Shown one piece after another: positions 1 through 64,000 of a DNA stretch of 64,000 nucleotides; within the stretch, counting starts at the first letter, position 1; each line of letters opens with the position of its first letter. Origin of the DNA: Flavobacterium sp. 90 (lineage in GTDB: Bacteria; Bacteroidota; Bacteroidia; Flavobacteriales; Flavobacteriaceae); the NCBI RefSeq assembly GCF_004339525.1, contig NZ_SMGE01000001.1, positions 4,030,001 to 4,094,000 on the forward strand, in the 5' to 3' direction. The notes under the pieces were generated by a model that was not told where the DNA came from, ran no database searches, and saw only the letters and a program-made list of their open reading frames with translations. A program made the translations under genes and the position numbers.

Positions 1-510
1 TTTCCCGAAGGGCAAAGGTTTTGTATCAAAATAATTTGAAGCGCCTTTTAAGATTCCGTAAAATTTATCAAAACCTCTCTGATTTGGCCATTGCGCCTGA
101 TCTTCAGAACCTACGTGCCATTTTCCCGAAAGTAAAGTGCTGTAACCACCGGAACGAAAAACTTCACCTAAAGTCAAAGATTCTTTATTTAGATAACCTT
201 GATAAGCTGGTAATCCCAAATTGACATCAAAAAATCCCATTCCCGCTTTATGCTGATATTGTCCCGTTAATAAAGATCCTCTTGTAGGCGCGCAAATCGA
301 GTTATTGTAAAATTCGCGTAGACGTAAACCTTCAGTAGCAAGTTTATCCAAATTAGGTGTTTTAATTTCTGAACCATAATTTCCTAAATCAGAATATCCC
401 ATATCATCTACCAGAATTAAAATAATATTTGGTTTTGATGAGGTAGTTTGGGCGTGGCTAAAAGAGCCAAATGTGATTAAGAGATTAAGGGTAATAAATG
501 CTTTTTTCAT
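1..510 (-). CDS. S1 sulfatase, N-terminal part (cut by window edge)
   Basis: The frame is open from the ATG at 510 to base 1 with no stop, giving 170 residues of a longer protein. Residues 1-20 are a signal peptide ending at SHAQ, so the enzyme is exported. The paired metal aspartates (VDDMG, about 35-36) and the sulfatase signature CAPTR (Cys 73, which is converted to formylglycine in this family) are present, followed by the conserved SGKWHVG segment. It should hydrolyse sulfate esters; the substrate cannot be read. It resembles the sulfatase at 12255-13823 more than the tandem pair at 8308-12207. It is preceded by a leader of about 300 nt whose promoter matches that of the susC operon. Confidence 0.9.
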   Translation of the reverse strand, partial: MKKAFITLNLLITFGSFSHAQTTSSKPNIILILVDDMGYSDLGNYGSEIKTPNLDKLATEGLRLREFYNNSICAPTRGSLLTGQYQHKAGMGFFDVNLGLPAYQGYLNKESLTLGEVFRSGGYSTLLSGKWHVGSEDQAQWPNQRGFDKFYGILKGASNYFDTKPLPFGK

Positions 511-689
511 TTTGTTTTTTAGATATAATTCAACAACTCTTTTGATACAAATTTTGTAACAAACAGTGTTTTATAATTGGCAATAAGAGATTTTTGGTAT
601 TTTGAAAAGATTCGATTTCCCCTTTTATATTAGAAATAAAATCCAGCGCTAAGCGAAATTATAATAGCAGAATTAGCAACAGATACACA

Positions 690-708
690 TATAACAAAAG
701 TTGTTATA
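690..708 (-). promoter_or_regulatory. Leader hairpin/dyad TATAACAA-N3-TTGTTATA (copy A)
   Basis: Perfect 8-bp inverted repeat with a 3-nt spacer, extended by ACACAT/ATGTGT outside a 2-nt bulge. It lies about 100 nt downstream of the predicted start of the sulfatase transcript, so it would be in the 5' leader RNA. The same dyad lies at 18839-18857 in the susC leader at the same relative place. It could be an RNA hairpin or a protein operator. Confidence 0.6.
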
Positions 709-793
709 GATGTGTTTTTTTGGAAGAATGGAATACGATATGCTTTCTGTTGTTTTCAAAATTTAGTTTGTTTGGTTTAAATGATATTTTAAA

Positions 794-843
794 ACTCTAC
801 TAATTCTATAGACAAAGTTAAATTTAAAATAAAGAAATCCAAA
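794..843 (-). promoter_or_regulatory. Promoter A of the sulfatase transcript, with overlapping box
   Basis: Read on the minus strand, TTTG (840-843), a 19-nt spacer and TAACTTTG (813-820) match the Bacteroidota -33/-7 promoter exactly. The start of transcription would be near 806. A box (794-812, plus strand ACTCTACTAATTCTATAGA) overlaps the start, a position suited to a repressor. The same arrangement occurs at 18944-18993. Confidence 0.7.
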
Positions 844-941
844 TAAATCTGTAGTTATTTTTTTGAAGAGTAGGAGCGTTGTTGCTTTTTGTTGTTTTAA
901 TGTGTTGATTTTTAATTATTTGTTGTTGTTTTTGGGGAAAT

Positions 942-990
942 AAAAAAGCAAGCGAAAAATGTGATTTTAAATACATTTCTTACTTGCTTT
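942..990 (-). terminator. Hairpin terminator facing the minus strand
   Basis: On the minus strand AAAGCAAG ... CTTGCTTT pair, with inner AAATGT/ACATTT arms, followed by a run of T. It lies some 285 nt past the stop of the YeiH-type gene and just before promoter A, so it would insulate the two transcripts. Confidence 0.5.
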
Positions 991-1017
991 AAATATTAAT
1001 TTTGATAAAAATGTCAA

Positions 1018-1210
1018 TTCTTTGCGTTTCAACGGATTAAAATCCGTTGCTACAATATGAATCGTTCCTCTGGAACTTTATATAGAATCTTTTTAATCTT
1101 TGGCTTTAAAAAAGATTAACGGCAAAGATTTTAAAACGCAGAGTTCGCAAAGCGTTATTAATTTTCCTTTGCGAGCTTTGCGTAAACCTTAGCGTTTTTT
1201 GCGGTTAAAT
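1018..1210. repeat. Dispersed intergenic repeats (ATCCGTTG palindrome; GCAAAG type)
   Basis: CAACGGATT-AA-AATCCGTTG is a perfect palindrome at 1030-1049. The next 130 bases hold GCAAAG/CTTTGC words of the same kind as the long inverted repeats at 39299-39460 and 59764-59928. I see no gene here. With promoter A and the terminator it fills the gap 511-1274. Confidence 0.5.
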
Positions 1211-1274
1211 CAGCATCACGTTACGAAAATACTTTATTCTAAAATGAACTTATATAACTTATATGGTAAAAAAA

Positions 1275-2537
1275 CTATTTACTAAATAACAAAAAGGCAA
1301 TAATCAAAGTAACAATAACATTGAATAATTGCGCTATTAAAAACGCATACAAAGGCTTTCGACTATTATTACTCAACAAATCTTTAAAATTAGTTTCTAA
1401 GCCAATACTCGTAAAAGCTAATGCAAACCAAATTCCCTGAAGATTTTTTAAGCTATCTTTTACTTCGTCACGAACTTCAGGAGTAATTAAGAACGAAAAT
1501 ATCAATGAAGCCAAAATAAAACCAATAACGAACTTAGGAAATCGTTCCCATATTACGCTTAATGTTGGTTTTGATTCTATAGCTTCCGCCGATTTATTAT
1601 GAGTATACGTCCAATAAACGGAAATTGCAAAAGCAGCTATTCCTAACAAAACATTTTGAGAGAATTTTACAATTGTACTAATTTTCAAAGCTGTTTCGCC
1701 AACCAAAGAACCAGAAGCGACAACGGCTCCGGATGTATCGATACTTCCGCCAAGCCATGCTCCGGTAACTTCTTCGGGGAAATTGAAGTATTTGGCAATT
1801 ATAGGCATGAAAATCATCATGGGAATCGCCGTTACCAAAACAATCGAAATAACATAAGACAGTTTTTTTGAATCACCTTTAATCGCGCCTGAAGTGGCAA
1901 TTGCAGCAGAAACTCCGCAAATGGAAACAGCGCTCGAAATCATCATCGTTAATTCATCGTCGACTTTTAGTTTTTTGCACAGCCAAAAAGCAAAATACCA
2001 AACGGATAATACAACGACTAAAGCCTGAATTAATCCCAAAGAACCTGCTTTTAGAATGTCTGAGAAAATAACGCTGGTTCCTAATAAAACCAATCCAATT
2101 TTGACAAATACTTCTGTAGAAAGCGCAGATCGAAACCAATCCGGAAGTTGAAAGAAATTACCAATTGCGAGACCAATCGCTAAACTGAAAATTACAGCTT
2201 CGAGATTAAGTCCTTTTACTCCAGTATTTCCAGCAATAATAAGTGCAATAACGGTTAATATATAAACGATTGGAAAACCCAATAAAAAGTGTTTTACAGA
2301 TTTTCCGATTAAGAAAGCGCCGAAAGTTCCGATAGAAATGAAATATAAAAATTGTAATCCGAGGATCTTTAAGTTTTCAAAATCGAATACATCTTGGAAT
2401 AAATCGGTTCCGTTTGACCATTTGAAAACAGGAATCTCAGGAAGAAAAACAAAAAGAGAAATCCCGATGATTATAAAACCGAGAATTACGACAGTCCAGT
2501 CTTCGTGAATGTTGAATGATTTGGTTGGGGTTGACAT
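1275..2537 (-). CDS. YeiH/UPF0324-family membrane transporter (putative sulfate or anion exporter)
   Basis: A 420-residue protein with about eleven hydrophobic segments and the family's conserved patches: NTGVKGLNLEAVIFSLAIG (about 104-122), KIGLVLLGTSVIFSDI, SAVSICGVSAAIA, and AWLGGSIDTSGAVVASG. These match the YeiH/PF03601 family, often annotated as putative sulfate exporters on indirect evidence. Its place inside a sulfatase cluster fits sulfur-anion handling, but the substrate and direction are inferred. It starts 220 nt downstream of the sulfatase at 2757-4373 on the same strand, with two palindromes between them. Confidence 0.85.
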   Translation of the reverse strand: MSTPTKSFNIHEDWTVVILGFIIIGISLFVFLPEIPVFKWSNGTDLFQDVFDFENLKILGLQFLYFISIGTFGAFLIGKSVKHFLLGFPIVYILTVIALIIAGNTGVKGLNLEAVIFSLAIGLAIGNFFQLPDWFRSALSTEVFVKIGLVLLGTSVIFSDILKAGSLGLIQALVVVLSVWYFAFWLCKKLKVDDELTMMISSAVSICGVSAAIATSGAIKGDSKKLSYVISIVLVTAIPMMIFMPIIAKYFNFPEEVTGAWLGGSIDTSGAVVASGSLVGETALKISTIVKFSQNVLLGIAAFAISVYWTYTHNKSAEAIESKPTLSVIWERFPKFVIGFILASLIFSFLITPEVRDEVKDSLKNLQGIWFALAFTSIGLETNFKDLLSNNSRKPLYAFLIAQLFNVIVTLIIAFLLFSK

Positions 2538-2553
2538 TGTATTATTTTATTAT

Positions 2554-2744
2554 CCTAACAGGTTTTTAAAACCTGTTAGGTATTTATTAGTTTATGGATA
2601 AATTTTTGTTTTGAATAGCCTCCAACTTTACCTGGAGTATATATATATATATTGTAATTGACATTGGCTTTAGTCGAATTTTTATATTGTGATTTTCGCT
2701 GACTTTAAAACTAAATACCTAACAGGTTTTAAAAACCTGTTAGG
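2554..2744. repeat. Two palindromes CCTAACAGGTTTT / AACCTGTTAGG
   Basis: Nearly identical hairpins at 2554-2580 and 2718-2744 flank a stretch with a TATATATATATA run. A relative (CCTGCAAGG/CCTACAAGG) occurs as another pair at 8204-8293. They are dispersed intergenic repeats, possibly acting as bidirectional terminators. Confidence 0.7.
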
Positions 2745-2756
2745 ATATGAGAAGAA

Positions 2757-4373
2757 CTATAAATCGACAAAATATTTTTGCTTGCCAAAATCAAATTCGT
2801 AATGTGTTAGATTTGGCCATAAAGGATTTACCAGACCTTTTTCCCAGTTTTGTAAAGCAAGGTGTAGTTCCTTCACTTTTTCCGGATTTTTTTGAGCAAG
2901 ATCTGTTGTTTCAGATTTATCTGTAGCCAAGTTATAAAGCCATTCTTCGTGTGTTTTTCCGCTGATGATTAATTTCCAATCTCCGCTTCTGACGGCTTTT
3001 GCGTCGCCGGAACGCCAGTACAAAGTTTTGTGTGCTTCTTTATTTTTATTTACGGTACTTACAAGATCTACGCCATCATAAACGCGGTCTTTTGGCAAAT
3101 CAGAATGGATTGCAGCAGCAATTGTACTGAAAATATCCAATGTACTTACCGGAGTTTTATAGATAGTATGAGGTTTAATTTTTCCTTTCCACGAAAGTGC
3201 AAACGGAACATTTACACCGCCTTCAAAATGAGAAAACTTTCCAGCTTTTAATGGCGCATTTGTAGTTGCAAAAGTATAATCGGCGCCACCATTGTCACTC
3301 GCAAAAAAGATCAGAGTATTATCTTCAAGACCTTCTTTTTTGACTTTGGCTCTGATTCTTCCCACGGCATCATCTAAGGCGCTAATCATGGCAAAATAAA
3401 CACGTTTGTTTTCGTCTTTTACATTAGGAAAACGATCGTAATATTTCTTACGAACCTGAAATGGCGTATGAGGCGCATTAAAAGGAACATATAATAAGAA
3501 AGGTTTGTTTTTATTTCTATCAATAAAAGCTTCAGCTTCATCAGCAAATGTCTCTGTTAGATAGGCTTTATTGTGAATAATTGTAGTATTACGACGAATT
3601 TGTCCGATCCCGACGCGGCCATTTCCCCAAATCATTTTATCGGTAAAATCTTTATGATGATGGTTGATAATATCCGGATTATCATCTTCTGGAGTATAAA
3701 GCGAAAATGCTTGATAAAACCCATAATGGTAATCGAAACCTCTGTCTAAAGGAAAAAATCCTTTGTTGTGACCCAAATGCCATTTTCCAATAATTGCTGT
3801 ACTATAACCTTCTCTTTTGGCAAGATCTGCAAACGTAATTTCAGATTGTGGCAAACCTTGTGTAGCTATAGAAGCTTCGTTTGGATAATTAATTTTTGGA
3901 TTTAGTCTCCAATTATTGGTATTGATTAAATATTTGAATCCGTAATATTCAAGATTGTTTTTTGGATAGCGATCTCCGGGTTGAAATTCATGTCCAAAAC
4001 GTTCCTGATAACGTCCAGTCAGAATTCCAGCACGAGAAGGCGAACAAATAGAAGCAGAAACATATCCGTCCTGAAAAGTCACTCCTGAAGCCGCCAAAGA
4101 ATCTATTTGCGGTGTTGGTGTTGATTTTCCTCCGTATAACGAAATGTCATATTTCCCTAAATCGTCAGCAAGAATAATAATGATATTTGGCTTTTTGAAG
4201 GAACTTTCTGTGGGAACTTTCTCTGCTAGAAATTCCTTTTTTCCTTCAAGTAATTTTTGATCGGGTTTTATCAAGGTTCCATCTGTATTTATTGGCCAGA
4301 ATAAAAATACCGCCAATAGAAAAATAATCGCAACTATTGGAAGGATAATCTTTTTTGCTTTGGATAATGCCAT
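2757..4373 (-). CDS. Membrane-anchored S1 sulfatase
   Basis: A 538-residue sulfatase. An N-terminal hydrophobic helix (about 8-27) after a basic start, with no cleavage motif, suggests anchoring in the inner membrane with a periplasmic catalytic domain. Metal aspartates are at 70-71 (ADDLG). The signature is CSPSR with the formylglycine cysteine at 110, followed by LTGR. GKWHLG and the later SDNGG metal site are present, and the length is normal for the family. It lacks the long insertion seen in the tandem pair at 8308-12207. The substrate is unknown; it probably scavenges sulfate or desulfates a polymer. Confidence 0.93.
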   Translation of the reverse strand: MALSKAKKIILPIVAIIFLLAVFLFWPINTDGTLIKPDQKLLEGKKEFLAEKVPTESSFKKPNIIIILADDLGKYDISLYGGKSTPTPQIDSLAASGVTFQDGYVSASICSPSRAGILTGRYQERFGHEFQPGDRYPKNNLEYYGFKYLINTNNWRLNPKINYPNEASIATQGLPQSEITFADLAKREGYSTAIIGKWHLGHNKGFFPLDRGFDYHYGFYQAFSLYTPEDDNPDIINHHHKDFTDKMIWGNGRVGIGQIRRNTTIIHNKAYLTETFADEAEAFIDRNKNKPFLLYVPFNAPHTPFQVRKKYYDRFPNVKDENKRVYFAMISALDDAVGRIRAKVKKEGLEDNTLIFFASDNGGADYTFATTNAPLKAGKFSHFEGGVNVPFALSWKGKIKPHTIYKTPVSTLDIFSTIAAAIHSDLPKDRVYDGVDLVSTVNKNKEAHKTLYWRSGDAKAVRSGDWKLIISGKTHEEWLYNLATDKSETTDLAQKNPEKVKELHLALQNWEKGLVNPLWPNLTHYEFDFGKQKYFVDL

Positions 4374-4477
4374 GGTTTGGTTTTTGGTTTTTTGGAAATG
4401 ATGTAGTTAACGACAATCTTTGTTAAAGTTAAATAATTTTGCAAAGACTTTCATATTAGGTTATTATGTGAATTTTT

Positions 4478-4632
4478 GTCATTTCGACGGAGGAGAAATC
4501 ACACATCTAGCTCGACAAAGATTGTCAACATTCTTTGTCTAGCTACTTGTGGAGATCCCTCGTTCCTCGGGATGACAAAAATGGAGATTATGACTGCGAG
4601 AGCTTTGTCAAAGTTTTGAACTTTTACAAAGC
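4478..4632. repeat. Dispersed GTCATTTCGACGGAGG-type repeat plus CTTTGTCAAAG palindrome
   Basis: An inverted arrangement beginning GTCATTTCGACGGAGGAGAA and ending CCTCGGGATGAC is followed by an imperfect TTTGTCAAAGTTTT palindrome. Related copies lie at 7369-7545, 35324-35398, 49620-49715 and 57178-57275. No coding capacity is seen between 4374 and 4657. Confidence 0.65.
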
Positions 4633-4657
4633 TTACACTCTGTGACAATGATTGAGA

Positions 4658-5377
4658 TTATTTCGAAGCCAAAGCCACATCAACATCGTTTTTCAAATCT
4701 CCTAAACCTTCTTTTTTGAAAACAATCTTTCCGTCTTTGTATAAAATCAAAGTTGGGAAAACTTTTACTGTTTTTAAATCAGCGATTACTTGTGGACTAT
4801 CTTCCAGATCGATTTCTACGACTTTAAGATTGCTTCCGTATTGTGCTTTTATAGTTTCTAAAACTGGCTTCACTTTTTTGCAAGCACCACAATATATCGA
4901 ACCAATATCTACTAAAACATCTTTGTTTTCAGCAATGATTTTTTTGTATTCGGCTAAGGTTAATTTACTTTTAGAATTAGCATAAAAAGGCTTTCCGTTT
5001 CCAATCCAGTTGGCGATTCCGCCTTCAAGACTATAAGCTTCTCTGAAACCGTTTTTTAATAAAGCTTCTGCTAACCACACACTTCTTCCGGCGCCAATAG
5101 AGTAGGTAAATACCGGTTTTGTTTTGTCTAATTTTGCTACTTGAGCAGCATAATCTTTAAACTCTAAATTAAAATTTACAGCACCATTTATATGGTTTAA
5201 GGCAAATTCTTCGGGACCACGAGCATCAATTATTTGAGGCTTTTTCTCGGCTTTAATTTTAGTATAATACACGTCTAATGAAACCGTTGTTGGACTTTTT
5301 TCTTGTGAAAAACCTACGATTGATAGAAACAGTATTAGGGCTGTAATACTGTTTCTTATTATTTTATTTTTTTTCAT
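4658..5377 (-). CDS. Exported rhodanese-like/thioredoxin fusion protein
   Basis: A 239-residue protein. Residues 1-24 form a signal peptide (GFSQ), so it acts in the periplasm. A rhodanese-like domain (about 33-130) contains DARGPEEF and a loop YSIGAGRS. At the place of the sulfur-carrying cysteine there is Ser 93, so persulfide transfer is unlikely. A thioredoxin fold follows (about 140-239) with an intact CGAC redox pair (Cys 163 and 166) and the VFPTLILY cis-proline segment. It starts 13 nt downstream of the hydroxylase gene and is probably co-transcribed. A redox role is more likely than sulfurtransferase activity. Confidence 0.88.
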   Translation of the reverse strand: MKKNKIIRNSITALILFLSIVGFSQEKSPTTVSLDVYYTKIKAEKKPQIIDARGPEEFALNHINGAVNFNLEFKDYAAQVAKLDKTKPVFTYSIGAGRSVWLAEALLKNGFREAYSLEGGIANWIGNGKPFYANSKSKLTLAEYKKIIAENKDVLVDIGSIYCGACKKVKPVLETIKAQYGSNLKVVEIDLEDSPQVIADLKTVKVFPTLILYKDGKIVFKKEGLGDLKNDVDVALASK

Positions 5378-5390
5378 GGTAGTATTAAGA

Positions 5391-6446
5391 TTAAACTTGC
5401 TCTAAAACCGGAGTTTGTTCAGCAATTTCGACTGTTTTGGCTTTTAATGGAAACGCAATTACACCTTCGGCAAGTGGAGATCCTTCTTTTTTAGATTTGA
5501 ATATTGGCCATAAAAATTGTGCGTACCATTCTTCTTGTTTGTATGATTTTGTTCCGTATGATTCTGGGAATTTACGCGTGATTAACCCAGTTCCGAAAAT
5601 AACATCCCAGATAAAAAACATATTTCCGAAGTTTCCTTTAAAGTGTCCAACTCCGTCACCGCTTGTATCTGCGTGATGCGCATGATGTGTTGCAGGAGTA
5701 GAAATCAAGCGTTCTAAAACCCATGCAATCGGATGTAAAACTTTATATTTATAAAACGGTTTGTCCCACGCAAGGCTAGAATGCGCTCCTAAAGTGATGA
5801 TACTTTTGATTACCAAAACAAACAAAGCAGGCAATCCTAAACCTAAATACGTTAAAGTTGCAGTCAAATAAATCTGAGAAAAGAAAACCGTATAAATAAA
5901 GTTTTGTCTCGATGCCATCGCCATTCCCATATATGGAGCCGAATGGTGCGTTCTATGAAATCTCCATAAAAATGGTACTTGATGATGCAAACGGTGGTAC
6001 CAATATTGCGTTAAATCATCGGCAATTGCAATAAGGAAAAATCCTCCCCAAAACGGAACCCATGATAATGTATTAGCCAAATTCGGAATTAAATATGGTA
6101 AAGCAGTCAAGCTGAAAAATGCAATTACAGGCGGTAAAAGCAATTTTGGAGCAAGAAAACAAATGATATCTATTTTACGTTCCTGACCAGTCCATTGGTC
6201 GTCGTATAAACCTGCACCAAATTCAATAACTCCCAGAACAAGCATGAAAACGGTTAATCCCCAAGTTCTGATGTGTTCGAATGCGGGTTTCGAAAATTCT
6301 AAAAATGATGGTAATGCAATGTGCGATTCTGCTACAACACCATTCGTTAATTTAAAATAAAGGAAAATTGCCAATACAGGCAAAGTGTATATTAAAAGAC
6401 TGATAAATAAATCTTTTGTTAGTTTTTCTTTTTGAACTATTGCCAT
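5391..6446 (-). CDS. Fatty acid hydroxylase/sterol desaturase superfamily membrane di-iron oxygenase
   Basis: A 351-residue integral membrane protein with the eight-histidine signature of the superfamily: HRLHH (151-155), HRTHH (164-168) and, after two more membrane segments, HHAHH (about 255). These residues bind the di-iron centre that hydroxylates or desaturates lipid-like substrates. The substrate is not evident. It is the middle gene of a likely unit: a 39-residue membrane peptide 6 nt upstream, and the rhodanese-thioredoxin protein 13 nt downstream. Placement among sulfatases suggests work on an alkyl or steroid sulfate product, but that is inference. Confidence 0.9.
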   Translation of the reverse strand: MAIVQKEKLTKDLFISLLIYTLPVLAIFLYFKLTNGVVAESHIALPSFLEFSKPAFEHIRTWGLTVFMLVLGVIEFGAGLYDDQWTGQERKIDIICFLAPKLLLPPVIAFFSLTALPYLIPNLANTLSWVPFWGGFFLIAIADDLTQYWYHRLHHQVPFLWRFHRTHHSAPYMGMAMASRQNFIYTVFFSQIYLTATLTYLGLGLPALFVLVIKSIITLGAHSSLAWDKPFYKYKVLHPIAWVLERLISTPATHHAHHADTSGDGVGHFKGNFGNMFFIWDVIFGTGLITRKFPESYGTKSYKQEEWYAQFLWPIFKSKKEGSPLAEGVIAFPLKAKTVEIAEQTPVLEQV

Positions 6447-6452
6447 GATTTC

Positions 6453-6572
6453 TTATTTTAAAAATTGATTAATTAGTGCTAAACCTCCCGCCAATATTAC
6501 TAGCGGAACTAAAAAAACGATCGCTCCCACGATAATTTTTTTTCCTATAATTTCATAGTCTACTCGTTTCAT
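6453..6572 (-). CDS. Small single-helix membrane protein (39 residues), unrecognised
   Basis: An ATG at 6572 opens a 39-codon frame ending in TAA at 6453, 6 nt before the hydroxylase start. The product begins MKRVDYEIIGKK and then has one long hydrophobic helix (about 13-33, IIVGAIVFLVPLVILAGG) and a short polar tail. Spacing and composition suggest a real small protein that may accompany the hydroxylase in the membrane. I know of no family to assign it to. Confidence 0.6.
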   Translation of the reverse strand: MKRVDYEIIGKKIIVGAIVFLVPLVILAGGLALINQFLK

Positions 6573-6676
6573 AATTGGTAAATTTTGGTGTGTTGTTCTT
6601 TTTTAAATATTTTATAATCTATTATGATAGATGTATTTAAGCTAATAAAATGTAAAAATAAAAAATAAAACTTCTA

Positions 6677-6697
6677 ACTCTATAGATATAGTAGAGT
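6677..6697. promoter_or_regulatory. Sulfur-locus box ACTCTATAG-N3-AGTAGAGT
   Basis: ACTCTA ... TAGAGT inverted repeat sharing TATAG and TAGTAGAGT with the boxes at 794-812, 10277-10295 and 18944-18962. It sits between the DUF1214 gene and the 39-residue gene, about 105 nt upstream of the latter. No matching -33/-7 promoter was seen beside this copy. Confidence 0.5.
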
Positions 6698-6734
6698 TTT
6701 ATTTAATTGTTTTTAATAAAATTTGTTATAATCC

Positions 6735-7328
6735 TTATTTTACCTTCTGAATAGTTGGAAGTGTATCAACAGTTAAGTTGTTTCTAAGTGTATCAGATGG
6801 TAAATACAAACGAATGATTAAAGTTACTTTTTCGACATTGGTAATTGGCAGCCAGTTTTCTTTTTTCTCCGTTCCCGATAGATTGATTTTATAAGAAGTA
6901 CTATCCGTTTCGTACTTTACATTTTCAAGATTATAACTATATTTGTTGTTTGGATTTTTAATTAAAAACCCATTTTTATCATAAGCAGTAATACTCCAAT
7001 ATTTAGCATCCAGTTTTTTTCCGCTTATGATATAATCAGCTTTAGGATCTAATGCGTTTCCTTCGCTATCAGTACTTGTGCTTACATAAATCACTTCTTT
7101 TTTGGTCAAAGCATAAGGTCCATAAACTGCCACTTGTGCAATTGTCAGCAAATCGGCGGTGTTAAGATCTTTGTCTTTATCAACCGTTTGCCAATTCCCA
7201 ATGATACGTTGCGAATCGCTTTTGCCGGATTTAATGTTGTAAACACCAACGGCACTTCCCAATACAATAGACAAAATAATCAATGCTACCGCAAGTCCTA
7301 TTGTTTTAATTTTTTGATTTAAAGCCAT
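6735..7328 (-). CDS. DUF1214-domain protein, membrane-anchored
   Basis: A 197-residue protein with an N-terminal hydrophobic helix (about 8-30) that anchors or exports it. The rest matches the DUF1214 pattern: a GPYALTKKEVIYV region, YWSITAYDKNGFLIKNPNNK, and a C-terminal NWLPI ... LIIRLYLPSD. In many bacteria this domain is the second half of a DUF1254-DUF1214 protein; here the DUF1254 partner is a separate gene just upstream (7564-8115). The biochemical role is unknown. Confidence 0.8.
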   Translation of the reverse strand: MALNQKIKTIGLAVALIILSIVLGSAVGVYNIKSGKSDSQRIIGNWQTVDKDKDLNTADLLTIAQVAVYGPYALTKKEVIYVSTSTDSEGNALDPKADYIISGKKLDAKYWSITAYDKNGFLIKNPNNKYSYNLENVKYETDSTSYKINLSGTEKKENWLPITNVEKVTLIIRLYLPSDTLRNNLTVDTLPTIQKVK

Positions 7329-7368
7329 TTTTATTTGATTTTAAGTTGAATATTTTGTTTTTTTCTTC

Positions 7369-7545
7369 GCTTTGTCAAAGTTTTAAACTTTGACAAAGCT
7401 TCTACTATGCGTATTTTTTTGAAGCCTTTCTTTTGCGCATTTTTGTCATTCCGAGGAACGAGGAATCTCCGCAAGTAGCTCCGCTTAGAAATTCATCAAA
7501 CTTTGTCGAGTTACTTGTGGAGATTCCTCGTTCCTCGGAATGACA
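7369..7545. repeat. CTTTGTCAAAG palindrome plus GTCATT...AATGAC dispersed repeat
   Basis: A 31-bp palindrome (7369-7399) of CTTTGTCAAAG and its complement is followed by an inverted GTCATTCCGAGGAACGAGG-type unit that ends in its complement near 7545. It fills the gap between the DUF1254 and DUF1214 genes. Copies recur elsewhere in the window. Confidence 0.65.
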
Positions 7546-7563
7546 AACTTCGAGTTGAAGTTT

Positions 7564-8115
7564 TTACTTCACCAATTTCTCTACCGTAACTCCATGCTGC
7601 AATTCAGCCAAAGTCTTTACCGGATATGCTTTCGAAACTAAATAGCGAAACAAAATCAATCCTTTTGTTGTTGGACTATAGATGATTTTCTCTTTCGGAA
7701 TATTTTTCAATACTTCTGATGTACTTCCTTCCAGAGCTAAATAATATTCGAATTTTGCTTTTACCTGTTCTTCATTCTGAACAAAATAATTAGTGGTGTT
7801 TTCCTGATAAGCCGAGATAGACCAATAAGTAGAATCCGGAACTGTTCCTGAGATTTTCAATACCTGATCGTTTAAATCATAATTAATTGTAGAATACAAA
7901 AAGTCGGGATTTGGTAACGGAATCACTCTGCTATTTTCAGCATCAGGCTGATTTCCAAATTGAGGCGTATTGATAACACCCAAACTTTTCTCTGCAAATT
8001 TCTTCTGGACATAATAAGGAGTTACCCAAATTGTTAAGTAATAAAAGCTCACTGCAATTACTACAAGAACCAAGGCAAAAAGGCCTTTTTTGATAAGTGG
8101 TTTTACTGCTGCCAT
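7564..8115 (-). CDS. DUF1254-like protein, membrane-anchored
   Basis: A 183-residue protein with an N-terminal hydrophobic helix (about 10-33). It shows features of the DUF1254 half of the DUF1254/DUF1214 family: PNPDFLYSTINYDL (about 68-81) followed by GTVPDSTYWSISAYQ. The partner DUF1214 domain is encoded by the next gene on the same strand. Function is unknown. The link to sulfatases comes only from position. Confidence 0.7.
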   Translation of the reverse strand: MAAVKPLIKKGLFALVLVVIAVSFYYLTIWVTPYYVQKKFAEKSLGVINTPQFGNQPDAENSRVIPLPNPDFLYSTINYDLNDQVLKISGTVPDSTYWSISAYQENTTNYFVQNEEQVKAKFEYYLALEGSTSEVLKNIPKEKIIYSPTTKGLILFRYLVSKAYPVKTLAELQHGVTVEKLVK

Positions 8116-8203
8116 AATTTACTTTTTTTAATATTAGAACTACTAAACATACTTTTTACAATACTCTGAGTAGCTTTGAAGGGGGATTATTTTTTATGGA
8201 TTT

Positions 8204-8293
8204 CCTGCAAGGTTTTCAAAACCTTGTAGGTATGATTTGCAACGTTTGCGGGTATGATAAATTAAACCTACAAGGTTTTGGAAACCTTGCAGG
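8204..8293. repeat. Pair of CCTGCAAGG/CCTACAAGG palindromes
   Basis: Hairpins at 8204-8230 and 8267-8293, each with AAGGTTTT/AAAACCTT-type arms, lie in opposite sense in the gap between the sulfatase and the DUF1254 gene. They have the same design as the pair at 2554-2744. Confidence 0.65.
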
Positions 8294-8307
8294 TTGTAGA
8301 ATTTATA

Positions 8308-10251
8308 TTAGTTAGAACTTCCGGATTTTCCTGTGTTTTCGGTATTTCCGCCTTTAGTTACTTGCTTTACTAAATCCTGAAGTGTTTTTCCTTTGTCTGC
8401 ACCAGAATTATGAATTCTTCTGTTGTACACATCTTGCCAGTCGATTAACGGATAAACGTTGTTTTCTTTGGCTTGCTCATCAAATACTTTTTTAAGCTCG
8501 GCTAATTTTTCAGGGTATTTTTTAGCAAGGTTGTTACGTTCGTTAAAGTCTTCGTTTAAGTTGTATAATTCCCAAACATCGGCATCAAAATTACTTGCAG
8601 CAGGTTTTTCATTTTTGCCCAAAGTATTTTTTAAGGCAAATGAATCCGGTAAATGTGCTGCTCCGGCTTTCCATCCATCTTTGTAGATTGCTCTGTTTCC
8701 AAAAATGTAGTAATACTGAACTTTGTGTAAAGATTCTGCTTTAGCATCATTTAATGAAGCATATAAAGACGATCCCTGAATAATATCCTGTTTCACAGAT
8801 TTGATATATTCCGGAGCTTTGATTCCTGCAATGTCCAAAGTTGTTGGCAATAAATCTGTAACGTGGCTATATTGATTTCTGATTCCGCCTTTTTCTTTAA
8901 TTCCTTTTGGATAAAAAACAATCAACGGATTGTGTGTTCCTCCTTCAGATTGTGCATCTTGTTTCCAGTTTTTGAAAGGTACATTTGTTGCTTGTGCCCA
9001 TCCTAAAGGATAATTTGTATTTAAACCTTTTGCTGTACCAATTTCGTCGATATTAGCTAGGTTTTTCTTTAAGTTTTCATCGTCAGATGTTCCTTGAGAA
9101 AATAAACTTTGGTTAATAGTTCCTTCAGTAGTTCCTTCTTTACTGGCACCATTGTCTCCAATTGCCACGAAAATAACAGTGTTTTCTAATTGATTGGTTT
9201 CTTTTAGGTAATTCACAACTCTTCCAACTTCATAATCAGTATACGTCAGGAATCCTGCGTAAACTTCCATAAAACGAGCGTACACTTTTTTCTGATCCGG
9301 AGTTAGTTTTTTCCAGTCTGTGATCAACGGATTACGTTCCGGTAAAACTGCATTGGCAGGAATTACACCCAATTTCTTTTGGTTTGCAATAACTTCTTCG
9401 CGATAAGCATCCCAGCCTTTGTCAAATTTACCTCTGTACGGATCGCTCCATTTTGTAGCTACTTGATGAGGTGCATGCGCTGCTCCCGGTGCGTAGTACA
9501 AGAAGAATGGTTTTCCAGGTGCTGCTTTTTGTTGTTTTTGAATATAACTAATCGCTTTGTCTGTAATCAATTCGCTTAAGTGACGTCCGTCTGGCGTAAT
9601 ATGAACTTGATCTTCTACTAAATCAGGATTGTATTGATCTGTTTGAGAACCCAAGAATCCGTAGAAATGATCAAAACCTTTTCCGGTTGGCCATCTGTCA
9701 AACGGTCCCGCATCTGTAGCATCTTCGTCTGGAGTTACGCCATATTTACCAACGGCAAAAGTGTTGTATCCGTTTTCACGTAAAATCTCTGCAATTGTTC
9801 CTTTATCAGACGGAATTCTACCATCCCAACCCGGAAAACCTGCCGATAAAATAGTGTGTGAGAAACCGCTTTCGTGCACTCTTCCAGAATTTCTTCCGGT
9901 TAATAATGCCGCGCGGGTAGGAGCACAAATAGCAGTGGTGTGAAAGTTGGTATAACGCAAACCGTTATTTGCCAATTGGTCAAATGTTGGCGTTTGAATC
10001 AAACCTCCAAAAGCGCTTGAAGCCCCAAATCCTACATCATCCAATAAAATCCAGATTACGTTTGGTGCGCCTTGAGGAGCTTTTACCGGCTCTGGCCAAT
10101 ATTCTTTAGAATCGGCTAGGGTTTTACCAATTACGCCTTTGAATTCTTCTGGTTTTTCTTGTGCAAAGCCCAGTTGTGCAACTAGTAATGCAGTAATCAA
10201 AAGCCCATTTTTAGGACTTTTGATTCTTGAGTTGATTGTAAATTTTTTCAT
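8308..10251 (-). CDS. Exported arylsulfatase (tandem copy 1)
   Basis: A 647-residue sulfatase. Its signal peptide ends at GFAQ (about 31). Metal aspartates are at 71-72 (LLDDVG). The signature CAPTR has its formylglycine cysteine at 109. GKYGVTPDEDATDAGPF and HITPDGRHLSELITDKA are shared with its neighbour. IGDNGAS supplies the second metal site. It and the protein at 10312-12207 are very alike along their length, so they arose by tandem duplication. The C-terminal tail (TKGGNTENTGKSGSSN) is unique to this copy. It probably releases sulfate from small sulfate esters in the periplasm or outside the cell. Confidence 0.93.
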   Translation of the reverse strand: MKKFTINSRIKSPKNGLLITALLVAQLGFAQEKPEEFKGVIGKTLADSKEYWPEPVKAPQGAPNVIWILLDDVGFGASSAFGGLIQTPTFDQLANNGLRYTNFHTTAICAPTRAALLTGRNSGRVHESGFSHTILSAGFPGWDGRIPSDKGTIAEILRENGYNTFAVGKYGVTPDEDATDAGPFDRWPTGKGFDHFYGFLGSQTDQYNPDLVEDQVHITPDGRHLSELITDKAISYIQKQQKAAPGKPFFLYYAPGAAHAPHQVATKWSDPYRGKFDKGWDAYREEVIANQKKLGVIPANAVLPERNPLITDWKKLTPDQKKVYARFMEVYAGFLTYTDYEVGRVVNYLKETNQLENTVIFVAIGDNGASKEGTTEGTINQSLFSQGTSDDENLKKNLANIDEIGTAKGLNTNYPLGWAQATNVPFKNWKQDAQSEGGTHNPLIVFYPKGIKEKGGIRNQYSHVTDLLPTTLDIAGIKAPEYIKSVKQDIIQGSSLYASLNDAKAESLHKVQYYYIFGNRAIYKDGWKAGAAHLPDSFALKNTLGKNEKPAASNFDADVWELYNLNEDFNERNNLAKKYPEKLAELKKVFDEQAKENNVYPLIDWQDVYNRRIHNSGADKGKTLQDLVKQVTKGGNTENTGKSGSSN

Positions 10252-10276
10252 TATTTCTTTTTTTAATATTTATTAA

Positions 10277-10295
10277 TCTATGGATTTAGTAGAGT
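10277..10295. promoter_or_regulatory. Sulfur-locus box TCTATGGATTTAGTAGAGT
   Basis: This copy matches the box at 794-812 (reverse sense) except for a few bases. It lies 26-44 nt upstream of the start of tandem sulfatase copy 1, between the two copies. No consensus promoter is seen beside it. Confidence 0.5.
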
Positions 10296-10311
10296 TTTTG
10301 AGTAAATTTTT

Positions 10312-12207
10312 TTACTTGTTTGCTTTGGTCAATAATTCCTGAGCAGATTTTCCTTCGGTAGATGGCGTTTTATGTATTTTCCTCAGGTAAACATCCTGCC
10401 AGTCTATTAAAGGATATAAGTTATTTTTCTTAGCTTGCTGATCGAAGAGTTTTTTTAGTTCAGCTACTTTTTCAGGATATTTTTTAGCCAAATCTTTTCT
10501 TTCGTTAAAATCCTCGTTGATGTTGTACAATTCCCAAACATCTTTGTCAAAATCATTTGGCGGAAGATTTGTTTTATTATTCAACGCTTCTTTAACTTCA
10601 ATTGAATTTGGATGATGCGCCGCGGCTGCTTTCCAACCGTCATTATAAATCGCTCTTGATCCAAAGATGTAATAATGTTGAATTTTATGTGCCGAAACAG
10701 ATTTTGCATCATTCAAGGAATTGTAAAAAGAATATCCCTGAATGGTATCTTGCTTAACTTCTCTGATAGATTCTGGTGCTTTAACGCCCAAAATATCAAG
10801 AGTTGTTGGCAAAATATCAATTACGTGGCTGTATTGCGTTCTGATTCCCGGAGTTTTTATTCCTTTTGGGTAATAAACAATCAACGGATTGTGAGTTCCT
10901 CCTTCAGAATTGGCATCTTGTTTCCAGTATTTGAAAGGTGTATTAGTTGCTTGCGCCCAACCCAAAGGATAATTAGTGTATGTTTGAGGAGTTCCAATTT
11001 CTCCAATTCTGTTTAAGTTATTTTGGAATATTTTTTCTTCAGTATCACCATTTACGTAGGTTTGTCTGTCTACAGCTCCTTGTAAAGTTCCTTCTTTACT
11101 AGCTCCATTATCTCCAATTAAAACAAAAACTACGGTATTTTCCAGTTGATTGCTTTCTTTTAAATAATTAACCAATCTTCCAATTTCATAATCGGTATAA
11201 GTCAAATATCCGGCATAAACTTCCATGAATTTTGAATATACTTTCTTTTGATCCGGCGTTAGTTTTTTCCAATCTGCAATAAGCGAATTGCGTTCCGGTA
11301 AAACAGCATTGGCAGGAATAACGCCTAATTTCTTTTGGTTAGCCAATGTTTTTTCGCGGTAAGCGTCCCAGCCATCGTCAAATTTACCTTTATAAGGATC
11401 GCTCCATTTTTGAGCTACCTGATGAGGTGCATGAACGGCTGCCGGAGAATAATATAAAAAGAACGGTTTTCCCGGTGCTGCTTTTTGCTGTTTCTGAATA
11501 TAACTAATCGCTTTATCGGTAATTTGTTCGCTAAGATGTCTTCCGTCAGGCGTAATATGAACTTGATCTTCGATTAAATCTGGTTTGTACTGATCTGTAG
11601 CAGAACCCAAAAATCCGTAGAAATGTTCAAATCCTTTTCCGGTTGGCCAATGATCAAATGGTCCTGCATCTGTTGCTTCCTCGTCAGGCGTTATTCCATA
11701 TTTACCTACACCAAAAGTATTGTATCCTTTATCGCGTAAAATCTCTGCAATAGTTCCGTTTTTAGAAGGTAATCTTCCGTCCCAACCCGGAAATCCTGCC
11801 GACATAATTGTATGAGAAAATCCTCCAACATGCACTTTATGAGAATTACTTCCGGTCAATAAAGCGGAGCGGGTAGGAGCACAAATTGCCGTTGTATGAA
11901 AATTGGTATATCGCAATCCATTGTTGGCTAAACGCTCTAAAACCGGAGTTTCTATTTGACCTCCAAAAGCACTTGAAGCTCCATAACCTACATCATCCAG
12001 AATAATCCAAACCACATTTGGAGCACCTTTAGGAGCTGTAACGGGTTCCGGCCAATATTCTTTAGATTCGGCTAAGGTTTTACCAATAACTCCTTTAAAT
12101 TCTTCTGGTTTTGTTTGCGCAAAACTCAATTGTACAAGAAGTAATGCAGTAATCAAAAGTCCTTTTTGCTGACTTTTGATTGTAATGTTATTTTTAAACT
12201 TTTTCAT
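10312..12207 (-). CDS. Exported arylsulfatase (tandem copy 2)
   Basis: A 631-residue paralogue of the 8308-10251 protein. The signal peptide ends at SFAQ. The LDDVG metal site is at 71-72, CAPTR is at 109-113, and GKYGITPDEEATDAGPF is present. Differences cluster after the signature (LTGSNSHKVHVGGF against LTGRNSGRVHESGF) and around 390-400, so the copies may differ in substrate. The 60-nt gap to copy 1 contains the box at 10277-10295. It lies downstream of susC-susD-sulfatase on the same strand, 47 nt past the stop of the preceding gene, and could be part of that transcript. Confidence 0.93.
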   Translation of the reverse strand: MKKFKNNITIKSQQKGLLITALLLVQLSFAQTKPEEFKGVIGKTLAESKEYWPEPVTAPKGAPNVVWIILDDVGYGASSAFGGQIETPVLERLANNGLRYTNFHTTAICAPTRSALLTGSNSHKVHVGGFSHTIMSAGFPGWDGRLPSKNGTIAEILRDKGYNTFGVGKYGITPDEEATDAGPFDHWPTGKGFEHFYGFLGSATDQYKPDLIEDQVHITPDGRHLSEQITDKAISYIQKQQKAAPGKPFFLYYSPAAVHAPHQVAQKWSDPYKGKFDDGWDAYREKTLANQKKLGVIPANAVLPERNSLIADWKKLTPDQKKVYSKFMEVYAGYLTYTDYEIGRLVNYLKESNQLENTVVFVLIGDNGASKEGTLQGAVDRQTYVNGDTEEKIFQNNLNRIGEIGTPQTYTNYPLGWAQATNTPFKYWKQDANSEGGTHNPLIVYYPKGIKTPGIRTQYSHVIDILPTTLDILGVKAPESIREVKQDTIQGYSFYNSLNDAKSVSAHKIQHYYIFGSRAIYNDGWKAAAAHHPNSIEVKEALNNKTNLPPNDFDKDVWELYNINEDFNERKDLAKKYPEKVAELKKLFDQQAKKNNLYPLIDWQDVYLRKIHKTPSTEGKSAQELLTKANK

Positions 12208-12254
12208 TAGATTAAATTTTTAGTTATTTAATTCGTAATCACTGTTTAATTCTG

Positions 12255-13823
12255 CTATTTTATTTTATTCCAATCTTCTACACCTACTTTTAGTGACCAT
12301 TGTTGGTGTAATTCAATCAGGGATTCGAGCAGTTTGGGTTCTGATTTTGCTAGGTTTTTTGTTTCCGTTCTATCCGTAGCAAGATTGTATAATTCCCAAG
12401 GCCGATTGTTTTCGGCTACAGCCTTCCAATTGCCTTTTCTAACTGCTCTGCTGCCTTCATGTTCCCAAAACAAGGTTTCATGTGCATCAGAATGTTGTCC
12501 TTCAAATTCTTTTTTTAAGCTAATTCCTTCTAATGGTGTGAGACTTTTTCCTTGAAAAGAATCAGGATATTGGAAACCTGCATATTCCAAACAAGTTGGG
12601 AAAATATCAATGACATGACTTACTCGGTTACTTACTGTTCCAGCCTTTATATGCTTTGGATAATAAGCAATAAAAGGAGAAGCAATTCCGCCTTCGTGCG
12701 TGTTCTTTTTGAATAATTGAAAAGGCGTGTTACTCACATTTCCCCACGGACTTTCGTAACTATCAATTGATTCAACTGAACCTGGTGTTCCATTTTTTTG
12801 TGTCACATAATTCCAGTTTTTCACGTCATCGGCACTTCCTCCATTATCCGAAAGAAAGAGAACAATTGTATTATCTTCTTCTCCCAACGACTTTACTTTC
12901 TGCAGAATTTCTCCAATTCCGGCATCCATTCGGTCGATCATGGCAGCATAAATTGCCATTCGGGTGTCCCATTTATCTTTTTCTTCGATGCTTAGTTTTT
13001 CCCAATCCGGTACTTTTTCAAAACGACTGGATAAGTCCCAATTTTTATCAATGATTCCCAATTCTTTTAATTTCTTAAAACGGCTAGCTCTTAATTTATC
13101 CCAACCTTCCAAATATTTGCCTTTGTATTTTGCAATATCTTCCGGCAAAGCCTGAATTGGCCAATGTGGCGCATTATAAGCAACATATAGAAAAAAAGGT
13201 TTTTGTTGATTGCGTTGTTTTTCCAAAGAACTTATGGCGAAATTGGTAATTTCCTGAGTCAGATAAGTTGAAGTATCCGTGCGAATAATTTCTTTATCTC
13301 CTTTCAAAAAAGTAATTTTTCTTCCGTCATTATATAAAGGCTGCGAGTTAAAATAACTGCTTCCGTTGTTTTGTAACGTAAAAGAATCATCAAATCCGCG
13401 ATTAACCGCCCACGCTGATGGTACTAAACCAACGTGCCATTTTCCTGAAACAATTGTACTGTATCCTGCCTGTTTGAGTGCTTGCCCAACCGTAATGCAA
13501 TGATCGTTTAAATATCCCTGATAGGCTGGAAATCCTTTGTCCTGAACCATATCGCCAACGCCTGCCTGATGCGGATATAAACCCGTAAGCAATGAAGCTC
13601 GTGACGGACAGCAACGTCCTGCATTGTAAAACTGTTTTATGATAAGTCCGTTTTTGGCGAGCTTATCTAGGTTTGGAGTTTTGATTTCTGAGCCAAAAGC
13701 GCCAATATCTGAGAAACCTAAATCATCGGCCAAAATGACGATGATATTAGGTTGCTTTTTCTGTGCAAACAGCTGAAATTGTGTAACAACCAATAGGGCG
13801 AGGATGAACAGTTTTTTTATCAT
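12255..13823 (-). CDS. Exported S1 sulfatase in the susCD operon
   Basis: I start it at the ATG at 13823, which gives a clean signal peptide (MIKKLFILALLVVTQFQLFA) and a 4-nt gap after the susD stop; an ATG 14 codons earlier would overlap susD. The product has 522 residues. Metal aspartates are at 33-34 (ADDLG), the signature is CCPSR (Cys 71), and SGKWHVG and SDNGGSADD are present. It resembles the partial sulfatase at 1-510. Tight coupling to susD suggests that it acts on the ligand imported by that pair. Confidence 0.93.
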   Translation of the reverse strand: MIKKLFILALLVVTQFQLFAQKKQPNIIVILADDLGFSDIGAFGSEIKTPNLDKLAKNGLIIKQFYNAGRCCPSRASLLTGLYPHQAGVGDMVQDKGFPAYQGYLNDHCITVGQALKQAGYSTIVSGKWHVGLVPSAWAVNRGFDDSFTLQNNGSSYFNSQPLYNDGRKITFLKGDKEIIRTDTSTYLTQEITNFAISSLEKQRNQQKPFFLYVAYNAPHWPIQALPEDIAKYKGKYLEGWDKLRASRFKKLKELGIIDKNWDLSSRFEKVPDWEKLSIEEKDKWDTRMAIYAAMIDRMDAGIGEILQKVKSLGEEDNTIVLFLSDNGGSADDVKNWNYVTQKNGTPGSVESIDSYESPWGNVSNTPFQLFKKNTHEGGIASPFIAYYPKHIKAGTVSNRVSHVIDIFPTCLEYAGFQYPDSFQGKSLTPLEGISLKKEFEGQHSDAHETLFWEHEGSRAVRKGNWKAVAENNRPWELYNLATDRTETKNLAKSEPKLLESLIELHQQWSLKVGVEDWNKIK

Positions 13824-13827
13824 TTTG

Positions 13828-15300
13828 TTAGTAACCCGGATTTTGTGGCAATCCAACTGGATCAATATTTCTTTCGCTTTGCGGAATTGGATATAGATTA
13901 TTACGTTCTGAAACGGAGTTTTTAGCCGTTACTTTTTTCACTTCGGTAACAAGAGTTCCCCAACGCACTAAATCAAACCAACGTTGTCCTTCCTGAACAA
14001 ACTCTTTTTTGCGTTCTTCCTGAATAGCGGCTCTAAAAGTAACTTGTGTTAATCCTACTAAATCTACTGTTGGATCTGGCGTGTTAATTGGTTTTGCAAA
14101 AGCTCTTCTTCTTACTTGGTTAATCAATTCGTAAGCTTCTGGTGTTGGTGCTCCTTGTTCGTTAATAGATTCAGCAAGAGATAATAAAATATCGGCATAA
14201 CGAATAAGCGGGAAGTTAATCGCCACGTTTCCTGGTGTTGCTAAATTGGTTAAGTCCAAATATTTTTTAAAGATTGGTTTTGGGAAAGTATATACGTTTG
14301 CTGTACCTGGAATTGGTAAAGTCTTCGCATAACTAACATCTCTTCTCACATCTCCGGCAGCATAAATATCATAGAATAATGCTACGTCTGAGATAATATC
14401 TGCTGGTTCTGTAGCCGTAAATCCTGTAAAAGAAGTGGCTTGAAAAGTGCTTCCGCTTGATCCGTTTCCGGCTTGATTTGGCTCAAACTGCACAGAGAAA
14501 ATATGTTCTTTTCCGTTCTTTTTTGTTTTAGTGAAGATATCCTGAAAGTTTTCGAATAATGCATATCCGTAACCTCCGTTGATAACTTCTCTCGCTTTCA
14601 AGATTGCATTTGGATAATCTTTTCTAGTCAAATATACTTTTGTTAAAATAGCTTTTGCAGCCCCAGATGTAGCACGTCCGGCATCAGTTGCAGGATATGT
14701 TGCTGGCAAAGCTTCTGCATCATTTAAATCCTTAATGATCTGAGTGTAAACCGCATCAACTGTTTCTCTTCTTGATTTAAGACTTTCTAATTGTATAGAT
14801 GTTGGTTCGTGTAAAACAATCGGAACTCCGCCCCAAAGACGTACGGCTTGAAAGTACAATAATCCTCTTATGAATTTTGCTTCATTAATCAATCTGGTTT
14901 TTACAACTTCGTTACCAGCTACTTTAGGTACATTGTCAATTGCTACGTTGGCTCTGTTGATTCCAGCGTAAATTTGGCGCCAAGCCACCTGAACACGATC
15001 AGAAGTTGCATCATGTGTTAAACTGCTCAAAGCTCTAACTTGCGGGTTTGTTGCAGAAACTCCAGCCGCTGCATAATCAGAAGCCATATCTGTTAAGAAA
15101 TATAAGTTTCTACCAAATAAACTTTGTTCTCCCGGATCAAGACTCAAAGAAGCATAAACAGCGGTTACACTTGCAACGGCATCGTCTTGGGTTTTAAAGT
15201 AATTGTCTTCGGTTACAAAAGAGGTAGGTGTTACCTCTAAATCTGCGCACGACGAAAATAAACCGGCGCTTAATAGTATTGTTATGATAATCTTTTTCAT
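13828..15300 (-). CDS. SusD/RagB-family outer-membrane lipoprotein
   Basis: A 490-residue surface lipoprotein. The signal peptide ends in a lipobox (FSSC, Cys about 18), and the mature start DLEVTPTSFVTEDNYFKT is typical of the family. The N-terminal tetratricopeptide-like part contains RAEAKFIRGLLYF-type helices (EAKFIRGLLYFQAVRLWGG), and the C-terminus has the RRRAF...ERKKEFVQEGQRWFDLVRW segment found in RagB/SusD proteins. It would form the lid of the SusC channel and bind the extracellular ligand. It lies 17 nt downstream of susC. Confidence 0.95.
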   Translation of the reverse strand: MKKIIITILLSAGLFSSCADLEVTPTSFVTEDNYFKTQDDAVASVTAVYASLSLDPGEQSLFGRNLYFLTDMASDYAAAGVSATNPQVRALSSLTHDATSDRVQVAWRQIYAGINRANVAIDNVPKVAGNEVVKTRLINEAKFIRGLLYFQAVRLWGGVPIVLHEPTSIQLESLKSRRETVDAVYTQIIKDLNDAEALPATYPATDAGRATSGAAKAILTKVYLTRKDYPNAILKAREVINGGYGYALFENFQDIFTKTKKNGKEHIFSVQFEPNQAGNGSSGSTFQATSFTGFTATEPADIISDVALFYDIYAAGDVRRDVSYAKTLPIPGTANVYTFPKPIFKKYLDLTNLATPGNVAINFPLIRYADILLSLAESINEQGAPTPEAYELINQVRRRAFAKPINTPDPTVDLVGLTQVTFRAAIQEERKKEFVQEGQRWFDLVRWGTLVTEVKKVTAKNSVSERNNLYPIPQSERNIDPVGLPQNPGY

Positions 15301-15317
15301 TGTGTATATTTTTTTAC

Positions 15318-18300
15318 TTAGAAAGTTACGTTTAGACCTGAAATGAATGTTTTGGAGTTTGGATAAGCACCAAAATCAATTCCGGGATATAAATTGTTTT
15401 GTTCATAAGAACTTACCTCAGGATCAAAACCGGTGTATTTTGTCCATGTGATTAAGTTTTCGGCAGAAACATAAAATTTGATGCTTTTTGTTCCCAATCT
15501 TGACGAAAGGCTTTTAGGTAATGTGTATCCTAAAGTGATTAGTTTTAATCTTAAGAATGAAGCATCTTCTATATAACGCTCCGAAACAATTCCAAGTGGA
15601 GAACTCGTTGCTCTTGGAACATCAGTATTGGTGTTTGTTGGTGTCCAACGATTATCAAGAGTAACATTAGCATTTGTTCCAAGCGTAGAAATTTCTAATT
15701 GTTGGTTTAAAGCATTAAATACTTTTCCGCCATAAGATCCTTGGAAAGAAAAATTAAGATCAAAATCGTGATAAGAAACGGTGTTGCTAAAACTTCCCAC
15801 AAATTTTGGTTGAGAACTTCCAAGATTTCCTTTGTCAAGCGCGGTAATTACACCGTCTCCGTTTGTATCAACGTATTTTCTGTCTCCAATTTTAGTATTG
15901 GCTAAACTGTTGATTTTAGGTTGTGTATTGATTTCTTCCTGAGTCTGGAAAATACCTGCAGTTCTGTATCCCCAGAAAGTTCCTAGAGGCAATCCTACTT
16001 TTACAGTTACGGGTTGTTGTTGCAATAATGATCCGTTTGGAACTACTGGAAAAAATTGATTAACACCATTTCCTATAGAAACTACTTTGTTTTTATTAGC
16101 AGAGAATACAAAGTTCGAATTCCAGGAGAAGTTTTCAGTTTTGATGTTCTCTGTAATCAAGCCAATCTCGATACCTTTATTCTCAACACCCCCAATATTC
16201 TGAAGCACCGTTGCATAACCAGAAGTAAGTGGAATTGGTACATTTATTAATAAATCGTTTGTTTTCTTGTAATAAACATCAAATACAAAATTGATTCTTC
16301 TTTCTAATAATGATAAATCTAAACCTATGTTATATTGATCTGTTTTTTCCCATTTCAAATCTGGATTTGCTAATCTCGTTGGTGCTAAACCAGTTTGCAA
16401 AGTACCTCCAAAAGCATAATTTACAGATCCCATTTGAGCTAGAGAAAGGTAGTTTCCAATCTCTTGATTTCCTGTTGTTCCTGCAGTAATTCTAAGTTTT
16501 GCTTCTGTTACACCTTTAATATGATTAGCAAATTCTTCATCTGTAATATTCCATGAAAAACCTGCAGAAGGGAAGTAACCCCAAAGAGACTCAGATCCAA
16601 ATCTTGAAGAACCATCCGCACGTGCAGACAATGTGAAGTTATATTTTCCTTTATAAGAATAATTTACTCTGGCTAACCATGATTTTAATACACTTTCAAA
16701 TGCATCGCTATAAGGTTTTACCGGAACACCATCCTGCAAAGCGTTGTATGTATTTGAGTCGTTTACAAAAGTTTGTGCTCCTGCATTAACAACTTCACCT
16801 TGAGTGTATTGAAGTGTATATCCTCCTAAAGCTGAGAATTTATGGTTTTCACCGAAATTAGTATTGTAATTTAAGGTGTTTTCGTTCAATACAGAACTTA
16901 CAATTCGGTCTCCAACAGATGCTAAACCTTTAGTTCCCGCTCCTGAAGTTGTAGTTGATGGTGCATAATAGTTTTGTTTTGTATTGATAACATCTCCACT
17001 AACAGCAACTTTTGCAGTAAGCTTTTTTGTGATTTTGTATTCACCAAATAAACTCGTTAGAATTCTGTTGATTTTTGTTTCATTAGTTGTACTAACCAAA
17101 TCATTAATTGGGTTAGGAATAATACCATTAGTTGCAGTTGCATATGGATTATTCGTTAGATTGTAACTTCCATCAGCATTTTTAATAGGAACTACAGGCG
17201 GTTGGTATAAAGCTACAACCAATGGATTTGGCTGTCTTCCGGCAGCTGCACCACCATTTGTACCAATACCATTTGAAACTGAATTGCTGTAATTTGCATT
17301 TACACCAAATTTAAAATTCTGAGAATAATTTCTTTCGTAATTAGCACGAAGCGAAATTCTTTTAAAATCTGATGCAATAACAACTCCGTCTTGTTGAAAA
17401 TAACCTGCTGAGATTGCGTAACGAGAACGATCGTCTCCGCCTGAAAATGATAATTGATGATTTTGAATTGGAGCGTCAGATCTAAAAACAGCATCTTGCC
17501 AGTTGTAACTTCCAGAAGTTTTAAAAGCTTCTATTTGAGCCGGAGTAAATGAAGGGGCCTGACCAATACTTGCCTGAACGTCATTACGCAAACTTGCCCA
17601 TTGGCTGGCATTCATTAAGTGTAATTTTTTCGAAACATTTTGAAATCCAATATATCCTTGGTATGAAATGTTATCTTGTCCTTTTACACCTTTTTTAGTA
17701 GTAATAATTACAACTCCATTAGCACCACGAGATCCGTAAATTGCTGTAGCAGAAGCATCTTTTAAAACCTCAATAGATTCTATATCTGCGGGATTAATAG
17801 TAGACAAAACATTTACAGTTGCACCGGCATTTGTAACACCAGCCGTGCTATTATTATTGTCATTATAAATCAGGATTCCATCAACTACATAAAGAGGTTC
17901 GTTACCTGCTGTAATAGAATTTCCTCCTCTAATACGAACACTTGAAGAAGCTCCGGGACGACCTGAACTTTGTGTAACTACCACTCCGGGAATTGCTCCT
18001 CTTAACAAATTATCTGCAGACGAAGTAACTTGAGATAAATTGGCTTTTGGAACCGATGCCACAGAACCCGTAATGTCTTTTCTCTTTTGAGAACCATAAC
18101 CTACAACTACTAATTCATCCAGTTCCTGACGTTCTTCTTTTAAGTTAATGGTAACAGGATTTTTGTCTACAACTACTTCTGCTTTTTTATATCCTATGTA
18201 AGTTATTATTAAAGTGTAAGGGAATTTTTGTCCTGTTTGAAAATAAAATTTTCCTTCAGCATCTGTCTGAACTCCGTGTGTTGTTCCTTTAATAACAACA

Positions 18301-18449
18301 GAAGCTCCTATAATGGGTTGATTAGTAACATCATCAACAACAGTTCCGTCAAGTTTAGATTGAATAAGTGGCGTGGTATTCTGGGCATTAATTCCTGCCG
18401 AAAATAGCAGGAGAAAAAGCAATGAGTATATGTTTAATTTTTTTTTCAT
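15318..18449 (-). CDS. SusC/RagA-family TonB-dependent outer-membrane transporter
   Basis: A 1043-residue transporter. Signal peptide about 1-22. A carboxypeptidase-regulatory-like domain (about 30-112) contains GTVVDDVTNQPIIGASV. A plug domain (about 115-245) contains VVVGYGSQKRKDITGSV and the SusC signature PLYVVDGI, and is followed by a 22-strand-type barrel. The C-terminus ends in an aromatic strand (LNVTF). It should import a SusD-bound ligand using TonB energy. There is no glycoside hydrolase nearby, only sulfatases, so the ligand may be a sulfated molecule. Its leader is about 500 nt long, starting from promoter B. Confidence 0.95.
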   Translation of the reverse strand: MKKKLNIYSLLFLLLFSAGINAQNTTPLIQSKLDGTVVDDVTNQPIIGASVVIKGTTHGVQTDAEGKFYFQTGQKFPYTLIITYIGYKKAEVVVDKNPVTINLKEERQELDELVVVGYGSQKRKDITGSVASVPKANLSQVTSSADNLLRGAIPGVVVTQSSGRPGASSSVRIRGGNSITAGNEPLYVVDGILIYNDNNNSTAGVTNAGATVNVLSTINPADIESIEVLKDASATAIYGSRGANGVVIITTKKGVKGQDNISYQGYIGFQNVSKKLHLMNASQWASLRNDVQASIGQAPSFTPAQIEAFKTSGSYNWQDAVFRSDAPIQNHQLSFSGGDDRSRYAISAGYFQQDGVVIASDFKRISLRANYERNYSQNFKFGVNANYSNSVSNGIGTNGGAAAGRQPNPLVVALYQPPVVPIKNADGSYNLTNNPYATATNGIIPNPINDLVSTTNETKINRILTSLFGEYKITKKLTAKVAVSGDVINTKQNYYAPSTTTSGAGTKGLASVGDRIVSSVLNENTLNYNTNFGENHKFSALGGYTLQYTQGEVVNAGAQTFVNDSNTYNALQDGVPVKPYSDAFESVLKSWLARVNYSYKGKYNFTLSARADGSSRFGSESLWGYFPSAGFSWNITDEEFANHIKGVTEAKLRITAGTTGNQEIGNYLSLAQMGSVNYAFGGTLQTGLAPTRLANPDLKWEKTDQYNIGLDLSLLERRINFVFDVYYKKTNDLLINVPIPLTSGYATVLQNIGGVENKGIEIGLITENIKTENFSWNSNFVFSANKNKVVSIGNGVNQFFPVVPNGSLLQQQPVTVKVGLPLGTFWGYRTAGIFQTQEEINTQPKINSLANTKIGDRKYVDTNGDGVITALDKGNLGSSQPKFVGSFSNTVSYHDFDLNFSFQGSYGGKVFNALNQQLEISTLGTNANVTLDNRWTPTNTNTDVPRATSSPLGIVSERYIEDASFLRLKLITLGYTLPKSLSSRLGTKSIKFYVSAENLITWTKYTGFDPEVSSYEQNNLYPGIDFGAYPNSKTFISGLNVTF

Positions 18450-18551
18450 TTCTTTGTATTGGTTTTAAGTAATTAACAAGGCGCCTTGAAAGTTGAATTT
18501 TCAACTCTCTACAGGTGTTCTTGGTTTAGTGATAAATATTCTTTAGGCCTT

Positions 18552-18585
18552 GCCATTTCTGTTGCCGCAGAAATGGCTTTTTTTA
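18552..18585 (+). terminator. Plus-strand hairpin with T run, antisense to the susC leader
   Basis: GCCATTTCTG, a 6-nt loop and CAGAAATGGC are followed by TTTTTTT on the plus strand, a good intrinsic terminator. No plus-strand gene precedes it, so it could end a short antisense RNA. On the minus strand the same bases can form an alternative pairing (CTGTTGC with GCAACAG). Confidence 0.5.
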
Positions 18586-18838
18586 TTTACAGCAACAGGT
18601 TTGCATCTTTTTCATTTTAGTTTTGTTTTAGTTATTAGTCATTTTTTTTTAATATATAGGTATCGTTTCAAGAATCCTTTTTGATGCAATTAGTGCATAA
18701 AACAGACTTTTGTATTTTTCAGTAAAAGGGTATTGTGGTGTATTTTTATTTAGAAATTCGCCTTTTTTTATCTAATTTGAAATAAAGAAAAATCAGAAAA
18801 ACGAATAAATTGCTGTGAGGTTTAGCAACAGAAGCACA

Positions 18839-18857
18839 TATAACAACAATTGTTATA
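18839..18857 (-). promoter_or_regulatory. Leader hairpin/dyad TATAACAA-N3-TTGTTATA (copy B)
   Basis: Identical arms to copy A (690-708) with a different 3-nt spacer, about 100 nt downstream of the predicted susC transcript start. The block TACGATATGCTTTC (18883-18896) is also shared with copy A (734-747). Confidence 0.6.
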
Positions 18858-18943
18858 AGTATATTTTTCAAGAATATTATTATACGATATGCTTTCGGTT
18901 GTTTTCAAAATATAGTGTTTTATGGTTTTAAATATGATTTTAA

Positions 18944-18993
18944 ACTCTACTAATCCTATAGACAAAGTTAATTTTAATATAATAAAATCCAAA
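18944..18993 (-). promoter_or_regulatory. Promoter B of the susC operon, with overlapping box
   Basis: Minus-strand TTTG (18990-18993), a 19-nt spacer and TAACTTTG (18963-18970). The box ACTCTACTAATCCTATAGA (18944-18962) lies over the expected start point. Layout and sequence closely match promoter A. Confidence 0.7.
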
Positions 18994-19640
18994 AATTTCA
19001 TAAGTTTTTTTTTAAAAGAGAAGGTAAGGGCTGTTTAAAAGTTGCTTTTTTATTATTTATATAATTGATTATAAGACAATTGTGTTTTTGTTTTGATTTA
19101 AAAAAATGTTAAAAAAAAGCTGCGAAAAAATATTGAAATGTAGTATTTTTTACTTGGTTTTTGTGATTTTAAACTTCCTCAAAATATTGAAAATGAGCTA
19201 AAAACGTCGAGTAAAGACTTGTTTGAGATCAACTATCATTTTTTATCCACTGAATAGTATTTCTTTTTATAAGGTAATTTCAGAATGCAATATCTACGGG
19301 ATATAATTACCCTCCATATTGGAGTTAGTTACTGCTAAAATAAACGAAATGTATGTTTTGTTTTGTAAATAATTAATTTTCAATTGTTTAGTGTAGTAAT
19401 TTTACCTATATTTATCATATTAACTTTTTTAATTAAATAAGATTAAAAGAAATAGTATTCCTCAATAGAATTTTATAAGCCATATAACAATTCAAAATAT
19501 TTCCAAGTATTATATATTGAAATTATTCTTACAAGAAGTTTGCAAAGTAAAAGCCTTTTAAAAAAAAATCTATTATTTTTTGTTTTAAACTACTTGATAT
19601 ACAAGTGTTTATTTGTTTTTTATATTCAGGACAAGAATGT
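18994..19640. other. AT-rich gene-free stretch
   Basis: Lies between the divergent susC and nitrate operons. I see no coding frame of merit, no RNA gene and no strong hairpin. ACTTG-N5-CAAGT (about 19590-19604) is the only dyad, and it is weak. Confidence 0.4.
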
Positions 19641-19645
19641 CTTTT

Positions 19646-19692
19646 AATATGATATATATCATATTATGTAAGAATTTAACGTTATAATTTTG
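19646..19692 (+). promoter_or_regulatory. Nitrate operon promoter with a Crp/Fnr-like dyad
   Basis: AATATGATATATATCATATT (19646-19665) is a perfect 20-bp palindrome with the core TGAT-N4-ATCA used by Crp/Fnr proteins. A -7 element TAATTTTG lies at 19685-19692. No TTTG is at the -33 place (19662-19665); the dyad ends exactly there. Its centre would be near -40, the usual place for a class II activator. The start codon is 57 nt downstream. Confidence 0.55.
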
Positions 19693-19748
19693 CTTTTTAG
19701 TTGAGGAAATCAGTACCGATTGATCTTTAAAAATTTTAAAAAAATTAT

Positions 19749-21224
19749 ATGAGTAACCTATCTCAATCCCATAGAATTCTGTTTTTAAATACATTAGCAT
19801 TTACAATTTGCTTTGCCTGTTGGACCTTAAATGGTGTTTTGGTGACTTATTTGGTAGACAAAGGAATCTTCAACTGGACAGTTGTTGAAACAGGCTGGTT
19901 ACTTGGAATTCCAATTTTATCGGGTTCTATATTTAGACTTCCAATAGGTATTTTGACAGATAAATATGGAGGGAAAATTATATTTTCAATATTGTTAATA
20001 CTCTGTTCAATCCCGCTTTTTCTTCTTCCTTTTGCCAATTCATTCTGGAGTTTTGCAGTATTAAGTTTTCTTTTTGGATTAGTAGGAACCAGTTTCGCTG
20101 TCGGAATAGGATATACTTCGGCTTGGTATCCTAAAAACTGGCAGGGTAGAGCTTTAGGAATTTTCGGAATGGGAAATGCCGGAGCTGCAATTACAACTTT
20201 TATAGCGCCAACATTATTAAATAATTTTTCAGAAACAGATCCTCAAAACGGATGGAAATTGTTACCAGTCATTTATGGTGCTGTATTGGTGCTTATTGGG
20301 ATACTTTTTATTGTTTTTGCAAAGAATAAAACCAATCCCGGAGTTTCAAAAACAATGGGCGAATTAATGTCTCCTCTTAAAAATATGAGAGTATGGAGAT
20401 TTGGAGCATACTACTTTTTAGTTTTCGGTTTTTTTGTAGCCTACTCACAATGGCTATTACCCAATTTTATGAACGTTTATCACACTTCACTCGTTATGGG
20501 CGGAATGTTTGCTACAATGTTCAGTTTGCCTTCCGGAATTATTAGAGCTTTTGGTGGATATCTATCAGATAAATTTGGAGCCAGAAAAGTAATGTATTGG
20601 GTTTTAGGTTCATCAATAGTAATAAGCTTTTTATTAATGTTCCCGAAAATGGAGATTTTTACGGCAGGACCAGGAGTTCTCGCTACTACAAATGGTGTTG
20701 TTACCCAAGTTTCTCCCGAAGCAATTACCGTAAACGATAAAGAACATAAAATTCATAAAAAAGAAATTTCAAATAACGACGATACAGCAATTTTCCCTGT
20801 TAAGAACTCTTGGCAGGAAATAGTGGTAGAACAAAATCAAACAGTCAAAAAGAAAGAGTTATTGGCGCAAGGCGTAACACAAATTAAGTTTAGTGCTAAT
20901 CTCTGGGTATATGTAATTTTGGTCATACTTATTGGTATTTCTTGGGGAATTGGTAAAGCCGCAGTTTATAAACATATTCCTGAATATTTTCCAAATGAAG
21001 TTGGTGTAGTAGGAGGAATGGTTGGTTTAATTGGAGGATTGGGAGGGTTTATAGGTCCCATAATTTTTGGTTATCTCCTTAATTATACCGGACTCTGGAC
21101 AAGTTCATGGATATTCATTTTTGTAGTATCAGTTCTATGTTTGTTATGGATGCATCGAACAATTATAAATGCGATGAGAATAAAAGCACCTGATTTTACA
21201 AGAGATATAGAACACAAACATTAA
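19749..21224 (+). CDS. MFS nitrate/nitrite transporter with periplasmic insert (copy 1)
   Basis: A 491-residue NarK/NrtP-type carrier with twelve predicted helices. Motifs include RLPIGILTDKYGG (63-75), GIGYTSAWYPKNWQGRALGIFGMGNAGAA (119-147, the nitrate signature region) and a second one, EYFPNEVGVVGGMVGLIGGLGGF. Residues about 301-383, between helices 9 and 10, form an extra soluble domain rich in beta-forming residues (IVVEQNQTVKKKELLAQG), on the periplasmic side. It is a close paralogue of the protein at 47111-48589. As first gene of the operon it brings nitrate to a cytoplasmic reductase. Confidence 0.92.
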   Translation: MSNLSQSHRILFLNTLAFTICFACWTLNGVLVTYLVDKGIFNWTVVETGWLLGIPILSGSIFRLPIGILTDKYGGKIIFSILLILCSIPLFLLPFANSFWSFAVLSFLFGLVGTSFAVGIGYTSAWYPKNWQGRALGIFGMGNAGAAITTFIAPTLLNNFSETDPQNGWKLLPVIYGAVLVLIGILFIVFAKNKTNPGVSKTMGELMSPLKNMRVWRFGAYYFLVFGFFVAYSQWLLPNFMNVYHTSLVMGGMFATMFSLPSGIIRAFGGYLSDKFGARKVMYWVLGSSIVISFLLMFPKMEIFTAGPGVLATTNGVVTQVSPEAITVNDKEHKIHKKEISNNDDTAIFPVKNSWQEIVVEQNQTVKKKELLAQGVTQIKFSANLWVYVILVILIGISWGIGKAAVYKHIPEYFPNEVGVVGGMVGLIGGLGGFIGPIIFGYLLNYTGLWTSSWIFIFVVSVLCLLWMHRTIINAMRIKAPDFTRDIEHKH

Positions 21225-21250
21225 ATAATTTTAATTAACAAATATATAAT

Positions 21251-22843
21251 ATGAAAACTTGGTTAGACAAATGGGAACCGGAAGATGATGCGTTTTGGAA
21301 TGCTACCGGAAGTAAAATTGCCTGGAGAACTTTAACAATAACAACATTAACGTTAATACTATCGTTTGCCTCATGGTTTATGATGAGTGTTATTGCTGTG
21401 AAATTACCCGGATTAGGATTTTACTTTTCTAAAGATCAGCTTTTTTGGTTAACAGCGATTCCGGGATTAGCAGCGGGAGTTTTAAGAATTATTCACACCT
21501 TCATATTACCAATATTTGGAACGAGACATATTGTATCTTTTGCAACAGCAATTAAATTAATTCCTGTAATTGGGATAGGTTTTGCAGTTATGGATACCAG
21601 TACACCTTTTTGGGTATTTGCTGTATTAGCCTTTACAACAGGTTTTGGAGGAGGCGATTTCTCTTCTTACATGCCAAGTACAAGTTTATTCTTTCCTAAA
21701 AGACTAAAAGGTACAGCACTTGGAATTCAGGCAGGAATTGGAAATTTTGGAGTTTCGGTAGCACAATTTGTTACACCACTTATTATTAGTATTAGTATAT
21801 ATGGAGCTGCTTCAGTATTTACAAGTATTGATCATAAAGAAGCAATAGTTGTCTTTCAGAATGCTAGTATCGAAAAACAAAAAGAGGTTTTTGCTGGTCT
21901 AATTCCTGATGTACAAGCCAGAATATTGACAAACGTAAGCGAAACTATTAGAGATTCCGTAAGTGCATCAATCAAATCCGATGATAAAGTAGCTCTTTTT
22001 GCTGCATTGCCTGTAAAAGCAAAAGCAAAGGCTATTGCAAATGCAAATCCAAAGATGGCGGAAAAAATATTGAATGATATCAGTCCTAGTAATACGGCGG
22101 TTAAAAATCAGGAAATCTATTTACAGTCAGCAGCATTTTGGTACGCTCCTTTTTTAATATTATTAGCCTTTATTAGTTGGTTTTATTTAAAAAGTATTCC
22201 AATGAAAGCATCGGTTAGAGAACAGATGGATATTTTCTCTAACAAACATACTTGGTATTGTACCATTACTTATGTAATGACTTTTGGAACTTTTGCAGGT
22301 TTGTCAGCAGCTTTTCCATTAATGATTAAGTTTTTATATGGAGATTTTCCAAATGCACCAGATCCTTTAGTATATGCTTTTTATGGTCCGCTTATAGGTT
22401 CAGCAAGTAGAATCGCTTTTGGTTTTGTAGCAGATAGAGTTGGTGGTGCAATACTTACTACAATCACAGGTTTAGGAATTTTGGGAGGATCAATAATTTT
22501 AGTTACAGAAGGATTAGTTGCACCAACAAGTATGGAACAATTCCCATTATTTGTAACAGTGATTTTAGCAATGTTCTTCTTTACAGGAATAGGAAATGCG
22601 GGAACATTTAGACAATATCCAATTATTTTTCAGGAAAATCAACGTCAGGCAGCTGGAGTTATTGGTTGGACAGCAGCAATTGCAGCATTTGGACCATTTA
22701 TATTTTCAAAATTAATAGGTAATAACCTTTCAGCCAATGGTACAGTAAATCAGTTTTTTATAGGAGTTTCTATTTTTACTCTTCTTGCTACCGGAATAAA
22801 TTGGTGGTTCTATAATCGTAAAGGTTGCGAAAAACCAAGTTAA
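21251..22843 (+). CDS. MFS nitrate/nitrite transporter, NarK-like, with helical insert
   Basis: A 530-residue MFS carrier of the nitrate/nitrite porter type. Conserved segments are TTGFGGGDFSSYMPSTSLFFP (129-149), GTALGIQAGIGNFGVS and, in the second half, FFFTGIGNAGTFRQYPIIF. About 105 residues (187-292), between helices 5 and 6, form a charged, helix-rich loop (KAKAKAIANANPKMAEKIL) not usual for NarK; by topology it faces the periplasm. It lies 26 nt downstream of the first carrier. Two carriers in one operon may divide nitrate/proton symport and nitrate/nitrite exchange, as in NarK1/NarK2 pairs. Confidence 0.9.
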   Translation: MKTWLDKWEPEDDAFWNATGSKIAWRTLTITTLTLILSFASWFMMSVIAVKLPGLGFYFSKDQLFWLTAIPGLAAGVLRIIHTFILPIFGTRHIVSFATAIKLIPVIGIGFAVMDTSTPFWVFAVLAFTTGFGGGDFSSYMPSTSLFFPKRLKGTALGIQAGIGNFGVSVAQFVTPLIISISIYGAASVFTSIDHKEAIVVFQNASIEKQKEVFAGLIPDVQARILTNVSETIRDSVSASIKSDDKVALFAALPVKAKAKAIANANPKMAEKILNDISPSNTAVKNQEIYLQSAAFWYAPFLILLAFISWFYLKSIPMKASVREQMDIFSNKHTWYCTITYVMTFGTFAGLSAAFPLMIKFLYGDFPNAPDPLVYAFYGPLIGSASRIAFGFVADRVGGAILTTITGLGILGGSIILVTEGLVAPTSMEQFPLFVTVILAMFFFTGIGNAGTFRQYPIIFQENQRQAAGVIGWTAAIAAFGPFIFSKLIGNNLSANGTVNQFFIGVSIFTLLATGINWWFYNRKGCEKPS

Positions 22844-22870
22844 AAAAGTAATCATTAAATTTAATTAAGG

Positions 22871-23923
22871 ATGAAAAATAAAACTTTTAATACCAAAGCT
22901 TTACTTGTTGCAACACTAGTTTCGGCATTAACTATAGTGTTAGTTTTTTACGGATCGAGACAACTTCAAAATTTTGACGCAGCGTTGGTTACTTATTTGT
23001 TTGGGACCGTATTTGCTTTCTTCGGAATTGTATATCGTTATACCGTTTGGTTGCAGCGCCCGCCAACTTGGATGTATTTCAAACGAAGCCTTAAATTTCT
23101 GTTTACAGGAAAAATATTTTCACATTTATGGTTTTTAGGTAAAGAATCTGTTGAAAATATAGTAGTTCAAAAATTCATTTATCCACGAAGCAAATACCGT
23201 TGGGCAGCCCATTTTTGTATCGCATTAGGGTGTATGTCGGCTTTTGCTATAACAATCCCCTTAACATTTGGCTGGATACATTTTACATTGGCACAAAATT
23301 CCATTTCAATTTATGAAGCACATTTCTTCGGATTTAAAATGATGGATTTTAAGATTGGATCTTTCCTTGCATTTTTAATCTTTCATGCCTTAAACTGGTC
23401 TTCATGGTTAGTAATATTTGGATCTGTTTATTATTTAAGAAGAAGATTAACAAATCCCGGTTTAATAGCAACACAATCTTTTGAAGGCGATTTATTACCG
23501 CTTATTTTATTGATAGCAATATCAGTTACTGGTTTGTGTCTTACATATTCTTATCAATTCATGAAAGGATTTGCATATGATTTCCTGGCAGTAATTCATG
23601 CCGTAACGGTAATCATGTTTTTGATATGGATTCCTTTCGGAAAATTTTTCCACATCATTCAGCGTCCGGCACAAATTGGAGCGCATATTTACAAAAAAGA
23701 AGGAATTAAGAAAGGAATGGCAGTTTGTCCTCATACAGGAGATGAATTTGCAACACAACTTCATATAAATGATTTAAAAATCGTAACCAAACAATTAGGA
23801 TTTGATTTCACGCATGAAGACGGAACATCACATTTAGATTTAAGTCCTGAAGGAAAAAGATCCCGCTTAGCTCAGGCACATTTAAAAGCAAGATTAGAGA
23901 ACGGTGGAAAGTTATTTGGATAA
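22871..23923 (+). CDS. NarI-like cytochrome b membrane subunit
   Basis: A 350-residue membrane protein with about six helices. Histidines lie inside or at the edge of helices (RWAAHFCIALG, LIFHALNWSSW, DFLAVIHAVTVIMFLIW, FGKFFHIIQRP), in the style of NarI/DsrM/HdrE cytochromes b, which pass quinol electrons to a reductase. A soluble C-terminal tail (about 270-350, starting KKEGIKKGMAVCPHTGDEF) is longer than in NarI. Position directly before the catalytic subunit makes it the likely membrane anchor and electron donor. Haem ligands are inferred, not proven. Confidence 0.75.
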   Translation: MKNKTFNTKALLVATLVSALTIVLVFYGSRQLQNFDAALVTYLFGTVFAFFGIVYRYTVWLQRPPTWMYFKRSLKFLFTGKIFSHLWFLGKESVENIVVQKFIYPRSKYRWAAHFCIALGCMSAFAITIPLTFGWIHFTLAQNSISIYEAHFFGFKMMDFKIGSFLAFLIFHALNWSSWLVIFGSVYYLRRRLTNPGLIATQSFEGDLLPLILLIAISVTGLCLTYSYQFMKGFAYDFLAVIHAVTVIMFLIWIPFGKFFHIIQRPAQIGAHIYKKEGIKKGMAVCPHTGDEFATQLHINDLKIVTKQLGFDFTHEDGTSHLDLSPEGKRSRLAQAHLKARLENGGKLFG

Positions 23924-23934
23924 AAATTTACAGT

Positions 23935-24045
23935 CTAAAGTCTCAGTATTTCAGTCACAGTAAAACATTCTCAGTTTACACAATCGTTATAAACTGAGAC
24001 TGAAAACTGAAAACCGTGACTGAAGACTGAAACAAAATAAAACAA
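23935..24045. repeat. Inverted CAGTCTCAGT/ACTGAGACTG repeat
   Basis: The 131-nt gap before the catalytic subunit holds GTCTCAG...CTGAGAC and TTCAGTCAC...GTGACTGAA arms that can fold on each other. The words resemble other dispersed intergenic repeats (GAAACCTGAAAC at 29105 and 30050). Confidence 0.5.
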
Positions 24046-24054
24046 ACAAAGAAA

Positions 24055-26271
24055 ATGGCAAAATTACCCGTATCAACCGAGAAAATTATTGAAGATTTTG
24101 GTCCTCATTTAAATTATGCGCCCAAAGATGGTTACGCAGGTCGAGATGAGCCAGATAGTTTGGTAAAAACACATTGTTGTTTTTGCGGAATGCAATGCGG
24201 TATCCAATTATCAGTAAAAGATAATAAAGTAGTAGGTTTTGAACCTTGGATGGAATTTCCTTTCAATGAAGGACGTTTGTGTCCAAAAGGAGTTCAGCGT
24301 TATTTGCAAAATAATCATCCTGATCGACTTTTACATCCTATAAAAAGAGTAGAGGGAAAGGGTTTCGAAAAAACTTCCTGGGATGATGCAATGGATAAAA
24401 CAGTATCAGAAATAAAAAGAATTCAGGAGAAATACGGTAAACATGCTTTTTCGATGTTATCTGGAGTTTCACTTACTAACGAAAAAAGTTATTTAGTTGG
24501 AAAATTTGCCCGTGTAGCATTAAAAACCAGAAATCTGGATTATAACGGAAGACTTTGTATGGTAAGTGCGGGAGCAGGAAATAAAAAAGCTTTTGGATTA
24601 GATCGTGCTTCAAACAATTATTCTGATTTAGAATATGCTGAAGTAATTATTGTAGCCGGAGCAAATATTAGTGAAACCTTCCCAACATTGACTCATTGGA
24701 TCTGGAAAGCCAGAGATCGTGGAGCGAAATTAATTGTAATAGATCCAAGAATGATACCATTAGCAAGAACTGCCGATGTACATTTAGATGTAAGACCGGG
24801 AACAGATTCTGCATTATATGGTGCGATGCTTAAATATCTCGTAGATCACGATATGTTGGATCATGATTTTATAGACAATTATACATCAGGTTTTCAGGAA
24901 ACAATAGATGCCGTAAAAGATTATACCTTAGAATGGGCAGAAGAAGTTACTGGTATTGACAAAAATAAAATAAAAGAAGCTGCAGAATTATGGGGAAAAG
25001 CTAAAACTAGTTTTCTACTTCACGCACGCGGAATCGAACACCATTCAAAAGGAGTTGATAATGTTTTGGGTTGTATAAATCTTGTTTTGGCAACCGGAAG
25101 AATTGGTAAACCATATTGTGGATACGGAACAATTACAGGACAAGGAAACGGACAAGGTGGTAGAGAACACGGGCACAAATGCGATCAATTGCCAGGAAAT
25201 CGAGATATTGAAAATCCGGAACACAGGAAATACATCTCTCAAGTTTGGGGAATTGATGAAAAAGATATGCCCGGAAAAGGACTTACAGCTTATGAAATTA
25301 TAGAAGCTATTCATAGAGATGAAATTAAAGGATTGATTTCGATTTGTTTCAATCCATTGGTTTCATTGCCGAACAATAATTATGTAAGATCAGCTCTGGA
25401 GAAATTAGAGTTTTATGTTTGTATTGATTTCTTTTTGAATGAAACGGCTCGTCATGCAGATATTGTTTTAGCAGGTTCTTTACAGGAAGAAGAAGAAGGA
25501 ACAACAACTTCGGCAGAAGGTCGCGTAATCCGAATTCGTCAGGCAGTAACACCTCCTGGAGAAGCAAGAACAGATACTTCTATTTTATTGGAAATAGCCA
25601 AGCGATTAGGTGAAGAAGACAAGTTTACTTACGATAGTAGTGAAGCTATTTTTAATGAATTGCGTGTTGCTTCAAAAGGAGGAACGGCAGATTATTTTGG
25701 AATATCATATAAAAAAGTAGAAGATAATATGGGAGTTTTTTGGCCTTGTCCAACAGACGATCATCCCGGAACACCACGATTATGGGAAGATAAAGTATTT
25801 GCGACTCCAGATAAAAAAGCACATTTTAATCCGGCGCCTTATAAATTACCGGGCGAAGTTACCGATGCTGAATATCCTATTATTTTAACGACCGGACGTG
25901 TGGTTTCTCAATATTTAAGTGGAACCCAGACAAGAAGAATTGGTAAATTGGTTGATCAGTTTCCGGAACCGCTTTTAGAAATTCATCCGGAAATGGCTTT
26001 AAAATATGGAATCAAACAACATGAATTAGTAAGAGTTGCAACACGACGTGGAGAAGGTATTTTTCCGGCAAACATTGTAGAAACCATTAGAAAAGATACT
26101 GTTTTTATACCGTATCATTGGCCGGGAGCCAAATCAGCAAATCAATTGACACCCGGAACTTTAGATCCAATTTCAAAAATTCCGGAATTTAAAGTTTGTG
26201 CTTGTCTATTAGATCCGCTGGGAACAATAGCACCTTCATCAAAAGAATCAGATGCATATGCAAGTGTTTAA
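24055..26271 (+). CDS. Molybdopterin nitrate reductase catalytic subunit (unusual type)
   Basis: A 738-residue bis-MGD oxidoreductase. The N-terminal 4Fe-4S motif is Cys 41, 44, 48 and about 76 ([14 protein letters not shown]). [10 protein letters not shown] (about 165) supplies the probable cysteine ligand to molybdenum, as in NasC/NapA. The C-terminal dinucleotide domain begins near 610 ([14 protein letters not shown]). There is no Tat signal, so it should stay in the cytoplasm. It is far shorter than NarG and has no periplasmic signal like NapA. Two nitrate carriers upstream and Moco genes downstream support nitrate as substrate. Confidence 0.8.
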
Positions 26272-26288
26272 TCTATAAAAATGAAATT

Positions 26289-26858
26289 ATGAATTTGACT
26301 AATTTTAATAAAAACGAAGAGTTTTTTGTAGATCTGCAACGCTGCATTGGTTGTAAAGCCTGCGAAATGGCTTGTGCAGAATGTGAAACTAACGGACAGG
26401 AATCTCTGATTAGTGTGAATTATGTGGAGCGTTCTTCAACAATTCAAACCACTGTACAAGTTTGTATGCATTGCGAAGATCCTGTATGCGCAAACGTATG
26501 TCCTGCCGATGCAATTTCGCAAGACGAATTTGGAGTTGTTCATACCGCAAATACAGAAAGATGTATTGGCTGCTCAAACTGCGTTATGGCATGTCCGTTT
26601 GGAGTTCCTAAAAAAATGGAAGAATATGACTTGATGATGAAGTGTACGATGTGTTACGACAGAACAAGCGTTGGCAAAAAACCAATGTGCGCAACAGTTT
26701 GTCCAAGTGGAGCTTTGTTTTACGGAACAAGAGCAGAAATTGAAGAAATGAGACCTAATAGTTCACCAATCAATACATTCATTTTTGGAAAAGAAACAGT
26801 CAATACCAAAGTAAACATTATGATGCCTAAAGGCAGTACTGAATTAAGAATATATTAA
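26289..26858 (+). CDS. Four-cluster 4Fe-4S electron-transfer subunit (DmsB/NrfC type)
   Basis: Start chosen at 26289, just after the catalytic gene's stop; an earlier in-frame ATG lies inside that gene. The 189 residues hold four cysteine groups: [11 protein letters not shown] (about 18-28), [24 protein letters not shown] and CTMC...CATVCP. These would hold four clusters and wire the cytochrome b or Rieske protein to the molybdenum subunit. No Tat signal is present, so it should be cytoplasmic with the catalytic subunit. It is a counterpart of NarH or DmsB, though shorter than NarH. Confidence 0.88.
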
Positions 26859-26868
26859 ATCTAGATCC

Positions 26869-27381
26869 ATGTCAAAAGAAGATAATTTAAATGAAAACTG
26901 GAAAAAAGATTTCCCAATAAAAAAACAGGAATCCACTCAGGTAAGCCGACGTGATTTTGCTAAGTTCCTAACTTTTGTTTCCGGAGGATTAATGGTAGGA
27001 AGCGGATTTGTTGCAGCCAAAGCTTTATTATTGCCAAAAGAAGGTGTACAAGGGGAACATTTTATTTGTAACATAGAAGATATACCAGTTGGCGGGACAC
27101 GTGGTTTTGTAATTGAAGGCAGTACGGTACCTTATATTCTAATACATTTGGAAAGTGGAGATTTCAGAGCTTATGAGCAAAAATGTACCCACTTATCCTG
27201 TTCAGTTTTCTATAAACCAGGAACCGGAATCATTCATTGTCCTTGTCATGAAGGCTCGTTTGATGCGATGACGGGTGATGTAATTGCAGGACCGCCACCA
27301 AGAGCTTTACCACAATTAGAAGTGTTTTTTAAAGATAATAAAGTCTTTGTAAAAGCTTATGAAGATAATAAAGAGAGTTAG
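26869..27381 (+). CDS. Tat-exported Rieske 2Fe-2S protein
   Basis: A 170-residue protein. SRRDFAKFL (about 26-34) with a following hydrophobic stretch (35-55) is a twin-arginine signal, probably retained as a membrane anchor. The Rieske motifs CTHLSC (106-111) and CPCHEGSFD (124-132) give Cys 106/His 108 and Cys 124/His 127 as ligands plus Cys 111/Cys 126 for a disulfide, as in high-potential bc-type Rieske proteins. Its periplasmic location contrasts with the cytoplasmic catalytic subunit, so it would take quinol electrons on the outer side. It lies 10 nt after the ferredoxin gene. Confidence 0.9.
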   Translation: MSKEDNLNENWKKDFPIKKQESTQVSRRDFAKFLTFVSGGLMVGSGFVAAKALLLPKEGVQGEHFICNIEDIPVGGTRGFVIEGSTVPYILIHLESGDFRAYEQKCTHLSCSVFYKPGTGIIHCPCHEGSFDAMTGDVIAGPPPRALPQLEVFFKDNKVFVKAYEDNKES

Positions 27382-27404
27382 ATTAATCCTAAAAATAAAT
27401 CGAT

Positions 27405-27653
27405 ATGAGTACTTTTAGAAGAAGTCAAAATCGCGCAAATCCAAATAAGCTGAACAATATACTTTCAACGCTTATTTTTATTTTGATATTAAATGTAAGC
27501 ATTCAAATCTGGTTACTATATGCTTCCCTAAATAATGCACTGGATAATAACAATGAAATATTAATACCTGCATTTATAGCTTCGGCAGTTCTGTTTTTTA
27601 TAGGTTTTGCATGGCTATATTACCTGCCAACCGGAAATTTCAGAAAGAAATAA
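27405..27653 (+). CDS. Small two-helix membrane protein, last gene of the nitrate operon
   Basis: An 82-residue protein with two hydrophobic helices (about 18-40 and 53-73) between basic ends (MSTFRRSQNRANPNK and NFRKK). It lies 23 nt after the Rieske gene. It could be a membrane subunit or assembly factor of the complex. It may belong to a small Bacteroidota family (possibly DUF6755), but I cannot confirm that. Confidence 0.65.
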   Translation: MSTFRRSQNRANPNKLNNILSTLIFILILNVSIQIWLLYASLNNALDNNNEILIPAFIASAVLFFIGFAWLYYLPTGNFRKK

Positions 27654-27775
27654 TTTGAAGTTTCAATAATTTCAATGACTTATAAAAGCTATTTGATTGG
27701 TTTTTCTGAAATAATTTAAAGAATAAAGCTTAAATTTATAATCTTTTAGAAATTTAGAAAATCAATGATTTTAAC

Positions 27776-27806
27776 TAAGTATAAATACTTATATTTGTAA
27801 TAAGTA
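27776..27806 (+). promoter_or_regulatory. moeA operon promoter with 10-bp phased TAAGTA/TACTTA boxes
   Basis: TAAGTA (27776), TACTTA (27786) and, downstream, TAAGTA (27801). The second box overlaps the -7 element TATATTTG (27790-27797). No TTTG is found at the -33 place (27767-27770). Similar layouts precede the nas, nrt2 and nirB genes. Confidence 0.65.
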
Positions 27807-27833
27807 TTTATTGCAGTAAATAAAATAGCAACC

Positions 27834-29006
27834 ATGATTCAAGTTGAACAAGCATTATCAATTATTGCAGAGAATAGCACAAACATGCCAATTCAGAAAA
27901 TACCAGTGCGTCAGGCATTGGGATACATTTTGGCAGAAACAATTTATTCTCCCATCAATATGCCGCCATTTCGGCAATCGGCAATGGATGGATATGCTTT
28001 TATTCACAGTGAAAGACATCAATACGATATTGTTAGTATTTCACAAGCCGGAGATCATTCTAATATAAAGATAAATCCAAACGAAGCAGTCCGCATTTTT
28101 ACTGGTGCTTTTGTGCCTCATAATGCTGATACGGTTGTAATGCAGGAACATGTAATGGCAAATGAAAAATCAATTTTGATTACTAATATGCCTAAACAAT
28201 TTGCAAATGTTCGAAATAAAGGAGAGCAAATTGAAAAAGAAGATGTTGTCTTTGAAGCCAATACTTTGATTACACCGGCAGCAATTGGATTTTTGGCCTG
28301 TCTGGGAATTACAGAAATTGAAGTTTATAAAAAGCCGAAAGTGGCCATTTTAGTAACAGGAAATGAATTAGTAAAGCCCGGAAAAAAATTACCAAAAGGG
28401 AAAATTTACGAAAGTAATTCAGTGATGTTAGAAGCAGCACTTCAAACAATTGGAATAAAAAAGACAAAAGTTTATAAAGTAAAAGACAGCCTGAAAGCTA
28501 CTAAAAAAGCACTTAAAGGAATTTTAGATAAATATGATATCGTTTTAATTTCAGGTGGAATTTCTGTTGGAGATTACGATTTTGTAAAAGAAGCGTTATT
28601 AGAAAATGGAGTAGAAGAGCTTTTTTATAAAATCAATCAGAAACCCGGAAAACCAATGTTTTTTGGATCTAAAAAGGAAACTTTAGTATTTGCGTTACCG
28701 GGAAATCCTGCTTCCTCACTTACTAATTTTTACGTTTACGTTTATCCTGCAATAAAAAACAGAATGGGATTCTCGGATACACATTTGCCAAAAATTGTTC
28801 GGAAATTAAACTCAGGTTTTACCAATACAACTGGAAAAACATTGTTTTTAAAAGCGTTATACGATCAAACAAATGTGACAATTCTGGAAAGCCAAAGTTC
28901 AGCAATGCTCAATACTTTTGCGATTGCAAATAGTTTATTAATTGTTCCAAGTGATGTAGAAACCTTAAAGAAAGGACAGCTTGTAACATTATTACCAATT
29001 GATTAA
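27834..29006 (+). CDS. moeA: Molybdopterin molybdotransferase MoeA
   Basis: A 390-residue protein that inserts molybdate into adenylylated molybdopterin. Family marks: PPFRQSAMDGYAF (about 45-57), IFTGAFVPHNADTVVMQE (about 87-104), NKGEQIEKEDVVF, and the MoaB-like core VAILVTGNELVKPGK ... SGGISVGDYDFV ... KPGKPMFFG ... ALPGNPASS. First gene of a nine-gene Moco and siroheme operon. Its promoter carries the same boxes as the nitrate assimilation genes, so cofactor supply is likely tied to nitrate use. Confidence 0.96.
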   Translation: MIQVEQALSIIAENSTNMPIQKIPVRQALGYILAETIYSPINMPPFRQSAMDGYAFIHSERHQYDIVSISQAGDHSNIKINPNEAVRIFTGAFVPHNADTVVMQEHVMANEKSILITNMPKQFANVRNKGEQIEKEDVVFEANTLITPAAIGFLACLGITEIEVYKKPKVAILVTGNELVKPGKKLPKGKIYESNSVMLEAALQTIGIKKTKVYKVKDSLKATKKALKGILDKYDIVLISGGISVGDYDFVKEALLENGVEELFYKINQKPGKPMFFGSKKETLVFALPGNPASSLTNFYVYVYPAIKNRMGFSDTHLPKIVRKLNSGFTNTTGKTLFLKALYDQTNVTILESQSSAMLNTFAIANSLLIVPSDVETLKKGQLVTLLPID

Positions 29007-29139
29007 TAAGAATTAGAAAATTAGGCAATTAGAAAAATAGATAATTGAAATATGAAATGCGGTATGTAAAATTAAACATACAGCATAAACAAACTTGAAA
29101 CTTGAAACAAAGAAAACCTGAAACAAAATAAAAAAACGA

Positions 29140-29886
29140 ATGCAGTTACTTAGTTCCGAAAATATCTTATTATTCAGTTTTGCCTTAATCGTGATTGCTT
29201 TTTTATATTCTAGTGTTGGGCACGGCGGAGCATCGGGATATTTAGCATTGATGACCATTTTTGCTTTTCCGGTTGCAATTATGAAACCATCGGCTTTGTT
29301 GCTTAATTTGTTTGTTTCGAGTATTTCGTTTTTCTTTTATTATAGAATGAATTATTTCAAGCCAAAATTGTTTTATCCTTTTGCAATTGCATCGGTTCCA
29401 GCGGCATTTATTGGTGGTTTTATCACTTTGGATAATGCTATATATAAAATTATTTTGGGAGCTGTATTGGTTTTTGCGGCGTTAAGATTGTTTGGAGTAT
29501 TTAATTTTAAAGAAAAAGAAGCGGTTCAGATAAACTTACCTTTTGCATTAGCGATAGGATTTATTATAGGGTTATTATCTGGAATGTTAGGTATTGGTGG
29601 AGGAATTATTCTAAGTCCTATTTTATTGTTTTTAGGATGGGCTTCAGTAAAAGAATCGGCTGCGATATCAAGTTTATTCATTTTTGTGAATTCATTTGCC
29701 GGAATGTTGGGTTTCTTTCTAGGAGGAAAAACAATTCCAACAGAAAGTTTTTATTTGGTTCCGATTGCTGTTATCGGAGGAGTTTTAGGTGGATTTTATG
29801 GAAGCGGTTATTTCTCTAATAAAACATTGAAAATGGTTTTAGGAGCAGTTATCCTAATGGCAAGTATAAAGTTGATTTTTCCATAA
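29140..29886 (+). CDS. TauE/SafE (TSUP) family membrane exporter
   Basis: A 248-residue protein with about eight helices and the duplicated TSUP signature: SSVGHGGASGYLALM (about 24-38) in the first half and LSGMLGIGGGIILSP (about 147-161) in the second. TSUP proteins export sulfite, sulfoacetate or related anions. In a Moco/siroheme operon it could handle sulfite, nitrite or molybdate-related anions; which one is open. It lies 133 nt after moeA, with a repeat-like spacer. Confidence 0.88.
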   Translation: MQLLSSENILLFSFALIVIAFLYSSVGHGGASGYLALMTIFAFPVAIMKPSALLLNLFVSSISFFFYYRMNYFKPKLFYPFAIASVPAAFIGGFITLDNAIYKIILGAVLVFAALRLFGVFNFKEKEAVQINLPFALAIGFIIGLLSGMLGIGGGIILSPILLFLGWASVKESAAISSLFIFVNSFAGMLGFFLGGKTIPTESFYLVPIAVIGGVLGGFYGSGYFSNKTLKMVLGAVILMASIKLIFP

Positions 29887-29983
29887 ATTGAAATAAATGA
29901 TATAATTGAATCATGCAAATTCTAAGGTTGAAACCTCCGGCAATGCTAGAAAAACGAGTAAAAAGATGCTATATAAAACATAG

Positions 29984-30003
29984 CCCAAGGTTTTAACCTT
30001 GGG
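29984..30003. repeat. CCCAAGGTTTTAACCTTGGG palindrome
   Basis: Perfect 20-bp palindrome followed by ATTTT. It may act as a weak terminator after the TSUP gene but belongs to a dispersed repeat type (AAGGTTGAAACC nearby at 29922). Confidence 0.5.
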
Positions 30004-30083
30004 ATTTTAGATAATATGTTGAAAAAACAAGATTGGTAAAATCTGAAACCTGAAACAAAGAAAACCTGAAACAAAAAATATTC

Positions 30084-30656
30084 ATGGAAACTCTAACAGT
30101 ATTTATTCTTTGCGGTGGAAAAAGTTCCCGAATGCAGTCAGAAAAAGGACTTGTTTTGTTCCAGAATAAACCATTTATAGAACATATAATTAAGGCTATT
30201 TTGCCTATTACAGATAAAATAAAATTAGTAACAGCAAATAAAGAATACAATTATTTGCCTTATGATAAAATTCCGGACACGGTTACAGACAAAGGACCTT
30301 TAGGAGGTATTTATACCGCTTTGACAGATTCTGAAACCGAGTTTAATTTGATTCTTAGTTGCGATATTCCGTTAATTTCAACCGAATTATTATCAGAACT
30401 AATTTCAAAACATAATCAGGAAGCCGAAATTACGGTTTTTGCTTCCGAAAGCAGAATGCATCCATTAATTGGGATTTATTCGAAAAAATTAATTTCCGTT
30501 ATCAAAAGCGCAATTGATAACGATGATTTAAAAATGATGAATTTAATTGCAAAGATTCCGCATCAAATCATCACAATAGAAGAAAGTGAAAACTTTCATT
30601 TGACCAATATTAATTCGATAGACGAATTAAACGATCTGAATATTAATTTAAGTTAA
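30084..30656 (+). CDS. mobA: Molybdenum cofactor guanylyltransferase MobA
   Basis: A 190-residue nucleotidyltransferase that adds GMP to Moco. The GTP-binding LCGGKSSRMQSEKGLV (about 8-23), DKGPLGGIYTAL (about 71-82) and CDIPLI magnesium site (about 96-101) are intact. It makes the MGD form needed by both molybdenum enzymes in this window. It ends 5 nt before the methyltransferase gene. Confidence 0.93.
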   Translation: METLTVFILCGGKSSRMQSEKGLVLFQNKPFIEHIIKAILPITDKIKLVTANKEYNYLPYDKIPDTVTDKGPLGGIYTALTDSETEFNLILSCDIPLISTELLSELISKHNQEAEITVFASESRMHPLIGIYSKKLISVIKSAIDNDDLKMMNLIAKIPHQIITIEESENFHLTNINSIDELNDLNINLS

Positions 30657-30661
30657 TAATT

Positions 30662-31453
30662 ATGAAAGGCTTAAAAACACCCAGATTAACAATTGTAGGC
30701 GCAGGTCCTGGAGATGTTGAACTAATTACCTTAAAAGCAATAAAAGCACTGGAAAATGCTGATGTTGTTTTGTACGATGCATTAGTTAATGAAGAACTAT
30801 TGCAATATGCAACAAATGCAGAAATTGTTTTCGTGGGAAAACGCTTGGGCTGTCATGCTTATACACAAGATCAGATCAATGAATTGATTGTTTCGATGGC
30901 AAATCGTTATGGTCATGTCGTGCGATTAAAAGGTGGAGATCCCTTTATTTTTGGACGAGGAAGTGAGGAAATTGAATATGCAGAACACTATAATTTAGAA
31001 ACGGCAATGGTTCCGGGAATTTCGTCTGCTTTAGGTGTTCCGGCTTCGGTTGGTATTAGTTTGACACAACGCCAGATCGCCGAAAGTTTTTGGGTAATTA
31101 CAGGAACAACTTCAAATCACGAATTATCTAAAGATGTGCATTTAGCCTCAAAATCAGCTGCAACGGTCGTGATTTTAATGGGAATGCATAAATTGGAGGA
31201 AATTATAGCTATTTATCAAGAAAACCGCACGGATGATTTGCCAATTGCGATTATCCAAAACGGAACAAAAAATACAGAGCAAAAAGTAGTAGGAACTATA
31301 AGTTCAATTGCTAAATTAGTATCTGAAAATAAGATTTCATCGCCGGCAATTATTGTAATTGGCGAAGTGGTGAAAAATACCTCAAGATTAACCTCTTATT
31401 TTCAGGAGCATTTTGAGGACGAATTTATCTTTCAGAATTTAAATTTAAAATAA
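30662..31453 (+). CDS. cobA: Uroporphyrinogen-III C-methyltransferase
   Basis: A 263-residue SUMT enzyme that methylates uroporphyrinogen III to precorrin-2 for siroheme. SAM-binding VGAGPGDVELITLKA (about 11-25), DALVN, RLKGGDPFIFGRG (about 80-92) and VPGISSALGVPA are present. It is the short form without the CysG dehydrogenase/chelatase part, which must be encoded elsewhere. Siroheme is the cofactor of NirB in this window. Its stop overlaps the moaD start by one base. Confidence 0.94.
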   Translation: MKGLKTPRLTIVGAGPGDVELITLKAIKALENADVVLYDALVNEELLQYATNAEIVFVGKRLGCHAYTQDQINELIVSMANRYGHVVRLKGGDPFIFGRGSEEIEYAEHYNLETAMVPGISSALGVPASVGISLTQRQIAESFWVITGTTSNHELSKDVHLASKSAATVVILMGMHKLEEIIAIYQENRTDDLPIAIIQNGTKNTEQKVVGTISSIAKLVSENKISSPAIIVIGEVVKNTSRLTSYFQEHFEDEFIFQNLNLK

Positions 31454-31689
31454 TGATTGAGATTAAATATTTTGGAGCTGTCGCCGAAAAAACGAAATGT
31501 GAGTTTGAGAAAGTTTCTTTTTCAGATATATCATTGGAGGAATTATTATTGGATTTAGAAAAGAAATATCAGTTTGAATCACTTTCATTTAGTGTGGCAA
31601 TCAATCAAAAAATAGTACCAAAGGGAACAGGTTACAAATTACAAACAAGTGATGTTGTAGCTTTATTGCCTCCTTTTGCCGGAGGATAA
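31453..31689 (+). CDS. moaD: Molybdopterin synthase sulfur-carrier subunit MoaD
   Basis: A 78-residue ubiquitin-like protein ending in Gly-Gly (PPFAGG), the end that is adenylylated and thiocarboxylated. IEIKYFGAVAEKTKCEFE at the start and VALLPPFAGG at the end are typical. TAATG links it with the upstream gene. Its activating enzyme is encoded 11 nt downstream and its partner MoaE two genes on. Confidence 0.94.
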   Translation: MIEIKYFGAVAEKTKCEFEKVSFSDISLEELLLDLEKKYQFESLSFSVAINQKIVPKGTGYKLQTSDVVALLPPFAGG

Positions 31690-31700
31690 TATAAAATTTC

Positions 31701-32771
31701 ATGAATACATCAGAACGCTATAATCGACAAATAATTCTTCCGGAGATTGGAGAAATTGGACAACAGAAATTAACAAAGGCTAAGGTTTTAATTATCGGAG
31801 CTGGTGGTTTAGGTTCGGCTGTATTGCCTTATTTGGCGGCTGCTGGTGTTGGAGAAATTGGAATTGTAGATAATGATGTTATTGAGATTTCGAATTTGCA
31901 CAGACAGGTAATTTATAAGAGTTCTGCAGTTGGAAAGTATAAAGCTGATGAAGCTAAATTGATGATTTCTGAGTTGAATCCGCTAGTTAAAGTTCAGACA
32001 ATTACGGAGAGATTATCGGCAAAGAATGCGATTTCATTATTCGAAAAATATGATATTATTGTTGATGCAACAGATAATATTGCTATTAAATATTTGATTA
32101 ACGACGGTTGTATAATTACAAACAAACCAATGGTTTATGGATCTATATTTAGATTTCAAGGTCAGGTTTCAGTTTTTAATTATCATAACGGACCAACTTA
32201 CAGATGTTTATATCCGGATGAAAATACACAATCTGCTAATTGTGAAGATGCTGGAGTAATTGGGATTTCAGTTGGAATTATAGGAATGCTTCAAGCCAAT
32301 GAAGTTATCAAAATGATTTTGGAAATTGGAAATGTTTTAAGCGGTAAAATATTGGTGTATAATATTCTAAATAATGATCAGCAAAAATATGATTTCGAAA
32401 AGAATACTGATATCGTAATAGATAAAATAGTTTTCGAGGAAAAATATAAAGAAGTTAAAAATCATGTTGAAGAAATTTCTGTGAATGAAATTCTGAGTGA
32501 AATTGATAATGCTGAAGTTCTTTTTTTAGATGTTAGAAACGAAGATGAAGTTCCAAGAATAAATTTCAGGAACGTAATTCAGATTCCGCTTTTAAATTTA
32601 GAAAATGAAATAGAAAAACTGGATAAAAACCAAACTATTTATGTTTTCTGTCAATCCGGAATAAGAAGTAAAATCGCAGTCGAATTGCTTCAAAAACATC
32701 AGTTTAGAAACATAAAAAGTGTTGTCGGTGGTGCTTTAGCATTCAATAAAATATTAAAAGAAAAAGTATAG
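31701..32771 (+). CDS. MoeB/ThiF-like adenylyltransferase with C-terminal rhodanese domain
   Basis: A 356-residue fusion. The E1-like domain (about 1-240) has RYNRQIILPEIG, the nucleotide loop GAGGLGSAVLPYLAAAGVG (33-51) and DNDVIEISNLHRQV. A rhodanese domain (about 265-356) follows, with an intact CQSGIRSK active loop. It should adenylylate the MoaD terminus and probably deliver the sulfur as well, as in MOCS3-type fusions. No second sulfur-carrier protein is seen nearby, so MoaD is the likely partner. Confidence 0.92.
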   Translation: MNTSERYNRQIILPEIGEIGQQKLTKAKVLIIGAGGLGSAVLPYLAAAGVGEIGIVDNDVIEISNLHRQVIYKSSAVGKYKADEAKLMISELNPLVKVQTITERLSAKNAISLFEKYDIIVDATDNIAIKYLINDGCIITNKPMVYGSIFRFQGQVSVFNYHNGPTYRCLYPDENTQSANCEDAGVIGISVGIIGMLQANEVIKMILEIGNVLSGKILVYNILNNDQQKYDFEKNTDIVIDKIVFEEKYKEVKNHVEEISVNEILSEIDNAEVLFLDVRNEDEVPRINFRNVIQIPLLNLENEIEKLDKNQTIYVFCQSGIRSKIAVELLQKHQFRNIKSVVGGALAFNKILKEKV

Positions 32772-32772
32772 C

Positions 32773-32940
32773 CACAGATTTTACAGATTAAAAAGATTAT
32801 AAATTTGTTAGCCACCAATTACACAAATTAGCAGGAATTAATTTTTAATAATTATTAAGCATAAAAAAATTAGTGAAAATTAGTGCAATTCGTGGTAAAA
32901 GAAAAAATCATTTTAATCCATATAATCCGTGGCAAAAAAA
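32773..32940. repeat. Nested inverted repeat of GCCACAGATT / AATTCGTGG type
   Basis: GCCACAGATTTTACAGATTA opens and ATCCGTGGC closes the block; inside it lie ACACAAATTAGCAGG and GTGCAATTCGTGG arms. Relatives lie at 58325-58390, 59810-60030 and 61009-61215. It interrupts the Moco operon without coding capacity. Confidence 0.6.
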
Positions 32941-32949
32941 TAAAAACAA

Positions 32950-33387
32950 ATGAGCAAAAATGTATTTGTAGAAGGACCAATTTCTCCTGAATTTATAGCA
33001 GAATCGATTGCAAAACACCAATCAAAACATACGATTGGTGCGCATAATATTTTTTTAGGGCAAGTTCGTGCTGATGTTATTCATGATAATACAGTTGTCG
33101 CAATTGATTATTCGGCTTATACGGATATGGCAAACGAGGCTTTGTACACAATTCGAGAAAAAGCTTTTGCTAAATTCGATTTAACCTGTATGCATATTTA
33201 TCACAGTTTAGGTGTAGTAAAAGCGGGTGAAATTTGTTTGTTTGTATTTGTTTCGGCAACCCGACGTAAACAAGTTTATGAAGCGACAGAAGCTATCGTA
33301 AACTGGATCAAAACAGATGTGCCGATTTTTGGAAAAGAAATGTTTGAAAACGATACATTCACCTGGAAACAAAACAATAATGGTTGA
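32950..33387 (+). CDS. moaE: Molybdopterin synthase catalytic subunit MoaE
   Basis: A 145-residue protein. HTIGAHNIFLGQVRADV (about 28-44), an IDYSAYTDMANEA segment, the ICLFVFVSATRRKQVYEA stretch and the C-terminal catalytic lysine region WIKTDVPIFGKE are all family marks. With MoaD it turns cyclic pyranopterin into molybdopterin. Its last eight bases overlap the start of moaC-mogA. Confidence 0.94.
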   Translation: MSKNVFVEGPISPEFIAESIAKHQSKHTIGAHNIFLGQVRADVIHDNTVVAIDYSAYTDMANEALYTIREKAFAKFDLTCMHIYHSLGVVKAGEICLFVFVSATRRKQVYEATEAIVNWIKTDVPIFGKEMFENDTFTWKQNNNG

Positions 33388-34294
33388 TATTACGCATAAA
33401 ATAAGTACTTTAAGAACTGCAACAGCAACGGCAATAGTCAAAGTTAGTAAACAGGAAACAATTGATGCTGTGGTAAATAATCTGGTACCAAAAGGAAACG
33501 TGCTTGAAATGGCAAAAACTGCGGGATTATTTGCAGTGAAAAATACCCATTTATCAATTCCGGATTGTCATCCAATTCCTATTGAATTTACTTCAGTAGA
33601 ATATAAAATTGAAGGTTTGACAATTGAGATTATTTTCAATGTAAAAACGGTTTATAAAACCGGAGTTGAGGTCGAAGCAATGCACGGCGCATCAATTGTT
33701 GCGTTGACAATGTACGATATGTTGAAACCAATTGATAAAGAAATCGAAATTTCGACTATTAAATTAATAAACAAAGAAGGCGGAAAATCGTCTTTCAAAA
33801 ATAAATTTCCAAACGTAATTAAAGCTGCGGTTTTTGTTTGCTCGGATTCAATTTTTGCAGGAGATAAAGAAGATCGTTCCGGAAAAATTATAGTTGAAAA
33901 ATTAACTTCTTATGGAGTAGAAGCGGCGCATTATGAAATTATTCCAGATGAATTTGATATTATTCAGGAAAAAACAAAAGCTTTCGCCAAAGAACATCAA
34001 CTAGTTATTTTTACGGGAGGAACCGGATTATCTCCAAGAGACGTTACGCCGGAAGCATTGTCGCCACTGCTTGAAAGCAGAATTCCTGGAATCGAAGAAG
34101 CAATCAGGGATTACGGACAACAAAGAATGCCGTATGCGATGTTATCAAGAACAGTTGCAGGAACATTAGGAAAAAGTTTGGTTTTGGCTTTGCCGGGATC
34201 AACAAACGGTGCAAGAGAATCTATGGATGCTGTTTTTCCGCATGTAATGCATGTTTTTCATATTTTAAAAGGTAAAAATCATGACACCCTCTAA
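33380..34294 (+). CDS. MoaC-MogA/MoaB fusion (cyclic pyranopterin synthase and molybdopterin adenylyltransferase)
   Basis: Start set at the ATG at 33380 (MVDITHK), overlapping moaE by 8 nt. Of 304 residues, the first about 150 are MoaC: KGNVLEMAKTAGL, LSIPDCHPIPIE and TGVEVEAMHGAS carry the active-site histidines and lysine. YDMLKPID replaces the common YDMCKAVD. The rest is MogA/MoaB-like: CSDSIFAGDKEDRSG, TGGTGLSPRDVTPEA and ALPGSTNGARESMDAVFPH. The fusion joins the second and the adenylylation steps of Moco synthesis. It overlaps moaA by 14 nt. Confidence 0.93.
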   Translation: MVDITHKISTLRTATATAIVKVSKQETIDAVVNNLVPKGNVLEMAKTAGLFAVKNTHLSIPDCHPIPIEFTSVEYKIEGLTIEIIFNVKTVYKTGVEVEAMHGASIVALTMYDMLKPIDKEIEISTIKLINKEGGKSSFKNKFPNVIKAAVFVCSDSIFAGDKEDRSGKIIVEKLTSYGVEAAHYEIIPDEFDIIQEKTKAFAKEHQLVIFTGGTGLSPRDVTPEALSPLLESRIPGIEEAIRDYGQQRMPYAMLSRTVAGTLGKSLVLALPGSTNGARESMDAVFPHVMHVFHILKGKNHDTL

Positions 34295-35288
34295 AACCAT
34301 TTTAACGGATGATTTTGGGCGAAAACACAATTATTTGCGTATTTCGTTACTAGAGAAATGCAATTTGCGTTGTACGTATTGCATGCCTGCTGACGGAATT
34401 GCATTGTCTCCAAAAGCTAGTTTAATGACAGCAGATGAGATTTTTGATTTGGCCCAAATTTTCGTAGAAAATGGTGTAGATAAAATAAGATTAACAGGCG
34501 GAGAACCTTTGCTGAGAAAAGATTTTCCTGAGATTGTATCTAAATTATCGACCTTAAATACTTCGCTTTCAATTACTACAAATGGTATTCTTATTGATCG
34601 TCATATTGATGTTTTGAAGCAAGCCAATATTAAAAAAATCAACTTAAGTTTAGATACTTTAATTGCTTCTAAGTTTAACTCTATAACGTTAAGAAATCAG
34701 TTTGAGAAAGTAATTGATAATATGCATTTACTTCTTAATAATGATTTTCATGTAAAAGTAAATGTGGTTTTAATAAAAAGATTTAATGATAACGAAATAA
34801 TCGATTTTATTAAATTAACTCAGTTTTTGCCTATTTCGATTCGGTTTATTGAGTTTATGCCTTTTGCCGGAAACCAGTGGGACAGAAGTAAAATGGTATC
34901 TCAAAATGAAGTTTTATCGGAACTAGAAAAAGCTTTTTCATCCCAAGAAATTCTTAAGCTTGAAGACGAAAAAAACTTTACCGCCAGAACTTATAAAATA
35001 AAAGACTTTCTGGGAGATTTCGGGATTATTAGTTCGATTACAAATCCGTTTTGTGATGGTTGTAACCGAATCCGCCTGACGGCAAACGGGAAAATAAAAA
35101 ATTGTCTTTTCTCTCATTCTGAGACCGATTTATTAACGCCTTTTAGAAATGGCGAATCTATCACGAATTTGATTTCGGAATCTATTAAAAGCAAGAAAAA
35201 AATCAGATCAGGAATGGTTAGTATTTCTGAAATGGATGATCCAAAACTTCATTTTGATAATCGCAGTATGATTGCGATTGGAGGATAA
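34281..35288 (+). CDS. moaA: GTP 3',8-cyclase MoaA (radical SAM)
   Basis: A 335-residue enzyme for the first step of Moco synthesis. The radical SAM cluster motif CNLRCTYC has cysteines at 27, 31 and 34, and RLTGGEPLLR binds SAM. The C-terminal second cluster is NPFCDGCNRIRLTANGKIKNC. It ends in Gly-Gly, which is essential in characterised MoaA proteins. Last gene of the operon; it overlaps the moaC-mogA gene by 14 nt, which suggests translational coupling. Confidence 0.95.
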   Translation: MTPSKTILTDDFGRKHNYLRISLLEKCNLRCTYCMPADGIALSPKASLMTADEIFDLAQIFVENGVDKIRLTGGEPLLRKDFPEIVSKLSTLNTSLSITTNGILIDRHIDVLKQANIKKINLSLDTLIASKFNSITLRNQFEKVIDNMHLLLNNDFHVKVNVVLIKRFNDNEIIDFIKLTQFLPISIRFIEFMPFAGNQWDRSKMVSQNEVLSELEKAFSSQEILKLEDEKNFTARTYKIKDFLGDFGIISSITNPFCDGCNRIRLTANGKIKNCLFSHSETDLLTPFRNGESITNLISESIKSKKKIRSGMVSISEMDDPKLHFDNRSMIAIGG

Positions 35289-35323
35289 GTTTGAAAGGTT
35301 TATTGTTTTGAGAATCTTCGAGA

Positions 35324-35356
35324 ATCTTTGTCAAAGTTTAAAACTTTGACAAAGAT
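35324..35356. repeat. ATCTTTGTCAAAGTTT palindrome (33 bp)
   Basis: Perfect 16-bp arms around one base, after moaA. Same repeat type as 7369-7399 and about 49690-49715. It may also end the moa transcript, although the T run is short. Confidence 0.65.
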
Positions 35357-35420
35357 AGCGTATTGTTTAGTGGTTGCTTCGTTCCTCGCAATGACAAACC
35401 AAATCTAAAAGTTTTTGCAT

Positions 35421-35452
35421 AAAAAAAGGTTCAACAATTAAGTTAAACCTTT
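35421..35452 (-). terminator. Intrinsic terminator of the Lys/Ala-rich gene
   Basis: On the minus strand AAAGGTTTAAC pairs with GTTGAACCTTT (one G-T pair) and is followed by a T run. It lies 7 nt past the stop of the 35459-36061 gene. Confidence 0.75.
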
Positions 35453-35458
35453 CTAATA

Positions 35459-36061
35459 TTATTTTTTCTTTTTGGCTTTTGACTTTTTTTGAGACTTAGC
35501 TTTCTTTTTTGCTATTTTTTTTGCTTTAGCTTTGTCTTTCGCTTTTTTAGCTTTGTCTTTTTTCTTTGCTGCAGCTTTTTGCTTTGCTTTTTTAGCTTTC
35601 TCTTTCTTTTTGTCTTTTTTAGCTTTTTCTTTTGCCTTTGCTAATTTCTTTTTCGCTTTGTCTTTTTCTTTGTCTTTCACTTTTGTCTTCTTTTTATCTG
35701 TTGATTTATCTTTTTTTGCTTCTGTTACTTCGTCAGTTTTACTTTCTGATACTGCTTGTTCCTTTTTTTCTTCGATAATAACTTTTGGAGTCGTTATTTC
35801 TTCAGGTTTTTCAACTGCAGCAGGAGTAACTTTTCTTACCGGAGCAGTTCGTGTTCTTTTAACTGGAGTAGTGGTAGTGCTTTTTACTGTAGCGGCCGGA
35901 GTCTTTTTTACTGCAGGCGTTGGAGTTTTCTTTGCCGTTGCAGCAGGAGTTCTTTTTACCGGCGCAGGTTTTTTTACAGGCTGCTCTGTTGGAGTAATTG
36001 ACTCTACAGGTGGCGTTAAATCGGTTTGTTCAGCACCGTTTTCTGTTGTTGGGTTTGTCAT
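35459..36061 (-). CDS. Lys/Ala/Pro-rich histone H1-like protein
   Basis: A 200-residue low-complexity protein. The first 80 residues repeat Pro-Ala-Val-Lys-Lys-Thr units (TPAVKKTPAATVK), and the last 110 are nearly all Lys, Ala, Asp and Glu, ending KSQKKSKAKKKK. No signal peptide or fold motif is seen. Proteins of this make-up in bacteria (HctB/AlgP-like) bind DNA through a disordered basic tail. The role here is inferred. The opposite strand also has a long open frame, an effect of the AAA/AAG bias. Confidence 0.7.
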   Translation of the reverse strand: MTNPTTENGAEQTDLTPPVESITPTEQPVKKPAPVKRTPAATAKKTPTPAVKKTPAATVKSTTTTPVKRTRTAPVRKVTPAAVEKPEEITTPKVIIEEKKEQAVSESKTDEVTEAKKDKSTDKKKTKVKDKEKDKAKKKLAKAKEKAKKDKKKEKAKKAKQKAAAKKKDKAKKAKDKAKAKKIAKKKAKSQKKSKAKKKK

Positions 36062-36375
36062 ATTCTTACAATTTTTATTAATAAAACATTTTGCATTTAA
36101 TTAATCTCCATGAAGTTACAATTGAAGATTAAGAAATTGTTAACTGTTGGTTACGTAAATGTAAGTAATAAAAAACTATTCCAATGTTAAGTTTTTCTTT
36201 AAATTAAAGAATTAAAACGTTGATTTTTAGTGTTTTGTTTTTTAGGCTAAATTTTAAAATAAAAATCTCTTAACAATTCCACTGACAAAAAAATCGTCTA
36301 AACTTATAATTCGCGCTTATTTTCCGATTATTTTAACTGGAAAATAAAAAAAATGAGATAACATAGTAATTATTA

Positions 36376-36402
36376 TAAGTACACTTATTATATTTGTACT
36401 TA
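36376..36402 (+). promoter_or_regulatory. SRPBCC operon promoter with TAAGTA/TACTTA boxes
   Basis: TAAGTA (36376-36381), -7 element TATATTTG (36389-36396) and TACTTA (36397-36402). No TTTG lies at the -33 place. The phase differs by one base from the moeA promoter, so this is a weaker member of the group. The rest of the gap 36062-36423 shows nothing clear. Confidence 0.45.
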
Positions 36403-36423
36403 TTAATTTTAATTTCAAACAAA

Positions 36424-36843
36424 ATGTGGTCAAGATCTCATTCAATAGTAACAAAAGCGGTGACGAAAGAGCAAATGTGGAATTTATTTGTAGATGTCAA
36501 TAATTGGCATAGTTGGGACACAGGAATTGAATATGCCAAATTAGAAGGCAATTTTGAAAAAGGAAATCATTTTTTACTACGACCAAAAGGTGGCCCGAAT
36601 GTAAAAGTTGAATTATTGGAGGTTGTAGAAAATAAACGATTTTTGGATGTCACTAATTTTCCTCTTGCCAAAATGTACGATGAACATATATTTGAGGAAA
36701 CTCCCGAGGGACTAAAAATTACGAATATTATAATCGTAAAAGGATTATTAGGTTTTCTTTGGGTGAAATTAGTAGCAAAAAAGATTGTCGATGCTCTACC
36801 GATTGATGTTCAGGAACAAATTAAAGCAGCTTCTAAATTATGA
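36424..36843 (+). CDS. SRPBCC/polyketide-cyclase-like ligand-binding protein
   Basis: Start taken at 36424 (MWSRSHSIV), 28 nt past the -7 element; an earlier ATG lies inside that element. The 139 residues show the START/SRPBCC pattern: SIVTKAVTKEQMWNLFVDVNNWHSWDTGIEYAKLEG at the start, GPNVKVELLEV, and a long C-terminal helix. The ligand is unknown. It overlaps the EVE gene by 4 nt (ATGA), so the two are translated together. Confidence 0.75.
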   Translation: MWSRSHSIVTKAVTKEQMWNLFVDVNNWHSWDTGIEYAKLEGNFEKGNHFLLRPKGGPNVKVELLEVVENKRFLDVTNFPLAKMYDEHIFEETPEGLKITNIIIVKGLLGFLWVKLVAKKIVDALPIDVQEQIKAASKL

Positions 36844-37286
36844 GAAAGAAGAAATATTGGGTAGCAACTATCTCAAAAGAGCATTCACAAAGAGCTATAA
36901 ATGGCGGATTTATTCAGGTTTGTCATGGAAAAGAAGGACCGCTAAAGAGAATGCAAAAGGAAGATTTTATTTTAATTTATTCTTCTAAAATAACAATGGA
37001 AGGAAATGAAAAATGCCAATGTTTTACAGCTTTAGGAAAAGTAGTTGGTGATGAGGTATATTCTTTTCAGATGACTGAAAATTTTGTGCCTTTTAGGCGA
37101 AATATTCAATTTATAAAAGCTGATGAAGTTTCGATACTTCCGTTAATTGAAAATCTGGAGTTTATCCCCAATAAAAAATCTTGGGGATATCCATTTCGTT
37201 ATGGGTTCTTTGAAATCAACGAAAATGATTTTAACTTTATAACTTCAAAAATGATTTCTAAAACAAACGTTACCGATAACTCGTAA
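36840..37286 (+). CDS. EVE-domain (UPF0310) protein
   Basis: A 148-residue protein matching the EVE fold related to PUA: YWVATISKEHSQRAINGGFIQVCHGKEGPLKRMQKEDFILIYSS at the start and WGYPFRYGFFEI near the end. EVE domains bind modified bases or nucleotides; some are stand-alone, as here. It lies between the SRPBCC gene (4-nt overlap) and a MarR regulator 14 nt downstream. Confidence 0.85.
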   Translation: MRKKKYWVATISKEHSQRAINGGFIQVCHGKEGPLKRMQKEDFILIYSSKITMEGNEKCQCFTALGKVVGDEVYSFQMTENFVPFRRNIQFIKADEVSILPLIENLEFIPNKKSWGYPFRYGFFEINENDFNFITSKMISKTNVTDNS

Positions 37287-37300
37287 CAGAAAAAATAAAA

Positions 37301-37759
37301 ATGAGTAAAGCAGAAGATAATACCTTTAGTGTTGAAAAACCGGAAGAAAGTTCAGGTTTTTTACTGTGGCAAGTAACGAATCTTTGGCAACGCGAGATCA
37401 AAAAAGCTTTAGAAGAATATAATATAACACATTCGCAGTTTGTATTGATGGCAAGCATACATTGGCTTACGCTTCATAAACAAGAAGTTACACAAATTAT
37501 TCTTTCGGCACATACAAAAATTGACCCAATGACAACTTCGACAGTTTTGAGAACTTTGCAACAAAAAAGTCTCATTACAAGACAAGAACATGCTACAGAT
37601 ACGAGAGCAAAAGTTGTTGTACTTACTGATTTTGGGAAAGAGATCATTAAGAAAGCAATTGTAACGGTAGAAGATTTTGATCGTAAATTCTTTTCTGTTA
37701 TGGGAGTAAATACGAAAGATTTAAACCAAAATTTAATATCATTATTAGAGCAGAAATAA
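37301..37759 (+). CDS. MarR-family transcriptional regulator
   Basis: A 152-residue winged-helix protein. The core is ITHSQFVLMASIHWL ... DPMTTSTVLRTLQQKSLITRQEHATDTRAKVVVLTDFGKEI, with the conserved wing residues D-x-R. It forms a small operon with the SRPBCC and EVE genes. MarR proteins bind inverted repeats near their own promoters, so it is a rival candidate for the TAAGTA/TACTTA boxes upstream. Confidence 0.92.
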   Translation: MSKAEDNTFSVEKPEESSGFLLWQVTNLWQREIKKALEEYNITHSQFVLMASIHWLTLHKQEVTQIILSAHTKIDPMTTSTVLRTLQQKSLITRQEHATDTRAKVVVLTDFGKEIIKKAIVTVEDFDRKFFSVMGVNTKDLNQNLISLLEQK

Positions 37760-37810
37760 ATCAATTCTACTCAGCATGATTATAACGTCAGGCTGAGTAG
37801 AGGCGAAGTA

Positions 37811-39241
37811 TTAATTTGCGACCACTTCAAGAATCTTAAAATTACTCTTTGGAGATTCACATAAAGAACAACAAAAGGTTTCGGGTAAATCAGTAAATAA
37901 AATTCCCTTCGAAATTCCCTGACTTTCATCTCCATATTCAGAATTGTAAAGTGTCAAGCATTCCTGACATTGATAAATATCAAGTTGAGGCTTTTCTTTT
38001 TTCTGTGAATTTTCTACTGCATCCGGAATCGAATTTCCGAGTTCATCGAAATATCTTCGACTCAATTCGATCAGGATTGTTGGTAATTCAAGTTTGTCAA
38101 TATCTTGCGAGTGTACAATATATTCTCGCGTATTCGGGTCGAAATTCTTAGCAAACAAAACATTATAAGTATCTCTGATTTTTATCGATTCGAGGTCTTT
38201 TGGTAATTCATTTTTTTCAACTACAATCGACGTAAAGTAATGTCCGTCGCGATTGTATTCAGATATTCCAAAATTTAATCCATAAGTACTAATGTCAAAT
38301 TGATCAAGCGTTCTAACCAGAAAAGTTTTAAGATTCAAAGCCCATTCCATTGCTACAGGTAAATGCCAATTCAATTCTAATAAAGAATGACGAACGTTGA
38401 TTCCTCTTTTTCCTAAGAACTTCTCCCATTCCAGTTTTCTGTCTTTCGGGATTCCTTTTATAATAAAAGATTTCCAGGGCGTGATACATATTTTTCCAAT
38501 TTTACAATCGAAACACAAATCACACATTTCTCTAAGAAAATCTAAATCATACAGATTATTTCTCCAATATAAACCAAGCCAATATTGATCGATTCCCATT
38601 CTGTTCATTCCTTCATAATAAGGAAATGGATAAAACGGAATATTCAATGGTTTATCAATCGTTCTGTTATTAGTGTCTAAAGTTTCACTGACTAAACTAA
38701 AAAGCACATCGATATCAAAAGATTCTTCGTTTGTGATTTTTTCAATTTCATAATAAAGTTTCGCAATATCCCAGCTATAGATTAACACGGGATAAACTTC
38801 CATGCGTTCCCATTTTGGTAAACGAATGTATAAATACCAATAATCCTCATGTTCTGAAGCTATAAAGTTGAGATGACCTGTAAACAAAGGAACTAATTGT
38901 TGCTTTGGATCATTTATATTGACTTTTAGTTTTGGCTGTTCTTTAAATTGTTCTAAAACGTATAAAAACTTGTTTCCGGTTAACCAGTTCGTATTTCTAA
39001 AAATATCTGTAGAAACATAGGAAGAAACGATATTGTTACCGCTTTTTTCATTTGGAAACACAAAATGATGTTTCCCAAGTTTTTCTTTGTCTAAAGTTTT
39101 TAACCCTTTTGGGAAAATAATATCTTGCCTTGAACCAAAGGAAATTGAATCTAAACCTTGATCCATAGCGATATTAACCACTTCTCGTAATTCTCCCGGC
39201 GAAATAACGCCTCCTTTTACTATTAATCTTGTCAATTCCAT
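37811..39241 (-). CDS. Sulfite/nitrite-reductase-like protein with C-terminal rubredoxin domain
   Basis: A 476-residue protein. The start (LIVKGGVISPGELREVVNIAMDQG) matches the ferredoxin-like half of nitrite/sulfite reductases, and ICITPWKSFIIKGI (about 253-266) is a second such half. CDLCFDCKIGKIC (about 241-253) could hold a cluster, but the usual siroheme cysteine pairs are not evident. The last 50 residues are rubredoxin-like, with CQEC and CSLC iron sites. Located beside the fused nitrate reductase on the same strand, it may carry electrons to it. It could instead be a degenerate siroheme enzyme. Confidence 0.75.
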   Translation of the reverse strand: MELTRLIVKGGVISPGELREVVNIAMDQGLDSISFGSRQDIIFPKGLKTLDKEKLGKHHFVFPNEKSGNNIVSSYVSTDIFRNTNWLTGNKFLYVLEQFKEQPKLKVNINDPKQQLVPLFTGHLNFIASEHEDYWYLYIRLPKWERMEVYPVLIYSWDIAKLYYEIEKITNEESFDIDVLFSLVSETLDTNNRTIDKPLNIPFYPFPYYEGMNRMGIDQYWLGLYWRNNLYDLDFLREMCDLCFDCKIGKICITPWKSFIIKGIPKDRKLEWEKFLGKRGINVRHSLLELNWHLPVAMEWALNLKTFLVRTLDQFDISTYGLNFGISEYNRDGHYFTSIVVEKNELPKDLESIKIRDTYNVLFAKNFDPNTREYIVHSQDIDKLELPTILIELSRRYFDELGNSIPDAVENSQKKEKPQLDIYQCQECLTLYNSEYGDESQGISKGILFTDLPETFCCSLCESPKSNFKILEVVAN

Positions 39242-39298
39242 TTTTTTATTTGTTTCAAGTTTATTTTGTTTCAGGTTTCAGGTTGTTGGATTGTGTTG

Positions 39299-39460
39299 AT
39301 TTAACCGCAAAGTTCGCTAAGGTTTTTTGCAAAGTTTCGCAAAGCTTTGAGCAAAGATTTAAATGTATCGCTTTGTGAACTTTTTCGATAGAAAACAATT
39401 AACATACAGCATATAAACTTTAAAAACTTTGCGAAAAACCTTAGCGAACTTTGCGGTAAA
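39299..39460. repeat. Long inverted repeat, CCGCAAAGTTCGCTAAGG type
   Basis: Left arm from 39300 and right arm ending near 39460 are complementary over some 35 bases with few mismatches (CCGCAAAGTTCGCTAAGG / CCTTAGCGAACTTTGCGG). Adjacent GAAACATGAAAC words repeat in tandem (39484-39515). No gene is seen in the gap 39242-39525. Confidence 0.65.
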
Positions 39461-39525
39461 AATTTATATTCAAAGTAAAGTAACATGAAACATGAAACAT
39501 GAAACTTGAAACGTGAAACAAATTT

Positions 39526-42500
39526 TTAAACCTTACATTTCGCTAAAATCTCTTTAACCTCTGTTTTACAGCTTCCGCAGCCTAATCCGGCGCCGGTGTT
39601 TTTGCATAAATCAGTAAAATCGTTTACACCGCTTTTTATTGCTTCTTCGATATTTCCTGCTCCAACCTGACTGCAGGAACAAACTAATTTTCCTAAAACA
39701 GGTTTTGCGTTAGAACTTCCTCTCAATAATGAATTCCTTTTATCTGATAATTCGATTTTGCTTTCGATCATCGTTTTAAATTCTGCAAACTCATTTTTAT
39801 CGCCCATTAAAATCGCTCCAACAAGCAAATCGTCTTTTACAATACATTTTTTGTAGTAGCGTTTCTTGAGATCGGCAAAGACAATTTCTTCATATGAATC
39901 GTCATTTTCGGGAATCGTAAGATCTCCAATACTACATAAATTAATATCTTCTAATTTTAGAATATTCATCAAAATCGAACCTTTGTAAAAACTGCTGATA
40001 TCTCCCGCCAGAAAATTAGCGAGAATATTTGCCTGTTCTTCAGCGGCAGAGGTAATTCCGAATAATTTATTGTCAAATTCGGCTATTTCTCCAATAGCAT
40101 AAATATCAGGATTTGAAGATTGCAGATACTGATTTACCTTTACGCCACGACCACAGGCAAGTCCGGTTTCGCGTGCAATTTCAATATTCGGAATTGTTCC
40201 AATCGTATAAACAATCGCATTTGCGGTTATGATTCGACCACTTTTTAAGGCGATTTCAATCTCATTTGGATTATCTGTTTCAAAAACCGTACTTACTTCA
40301 TTATCAAAATAAATCTGAATATCACGAAGTTGAACTTCCTCTGCCAATAATTTACTCGAAATTAAATCTAGCTGGCGTTCCATCAAGCGCGAAGCTCTTT
40401 GAATAATTGTTGTTTTTACTTTTTTATGTTTTAAAGCTGCCGCTAATTCTAAACCTAATAATCCTCCGCCAATAATTACAACATGTTGTTCTTCAGGAGG
40501 TAAATTAGTGCTGTCAAGATGTTTTTTTAAACGATCGGCATCTTCTTTTCGTCTTACTGTAAATCGCCCCGGAAGATGAAGTTGTGCATTTTCAGGTATA
40601 AAAGGTCGGCTTCCGGTTGCTATTATTAGTGAATCGTAAGTATGAATTTCGCCAAGACTATCTTTTATAGTTTTTTCTTTGGCATTTATTTTATCAATTG
40701 CCACGCCGGCTTTCATGGTAATTTTTAGCTTATTAAATGTTTCTCCGTCTTTTACCTTTAATAATTGTTCCCAAGTAAATTCACCCGTCATATATTCCGG
40801 AAGTAATACGCGATTGTAAAACGGATTTATTTCATTCGAAAAAACAATAATTTCATCTGTCGAATTAAACTCCCGATAGTTCTGAATAAATCTAAAAGAA
40901 GCCGCTCCGGCACCAATAATTGCAATTTTCTGAAAAGGCTTTACATATTTGCTAATCGCAACTGTAGTATATTTAAAATCAGGTTCTTTTGAAACCGGAT
41001 CGACAACGGTATTGGTTAAATTATTAGTTCGGTTCAAGTCATTTTCCAGTTGTTTTCCCCAATGCATTGGCAGAAAAACTACTTTTTCCTTGATAGAATC
41101 GGTCACTTTTGCTTTTACCCGAACTTCTCCGTTTTTGCTGGAAACAACAATTATATCACCGTTTTTTATATCATTTTTATAAGCATCAATTGGGTTTATT
41201 TCTAAAACAGGACTTGGCGTATGCGTCATTAATCGGGATACTTTTCCGGTTTTGGTCATCGTATGCCATTGATCACGAACTCTTCCTGTTGTTAGTATAA
41301 ATGGAAATTGCGGACTTGGTTGCTCTGATGTATTTTCAATTGCTGTTGGTAAATTGAAAATCGCTTTTTGTGAAGGCGTATAGAATTTTTTATCCGTAAA
41401 AAGGCGAGGAGTTCCCGGATGTCCATAATCCGGAACTGGCCATTGAAAAGTACCTTCAGTTTTTAGTCGATGATAATTTAAAAATGAAATATCAATGTTT
41501 GTGTTTTTGGTTAATGCGCAATGTTCTTTGTAAATTTCCTCGGCACTATTGAAATTGAAACCATGGAAATTCATTTTTTTAGCAAAGCGAATTAAAATTT
41601 CAATGTCAGATAAAGCTTCTCCGGGCGCATTAATTCCTTTAGGCAAATAAGAAATTCGACGTTCAGAGTTGGTCATTGTTCCTTCTTTTTCTAACCAACC
41701 GGCTGCAGGTAATAATAAATCGGCATATTTTGAAGTATCCGCATTATGCGAAATATCCTGAACAACAACAAATTTGGCATTTTTTAAAGCTTTTTCGATT
41801 TTGCGAGAATCCGGTAAACTCACCATTGGATTGGTGCAGATAATCCAAACGGCTTTCATTTTTCCTGATTCTAAAGCTTCAAACATTTCTGTTGCCGTTA
41901 AGCCCGGTTTATCTGAGATTTCATCAACGCCCCAAAAATCAGCAACTTCTTTGCGATGTTCCGGATTTGCAATGTCTTTGTGTGCCGCGAGCAAAGTTGC
42001 CATTCCGCCAACTTCTCGTCCGCCCATTGCGTTGGGTTGACCCGTTAATGAAAACGGACCTGAACCTGGTTTTCCTATTTGTCCGGTTAATAAAGATAAG
42101 TTTAGTAAAGCGGTATTTTTATCAACGCCAACGACACTTTGATTTAATCCCATTGCCCAAAGCGAAATAAATCCTTTTGCTTTCCCGATAATATCTGCGG
42201 CAAGTTTGATATCGTTTACTGAAATGCCACAAAGTTTAGAAGCTTTTTCGAAAGAAGTAGTTAAAACAAGATCTTTATATTGTTTGAAATTTTCGGCATT
42301 ATTTTTTACAAAATCGTGATCTACATATCCTTTTTCGATAATACGTTTTGCGATTGCGTGATACAAAATAATGTCAGATCCGGGAAGAATCTGCAAATGC
42401 AAATCGGCGAAAGCTGCCGTATCTGTTCGTCTGGGATCTACAACAATGATTTTTGTTTTCGGATTTTTCTCTTTGTGTTTTTCAATTCTTCTGAATAAAA

Positions 42501-43044
42501 TAGGATGACACCAAGCCGGATTTGCACCGGTAATCAGGAAAGTATCTGCCAATTCGATATCATCATAAGCAATTGGAACGGAATCTTCGCCAAAAGTTTT
42601 TTTATAACCAACAACGGCTGAACTCATGCAAAGTCTGGAATTGGTATCAATATTATTGGTTTTCAAAAAGCCTTTTACGAGTTTGTTAACCAGATAATAT
42701 TCTTCGGTTAAACATTGACCCGAAATATAAAAACCAACGCTGTCCGGACCATGTTTTTTTATAATAGAAGTAAAAACCGCAGCGGCACGATCAAGAGCAG
42801 TATCCCAACTTACACGTTCTAGTGGATAAGATTTACTGCCGCGCATTTCAGGATATAAAATTCGATCTGAAGTATCATTGACCACATAATGCAAATTCAT
42901 TCCTTTAGAACATAACATTCCTTTGTTGACAGGATGATCTTTGTCGCCCGAAACCATCACGCCATTTTTAGCATCATTGGTTACGATAATTCCGCAGCCA
43001 ACGCCACAATAGGAACAAGTAGTTTTGATTTTGGTATTTTGCAT
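39526..43044 (-). CDS. Assimilatory nitrate reductase fused to FAD oxidoreductase and BFD 2Fe-2S domain
   Basis: A 1172-residue three-part protein. Residues about 1-690 are NasC/NasA: 4Fe-4S cysteines 10, 13 and 17 (CSYCGVGC) plus MLCSKG, the molybdenum ligand region NSRLCMSSAV, and the C-terminal GRVRDQWHTMTKTG. Residues about 715-1090 are a NirB-like FAD/NADH reductase (IIGAGAASFRFIQNYR, VIIGGGLLGLELAAALK, YAIGEIAEF). The last 70 residues are a BFD-like 2Fe-2S domain (CSCSQVG ... GCGSCKTEV). It should move NADH electrons to nitrate in one chain in the cytoplasm. The promoter has three 10-bp phased boxes. Confidence 0.93.
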   Translation of the reverse strand: MQNTKIKTTCSYCGVGCGIIVTNDAKNGVMVSGDKDHPVNKGMLCSKGMNLHYVVNDTSDRILYPEMRGSKSYPLERVSWDTALDRAAAVFTSIIKKHGPDSVGFYISGQCLTEEYYLVNKLVKGFLKTNNIDTNSRLCMSSAVVGYKKTFGEDSVPIAYDDIELADTFLITGANPAWCHPILFRRIEKHKEKNPKTKIIVVDPRRTDTAAFADLHLQILPGSDIILYHAIAKRIIEKGYVDHDFVKNNAENFKQYKDLVLTTSFEKASKLCGISVNDIKLAADIIGKAKGFISLWAMGLNQSVVGVDKNTALLNLSLLTGQIGKPGSGPFSLTGQPNAMGGREVGGMATLLAAHKDIANPEHRKEVADFWGVDEISDKPGLTATEMFEALESGKMKAVWIICTNPMVSLPDSRKIEKALKNAKFVVVQDISHNADTSKYADLLLPAAGWLEKEGTMTNSERRISYLPKGINAPGEALSDIEILIRFAKKMNFHGFNFNSAEEIYKEHCALTKNTNIDISFLNYHRLKTEGTFQWPVPDYGHPGTPRLFTDKKFYTPSQKAIFNLPTAIENTSEQPSPQFPFILTTGRVRDQWHTMTKTGKVSRLMTHTPSPVLEINPIDAYKNDIKNGDIIVVSSKNGEVRVKAKVTDSIKEKVVFLPMHWGKQLENDLNRTNNLTNTVVDPVSKEPDFKYTTVAISKYVKPFQKIAIIGAGAASFRFIQNYREFNSTDEIIVFSNEINPFYNRVLLPEYMTGEFTWEQLLKVKDGETFNKLKITMKAGVAIDKINAKEKTIKDSLGEIHTYDSLIIATGSRPFIPENAQLHLPGRFTVRRKEDADRLKKHLDSTNLPPEEQHVVIIGGGLLGLELAAALKHKKVKTTIIQRASRLMERQLDLISSKLLAEEVQLRDIQIYFDNEVSTVFETDNPNEIEIALKSGRIITANAIVYTIGTIPNIEIARETGLACGRGVKVNQYLQSSNPDIYAIGEIAEFDNKLFGITSAAEEQANILANFLAGDISSFYKGSILMNILKLEDINLCSIGDLTIPENDDSYEEIVFADLKKRYYKKCIVKDDLLVGAILMGDKNEFAEFKTMIESKIELSDKRNSLLRGSSNAKPVLGKLVCSCSQVGAGNIEEAIKSGVNDFTDLCKNTGAGLGCGSCKTEVKEILAKCKV

Positions 43045-43114
43045 TATAACTCGTTTTTGAATACAGTTTAATGAATTTACTTTGTCTAAGATAATTCACT
43101 TATATTGTTGTAAA

Positions 43115-43146
43115 CAAAAATAAGTATTTTTACGTATAAATACGTA
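43115..43146 (-). promoter_or_regulatory. nas promoter with three phased TACGTA/TACTTA boxes
   Basis: Minus-strand -7 element TATTTTTG (43115-43122). Hexamers start at 43121 (TACTTA on the minus strand), 43131 (TACGTA) and 43141 (TACGTA), exactly 10 bp apart; the first shares its TA with the -7 element. The -33 TTTG is absent. The start codon is about 70 nt downstream. Confidence 0.7.
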
Positions 43147-43236
43147 ATTTTTGAAGTTTTATTTTAAGTTTTTGTGTAAAAAATAAAATGAGAATTGTAA
43201 AAGGTAAGATGAGAGAATATAGTAGAGAGTCAGTTC

Positions 43237-43264
43237 GTAGAGACGCACTGCAGTGCGTCTCTAC
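43237..43264. repeat. 28-bp perfect palindrome GTAGAGACGCACTG
   Basis: GTAGAGACGCACTG is followed directly by its complement, with no loop base. It lies between the nas promoter and the end of the methyltransferase gene. It looks like a dispersed repeat or may act as a weak terminator. Confidence 0.7.
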
Positions 43265-43279
43265 ATGATGTGGGTAAAT

Positions 43280-43900
43280 TTATTTTTTCTTTCCGATAAA
43301 TCGAATTACAGAACCTTTTCCATTGTGGAATAAGCCTTCGTTAAGTTCGATTTCTTTTTCTTGTAATTCAATGATTTCATAATTAGGGAAATCAGCTTGA
43401 ATTTCTTCAATAGAAAATAAGGATTCAATATCTTTTGGTCCGCCAACTTTGTCGTTTATCGCAAGATATTCTAAATGTTTTTTGCTGAAAGCTTCAAAAA
43501 TTATGATTCCGTCTTTTCGCAAATAAGTCTCCAGCGTTTTGTGAATTGCCGATTTTATTTCAGCGGGAAAATGAGCGTAAATTAAAGCAATTGCATCAAA
43601 TTGTTCGGTTTGATAATTTAAGGTTTCTAATTCTCCAACTTGATAATCAATTGTAACATTGTTGGCTTCGGCAAGTTTTAAGGCTTTGTTTTTTCCTTCT
43701 TCACTAATGTCAAAAGCGGAAACTTTCCAGCCTAATTTTGCGGCATAAATCGCATTTCTACCTTCACCTTCGGCAGGAAAAAGAATTGTTCCGGGGTTTA
43801 GTTTTTCAATTTGTTCTTTAAAATAATTGTTGGGTTCTTCGCCGTACGCAAATTCTTCGCTGCTGTAACGGTCGTCCCAACGCTGAGTCCAGTTGTTCAT
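43280..43900 (-). CDS. Class I SAM-dependent methyltransferase (TehB/TPMT-like)
   Basis: A 206-residue protein. [21 protein letters not shown] starts the fold; [30 protein letters not shown] (about 35-64) is the SAM-binding loop, and [14 protein letters not shown] follows strand 4. It resembles thiopurine or tellurite-type methyltransferases; the substrate is not known. It lies 3 nt after the endonuclease-like gene and may be co-transcribed. Confidence 0.85.
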
Positions 43901-43903
43901 AGT

Positions 43904-44617
43904 TTATATATTAAATTTAATTATTAAAGGGTTGTGATCGCTATGCATCGTCCAGTCTTTGTAATTGCCAATTTCGACGTTTTCTAAAACGTCTATAAAA
44001 TCATTAGATGCAAAACAATAATCAAGATGATAAGGTTTGTTTTCGTGACGGTACATGTACAAAGTTGGATGTTGTTCCTTGCCTTGTATCTGATTATAAT
44101 ATTTATGATAAGTACTAAAAATCTGTTTTGATTCTAATGTTTGCACAACTGTAGAATGATTTCCTTCCCGTCTTGGTTTATCCCAAATCGTATTACTATT
44201 GAAATCGCCAATTAAAATTGTTTTGGTTTCCCGAATTAAATCTGCATAATAATTTATCGCTTTCCAAACCTGAGTGACATAAGCGCCATCTTTATCTGCC
44301 GGATTATTAGCCCAAACGGCAAACAAAGTAAAGTCAATTTTTCCGCCTGTTACGGCAATTGGCAAAATATTTTTGAAGATTGGATTATGACAATCCAACA
44401 ATTGAAATCGATAATCGCTATAAGAGAAAACACCAAGCCCTTTATGCGGATTTGTGCCATACCAAAGAATATCTGTTGGAGTTTTTATCCCGTCAGCGAA
44501 CTTTAATTTTTCGGGATTTTCACACTCAGAAATTACAGCTATATCAGGATTGTAAGCCAAAATAAATTCGGCTTTTTTTCTGAATGCCATATTGCAATTC
44601 CAAGCGATGATTTTCAT
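43904..44617 (-). CDS. Endonuclease/exonuclease/phosphatase family protein
   Basis: Start placed at 44617 (MKIIAWNCNMAFR), where the fold begins; an ATG nine codons earlier is possible. The 237 residues keep the metal and catalytic sites: WNCN (about 5-8), ECE (about 32), GDFNSN (about 144-149), the HLDYCF segment and the terminal HSDHNPL. The family cleaves phosphodiesters or phosphoesters. There is no signal peptide. No link to nitrate metabolism is evident. Confidence 0.88.
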   Translation of the reverse strand: MKIIAWNCNMAFRKKAEFILAYNPDIAVISECENPEKLKFADGIKTPTDILWYGTNPHKGLGVFSYSDYRFQLLDCHNPIFKNILPIAVTGGKIDFTLFAVWANNPADKDGAYVTQVWKAINYYADLIRETKTILIGDFNSNTIWDKPRREGNHSTVVQTLESKQIFSTYHKYYNQIQGKEQHPTLYMYRHENKPYHLDYCFASNDFIDVLENVEIGNYKDWTMHSDHNPLIIKFNI

Positions 44618-44686
44618 TGAATCAAAGATTTTGATTTTGTTCACGAGCGGGACGCTCGCGCTAGCGGTGATTAAAGATAGCTCTTT

Positions 44687-45058
44687 TTAATCTGAACCTA
44701 CAAGTTTTGTTTTGCCATTATTGGTGTCAATTTCTGCAAAGTCATGTTTTCCAATAACAATAAGTAGTTTGTTTTTATTAAAACCTACGTATCTTATTTG
44801 AGGTTCTCCAACTTTTGGTATTCCACAAACCGAAATTACATTTGTTTGCCATTTTAGTTTGTTTTTCTTGAAGGCAGATATTGTCTGTAAATCCTTTTCA
44901 ACATAGTAAATAACATTGTTGATTTTGATTCCTCTCTTTTGTGTTTTTGCAAAATTTATTTCTGAATCTTTTGAAATTAAGTCTGCATTGTATTTTTGTG
45001 CAAAGCTTGATTGAGCTACAATGAACGTGAATAGAGATAGTTTAAAAAGTTGCTTCAT
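44687..45058 (-). CDS. Hypothetical exported protein
   Basis: A 123-residue protein with a clear signal peptide (MKQLFKLSLFTFIVAQSSFAQ). The mature part is beta-rich with no family motif that I recognise (IRYVGFNKNKLLIVIGKHDFAEIDTNNGKTKLV). Its start lies 3 nt after the stop of the membrane protein gene, so the two are probably co-transcribed. Confidence 0.6.
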   Translation of the reverse strand: MKQLFKLSLFTFIVAQSSFAQKYNADLISKDSEINFAKTQKRGIKINNVIYYVEKDLQTISAFKKNKLKWQTNVISVCGIPKVGEPQIRYVGFNKNKLLIVIGKHDFAEIDTNNGKTKLVGSD

Positions 45059-45061
45059 AGG

Positions 45062-45550
45062 TTAGTTTTTGTTTGTTGAGCTTTGATTTGGGATCGAAAC
45101 TTTTTTTAAAATAAAATAATTTAAAATTTGGGATGAAATTATACTAAATAAAGCAATAAGTTGATAGTTTACATTTTGATAATGATAATAATACATGTTT
45201 TTAATATCGGCTGATGTGGTGTATTTTATAATTTGAGATTCTACAAAGCAATAGAAAAGATAAAATAAAACTAGAAGTACTGAAAAAACTAAAAGAGAAA
45301 CGAGGTTGTTTCTTTTCTGTTTTTGCAATTTTGAAGTAATATATAATCCAATTGGAATTAGTGTAAGTATAAATCCTAAATCAGGAACAAAAAATCTAAT
45401 TTGCTTTGCGCCGTAATATTCCAAATCATAATTTGCAATTTTTAAAATAAGTGTTCGTGTTAAAGTTCTATATTGTATATCATAAAATAATCCAATAAGG
45501 AAAAATAGAATTATTGAAACGAATAAAATTATTATGCTTTTAAATTTCAT
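45062..45550 (-). CDS. Hypothetical four-helix membrane protein
   Basis: Start chosen at the ATG at 45550 (MKFKSIIILFVSIILFFLIG). A longer reading from a TTG at 45634 is less likely because that codon falls inside a -7-like TATATTTG. The 162 residues carry four hydrophobic segments and no recognised motif. It is followed at once by the exported hypothetical protein. Confidence 0.55.
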   Translation of the reverse strand: MKFKSIIILFVSIILFFLIGLFYDIQYRTLTRTLILKIANYDLEYYGAKQIRFFVPDLGFILTLIPIGLYITSKLQKQKRNNLVSLLVFSVLLVLFYLFYCFVESQIIKYTTSADIKNMYYYHYQNVNYQLIALFSIISSQILNYFILKKVSIPNQSSTNKN

Positions 45551-45676
45551 TGGATAGTGTTGACTTTTTTTTTGATTTTTAAGATGAGCTAAAAGTAATG
45601 TTACCAAATAGATACTCTTGAAGAACTTATTCAAATATACCTAATTTAAAGTTTAAAATATGTTTGTGAAAAGGTC

Positions 45677-45710
45677 AAAAAAATACCCTTTTTCAAAAAA
45701 GAAAAAGGGT
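45677..45710 (-). terminator. Intrinsic terminator after the porin gene
   Basis: On the minus strand ACCCTTTTTC pairs with GAAAAAGGGT around six T, followed by ATTTTTTT. It lies 32 nt past the porin stop codon. Confidence 0.85.
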
Positions 45711-45741
45711 AAAATATATAATTTAAGATTTGAAAAAAGCT

Positions 45742-47013
45742 CTATTTTTTCCAGGTAAAAATTCTAGGATTAACTGAAATCATTAACCAAGCCCAATTGT
45801 TGGTATGTCCGGCATCTCCGCCTTTTATGAATTCCATAGTTTTAGATCCAAACATTTGAGAATAACCACCAGAAACATTAATGTCTTTTCTAAAGCTGTA
45901 GCCAAAAGTAGCATCAATCTCAGTTCCTAAATAAGAATCCATTTTTTCGTTCAACGGAGTTACTACATCAGCAGCAGCTAAAAATACATGCGGAATCAAA
46001 GCAAATTGCCATTTGTTAGAATTATAGTTTAGTTTTAAGAAAGCATCTTGCAAACCAACATTTTTTAAGTGATTCCCAACATAAAAATAATCCATATAAC
46101 CGTTGAATCCATGATTTGTACCAAATATAGGGTTGAATGATTTAATTACCGAGCTTCCGTCAGTTGTAGCTTTTCCAGATAGAAATTCATATCCTAAACC
46201 AGCTTTAAAAGAATCTGTTACATTATAACCAATGTTTATTGCAGCATCGTAGGCGCTAACTTGTTGATCCGTACTTTTTCCGGTTTGACCATAGAAACTT
46301 AAGTTACCGTCAATTTTTCCTGTTTTGTAGGTTAAATAAGTTCCAAAGGTTTGCATGTAATCTATTATTAAGTCAGGATTGGGTATGGTGGGTGTTCTTG
46401 AAAATTCATAACCCGTATTTAACAACAATAAACTAGCTCCAATTTTATCAAAAGTAGTATGATACCATGCATATTGCATTGTTTTGTAATTGGCTATAGT
46501 ATAAGGTGTTTGAACCGTGTTTTCAGCATTTGAGTTATAAGCTAATCCCATATCAAGCTGATGGTTTTTTGGATGAAAAGAAACCATTAACGCATCGTGG
46601 CTTTGTCCTTGTTGCGCCCAATCCATTTCTCCCATAATACGTTGATTATCGTATGAAAGTACCTGACGTCCCATTCTGGCGCTCCATTTTTCAGTGAAGT
46701 CATATTGTGCCCATCCTTCAAAAACAGCTACACCATTTTTATCTGCAGTGGCTGTAGTGGTTACATCTCCCCAGGTTCTGGTATTCTGAAACGTTAATTT
46801 TACGGTTAAAGCATCTTGTTTGTAATTGAAGTTTAATCTTGAACGTTGCGAGATTTGCGAAGTTCCTTCCTCATTATCCTTTAAAAGTGATTTGTAACCA
46901 TTTCGATATTCAAAACGAGGTCTTATTTGTAAATTTACATCTAATTCTTGTGCCTGACTTTCAACGCCAATTCCTGCTAATAGCAATAAAAGAATTATTT
47001 TTAGATTTTTCAT
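45742..47013 (-). CDS. Outer-membrane beta-barrel porin (alginate-export family)
   Basis: A 423-residue protein with a signal peptide (ending ESQAQ). The barrel start ELDVNLQIRPRFEYRNGY and repeated aromatic-ended strands such as RMGRQVLSYDNQRIMGEMDW (about 112-131) match the alginate_exp/PF13372 porin type. It is 97 nt downstream of the nrt2 gene, followed by its own terminator, so carrier and porin form one unit. It is therefore a candidate outer-membrane entry route for nitrate, not alginate. Confidence 0.82.
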   Translation of the reverse strand: MKNLKIILLLLLAGIGVESQAQELDVNLQIRPRFEYRNGYKSLLKDNEEGTSQISQRSRLNFNYKQDALTVKLTFQNTRTWGDVTTTATADKNGVAVFEGWAQYDFTEKWSARMGRQVLSYDNQRIMGEMDWAQQGQSHDALMVSFHPKNHQLDMGLAYNSNAENTVQTPYTIANYKTMQYAWYHTTFDKIGASLLLLNTGYEFSRTPTIPNPDLIIDYMQTFGTYLTYKTGKIDGNLSFYGQTGKSTDQQVSAYDAAINIGYNVTDSFKAGLGYEFLSGKATTDGSSVIKSFNPIFGTNHGFNGYMDYFYVGNHLKNVGLQDAFLKLNYNSNKWQFALIPHVFLAAADVVTPLNEKMDSYLGTEIDATFGYSFRKDINVSGGYSQMFGSKTMEFIKGGDAGHTNNWAWLMISVNPRIFTWKK

Positions 47014-47110
47014 AATTTGGTTTGTTTAAATAATGGTATAAAAGTATAAGAAAAAGATTTCTTTTTTTGTGATAATAATCATGTTCTTAATTTTTTAACT
47101 TTTAACAGAT

Positions 47111-48589
47111 TTAATTTCGGTCAATTACCTTGGCTAAAATTGGTTGCTTTTCGTTCATGATTTTTGTTATAGTATAATGCATCCAAATCAGACAAAGGGC
47201 TGAAAATATAAAGATAAAAATCCATGAACTCGACCAGATTCCAGTTGCGGTCAGCAAATATCCAAAAATTATCGGACCAAAAAATCCGCCTAAACCACCA
47301 ATCATTCCTACCATTCCGCCAACAACACCAATTTCAGTCGGGAAGTATTCTGGAATATGTTTGTAAACTGCTGCTTTTCCAATTCCCCATGAAATACCGA
47401 TAAGAATAACCAGAACCAGAAAAACCCACATATTAGCATCGAATTTAATTACCGTAATTCCTTTTGCAAGCAGCTCTTTCTTTTTTACAGTTTGGTTTTG
47501 CTCGACTACAACTTGCTGCCATGAAGTTTTAGTTGGCAAGATAGCATTTTCATTTGTATTCTCTTTTTTCTGAGCTACTGCAAAATCAGTTTCTCCAATT
47601 TTAATTTGTTCGTTTGAAACAGAAGTAATTATTCCTTTTTTAGTGGCCAGAACGCCCGGACCAGTTGTAGTAATCTCCATCTTCGGAATCATTAGTAAAG
47701 CACTTAAAATTACTGACGAACTTAAAACCCAATACATCACTTTTCTGGCTCCGAATTTATCTGATAAGTAACCACCAAAAGCTCTGATTACGCCCGACGG
47801 TAAACTAAAAAGCGTTGCAAATAATCCACCCATAACCAGACTGGTTTGATAAACGTTCATAAAGTTGGGTAAAAGCCATTGTGAATAAGCGACAAAACAT
47901 CCGAAAACTAAAAAGTAGTATGCTCCAAAACGCCAAACTCTGGCAGATTTTAAGGATTGTAACATTTGAGAAATGGTTTTGGTATTGTTTTCTATTTTTT
48001 TGTTTGTAGCAAAAATTAAAAATGCAATTCCAATAATGACTAAAGCGACTCCATAAATAACAGGAAGTATTTTCCAGCCGTTTTGAGGATCATTAATAGA
48101 GAAATGATTCAATAACGACGGCGCTAAAAAAGTTGTAATGGCAGCTCCGGCATTTCCCATTCCGAAGATTCCGAGAGCGCGTCCCTGCCATTCTTTTGGA
48201 TACCAAATTGAGGTATAGCCAATCCCAACGGCAAAACTGGTTCCAACCATTCCGAATAAAAAACTTAAGATTGCAAACGTTATAAAGCTATCAGCAAAAG
48301 GCAATAAAAATAGAGGAATCGAACAGAGCAGAAGTAAAAGCGAAAAGACATATTTACCGCCATATTTATCCGTAAGTATTCCAATTGGTAAACGCATGAT
48401 TGAACCGGTTAAAATTGGAATTCCAAGAAGCCAGCCAACTTGCACAACACTCCAATTGAAAATGCCGTTGTCAACCAAAAAAGTTACCAATACACCGTTT
48501 AATGTCCAACAAGCAAAACATACGGTGAAGGCTAAAGTATTCAAAAATAAAATCTTGTGTGATTGTGATAAAGAGTTTGTATTTTTCAT
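47111..48589 (-). CDS. MFS nitrate/nitrite transporter with periplasmic insert (copy 2)
   Basis: A 492-residue NarK/NrtP-type carrier closely resembling the protein at 19749-21224 along its length, including the nitrate signature GIGYTSIWYPKEWQGRALGIFGMGNAGAA and the extra loop domain between helices 9 and 10 (VVVEQNQTVKKKELLAKG). The loop is the most divergent part, but its end is strongly conserved. It is controlled by the phased boxes just upstream and followed by a porin. It probably supplies the assimilatory nas/nir system. Confidence 0.92.
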   Translation of the reverse strand: MKNTNSLSQSHKILFLNTLAFTVCFACWTLNGVLVTFLVDNGIFNWSVVQVGWLLGIPILTGSIMRLPIGILTDKYGGKYVFSLLLLLCSIPLFLLPFADSFITFAILSFLFGMVGTSFAVGIGYTSIWYPKEWQGRALGIFGMGNAGAAITTFLAPSLLNHFSINDPQNGWKILPVIYGVALVIIGIAFLIFATNKKIENNTKTISQMLQSLKSARVWRFGAYYFLVFGCFVAYSQWLLPNFMNVYQTSLVMGGLFATLFSLPSGVIRAFGGYLSDKFGARKVMYWVLSSSVILSALLMIPKMEITTTGPGVLATKKGIITSVSNEQIKIGETDFAVAQKKENTNENAILPTKTSWQQVVVEQNQTVKKKELLAKGITVIKFDANMWVFLVLVILIGISWGIGKAAVYKHIPEYFPTEIGVVGGMVGMIGGLGGFFGPIIFGYLLTATGIWSSSWIFIFIFSALCLIWMHYTITKIMNEKQPILAKVIDRN

Positions 48590-48609
48590 AGTACTTAGAT
48601 TTGTTTTAC

Positions 48610-48641
48610 CAAATGTAAATACTTATAAGTATAAATACGTA
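48610..48641 (-). promoter_or_regulatory. nrt2 promoter with phased TATTTA/TACTTA/TACGTA boxes
   Basis: Minus-strand -7 element TACATTTG (48610-48617). Hexamers start at 48616, 48626 and 48636, again 10 bp apart, with the outer one TACGTA. TACTTATAAGTA forms an inverted pair of heptamers at 48620-48631. No -33 TTTG. Confidence 0.7.
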
Positions 48642-48754
48642 ATTTTATCTAAGTATTTTGAGTTTAATAAGTAGATTTACCAACATCACAAAATTGATTC
48701 TCTATTTTATTAAAATGCTATTTTTAAAAGCTCCTTTTTGTTGTTTAAACAGAA

Positions 48755-49414
48755 TTATAAAAGCGAATATTCTGTGGCTTTGTTCGAAAGTTCCATTAAA
48801 TTCTTCACTTTAAGCTTTTTCATTAGATTAAAACGGTGTACTTCGGCAGTTCGCTTGCTAATTTCCAGAGCTTCAGCGATTTCCTTGTTGCCTTTTCCGG
48901 ATAATAAAAGCGTTAGAATTTCTTTTTCTCTTTTGGTAATCATCATTTCTTCGCCTAAATTTTGTTTAGGTTCCAAAGATGTTGAAACATTCGTTAATTG
49001 ACTGATTAATATTGACGAAATATCTCCGCTGAAATATTTTCCGCCCGCAGCAACAGTATGCAGTGCTTTCAGGAATTCTTCTTTGCTTGAACCTTTAAGT
49101 AAATAACCATCGGCACCAGCCTTGATAGATTTCAATACGTATTCTTCAGATTCATGCATCGAAAGCATAATAATTTTTACAGTATTACTTTCGCTTCTAA
49201 GTTTTTCTACTACCTCGATACCTGTTAAATTAGGCATACGAATATCTACTATAAGTAAATCCGGTTTGCTGGCTGTAACAACTTCAAGAGCATCGGCTCC
49301 ATCAATAGCTTCGCCTACAACCTCAATGTTTGCTTCGTTTTCCAGTAAAGATTTTATTCCATCTCTTACAAATACATGATCATCTGCCAGAACTACTCGA
49401 ATATTATTGCTCAT
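48755..49414 (-). CDS. NarL/FixJ-type response regulator
   Basis: A 219-residue protein. The receiver domain (1-120) has acidic residues DD (11-12), phospho-acceptor Asp 57 (LLIVDIRMPN) and a conserved Lys in LLKGSSKEEF. The LuxR-type helix-turn-helix (about 153-210) has LTKREKEILTLLLSGKGNKEIAEALEISKRTAEVHR. It is encoded 342 nt downstream of a NarX-like sensor kinase on the same strand, which is its probable partner. The TACTTAT heptamers at nearby nitrate promoters fit the NarL consensus TACYYMT. Confidence 0.93.
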   Translation of the reverse strand: MSNNIRVVLADDHVFVRDGIKSLLENEANIEVVGEAIDGADALEVVTASKPDLLIVDIRMPNLTGIEVVEKLRSESNTVKIIMLSMHESEEYVLKSIKAGADGYLLKGSSKEEFLKALHTVAAGGKYFSGDISSILISQLTNVSTSLEPKQNLGEEMMITKREKEILTLLLSGKGNKEIAEALEISKRTAEVHRFNLMKKLKVKNLMELSNKATEYSLL

Positions 49415-49442
49415 GATTTACTTAATTTTGATTCTTGATTTT

Positions 49443-49481
49443 TACGTATATTCATCTAAAAAGAAGATGCTAAGATACGTA
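49443..49481 (-). promoter_or_regulatory. Two TACGTA hexamers upstream of the response regulator
   Basis: TACGTA at 49443-49448 and 49476-49481. The second sits in an AATTACGTAT context shared with the nas and nrt2 promoters. The spacing (33 bp) breaks the 10-bp rule and no clear -7 element was found, so autoregulation is only suggested. Confidence 0.35.
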
Positions 49482-49489
49482 ATTTTTGT

Positions 49490-49740
49490 AATTTTTTTAT
49501 AATTAGATAATTTGTCAATTAGAAAATATCTTGATAAGATAATATGCCAATTAGATAATTAGATAATTCGTTGTAGACTTTTGTCTATTTTCTTTTTTTA
49601 AGAGAGGTTTTGTTTTTTTGTCATCTCGATCCCGAAGCTTCGGGAGAGAAATCACACAAGTAGATCGACAAAGATTGCGAAAACCTTTGTCAAAGTTCAA
49701 AACTTTGACAAAGGTCTGCGTGTAGAAAATTATCTAATTG
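49490..49740. repeat. Repeat-filled gap between kinase and regulator genes
   Basis: AATTAGATAATT words recur at both ends (49500-49570 and 49728-49755). Between them lie a CCCGAAGCTTCGGG palindrome within a GTCATCTCGAT-type unit (from 49620) and a TTTGTCAAAGTTC palindrome (about 49690-49715). No coding frame is seen. Confidence 0.55.
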
Positions 49741-49756
49741 ACTAATTAACTAATTC

Positions 49757-51562
49757 TCAAATAGGAATATTAAAAGTAATCCTCGTTCCTTCGCCGGGAA
49801 TCGATTTAATAAAAACGCGTCCGTTGATGTATTGAATTCTTTCTTTCATGAATAATAATCCCATTCCGGATTCGCTGTTGCGTTTTTTGTCGACCGCATG
49901 TATATCAAAACCTTTACCGTTGTCGTCTACAATAATGCTTAGCAAAGTATCACTGTGCGAAAGCTGCACAATAATATGCGACGATTCAGCATATTTTATG
50001 GCATTGTTTATCGCTTCCTGAGTTAAGCGATAAATATTGATTTCGATTAGAGAATCCAGACGTTGGTTAAAATCGGTTTTGTTGTAAAACAGAATTTCTT
50101 TTCCTGTTAATTTCGAAAGTTCCTGCGTAAGTTTTGCGAGAGAAGAAACAATACCATGATCGCTTAATTCCGGTGGCATCAGATTGAAAGTTGCCGTTCG
50201 AACACCTTTGATGATATCAAGCGATAATTTTTTTAAATATTCTATTTTTTGAGCCGCTTTTTCTTTGTCTTCCAGGTTAATACTTTCTAAACTGAATTTT
50301 AATCCCGTAAGCATTTGACCAATTCCGTCGTGAATTTCTTTGGCAATTCGGTTTTGTTCGTTTTCCTGATTTTCGACAATTTTGCTGGAAATAATCTTTT
50401 GCTGATTGATTTTTTCAGTGCTGTTTTCAATGTTCAAGCGTTCAACTTCTCGTTGGGCTTTTTTGCGTTCCGTAATGTTAAAACAAACAATTAAAAGTTC
50501 TAATTCGTCCTTTTTAATCATTACCGGAACCATCGATAAATCAAGCCAGATCGTTTGCGCTTCCTTATTAATGATCTTGATTTCGCCTTGCCAGCCGCTT
50601 CTTTGTTTTTCAAAAATAATACGGTCAATATTAAGCTGCTCTTTTTCGTCAGTCGTCAATATTTCTGAGAATTTCTTGTTAGAAGAAAACTTGGTATAAT
50701 TTAAAAGTTTGGCAAATTTTTCTCCAACATGAATAATCGAACCATCAGGAGCAATGCGGCAATAAAGCAACGTATTTTCCATTGCATAATTGAGCGATTT
50801 TAATTCTTTTACCGAATTTTCTTTGATTTCACTGATAATTTCTGTGTCGTGCGCCAGTTTTAAAGCTTTCTTTTCAGAAGATAAAAGTTTCGCGATCAGT
50901 TTTTCGATTTTCTTATTTGTAGGTCTGAAAATGAATAAAAATTCTAAAAGCAGAACTAAAAGAGTAAAACCAAAAATCCAATATTCGATCTTACGTTGTT
51001 CCGTAACTTTTTCGTGAGCTTCGAGATCGTATTGTGTTACGATCTGATTCATTTTCGAAAGGAAAACACCTTCGTTTTCAAGAACAAGCTGAACCAGTTT
51101 TTGATTATTGGTTAAGTTATTTTTCTGTTCTAAATTTAGAAGAAATAAATCAGTTGTTTCAGCGATTGTTGTGAAATTGGGTTTTATTTCACGATATAAT
51201 TTTGTCAGTGTTTCGCTTTTTTCTTTTGGAAAAGCCAAACTATCACTGCCATTTTCTAAGGCATTTTGAGTAGTTTTCCAAAGAGATAAAACTTCCTTTA
51301 AATGCGAAATTTTTTGTGGAGAAACATTAGTAGAAACATAATTCAAAATCAATATTTCTTTGACAATTTTTTGGCTCAGCATTCTTTGCTTTCCCGAAAT
51401 ATTGATGATTTTAGAATCGCTTAATTGTTGTTTTAGATTGTATTGAACCAAAAACTGACTTAAAATGATGGTTATAGCAATCGTCAGAAGTGCAAAAAAA
51501 TACAGACGGCGTAAATTTTTGAAAGTGATTTTATCTGCAGCTTCCTGATTGTTTTTTTTCAT
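49757..51562 (-). CDS. NarX-like nitrate-sensor histidine kinase
   Basis: A 601-residue membrane kinase. TM1 (about 20-40) and TM2 (about 188-208) enclose a PilJ/NarX-type periplasmic domain that begins with IINISGKQRMLSQKI (52-66). This matches the P-box of NarX/NarQ, with Arg 60 in the place of the nitrate-binding arginine. A PAS domain (about 260-370) follows, then HisKA_3 with the phospho-histidine in AKEIHDGIGQ (about 413) and a GHKL ATPase (EAINNAIKYAES, DDNGKGFD, GMGLLFMKERI). It should sense nitrate or nitrite and phosphorylate the regulator at 48755-49414. Confidence 0.9.
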   Translation of the reverse strand: MKKNNQEAADKITFKNLRRLYFFALLTIAITIILSQFLVQYNLKQQLSDSKIINISGKQRMLSQKIVKEILILNYVSTNVSPQKISHLKEVLSLWKTTQNALENGSDSLAFPKEKSETLTKLYREIKPNFTTIAETTDLFLLNLEQKNNLTNNQKLVQLVLENEGVFLSKMNQIVTQYDLEAHEKVTEQRKIEYWIFGFTLLVLLLEFLFIFRPTNKKIEKLIAKLLSSEKKALKLAHDTEIISEIKENSVKELKSLNYAMENTLLYCRIAPDGSIIHVGEKFAKLLNYTKFSSNKKFSEILTTDEKEQLNIDRIIFEKQRSGWQGEIKIINKEAQTIWLDLSMVPVMIKKDELELLIVCFNITERKKAQREVERLNIENSTEKINQQKIISSKIVENQENEQNRIAKEIHDGIGQMLTGLKFSLESINLEDKEKAAQKIEYLKKLSLDIIKGVRTATFNLMPPELSDHGIVSSLAKLTQELSKLTGKEILFYNKTDFNQRLDSLIEINIYRLTQEAINNAIKYAESSHIIVQLSHSDTLLSIIVDDNGKGFDIHAVDKKRNSESGMGLLFMKERIQYINGRVFIKSIPGEGTRITFNIPI

Positions 51563-51628
51563 TCGAAAATAAGATCTGTCTTTTTTGGGGAGAATATAAG
51601 TTGCTTTTAATTCGTTTTATAAAAGCAT

Positions 51629-52213
51629 TTACAATCCTAAAGATGCTTTTATTAAGTTTAAGTTTTCTTCAGAATAACTAATTTTTAAGGCTTCCTGATG
51701 TCCTTTGTCAGACATTTTATCCCAGGTTTTTTTGATGATATTTTTTAGTTTTTCTTCGTCGTGCTTGTGCACAAAAGGATCTAAGTAATATTCCAGAAAT
51801 ACCAAACAAATTACGTCTTCAAGTAATTGAGTTTCGGCATCTTTTTTAAGTAATTTCTTTTCGATTAAAAACGAAACACGGTCAATAAACTCTTGCGAAT
51901 ATCCTGCTTTTTCTAAGATTCCTGCGGTAGTTTTGGCGTGGAATTTTTTAAGTTCTTCGCGCCATTTCAAATATCCAACACGATCCATTGGATAAGATTC
52001 TCTCGCGACTTTCCATCGGCAAATATGTTGTGCTTTTGACGCAATCTGAATTTCTTCTGAAGCTTCAGGTTCAAATTGCATTAATCTTTCGTACATCCTG
52101 TTTGAATATAATAATTCCTTAGGATATTCGACATTTTGGTCGATTTCGATATTCGGATCCTGAGCATTTTCTGCATCAATCCATTCGCTTGCTTTTTGAA
52201 AAGGTGTGTTCAT
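51629..52213 (-). CDS. DUF4202 protein linked to nitrite reductase
   Basis: A 194-residue soluble protein fitting the DUF4202 family: FQKASEWIDAENAQDPN at the start, YSNRMYERLMQFEPEASEEIQIASKAQHICRW (about 36-67) and YPMDRVGYLKWREELKKFHA. Conserved His and Asp residues in helical repeats suggest an HD-like helical fold, but no reaction is known to me. It lies 144 nt downstream of nirD on the same strand and may share its transcript. Confidence 0.8.
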   Translation of the reverse strand: MNTPFQKASEWIDAENAQDPNIEIDQNVEYPKELLYSNRMYERLMQFEPEASEEIQIASKAQHICRWKVARESYPMDRVGYLKWREELKKFHAKTTAGILEKAGYSQEFIDRVSFLIEKKLLKKDAETQLLEDVICLVFLEYYLDPFVHKHDEEKLKNIIKKTWDKMSDKGHQEALKISYSEENLNLIKASLGL

Positions 52214-52357
52214 TTTTGTAGTTAGATAATAGAATTCAAATATACGGAATTAAGTAGAAAAGTTTGAAGTTGAAAGTCTAAAGGAGATGAAAGAAGCAAG
52301 AAGCAAGATTTGAAAAACTATATTATCTTGTTTCTTTCATCTTGTATCTTAAAAAGT

Positions 52358-52744
52358 CTAATCTAGAAAACCTACAAACACTTCGTTTTCTACTACTTTA
52401 ACCGGATATGTTGCAATTTTAAAATCATCTCCATTTAGGTTTGAACCGTCTACTAATGAGAATGTTTTTTTGTGCATTGGACAGGCGATTTTTGGGATAT
52501 CATCTGTTGAACCGGTCATTCCTCTTGCGAGAACCATTTCCATTTTATGCGGACAGGCATTTTGGCAAGCGTACCATTCGTTGCGACGTGCAAAATTGAA
52601 AATGGCGATTTGTTTGTTTTTATATTTGATGCAACCGCCACGGTTGGTTGGGAAATCTTCTATTTTTCCGGCTTTGAACCAAATTGTTGCATCACTTGGG
52701 TGAACGGTTTCATATTGATTTAAGATTTCTTCCATTGGATTCAA
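52358..52744 (-). CDS. nirD: Nitrite reductase small subunit NirD (Rieske-like)
   Basis: A 128-residue Rieske-fold protein. Unlike many NirD proteins it keeps both ligand pairs: ACPHKME (Cys and His) and ACPMHKKTF (Cys and His), so it may hold a real 2Fe-2S cluster. Its mate NirB is 277 nt upstream on the same strand. The long gap, with no clear promoter, leaves open whether it has its own start. Confidence 0.88.
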   Translation of the reverse strand: MNPMEEILNQYETVHPSDATIWFKAGKIEDFPTNRGGCIKYKNKQIAIFNFARRNEWYACQNACPHKMEMVLARGMTGSTDDIPKIACPMHKKTFSLVDGSNLNGDDFKIATYPVKVVENEVFVGFLD

Positions 52745-53021
52745 ATTTTAGTTTCCTGTTTCTTATCCCTCTTTTTACAATCAAGAGAGTTATGATGGCG
52801 CAGTAAAAAAGAGGGTAAGAGGACAGCAAACGTTAGTGATATTATTTTTCTTTTTTTTGGAGCTGGATTTTTGTAATTAAAAATTGAGAATTAAAAATTA
52901 AAAATCTTTGAAACTGCAATTTTTATAATAACTATACTATGTTTATTTAAACAAGTGAAACGCCTTTTTTGAGTTCATAAAATCTATGTTTCTATGTGTT
53001 TAAATAATTATGTATAAAGCT

Positions 53022-55535
53022 TTACGACCACGCTTTTGGCGCTTTTTGATCTCTTAATGGAACAAAAACAACATTATCATCTTTCTCTTCAGAGTTTACA
53101 AAATGGTTAAAGCGTTTCAATAATCTTGGTTTTTCGAGAACTTGTTTCCATTCACATTCAAAAGTATTTACAAGAGTCTGCATTTCGGCTTCAAGCGTTT
53201 CGCAAATTCCTAAACTATCTTCGATTATTACTTCTTTTAAGTACTCTAAACCTCCGTCTAGTTTTTCCAGCCAGGTTGCTGTTCTAACAAGCGGACCAGC
53301 CGTGCGGATGTAATACATTAGGTATCGATCCATGTATTTTATAACGGTTTCTTTGTCGATTTTCTCGGCCAATAAAACCGCATGTTTAGGATTTGCGCCA
53401 CCATTTCCGGCGATATACAAATTCCAACCGCCTTCAACTGCAATTAATCCAAAATCTTTTCCGCGAGCTTCGGCACATTCACGAATACAAGCTGAAACAC
53501 CACCTTTAAGTTTGTGAGGAGAACGAATTCCTTTGTATCTGTTTTCTAATTCTATGGCAAATCCGGCGCTGTCGTCCATTCCGTAACGACACCAAGCATT
53601 TCCTACGCAGCTTTTTACAGCACGAAGTGATTTTCCGTAAGCGTGTCCGCTTTCAAAACCATTATCGATTAATATTTTCCAGATTTTTGGCAAATCACTT
53701 AAATGTGCTCCGAACAAATCGACACGTTGCGCTCCGGTAATTTTAGTGTATAAATCAAACTGTTTGGCAACTTCTCCAATCACGATTAATTTCTCGGCAG
53801 TAATTTCACCTCCGGCAACTCTTGGAACTACAGAATAAGTTCCGTTTCGTTGAATATTAGCTAAGAATCTATCGTTTGTATCTTGAGTTGTAACATGTTT
53901 GTTTGCAGTGTCATTATAAATACTCGAGAAAATCGAAGCTACAACAGGTTTACAAACCTCGCAACCATCGCCTTTACCATGATGATCGATAACTTCGTAG
54001 AAATTCTCGTATTTATTGATTTTTACCAAATCGAATAATTCCTGACGTGTATAGCTAAAATGCTCACAAATAACATCTTTTACTTCTTTTCCTAATGATT
54101 TTTGAGTGGCTTTTACCAAATCAGAAACCATTGGTTTACAACCTCCACAACCAGAAGTAGCTTTGGTATGTTTGACAACATCTGAAAAATTGGAACAAGT
54201 TTCATCCAGAAGCGAACAGCAAATTGAACCTTTAGTTACATTTTCGCAAGAACAGATTACTGCTGTGTCTGGCAAATCAAGAACGCTTCCTAAACTTGAA
54301 CCTTCTGAACCATCACGAGAACCTAAAATCAAATCTTCGGGATTTTTTGGCAACGCCATTGCATTACTGTAAATCTGAAAAAGTGAATTGTAATCACTGG
54401 AATCTCCAACTAAAATTCCGCCTAATAAAGTTTTAGAATCTTTGGTAACATTGATTCTTTTATAAATTCCGCTTAGTTTATTTTCATAAATGATCGCTGT
54501 TACATCGTTATTTTCGACAAAAGGATCACCAAAACTCGCAACTTCAACACCAATTAATTTCAATTGTGTCGACATATCGATGGTTTCTCTCATGGTTTTA
54601 GAACCATTTAAGATTTGCTCAGCGGCTACATCGGCCATTTCGTAACCCGGAGCAACAAGTCCGTAAATATTTTGATTGTACAGAGCAACTTCGCCAATCG
54701 CAAAAATAGAAGGATCTGATGTTTGCATTTGATTGTTTACCACAACGCCGCCTCGCAAACCAACTTCAAGACCGGAAACTCGGGCTAATTCATCGCGAGG
54801 TTTAATTCCGGCAGAAATAACCAACATGTCTACTTTTAACAATTCGTCGTCAGCAAACATCATTCCCGTTATACGTTCTTTACCGTCGATATATTGTGTT
54901 GCTTTATTGAGATGAATTCCAATATTTAATTCTTCGATTTTAGATTGCAACATATCGCTGGCGCCTTTGTCTAATTGTCTAGGCATCAATCGCGGAGCAA
55001 ATTCTACAACATGAGGATTCAATCCTAAATCACGAACGGCTTTTGCTGCTTCAAGACCTAATAAACCCCCGCCTAAAACTGCCGCTTCGGTTGCACCTTT
55101 TTGTTTTATTTTTTTGGCGTAAGCCATAATTGCATCCAGATCTTCGATAGTTCTGTATACAAACACGCCTTCTTTTTCGACACCATCAATAGGAGGAACG
55201 AATGCCGAAGAACCCGTTGCAAGAACTAAGTAATCGTACGTATGTGTTTTTTCTAAATGCGTATGTATTGTTTTTTCTTCACGATTAATATCTGTAATTA
55301 ATTCAGAAGTATTTAGAGTAATGTTGTTTTGTGCGTACCATTCAGTAGTAGATAACGAAAGGTCATCTGCAGTTTTTCCTCCAAAGTATTCACTTAAATG
55401 AACTCTGTCATAAGCGCGTCTGGGTTCTTCGCCAAAGACTGTAATCTGATACTTTTCCTGTCCTGATTTTGCGACGAATTTTTCGCAAAATTTATAACCA
55501 ACCATGCCGTTTCCAACTACTATTACTCTAATCAT
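53022..55535 (-). CDS. nirB: NADH-dependent nitrite reductase large subunit NirB
   Basis: An 837-residue assimilatory nitrite reductase making ammonium in the cytoplasm. An FAD/NADH part (about 1-400) has VVGNGMVGYKFCEKF, ATGSSAFVPPIDG, AVLGGGLLGLEAAKAV and FAIGEVALY. Two BFD-like 2Fe-2S segments follow (CSCENVT ... GCGGCKP and CEHFSYTRQELF ... GCEVCKP). A siroheme/4Fe-4S half closes it, with the ligand pairs CVGNAWC and CIREC. The length is normal. The promoter carries phased boxes; siroheme comes from the cobA-type gene at 30662. Confidence 0.96.
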   Translation of the reverse strand: MIRVIVVGNGMVGYKFCEKFVAKSGQEKYQITVFGEEPRRAYDRVHLSEYFGGKTADDLSLSTTEWYAQNNITLNTSELITDINREEKTIHTHLEKTHTYDYLVLATGSSAFVPPIDGVEKEGVFVYRTIEDLDAIMAYAKKIKQKGATEAAVLGGGLLGLEAAKAVRDLGLNPHVVEFAPRLMPRQLDKGASDMLQSKIEELNIGIHLNKATQYIDGKERITGMMFADDELLKVDMLVISAGIKPRDELARVSGLEVGLRGGVVVNNQMQTSDPSIFAIGEVALYNQNIYGLVAPGYEMADVAAEQILNGSKTMRETIDMSTQLKLIGVEVASFGDPFVENNDVTAIIYENKLSGIYKRINVTKDSKTLLGGILVGDSSDYNSLFQIYSNAMALPKNPEDLILGSRDGSEGSSLGSVLDLPDTAVICSCENVTKGSICCSLLDETCSNFSDVVKHTKATSGCGGCKPMVSDLVKATQKSLGKEVKDVICEHFSYTRQELFDLVKINKYENFYEVIDHHGKGDGCEVCKPVVASIFSSIYNDTANKHVTTQDTNDRFLANIQRNGTYSVVPRVAGGEITAEKLIVIGEVAKQFDLYTKITGAQRVDLFGAHLSDLPKIWKILIDNGFESGHAYGKSLRAVKSCVGNAWCRYGMDDSAGFAIELENRYKGIRSPHKLKGGVSACIRECAEARGKDFGLIAVEGGWNLYIAGNGGANPKHAVLLAEKIDKETVIKYMDRYLMYYIRTAGPLVRTATWLEKLDGGLEYLKEVIIEDSLGICETLEAEMQTLVNTFECEWKQVLEKPRLLKRFNHFVNSEEKDDNVVFVPLRDQKAPKAWS

Positions 55536-55561
55536 GATTTCTTTAATTAAGTATTACTACG

Positions 55562-55603
55562 CAAATATAAGTATTTGTACTTATAAAAATACGTATTTAG
55601 GTA
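55562..55603 (-). promoter_or_regulatory. nirB promoter with phased TACTTA boxes
   Basis: Minus-strand -7 element TATATTTG (55562-55569). TAAGTA/TACTTA hexamers start at 55568 and 55578, and TAGGTA at 55598, all in 10-bp phase; TACGTA at 55590 is out of phase. No -33 TTTG. The start codon lies about 27 nt downstream. Confidence 0.65.
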
Positions 55604-55821
55604 ATTTTTTTAAGTAGTACTTTGTTTTTTTCTAAGTATTTCGCCTCAATCTTTTAAGTAGCGCGGGTTAAAAGGTTTTTTGATTTTTTGATTTTTTTTG
55701 TAATTGTGTTATTTTTCTTAATTTTATAAGAGATTTGACCTAAAAAAATCATAAAAAACAAGGCTTGATAATTTTTGGCTTAGTTTTTTCTAGTGGGAAG
55801 GCATAATAAAAAATATATAAT

Positions 55822-56586
55822 ATGAAAAAAGTACTTTTACTATGTGTCTTAACAACTGTTGTGTTAAGTTGCAAGTCAGTCGCAGTTAAAAATTCGAACA
55901 TGAAAGAAACAACTTCTAAAGCAACTTCAGACGAAGAAGATCTAACAGTTTATTTTAAAGCTACTGGAAATGAACCATTTTGGGGATTGAAAATAGGGAA
56001 AGACAAAACTGTTTTTACATCATTAATTGAAGGAATGGAATCTATAAGTTTTGAATCTGTTGAACCAATCAGAGCTATGGATGCCAATGTAAAAATGTAT
56101 AGACTTAACAACGGAAAAACTTCTGCCACGGTTACAATTCAACAATTCGACTGTCAGGATTCAATGTCAGGCGAAAAATCACCTTATACAGTTAAGGTAG
56201 AAATTAACAGCAAAACCTTAAATGGCTGTGGAAAATATATTACAGATTACCGCTTACATGACATTTGGGTTTTGGAAGAATTAAACGGAAAAAAAGTTGC
56301 TCTTACTGATTTTCAAAAAGAATTACCAAGAATTGAGATCCATGCTGCCGATAATAAATTTATGGGATTTGGAGGTTGTAATTCTATAGGTGGAACTATT
56401 TTTTATGAGAAAGATCTATTGAGATTTTCAAATGTAATTTCGACTTTGATGGCTTGTGCATCTGGTAATAAAGAAGGTGAATTTATCAAAGCGCTTCAAA
56501 GTACAACCACTTATACTATTGGAAACAATAGATTAACGCTTTCGAATCCTTCAGGAAAACTTTTGGTTCTTAGAAAAGTAGATTAA
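55822..56586 (+). CDS. META-domain lipoprotein with N-terminal COG3650-like domain
   Basis: A 254-residue lipoprotein (lipobox VVLSC, Cys about 17). The first domain (about 45-145) has YFKATGNEPFWGLKIGKDK, the COG3650 type. The second (about 150-254) is a META/HslJ domain: WVLEELNGKKV, FGGCNSIGGTIF, and ACASGNKEGEFIKALQSTTTYTI. META proteins are often linked to stress or surface functions. A smaller META lipoprotein follows 104 nt downstream. Confidence 0.88.
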   Translation: MKKVLLLCVLTTVVLSCKSVAVKNSNMKETTSKATSDEEDLTVYFKATGNEPFWGLKIGKDKTVFTSLIEGMESISFESVEPIRAMDANVKMYRLNNGKTSATVTIQQFDCQDSMSGEKSPYTVKVEINSKTLNGCGKYITDYRLHDIWVLEELNGKKVALTDFQKELPRIEIHAADNKFMGFGGCNSIGGTIFYEKDLLRFSNVISTLMACASGNKEGEFIKALQSTTTYTIGNNRLTLSNPSGKLLVLRKVD

Positions 56587-56690
56587 TTTTTGAAATGTCT
56601 TAATCTGTTTTAAAAATAACCTACAGTGTACTATGGTGCATTATAATTAAAATATTTTTGTAAAATAAAACTTATAAAAAGTTATTTTAC

Positions 56691-57116
56691 ATGAAAAAGA
56701 TTTTAATGTTATTTATTGCAGTTTCATTAGCTTACAGTTGCAAATCAACTAAGAATGCAAATGCAACGACAGCTGCAAGTTCGGTTGAAAAGAAAGTACA
56801 GCAAACCTGGATTTTAGAAAATCTAAATGGGAAAGTGGTTACTGAAAAGGATTTTTCAATTCTTCCAAAAATCGTATTGAGTTCGTCAACATTCTCTGGA
56901 TCTACAGGATGTAATGCTATAAAAGGAAATTTATTTTCGAAAGGTGCAGGGCAAATCCAGTTTTTGAATTTTACTTCAGAAACTAAAAAGTGCGATGCAA
57001 AAAAAGAAGGTGAGTTTTCGCAATTGTTAAAAACAACTTCAGGTTATTCAGTAGAGAATAATAAGTTGATGCTTTCAAATCAATTTGGATTGACAATGTC
57101 TTTCAAAAAAGGTTAA
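56691..57116 (+). CDS. META-domain lipoprotein (short)
   Basis: A 141-residue lipoprotein (lipobox AYSC, Cys 17) with one META/HslJ domain: TWILENLNGKVV, FSGSTGCNAIKGNLF and CDAKKEGEFSQLLKTTSGY. It probably arose by duplication of the second domain of its upstream neighbour. A strong terminator follows. Confidence 0.88.
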   Translation: MKKILMLFIAVSLAYSCKSTKNANATTAASSVEKKVQQTWILENLNGKVVTEKDFSILPKIVLSSSTFSGSTGCNAIKGNLFSKGAGQIQFLNFTSETKKCDAKKEGEFSQLLKTTSGYSVENNKLMLSNQFGLTMSFKKG

Positions 57117-57137
57117 TTAAAGCAGCTTCAAAATAGA

Positions 57138-57168
57138 AAGGCTTCGATTGATTTCGAAGCCTTTTTTG
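57138..57168 (+). terminator. Intrinsic terminator after the META lipoprotein
   Basis: AAGGCTTCGA, a 6-nt loop and TCGAAGCCTT are followed by a T run, 22 nt past the stop codon. Confidence 0.88.
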
Positions 57169-57177
57169 TATCATTTT

Positions 57178-57275
57178 GTCATTTCGACCGAAGGGAGAAA
57201 TCATACTAGAAGCTCCGCAATCAAAATTGCCAATCTTTGTCGATTTACGAGTGTGATTTCTCCTCCGTCGAAATT
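57178..57275. repeat. GTCATTTCGACCGAAGG-type dispersed inverted repeat
   Basis: Opens GTCATTTCGACCGAAGGGAG and closes TCTCCTCCGTCGAAAT, the same unit as at 4478. The insertion element starts 13 bases later, so this repeat may have been its landing place. Confidence 0.6.
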
Positions 57276-57287
57276 GTAGATGTTAGA

Positions 57288-58302
57288 TATTTCGGTAACA
57301 AAATTTAACTTTAATAAATTTTGTTACGATGAGAAATAATAGTCAGGATTCCACTTTAGAGCGGAACTACTTAGAGAAGTATCGTTTTCTAATAAAAGAA
57401 TATGAACAGGTAAAAAATAAAACTCATCCTTTGTATAAAAAAGCAATGGATTTTTATGCAGCAAATAATACTTGCCGAAAGAGTTTTTTAAAGTATTATA
57501 ATCGCTTTAAACAAAGTGGGAAATCTATTGATTTATTGCCCCAAAAAAGAGGTCCCAAATATAAAACAAGACGTCCTTTGCCTTTTATAGAGCAAAAAGT
57601 AATTGCATTACGAGAAAAAGGAAACAACAAATATGAAATTGTTAGTATCTTAAGACCCAAATTAGGGAAGCATACACCATCATATTCAGGAGTTTATAAT
57701 ATTTTAAAACGCAATAAAATAAATAGATTAACTCCGAAGATTAAAAAGAATCATCAAAAAATAATCAAGGAAAGAATGGGACAACTTGGTCATATTGATT
57801 GTCATTATTTGAGCAAAAGTATAATTAAAGGGGAAAATAAAAATCGCTATTTAGTTTGTGTAATAGATGATTACAGTCGAATTGCCTGGGCTGAATTAGT
57901 TTCTGATATTACCAGTTTAACAGTTATGTTTGCGGCATTGAAATGTTTAAACATCCTAAGTGATCATTATGAAATAAAATTTGAAGAGATATTATCTGAT
58001 AATGGAGCTGAATTTGGACCTAAAACAAGCAAAGTGAAAAATAATCACCCTTTTGAGAGGATGTTAATGGAATTAGGTATTGTTCATAGGTACACAAAAC
58101 CCTACAGACCACAAACTAATGGTAAAGTTGAACGCTTTTGGAGAACTCTTGAAGATGATTTATTGAGAGACACAGATTTTGATTCTCATGAAGAATTAAA
58201 AGAAGAATTATTGCAATACTTATATTATTATAATCATGAAAGACCACATCAAGGTATTGATGGAAAAAAACCAATCGAAATGATAAATCCGTTACCGAAA
58301 TA
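57288..58302 (+). mobile_element. IS481-like insertion sequence (about 1.0 kb)
   Basis: Twelve-base terminal inverted repeats TATTTCGGTAAC (57288-57299) and GTTACCGAAATA (58291-58302) bound a single transposase gene. The right repeat lies inside the last codons and stop of the gene. The flanks do not show an obvious target duplication beyond the T/A-rich outer bases, so the exact ends may be a few bases inside. Confidence 0.75.
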
Positions 58303-58303
58303 A
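57329..58303 (+). CDS. DDE transposase of IS481 type
   Basis: A 324-residue protein. Helix-turn-helix regions (about 50-130) precede an rve integrase core. The catalytic acids appear as IDCHY (first Asp), LSDNGAEFG (second Asp) and NGKVERFWRTLEDDL (Glu), followed by YNHERPHQGIDGKKP. The frame is complete, so the element may be active. A 12-bp hairpin (GTAACAAAATTT / AAATTTTGTTAC, 57295-57327) ends just before the ATG and would cover the ribosome-binding region. Confidence 0.92.
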   Translation: MRNNSQDSTLERNYLEKYRFLIKEYEQVKNKTHPLYKKAMDFYAANNTCRKSFLKYYNRFKQSGKSIDLLPQKRGPKYKTRRPLPFIEQKVIALREKGNNKYEIVSILRPKLGKHTPSYSGVYNILKRNKINRLTPKIKKNHQKIIKERMGQLGHIDCHYLSKSIIKGENKNRYLVCVIDDYSRIAWAELVSDITSLTVMFAALKCLNILSDHYEIKFEEILSDNGAEFGPKTSKVKNNHPFERMLMELGIVHRYTKPYRPQTNGKVERFWRTLEDDLLRDTDFDSHEELKEELLQYLYYYNHERPHQGIDGKKPIEMINPLPK

Positions 58304-58406
58304 GTAACCTTTACAGAAATGACAAGATTGCTAATAAAAAAATCCGTAAAAATCCGCGTCTTCGTGATAGCGAATCCGTCAAATCCGCGTACCATTTTCA
58401 CGTTTG

Positions 58407-59684
58407 CTATTCCAATTCCTCATTCAGATCTTTTTCTTCATCAACAAAATCCAATTCGAGAGCACGAACAGTCTGAACAGCATTTCCAGCGATACCGCGA
58501 ATAGAACCGTACATTCCTAATGTATTGTGAATCACTTTTTCGATTTGTTTTTCGCGTTGTTTCCAGATACGTTGCATGGCTCTTTTCTCCGAGTCAAGAT
58601 CACTTTGCATTTGCGTAAAACCTTCAACAATACCTTCGATTTGCAAACGGAATTCATTACTTGTTAAGAAATCATACAACATCGACATTTTATCTCCTTT
58701 ATTTTCCTGCGCCTGAACAGCCTGACTTACCTGAATTAAAGACTGACGTAAAACGGCACTTAAACCTTTAAATTCTTCGTAAGTACAAATCCAGATTCCA
58801 TCACGCATTCCCATTCGGTCCATTCCGGCAGGCATAACTTCAGTTACTAAAACACCAATATTCGCTCTTTTGGTTCTAATATCGTTTTTGAATTTCTCAA
58901 TCCAAGCGGGTTGAAAAGCTTTTGTACGTTTGCTTTCGTAATAAATAGAACCACAATTTTGCAACTCGCGCGTATTTACAATTTGAAGACAATCGGCACC
59001 ATTTGCGCCTTTTTTTACTTCATCAATAGTATCTAAAGGAAAATTATTTGCCAGCCATTCTTCAATTGCCAATTCCATAACTTCGCCTTGTAATTGCATA
59101 GAACCTTGTTCCTGCTTGCGTTTCATTTCTTCGATCAGTTTCTTTTGATCGTCGGATTGCTTTTGATATTCTTTGATTTTTAGTTCGTTTTTTTCTTCTT
59201 CCTGTTTTCGGATTTTATCACGTTCCAAAACTAAAGTTGCATTAAGTTGCTTTTGAGCTTCGGCTTCGATTGCTTCTTTCATTTCCAGTTTTTCACGCTG
59301 AAGTTTAGCAATTTCACCTTCCATTTTATTAAGTTCGCGAAGTTTCTCTGATTTCTCAGAAAGTTCTTTTTCCATCGCAACTAAACGATCTTTATTCTCT
59401 TCGGCGAGTTTATTTTTTACTTTTTCGGTAATCTCTTTTTCAGCTGTTTTTTTCTCGCGTTCTAAGCGTTTAGCAAAAAGTTCATTTTCCTGTTTCTTTT
59501 TGGCTTCAAATTCGGTTTTTGCCTTTTCGAATTGCTCGTTTTTAAGTTCTAATTCTTTGGCTTGAGCATTTGCTTTTTGTTGATATTCTTTACGGATACT
59601 ATCTTCTAACTGATGCTTTAAAATATCATTTACATCGATCGTTGTTCCGCAACTTGGGCACTGAATTGAAGATTGCTCTGCCAT
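58407..59684 (-). CDS. DUF2130 coiled-coil protein
   Basis: A 425-residue protein. A zinc-ribbon-like start (SSIQCPSCGTTIDV) leads into a long Glu/Lys/Gln-rich coiled coil (about 30-205). The C-terminal DUF2130 domain follows (about 205-370), with GEVMELAIEEWLANNFPLDTIDEVKKGANGADCLQIV and IYYESKRTKAFQPAWIEKFKNDIR. The latter part recalls nuclease-like folds (E-x-K), but activity is not established. There is no signal peptide. Confidence 0.88.
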   Translation of the reverse strand: MAEQSSIQCPSCGTTIDVNDILKHQLEDSIRKEYQQKANAQAKELELKNEQFEKAKTEFEAKKKQENELFAKRLEREKKTAEKEITEKVKNKLAEENKDRLVAMEKELSEKSEKLRELNKMEGEIAKLQREKLEMKEAIEAEAQKQLNATLVLERDKIRKQEEEKNELKIKEYQKQSDDQKKLIEEMKRKQEQGSMQLQGEVMELAIEEWLANNFPLDTIDEVKKGANGADCLQIVNTRELQNCGSIYYESKRTKAFQPAWIEKFKNDIRTKRANIGVLVTEVMPAGMDRMGMRDGIWICTYEEFKGLSAVLRQSLIQVSQAVQAQENKGDKMSMLYDFLTSNEFRLQIEGIVEGFTQMQSDLDSEKRAMQRIWKQREKQIEKVIHNTLGMYGSIRGIAGNAVQTVRALELDFVDEEKDLNEELE

Positions 59685-59763
59685 TTTTATTTATTTTATT
59701 GAGTAGAATTATAATTTGCTAAGGTATTTAAAAATTGAGGTTTTTTTGCCAAGAATTTTAATT

Positions 59764-59928
59764 AATCTCGCAAAGTCGCAGAGACGCAAAGTTTTTTTGT
59801 TTCACGCAGATTTTGCAGATTGAGCAGATTTTTTAATCATTTTAATCTTTTAATCTGTGGCTTTAAAAAATAGAATGAAATGACATAAAAGGAGAAAAAA
59901 CTTTGCGTCTCTGCGACTTTGCGAGATT
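59764..59928. repeat. 34-bp perfect inverted repeat around a 97-nt loop
   Basis: Arms at 59764-59797 and 59895-59928 are exact complements over 34 bases (CTCGCAAAGTCGCAGAGACG in the left arm). The loop carries AGATTTTGCAGATTGAGC-type words shared with 32773 and 58325. It fills the gap 59685-60027 with no gene. Confidence 0.8.
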
Positions 59929-60027
59929 CACTTTTAAAGTATGCAATTTAGCTACTTCTAAAAACTAATTTTTACGGATTTCCATATTAAAAATAATTCG
60001 CGAAAATTTGTGCAATTCGTGGCAACA

Positions 60028-60909
60028 CTACTTCTTAAAATTCAATAAAAAAGCAACTGCAGATTTAGTAATTTCAGAATCGTCTTCTTTTGAAGTTATT
60101 AGCGAAACATCCGTAAACAAATTCACTTTTTTTAATTCGATAAAACCAATTTCAGAATCTTGATTGTTCGTGGCAATGTTTGAAGGAACAATTGAAATTC
60201 CTAATCCGTTTTTGACCAATTGTACGATCGAATTGATATTGTTTGCTTCGTGCACTACTTTTGGCGTGAAGCCATAAAATGCACAAAGTTCCAGTAAAAC
60301 TTCGTGATAATGTGGCGCATAATCTTTGTTAAAAAAAACAAAAGTTTCGTCTTTTAGATTCGAAATTTCTTTTTCGGAATTAATTTGAATCAGGCTTTTA
60401 TTATAAACAACCGAAAACCCATCCTGAAACCACAATTGTGATTTTATTTTAGGAGATTTTATTGGAGAACGAATAATTCCCAGTTCGATTTTTCCTTGTT
60501 CCAGAGCGTCGATTTGCTTGGTTGTTGAAACTTCAAATAATTTGAAATTCACATATGGAAATTGTTCTTTCAGATGTTTTATCAATTTAGAAATTACAGC
60601 CGAATAAATCGAACTTATATAAGCTATTCTGAATTCGCCGGAAACATTTTGGGCTATTTTTTTCGTTTTCACGGAAATGCGCTCGAGATTCTGAAAAAGT
60701 TCTCTGACTTCTTTTTCAAAATATTTTCCGGCTTCTGTAAGTGCTACTTTTTTATTGTTCCTGATAAAAAGCTTCGCTTGAATTTCTTCTTCGAGTTCGA
60801 TAATTTGCCTGCTTAATGGCGGTTGCGAAATAAATAGTTTTTCGGCAGCTTTGGTAAAATTTAATTCTTCGGCTACAGCCAAAAAATATTTTAAGTGACG
60901 TAATTCCAT
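60028..60909 (-). CDS. LysR-family transcriptional regulator
   Basis: A 293-residue regulator. The N-terminal helix-turn-helix (1-60) reads MELRHLKYFLAVAEELNFTKAAEKLFISQPPLSRQI, and a periplasmic-binding-protein-like effector domain (about 88-293) follows. The target is unknown. It is divergent from the methyltransferase at 61236 across a 326-nt gap, so that gene is the usual first guess. Confidence 0.94.
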   Translation of the reverse strand: MELRHLKYFLAVAEELNFTKAAEKLFISQPPLSRQIIELEEEIQAKLFIRNNKKVALTEAGKYFEKEVRELFQNLERISVKTKKIAQNVSGEFRIAYISSIYSAVISKLIKHLKEQFPYVNFKLFEVSTTKQIDALEQGKIELGIIRSPIKSPKIKSQLWFQDGFSVVYNKSLIQINSEKEISNLKDETFVFFNKDYAPHYHEVLLELCAFYGFTPKVVHEANNINSIVQLVKNGLGISIVPSNIATNNQDSEIGFIELKKVNLFTDVSLITSKEDDSEITKSAVAFLLNFKK

Positions 60910-61008
60910 AAATACCTATTAAGTATTGATAATTGATAAAAATAGTATTTTTGAAGTATATATCAAAATGGTAGTTTTGATAAAAAAATAGATAGCAAAC
61001 GGATGACG

Positions 61009-61205
61009 CGGATTTAAACTGGTTTGTGCGGATTTTTTATTTTTTTGCCACAGATTAAGATTATTTAAAATGATTTTTAAAATTTAAATTTGATTATTCT
61101 TAGAGATAATCTCTGTAGTCATTTTATCCCGATAGCTATCGGGAGTGGCAAAAAAAACAGACAAAGTATATTATAAAAAATCTGCACAAACCAGTTTAAT
61201 CCTTA
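61009..61205. repeat. Inverted repeat CTGGTTTGTGCGGATTTTTT plus CCCGATAGCTATCGGG
   Basis: Arms at 61012-61040 and 61173-61200 are complementary with one or two mismatches. A perfect 16-bp palindrome (61128-61143) lies in the loop. No gene is seen in the gap 60910-61235. Confidence 0.65.
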
Positions 61206-61235
61206 AAACCCGTGGCCAATTAAAAACAAAAAACT

Positions 61236-61943
61236 ATGAAAAAATCAACTATTGAAGAGATCAGAGAAAGATTTGACAATGATGTCGAGCGATTTTCGAA
61301 TTTAGAAACCGGGCAAGTGGCAACAATCGACGCTACAATTTCTTTAGAATTAATTACAGAAGCTTCTAAAAGAATTGTTCCAAATGCGGTTAATGTTTTG
61401 GATATTGGATGTGGCGCCGGAAATTATACTTTAAAAATGCTTTCGAAAGTTCCGAATTTGAATTGCACTTTGGTCGATTTGAGTTTGCCAATGTTGGATC
61501 GTGCTTTTGAAAGAGTTTCAAAAGAAACTAATGGAAATGTTGCAATAAAACACGGTGATATTAGAGAAGTCGATTTACCTGAAAATCATTTTGATATTAT
61601 TTTGGCTGGAGCAGTTTTGCATCATTTGCGTGATGATCAGGATTGGGAAACGACTTTTACTAAAATATTCAAATTATTAAAACTAGGCGGATGTTTTATG
61701 ATTTCGGATTTAATTACTCAGGATACTGAATTGTTAAACGAATATACTTGGCAGCGTTATGGCGATTATTTAGAAGGAATTGGCGGGGCAGAATATCGTC
61801 AGAAAGTTTTGGATTATGTAGAAAAAGAAGATACGCCAAGATCAATGAATTATCAATTGGATTTAATGAAGAAGATTGGGTTTACGAGCGTAGAAATTTT
61901 GCACAAGAATATGTGTTTTGGCGCTTTTGGCGGAATTAAATAG
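61236..61943 (+). CDS. Class I SAM-dependent methyltransferase
   Basis: A 235-residue protein. NVLDIGCGAGNYTLKML (about 53-69) is the SAM-binding loop, LVDLSLPML follows, and FDIILAGAVLHHLRDDQDW closes strand 4. ISDLITQDTELLNEYTWQRYGDYL resembles small-molecule methyltransferases. The substrate is unknown. It is divergent from a LysR gene. Confidence 0.88.
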   Translation: MKKSTIEEIRERFDNDVERFSNLETGQVATIDATISLELITEASKRIVPNAVNVLDIGCGAGNYTLKMLSKVPNLNCTLVDLSLPMLDRAFERVSKETNGNVAIKHGDIREVDLPENHFDIILAGAVLHHLRDDQDWETTFTKIFKLLKLGGCFMISDLITQDTELLNEYTWQRYGDYLEGIGGAEYRQKVLDYVEKEDTPRSMNYQLDLMKKIGFTSVEILHKNMCFGAFGGIK

Positions 61944-62112
61944 TCTGGCCATGAATCTTTTTTAAACTTTAATAAAAATTTAATAGCTTAATTTGTGCTA
62001 TTGGTCGTGTGTTGCTTTTGATCTGTATAATAATTGATTGGTTAATGTGAAAAAAGTGTTTTTTTGTATAATCAAATTTTATTTTCGTTTCACAATTTTC
62101 AAATCAGTATAA

Positions 62113-63339
62113 ATGAGCAGTAATCAAGAATGGAATCGCAGAAGTTTTTTAACAGCGATGAGTGGAGCAGGAGCAGCAATAATGTTAAGTCCGTTTTTAT
62201 CATGGGCTGCAATTGATCGTGATCCGAGAATAGCTGAAATTGTTGCTAGAACTTTAGGGATTGATACTCATAATCATATTGATGTTCCGTTAATAAAATC
62301 AGAACTTCCAGGACCAAAAGTTGATTTGGCAGGCGAATTAAAAAAATCTGGTTTGTCTGCCATTTGTATGACTTTTGCAGTTGATTATCAAAAGTTAGTG
62401 AATCCAGGCGATGCTTATGAAAGATTTATAAACGGACTATCGGCAATGGATGAAATATTAAAAAGCAATAATATGAAACGTGCCTTAAATTTTGCAGATT
62501 TGCAATTGGCACACAAAATTAAGCAGCCAATTGTAATACAATCTGTAGAAGGGGGACATTTTCTTGAAGGTAAAATCGAGCGTTTGCAAATTGCGTACGA
62601 TCGGGGTTTGAGACATTTAGGTTTACTTCATGACAATGATGCGTCGGTACCTCTTGGTGATATTTTTACGAAGTCGCCGCAATGGGGCGGACTTACAACT
62701 TTTGGTGCTGAAGTAATTAAGGAATGCGAAAGAATAGGTGTCTTGGTAGATTTGTCGCATTGTGATGATAATACGGTTAATGGAGCATTGAAAATTGCAA
62801 AAAAACCGGTTTTGATTTCTCATACAGGTTTGAATAGCAGACTCGGTCAAAATGAGTTTATGTCTAAAATGATGAAACCCCGACTAATAAGTAAGGAACA
62901 AGCTAGAATTGTAGCAGATAATGGTGGTGTAATTGGCGTTTGGACGCATCTCGCAGATTCACCTACAGAATTTGCTGATAATATTAAAGCAATGGTTGAT
63001 GTAGTTGGTGTTGACCATGTTTGTATAGGAACTGATACTAAACTAACACCGGCATATCGCTCCCCAAATGATCAGGGACAAAGACCGGAAAATGGTAAAA
63101 AAGAGGATGGAAAACAAGTTGGTTTTGAGAACAAACAAAATGGACAACCAAAAAAGGAAAATGATAAAAAAAATCAAAAAGGCCCTCAGGATACAAACCA
63201 TTCCTGGGAAGTTCAAAAAGATGGTTTTTATTATACCGTTGTTGAAGCTTTATTAAATGCTGGTTTTAAAGAAGAAGAAATTGCTAAAATTGGTGGTGGA
63301 AATTATTGCAGGATATTTGATGCGGCAACTAAAAAATAA
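62113..63339 (+). CDS. Tat-exported M19 (renal dipeptidase-like) peptidase
   Basis: A 408-residue protein. WNRRSFLTAMSGAGAAIML (about 7-25) is a twin-arginine signal. The metal sites of the M19 family are present: DTHNHID (about 51-57), SVEGGHF (the bridging Glu, about 143), DLSHCDD and LISHTGLNS (two His), and CIGTDTKL (Asp). An unusual Lys/Gln/Asn-rich insert of about 45 residues (319-364) follows the last site. It should cleave dipeptides or related amides in the periplasm. Confidence 0.9.
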   Translation: MSSNQEWNRRSFLTAMSGAGAAIMLSPFLSWAAIDRDPRIAEIVARTLGIDTHNHIDVPLIKSELPGPKVDLAGELKKSGLSAICMTFAVDYQKLVNPGDAYERFINGLSAMDEILKSNNMKRALNFADLQLAHKIKQPIVIQSVEGGHFLEGKIERLQIAYDRGLRHLGLLHDNDASVPLGDIFTKSPQWGGLTTFGAEVIKECERIGVLVDLSHCDDNTVNGALKIAKKPVLISHTGLNSRLGQNEFMSKMMKPRLISKEQARIVADNGGVIGVWTHLADSPTEFADNIKAMVDVVGVDHVCIGTDTKLTPAYRSPNDQGQRPENGKKEDGKQVGFENKQNGQPKKENDKKNQKGPQDTNHSWEVQKDGFYYTVVEALLNAGFKEEEIAKIGGGNYCRIFDAATKK

Positions 63340-63368
63340 TAATTCATTTAGCGATTAGCACTAAATAT

Positions 63369-63401
63369 AAAAAGCGAAATAAAATTTTTATTTCGCTTTT
63401 T
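63369..63401. terminator. Bidirectional terminator
   Basis: AAAAGCGAAATAAA and TTTATTTCGCTTTT pair around a short loop with A and T runs on both sides, between converging genes. It includes the stop codon of the DUF3291 gene. Confidence 0.8.
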
Positions 63402-63861
63402 CTTTACTTTCATTTGGTGCAGGAAACTTTGTTCTTAAATCAAAAACAAGTTCTGAAACTCCATTTTTCTGTAAATAATCCAGTTTCTCAACAGCTTCTT
63501 CAAGAGTCGGAATATGTCCTTTTGGAATCCACCACATAGCGGTATGAGCTTTTCCAAATTTCAGAAACCATTCCTTACGACGTTTTAAAAAATCACTGTG
63601 AAAGGTTTTGTACATATAATATTCGAGAGTTTCAATGTTCTCCCAAACCGAAACATTTACAATAATCTGTTCGTCATTATATGGATTCAGATTTGTTGCA
63701 TTATAACTATCATCTTTTAATCTCCAGACAAATCCATCACTATTTTCGGCTAAAGTATTGATGAGTTCTAAATTATCTGTGAATTCCTTCATGATTGGAT
63801 CGTTAATATCGACTCCTTTCATTTTGGCAATATTAATTTCGGCAAGATGATAATGACTCAT
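63388..63861 (-). CDS. DUF3291 protein
   Basis: A 157-residue protein fitting the DUF3291 (ABM-like dimeric alpha/beta) family: YHLAEINIAKMKGVDINDPIMKEFTDNLELINTLAENSDGFVWRLKD at the start, NVSVWENIETLEYYMYKTFHSDFLKRRKEWF and AMWWIPKGHIPTLEEAVEKL. Relatives are small monooxygenase-like or stress proteins; no reaction can be assigned. The remaining bases to 64000 hold no recognisable feature. Confidence 0.85.
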   Translation of the reverse strand: MSHYHLAEINIAKMKGVDINDPIMKEFTDNLELINTLAENSDGFVWRLKDDSYNATNLNPYNDEQIIVNVSVWENIETLEYYMYKTFHSDFLKRRKEWFLKFGKAHTAMWWIPKGHIPTLEEAVEKLDYLQKNGVSELVFDLRTKFPAPNESKEKAK

Positions 63862-64000
63862 ATTGTTATGGTTTTAAATATGAGGCAAGTTAGTTTTTTT
63901 GAAGTGTTTTTTAAAGTATAATATTAACAATAACTTTTTTTAATGTGAAAATTAGTCGCATTTTGTTGACGTAATTAGAATGTAATCCCTATGGGATAAA

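Follow-up and report, generated by a model that had tools for sequence, protein, structure and literature searches.

A palindromic operator shared by nitrate-assimilation and Moco promoters of Flavobacterium sp. 90 and its relatives, and its candidate two-component regulator

NarL and NarP recognize 7-2-7 sites in which two heptamers converge (TACYYMT-N2-AKRRGTA), and activators of the MerR type bind inside the promoter spacer, keeping strict register with the core promoter elements. The FixJ site GTAMGTAG and the 16-bp site at fixK, TAAGTAATTTCCCTTA, both contain TAMGTA according to the available text of PMC4999443. How the Bacteroidetes class of nitrate-sensing kinases lacking HAMP and GAF signals was named as an open question in the available part of a 2021 review (PMC8199190).

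The DNA analysed here (the window) is a stretch of 64,000 nucleotides of the Flavobacterium sp. 90 genome, in which genes for nitrate uptake and reduction and for Moco supply share one operator, located on the promoter cores and conserved in relatives (Table 1). The operator is a 16-bp palindrome, TAMGTA-N4-TACKTA, whose halves are the hexamers proposed in the initial annotation, and extra half-sites flank it one helical turn apart. A single design had been attributed to five promoters. It was found at moeA, nas, nrt2 and nirB, which supports a common operator for nirB, nas, nitrate transport and Moco supply; the promoter at 36376 is not a member, as it ranked 404th at -17 bits and carries another arrangement, TAAGT-AC-ACTTA. 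The nas promoter has three hexamers at 10-bp steps, forming two overlapping perfect palindromes (43121-43136 and 43131-43146). At nrt2 the perfect palindrome is displaced outward by one turn, the inner hexamer (TATTTA, 48616-48621) being degenerate. No perfect palindrome was present upstream of the regulator gene of the window (49443..49481).

Table 1. Promoters, genes and operator copies in the window
Feature	Position	Strand	Details
moeA promoter	27776..27797	+	palindrome TAAGTATAAATACTTA 27776-27791, last TA common to -7 box TATATTTG 27790-27797
Moco genes moeA, TauE-type exporter, mobA, cobA-type methyltransferase, moeB, moaE, moaCB, moaA	27834..35288	+	
NasC-type nitrate reductase fused to NirB-like N-terminal half, 1172 aa	39526..43044	-	
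nas promoter	43115..43146	-	-7 box TATTTTTG at 43115-43122
nrt2, NarK-type nitrate/nitrite MFS transporter	47111..48589	-	
nrt2 promoter	48610..48641	-	palindrome 48626-48641; -7 box TACATTTG 48610-48617
Response regulator, receiver and LuxR-type domain, proposed binder	48755..49414	-	
Two isolated TACGTA half-sites, 33 bp apart, upstream of regulator gene	49443..49481	-	
Sensor kinase: PilJ-type sensor with G-x-x-R, PAS, HisKA_3, HATPase	49757..51562	-	
DUF4202 protein, between nirD and kinase	51629..52213	-	
nirD (Rieske-type) and nirB	52358..55535	-	
Sixth perfect palindrome, inside nirB coding sequence	55227..55242		window scan
nirB promoter	55562..55595	-	palindrome 55568-55583; -7 box TATATTTG 55562-55569; outer TACGTA 55590-55595

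Perfect palindromes numbered six in the window against none in 100 dinucleotide shuffles, and these six belong to a genome-wide total of 10, the window being 1 % of the genome. The copy inside the nirB coding sequence is also present in both congeners examined. With a scoring matrix built from 54 sites of other genomes only, which include loci chosen via 22-mer matches, the five best scores in the window fell on moeA (the highest, 33.8 bits), nas (two sites), nirB and nrt2. Two of these five scores (43131 and 48626) were obtained reading against the gene; in the gene orientation, 48626 scored 14.6 (rank 6) and 43131 scored 7.6 (rank 8). The loose pattern WAMGTAWNNWTACKTW was uninformative genome-wide, with 18 matches versus 22 for its reversed control. 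The 22-mer comprising the palindrome and the -7 box also has an orphan copy in this genome, at 2797171, between an ORF with a LysR-type HTH and the leucyl-tRNA synthetase gene; no nitrate tie was visible among the adjoining genes. Judged by titles and the beginnings of abstracts, none of the top-ranked, openly licensed PubMed Central papers dealt with the operator, which does not prove its absence from the literature.

In all four confirmed promoters (4/4) the TA of the innermost hexamer is the first TA of a TAnnTTTG -7 box, as noted initially, and the main operator class occupies about -26 to -11, overlapping the -7 box in strict register. Among 78 noncoding palindromes at kinase-anchored loci, 40 had the -7 box at offset +14 and none at +12, +13 or +15 to +17. 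Over all loci the count at +14 was 60, an inflated figure since those stretches were mostly chosen via 22-mer matches. Other placements exist: the operator is shifted upstream at regulator genes, and in relatives the NrtA and globin promoters have it on the downstream side of the -7 box. The location of repeats on one helix face, as stated initially, was recovered over the relatives, where 81 extra half-sites were phased helically (shuffle mean 8.6) with a best period of 10.75 bp. Steps of exactly 10 bp describe the nas hexamers; they do not describe nirB, where the outermost step measures 12 bp, or the relatives as a whole. The -33 box reported as missing was indeed rare, with TTG at the expected distance in just 2 of 61 motif promoters (a set that, like the logo made from it, includes loci chosen via 22-mer matches) versus 8 of 53 control promoters (Fisher p 0.04); since so few controls have it, its absence is only weakly distinctive.

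NirB and the kinase were found in the same 31 of 149 genomes of the family, and every one of these 31 carries the palindrome upstream of nirB. The exact 22-mer was present in 28/31 kinase-bearing genomes (absent from G024, G075 and G001) versus 3/118 others (G013, G042 and G085), kinship being ignored in the association tests. Within the genus the corresponding figures were 3/3 and 0/3, and in a sample of the class (n=345) they were 4/6 and 3/339, two kinase-bearing genomes of other families lacking the exact 22-mer. The median palindrome count over the 149 genomes was 8 in kinase-bearing genomes versus 1 in the others. The 22-mer was preferred over such raw counts because the reversed control also differed slightly (3 versus 2) and because some kinase-free genomes are rich in other-looking elements such as TACGTAGTTCTACGTA; the kinase-free G130 has 19 palindromes. 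The relatives also carry the operator at an ABC transporter, a Crp-like regulator and a globin operon.

The response regulator adjoining the kinase is supported as by far the best candidate for the protein that reads the palindrome, and it very probably is the binder. Each of the 31 kinase-bearing genomes has one clear ortholog (E 1e-45 or better), and all 31 orthologs have a recognition helix of the form RTxExHRFN (RTAEVHRFN in the window). The base at position 3 of the half-site varies with the helix variant, a correlation confounded with clade. It could be argued that the palindrome is read by a protein encoded elsewhere and that the pair is linked to it by gene content alone, since the co-occurrence analysis covered four candidate proteins and any nitrate-assimilation gene would co-occur. 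We consider this improbable: the regulator gene lies inside the cluster, the palindrome is found at the regulator's own gene in many relatives, and the helix type matches that of a known similar site.

Two further DNA-binding proteins of the region or regulon were considered and appear extremely unlikely as binders. The MarR protein (37301), named as a rival in the initial annotation, is encoded inside the window; it was detected in 3/31 kinase-bearing genomes at E 1e-15, hence it is not the general binder, and it is absent from the same-genus genome G127, which has operators. The gene of the Crp-like regulator lies near the operator in relatives. This candidate was rejected because its ortholog (at least 54 % identity) was found in 22/31 kinase-bearing genomes; moreover, it is missing from the Flavobacterium sp. 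90 genome, and its likelier site is a different palindrome, HTG-N8-CAT, which was read off the same promoters that were used to count it.

A canonical NarX-NarL system acting through NarL heptamers, as proposed initially, was also weighed. TACTTAT fits the consensus TACYYMT given in that proposal, and among solved structures the regulator's best match is full-length NarL. The heptamers diverge here rather than converge, however, with TAC innermost, and the DNA-binding domain alone scored 50.8 bits with EsrB and 41.8 with FixJ versus 33.1 at best with NarL. DNA contacts of NarL are made by K188 and K192, with which E and F of the regulator align, and the helix TAEVHRFN is closer to those of EsrB and FixJ than to TVKVHVKH of NarL. 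Curated NCBIfam models missed their cut-offs for NarL (161.7 bits versus 250), NarP (137.7 versus 343) and FixJ (92.5 versus 255) as well as for NarX (57.2 versus 578). A canonical NarX-NarL system is highly improbable.

The kinase probably senses nitrate or nitrite. The intact P-box attributed to it holds for the nitrate residues G-x-x-R (INISGKQRMLSQ in the window), while the remainder is PilJ-like. N-x-x-G-x-x-R occurs in 28/31 genomes; in the other three the motif was missing from the kinase sequence read and the operator was still kept. No HAMP or GAF domain was matched in Pfam at E 0.001, a PAS domain being found instead.

It is proposed that the NarX-type membrane kinase and the adjacent response regulator control one nitrate regulon composed of nirB-nirD, nas, the nitrate transporter and the Moco operon. 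A regulator dimer would bind TAMGTA-N4-TACKTA, and further dimers or half-sites would add at helical repeats. In the main class the palindrome would fill the promoter spacer, its last TA doubling as the first TA of the -7 box; nitrate would lead to phosphorylation of the regulator and thereby to activation, the sign being our inference. On this view the relatives' NrtA and globin promoters, where the operator follows the -7 box, would be repressed from it. We give this reading, with activation favoured over repression, a probability of roughly 0.5. Activation is favoured because of the strict spacing to the -7 box and the lack of a consensus -33 box. Against it, activators rarely bind over the -7 box, the operator overlaps that box and lies downstream of it at some promoters of relatives, and the argument from the -33 box is weak.

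The same regulator and operator could work with the opposite sign, by repression at the -7 box that nitrate lifts, with the kinase acting as a phosphatase or the unphosphorylated regulator being the repressor. One sign would then explain all classes, because in each of them the operator either overlaps the -7 box or flanks it. Occlusion needs no exact register, yet offset +14 dominates, and with classical nitrate kinases it is nitrate that leads to phosphorylation. Repression is nevertheless possible, if doubtful, and unphosphorylated FixJ protein is described as a repressor of nif genes in Rhodopseudomonas palustris in the available part of PMC13327599.

A more elaborate form of the activation model seems rather unlikely as a whole. 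In it, a FixJ-type regulator would activate in a MerR-like manner from inside the spacer, at a fixed register to the Bacteroidota -7 box and overlapping it, and phased dimers would wrap the promoter. In relatives it would repress NrtABC and globin from just downstream of the -7 box, and the Crp-like regulator under its control would act at -41.5, giving an incoherent feed-forward loop.

The operator gives nitrate assimilation of Bacteroidota a concrete, testable regulon in which Moco supply is tied to nitrate use, and it provides the HAMP-less and GAF-less Bacteroidetes nitrate sensors with a candidate DNA target. Since a regulator with NarL as its best full-length solved match can carry what looks like a FixJ-like reading head, naming by best match may mislead on specificity. 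With its operator reaching over the -7 box, the system is a clean case for asking how regulators act at Bacteroidota promoters.

Among known systems, NarX-NarL and NarQ-NarP resemble the present one in the HisKA_3 kinase, the PilJ/NarX-like periplasmic sensor with G-x-x-R, the LuxR-type regulator and the nitrate genes nearby; they differ in that the kinase here has PAS and no match to HAMP or GAF, in the helix and site layout, and in the targets, which here are assimilatory. Likeness to MerR-type activators consists in an operator placed in the spacer in a fixed register; here, though, the regulator belongs to a two-component system, the operator reaches into the -7 box, and no defined -33 box or long spacer was shown. 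The helix type RTVEVHRxN of FixJ resembles that of the regulator, and a FixJ-like helix together with a TAMGTA-containing site is found here. A FixL-FixJ system proper is not indicated: the kinase has a PilJ sensor, FixL being an oxygen-sensing haem kinase whose pathway has fixK as its main target, and the regulator stays below the cut-off of the curated FixJ model. In the available text of PMC4999443 the fixK site shares its left half with the operator, the right half being TACKTA here, and FixJ protects -69 to -44 and -57 to -31, further upstream than the main operator. The Bacteroidetes nitrate-sensing histidine kinases described in the available part of PMC8199190 have the same sensor-TM-PAS-DHp-CA architecture without HAMP and GAF and likewise have nitrate genes nearby; to that description, which in this part gives neither an operator nor a regulon for them, both are added here.

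The phased hexamers that the initial annotation had read as a code shared by five promoters turned out to be half-sites of the palindrome TAMGTA-N4-TACKTA, of which the window contains six perfect copies and 100 dinucleotide-preserving shuffles none. Five of the six lie in promoters (moeA, nas with two overlapping copies, the NarK-type transporter gene nrt2, and nirB) and the sixth within nirB. When a scoring matrix built from 54 sites, all from other genomes, was applied, the top five scores of the window (17.3 to 33.8 bits; maximum of 13.3 bits in 20 Markov-shuffled windows) were all found at the moeA, nas, nrt2 and nirB promoters, two of them running opposite to the gene. The code holds at these four promoters and fails at the fifth, upstream of the SRPBCC-EVE-MarR operon, whose site ranked 404th. 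The different inverted repeat present there could be an autoregulatory MarR site.

The window, 64 kb of a 6.65-Mb genome, comprises the nitrate cluster (nirB, Rieske-type NirD, DUF4202, sensor kinase and response regulator), the genes for the NarK-type transporter and the NasC-type reductase, and a set of Moco genes running from moeA through moaA. Gene content and promoters suggest a Flavobacteriaceae-like host. The DUF4202 protein is strongly conserved, and its gene has the same position, between nirD and the kinase gene, in all kinase-bearing genomes inspected (of the 31 described below). The repeat next to nas resembles a REP or mobile element, and the composition of the low-complexity ORF, judged from DNA, suggests a Lys/Ala-rich, histone-H1-like product.

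Coordinates of features in the window and of one site elsewhere in the same genome
Feature	Position	Strand	Remarks
REP-like intergenic repeat	35330-35360		centred on TTTGTCAAAGTTyAAAACTTTGACAAAG
Low-complexity ORF, 200 aa	35459-36061	-	without Pfam match
Inverted repeat TAAGT-AC-ACTTA	36376-36402		followed by -7-like TATATTTG
NasC-type nitrate reductase, 1172 aa	39526-43044	-	C-terminus fused to NirB-like FAD/NAD half
Near-perfect inverted repeat GTAGAGACGCACTGCAGTGCGTCTCTAC	43229-43265		between nas and adjoining genes
REP-like intergenic repeat	49685-49715		similar to that at 35330-35360
DUF4202 protein	51629-52213	-	between nirD and kinase
Palindrome within nirB	55227
Orphan exact 22-mer	G000:C1:2797171-2797192		between LysR-type HTH ORF / TonB receptor and leucyl-tRNA synthetase

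NirB was detected at E 1e-200 in 31 of 149 family genomes. The kinase is encoded in the identical 31 (E no higher than 4.4e-102), the next match falling to 2.7e-32, and each of them has exactly one regulator match at E 1e-45 or better. All 31 carry a perfect palindrome upstream of nirB (30 in one survey, genome G051 being added separately), with TAnnTTTG starting exactly at offset +14 in 25, at +14 with one mismatch in four, and at +25, after a third hexamer, in two. The 22-mer TAMGTAWNNWTACKTANNTTTG gave 63 matches and was present in 28/31 kinase-bearing versus 3/118 other genomes (raw counts, kinship ignored), while its reversed control gave two matches among 149 genomes. Within the genus it was found in 3/3 kinase-bearing and 0/3 kinase-free genomes sampled, and the G418/G131 pair followed the same pattern. 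In two kinase-bearing genomes of other families the exact 22-mer was not found, but palindromes are present near nirB (with a mismatch in one of the two), near nas or near the regulator gene. A single putative regulon of nitrate genes, as originally proposed, is strongly supported by this cross-genome comparison. Many TACGTAGTTCTACGTA-like palindromes occur in the kinase-free genomes G130, G107 and G059, as far as seen unconnected with nitrate genes.

Promoter geometry was analyzed in kinase-anchored loci of relatives (83 distinct palindromes, five of them coding). The -7 box started at offset +14 for 40 palindromes; for another 19, chiefly at regulator genes, the offset was +22 to +26, and for six it was -15 or -16. 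In the main class the palindrome lies inside the promoter spacer and shares its last TA with the -7 box; since the sigma-A box of Flavobacterium psychrophilum is placed at -12 to -5 in PMC9723704, this palindrome would occupy about -26 to -11. Near 41 main-class promoters 81 additional half-sites were counted (shuffle mean 8.6, maximum 18), clustering with a 10.75-bp period (resultant 0.69 versus a maximum of 0.36 among 2000 random sets). This supports the location of the half-sites on one helix face, as first suggested, at a step nearer 10.5-11 than the 10 bp then assumed.

The strict register of the palindrome with the -7 box and the lack of a consensus -33 box would suit an activator, as would the usual logic of nitrate kinases. 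Repression by the regulator is suggested by the overlap of the operator with the -7 box and by operators downstream of it; activation appears somewhat ahead.

Three operons of relatives (that of an NrtA-type ABC transporter, one containing a globin gene, and the Moco operon) and the gene for a Crp-like regulator likewise have adjoining palindromes. These genes were identified by Pfam mainly in genome G017 and otherwise matched by position, length or similarity. In several genomes moeA and the Crp-like gene are divergently oriented around a shared intergenic region, so the target of a lone palindrome there is ambiguous. The palindrome lies downstream of the -7 box in 20 cases, most at NrtA-type and globin promoters, and 18 of these also have another palindrome, HTG-N8-CAT, whose start is exactly 36 bp upstream of the box (e.g. 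L145:6979, L145:13572 and L144:4381 in locus stretches of relatives); none of 61 main-class promoters has it at the equivalent place. If the -7 box starts at -12, the centre of HTG-N8-CAT falls at -41.5, the usual position of a class II Crp-type activator, and this palindrome is likely such a site.

The regulator was the only tested DNA-binding protein present with the operator in 31/31 genomes; a Crp-like protein at 54% identity or more occurs in 22. MarR, formerly considered a rival binder, was dropped, being encoded in just 3/31 kinase-bearing genomes (7/149 overall).

The kinase contains a PilJ-type sensor with G-x-x-R, PAS and HisKA_3 domains, with no match to HAMP or GAF, the same architecture as that given for Bacteroidetes nitrate sensors in PMC8199190. 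The kinase would sense nitrate. N-x-x-G-x-x-R is kept in 28/31 kinases. The motif was not found within the open frames read in G030 (L168) and G082 (L170), and the match in G002 covers just residue 197 onward. The G082 frame has only 458 aa, therefore the sensor would have been replaced or lost there and the operator retained.

The best solved match of the full-length regulator is NarL, in line with its first assignment. The DNA-binding domain by itself scored highest with EsrB, then FixJ, with NarL lower, and the recognition helix is RTxExHRFN in 31/31 regulators versus TVKVHVKH in NarL, so a FixJ-like reading should replace the NarL one. At kinase-anchored loci C occupies the M position (third base of TAMGTA) in 34/122 half-sites of EVHR-helix genomes and in 24/34 of ETHR- or EAHR-helix genomes, which is compatible with direct reading, yet confounded with clade. 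The FixJ sites given in PMC4999443 are GTAMGTAG and the 16-bp TAAGTAATTTCCCTTA, the left half of which is identical to the left half of the palindrome described here.
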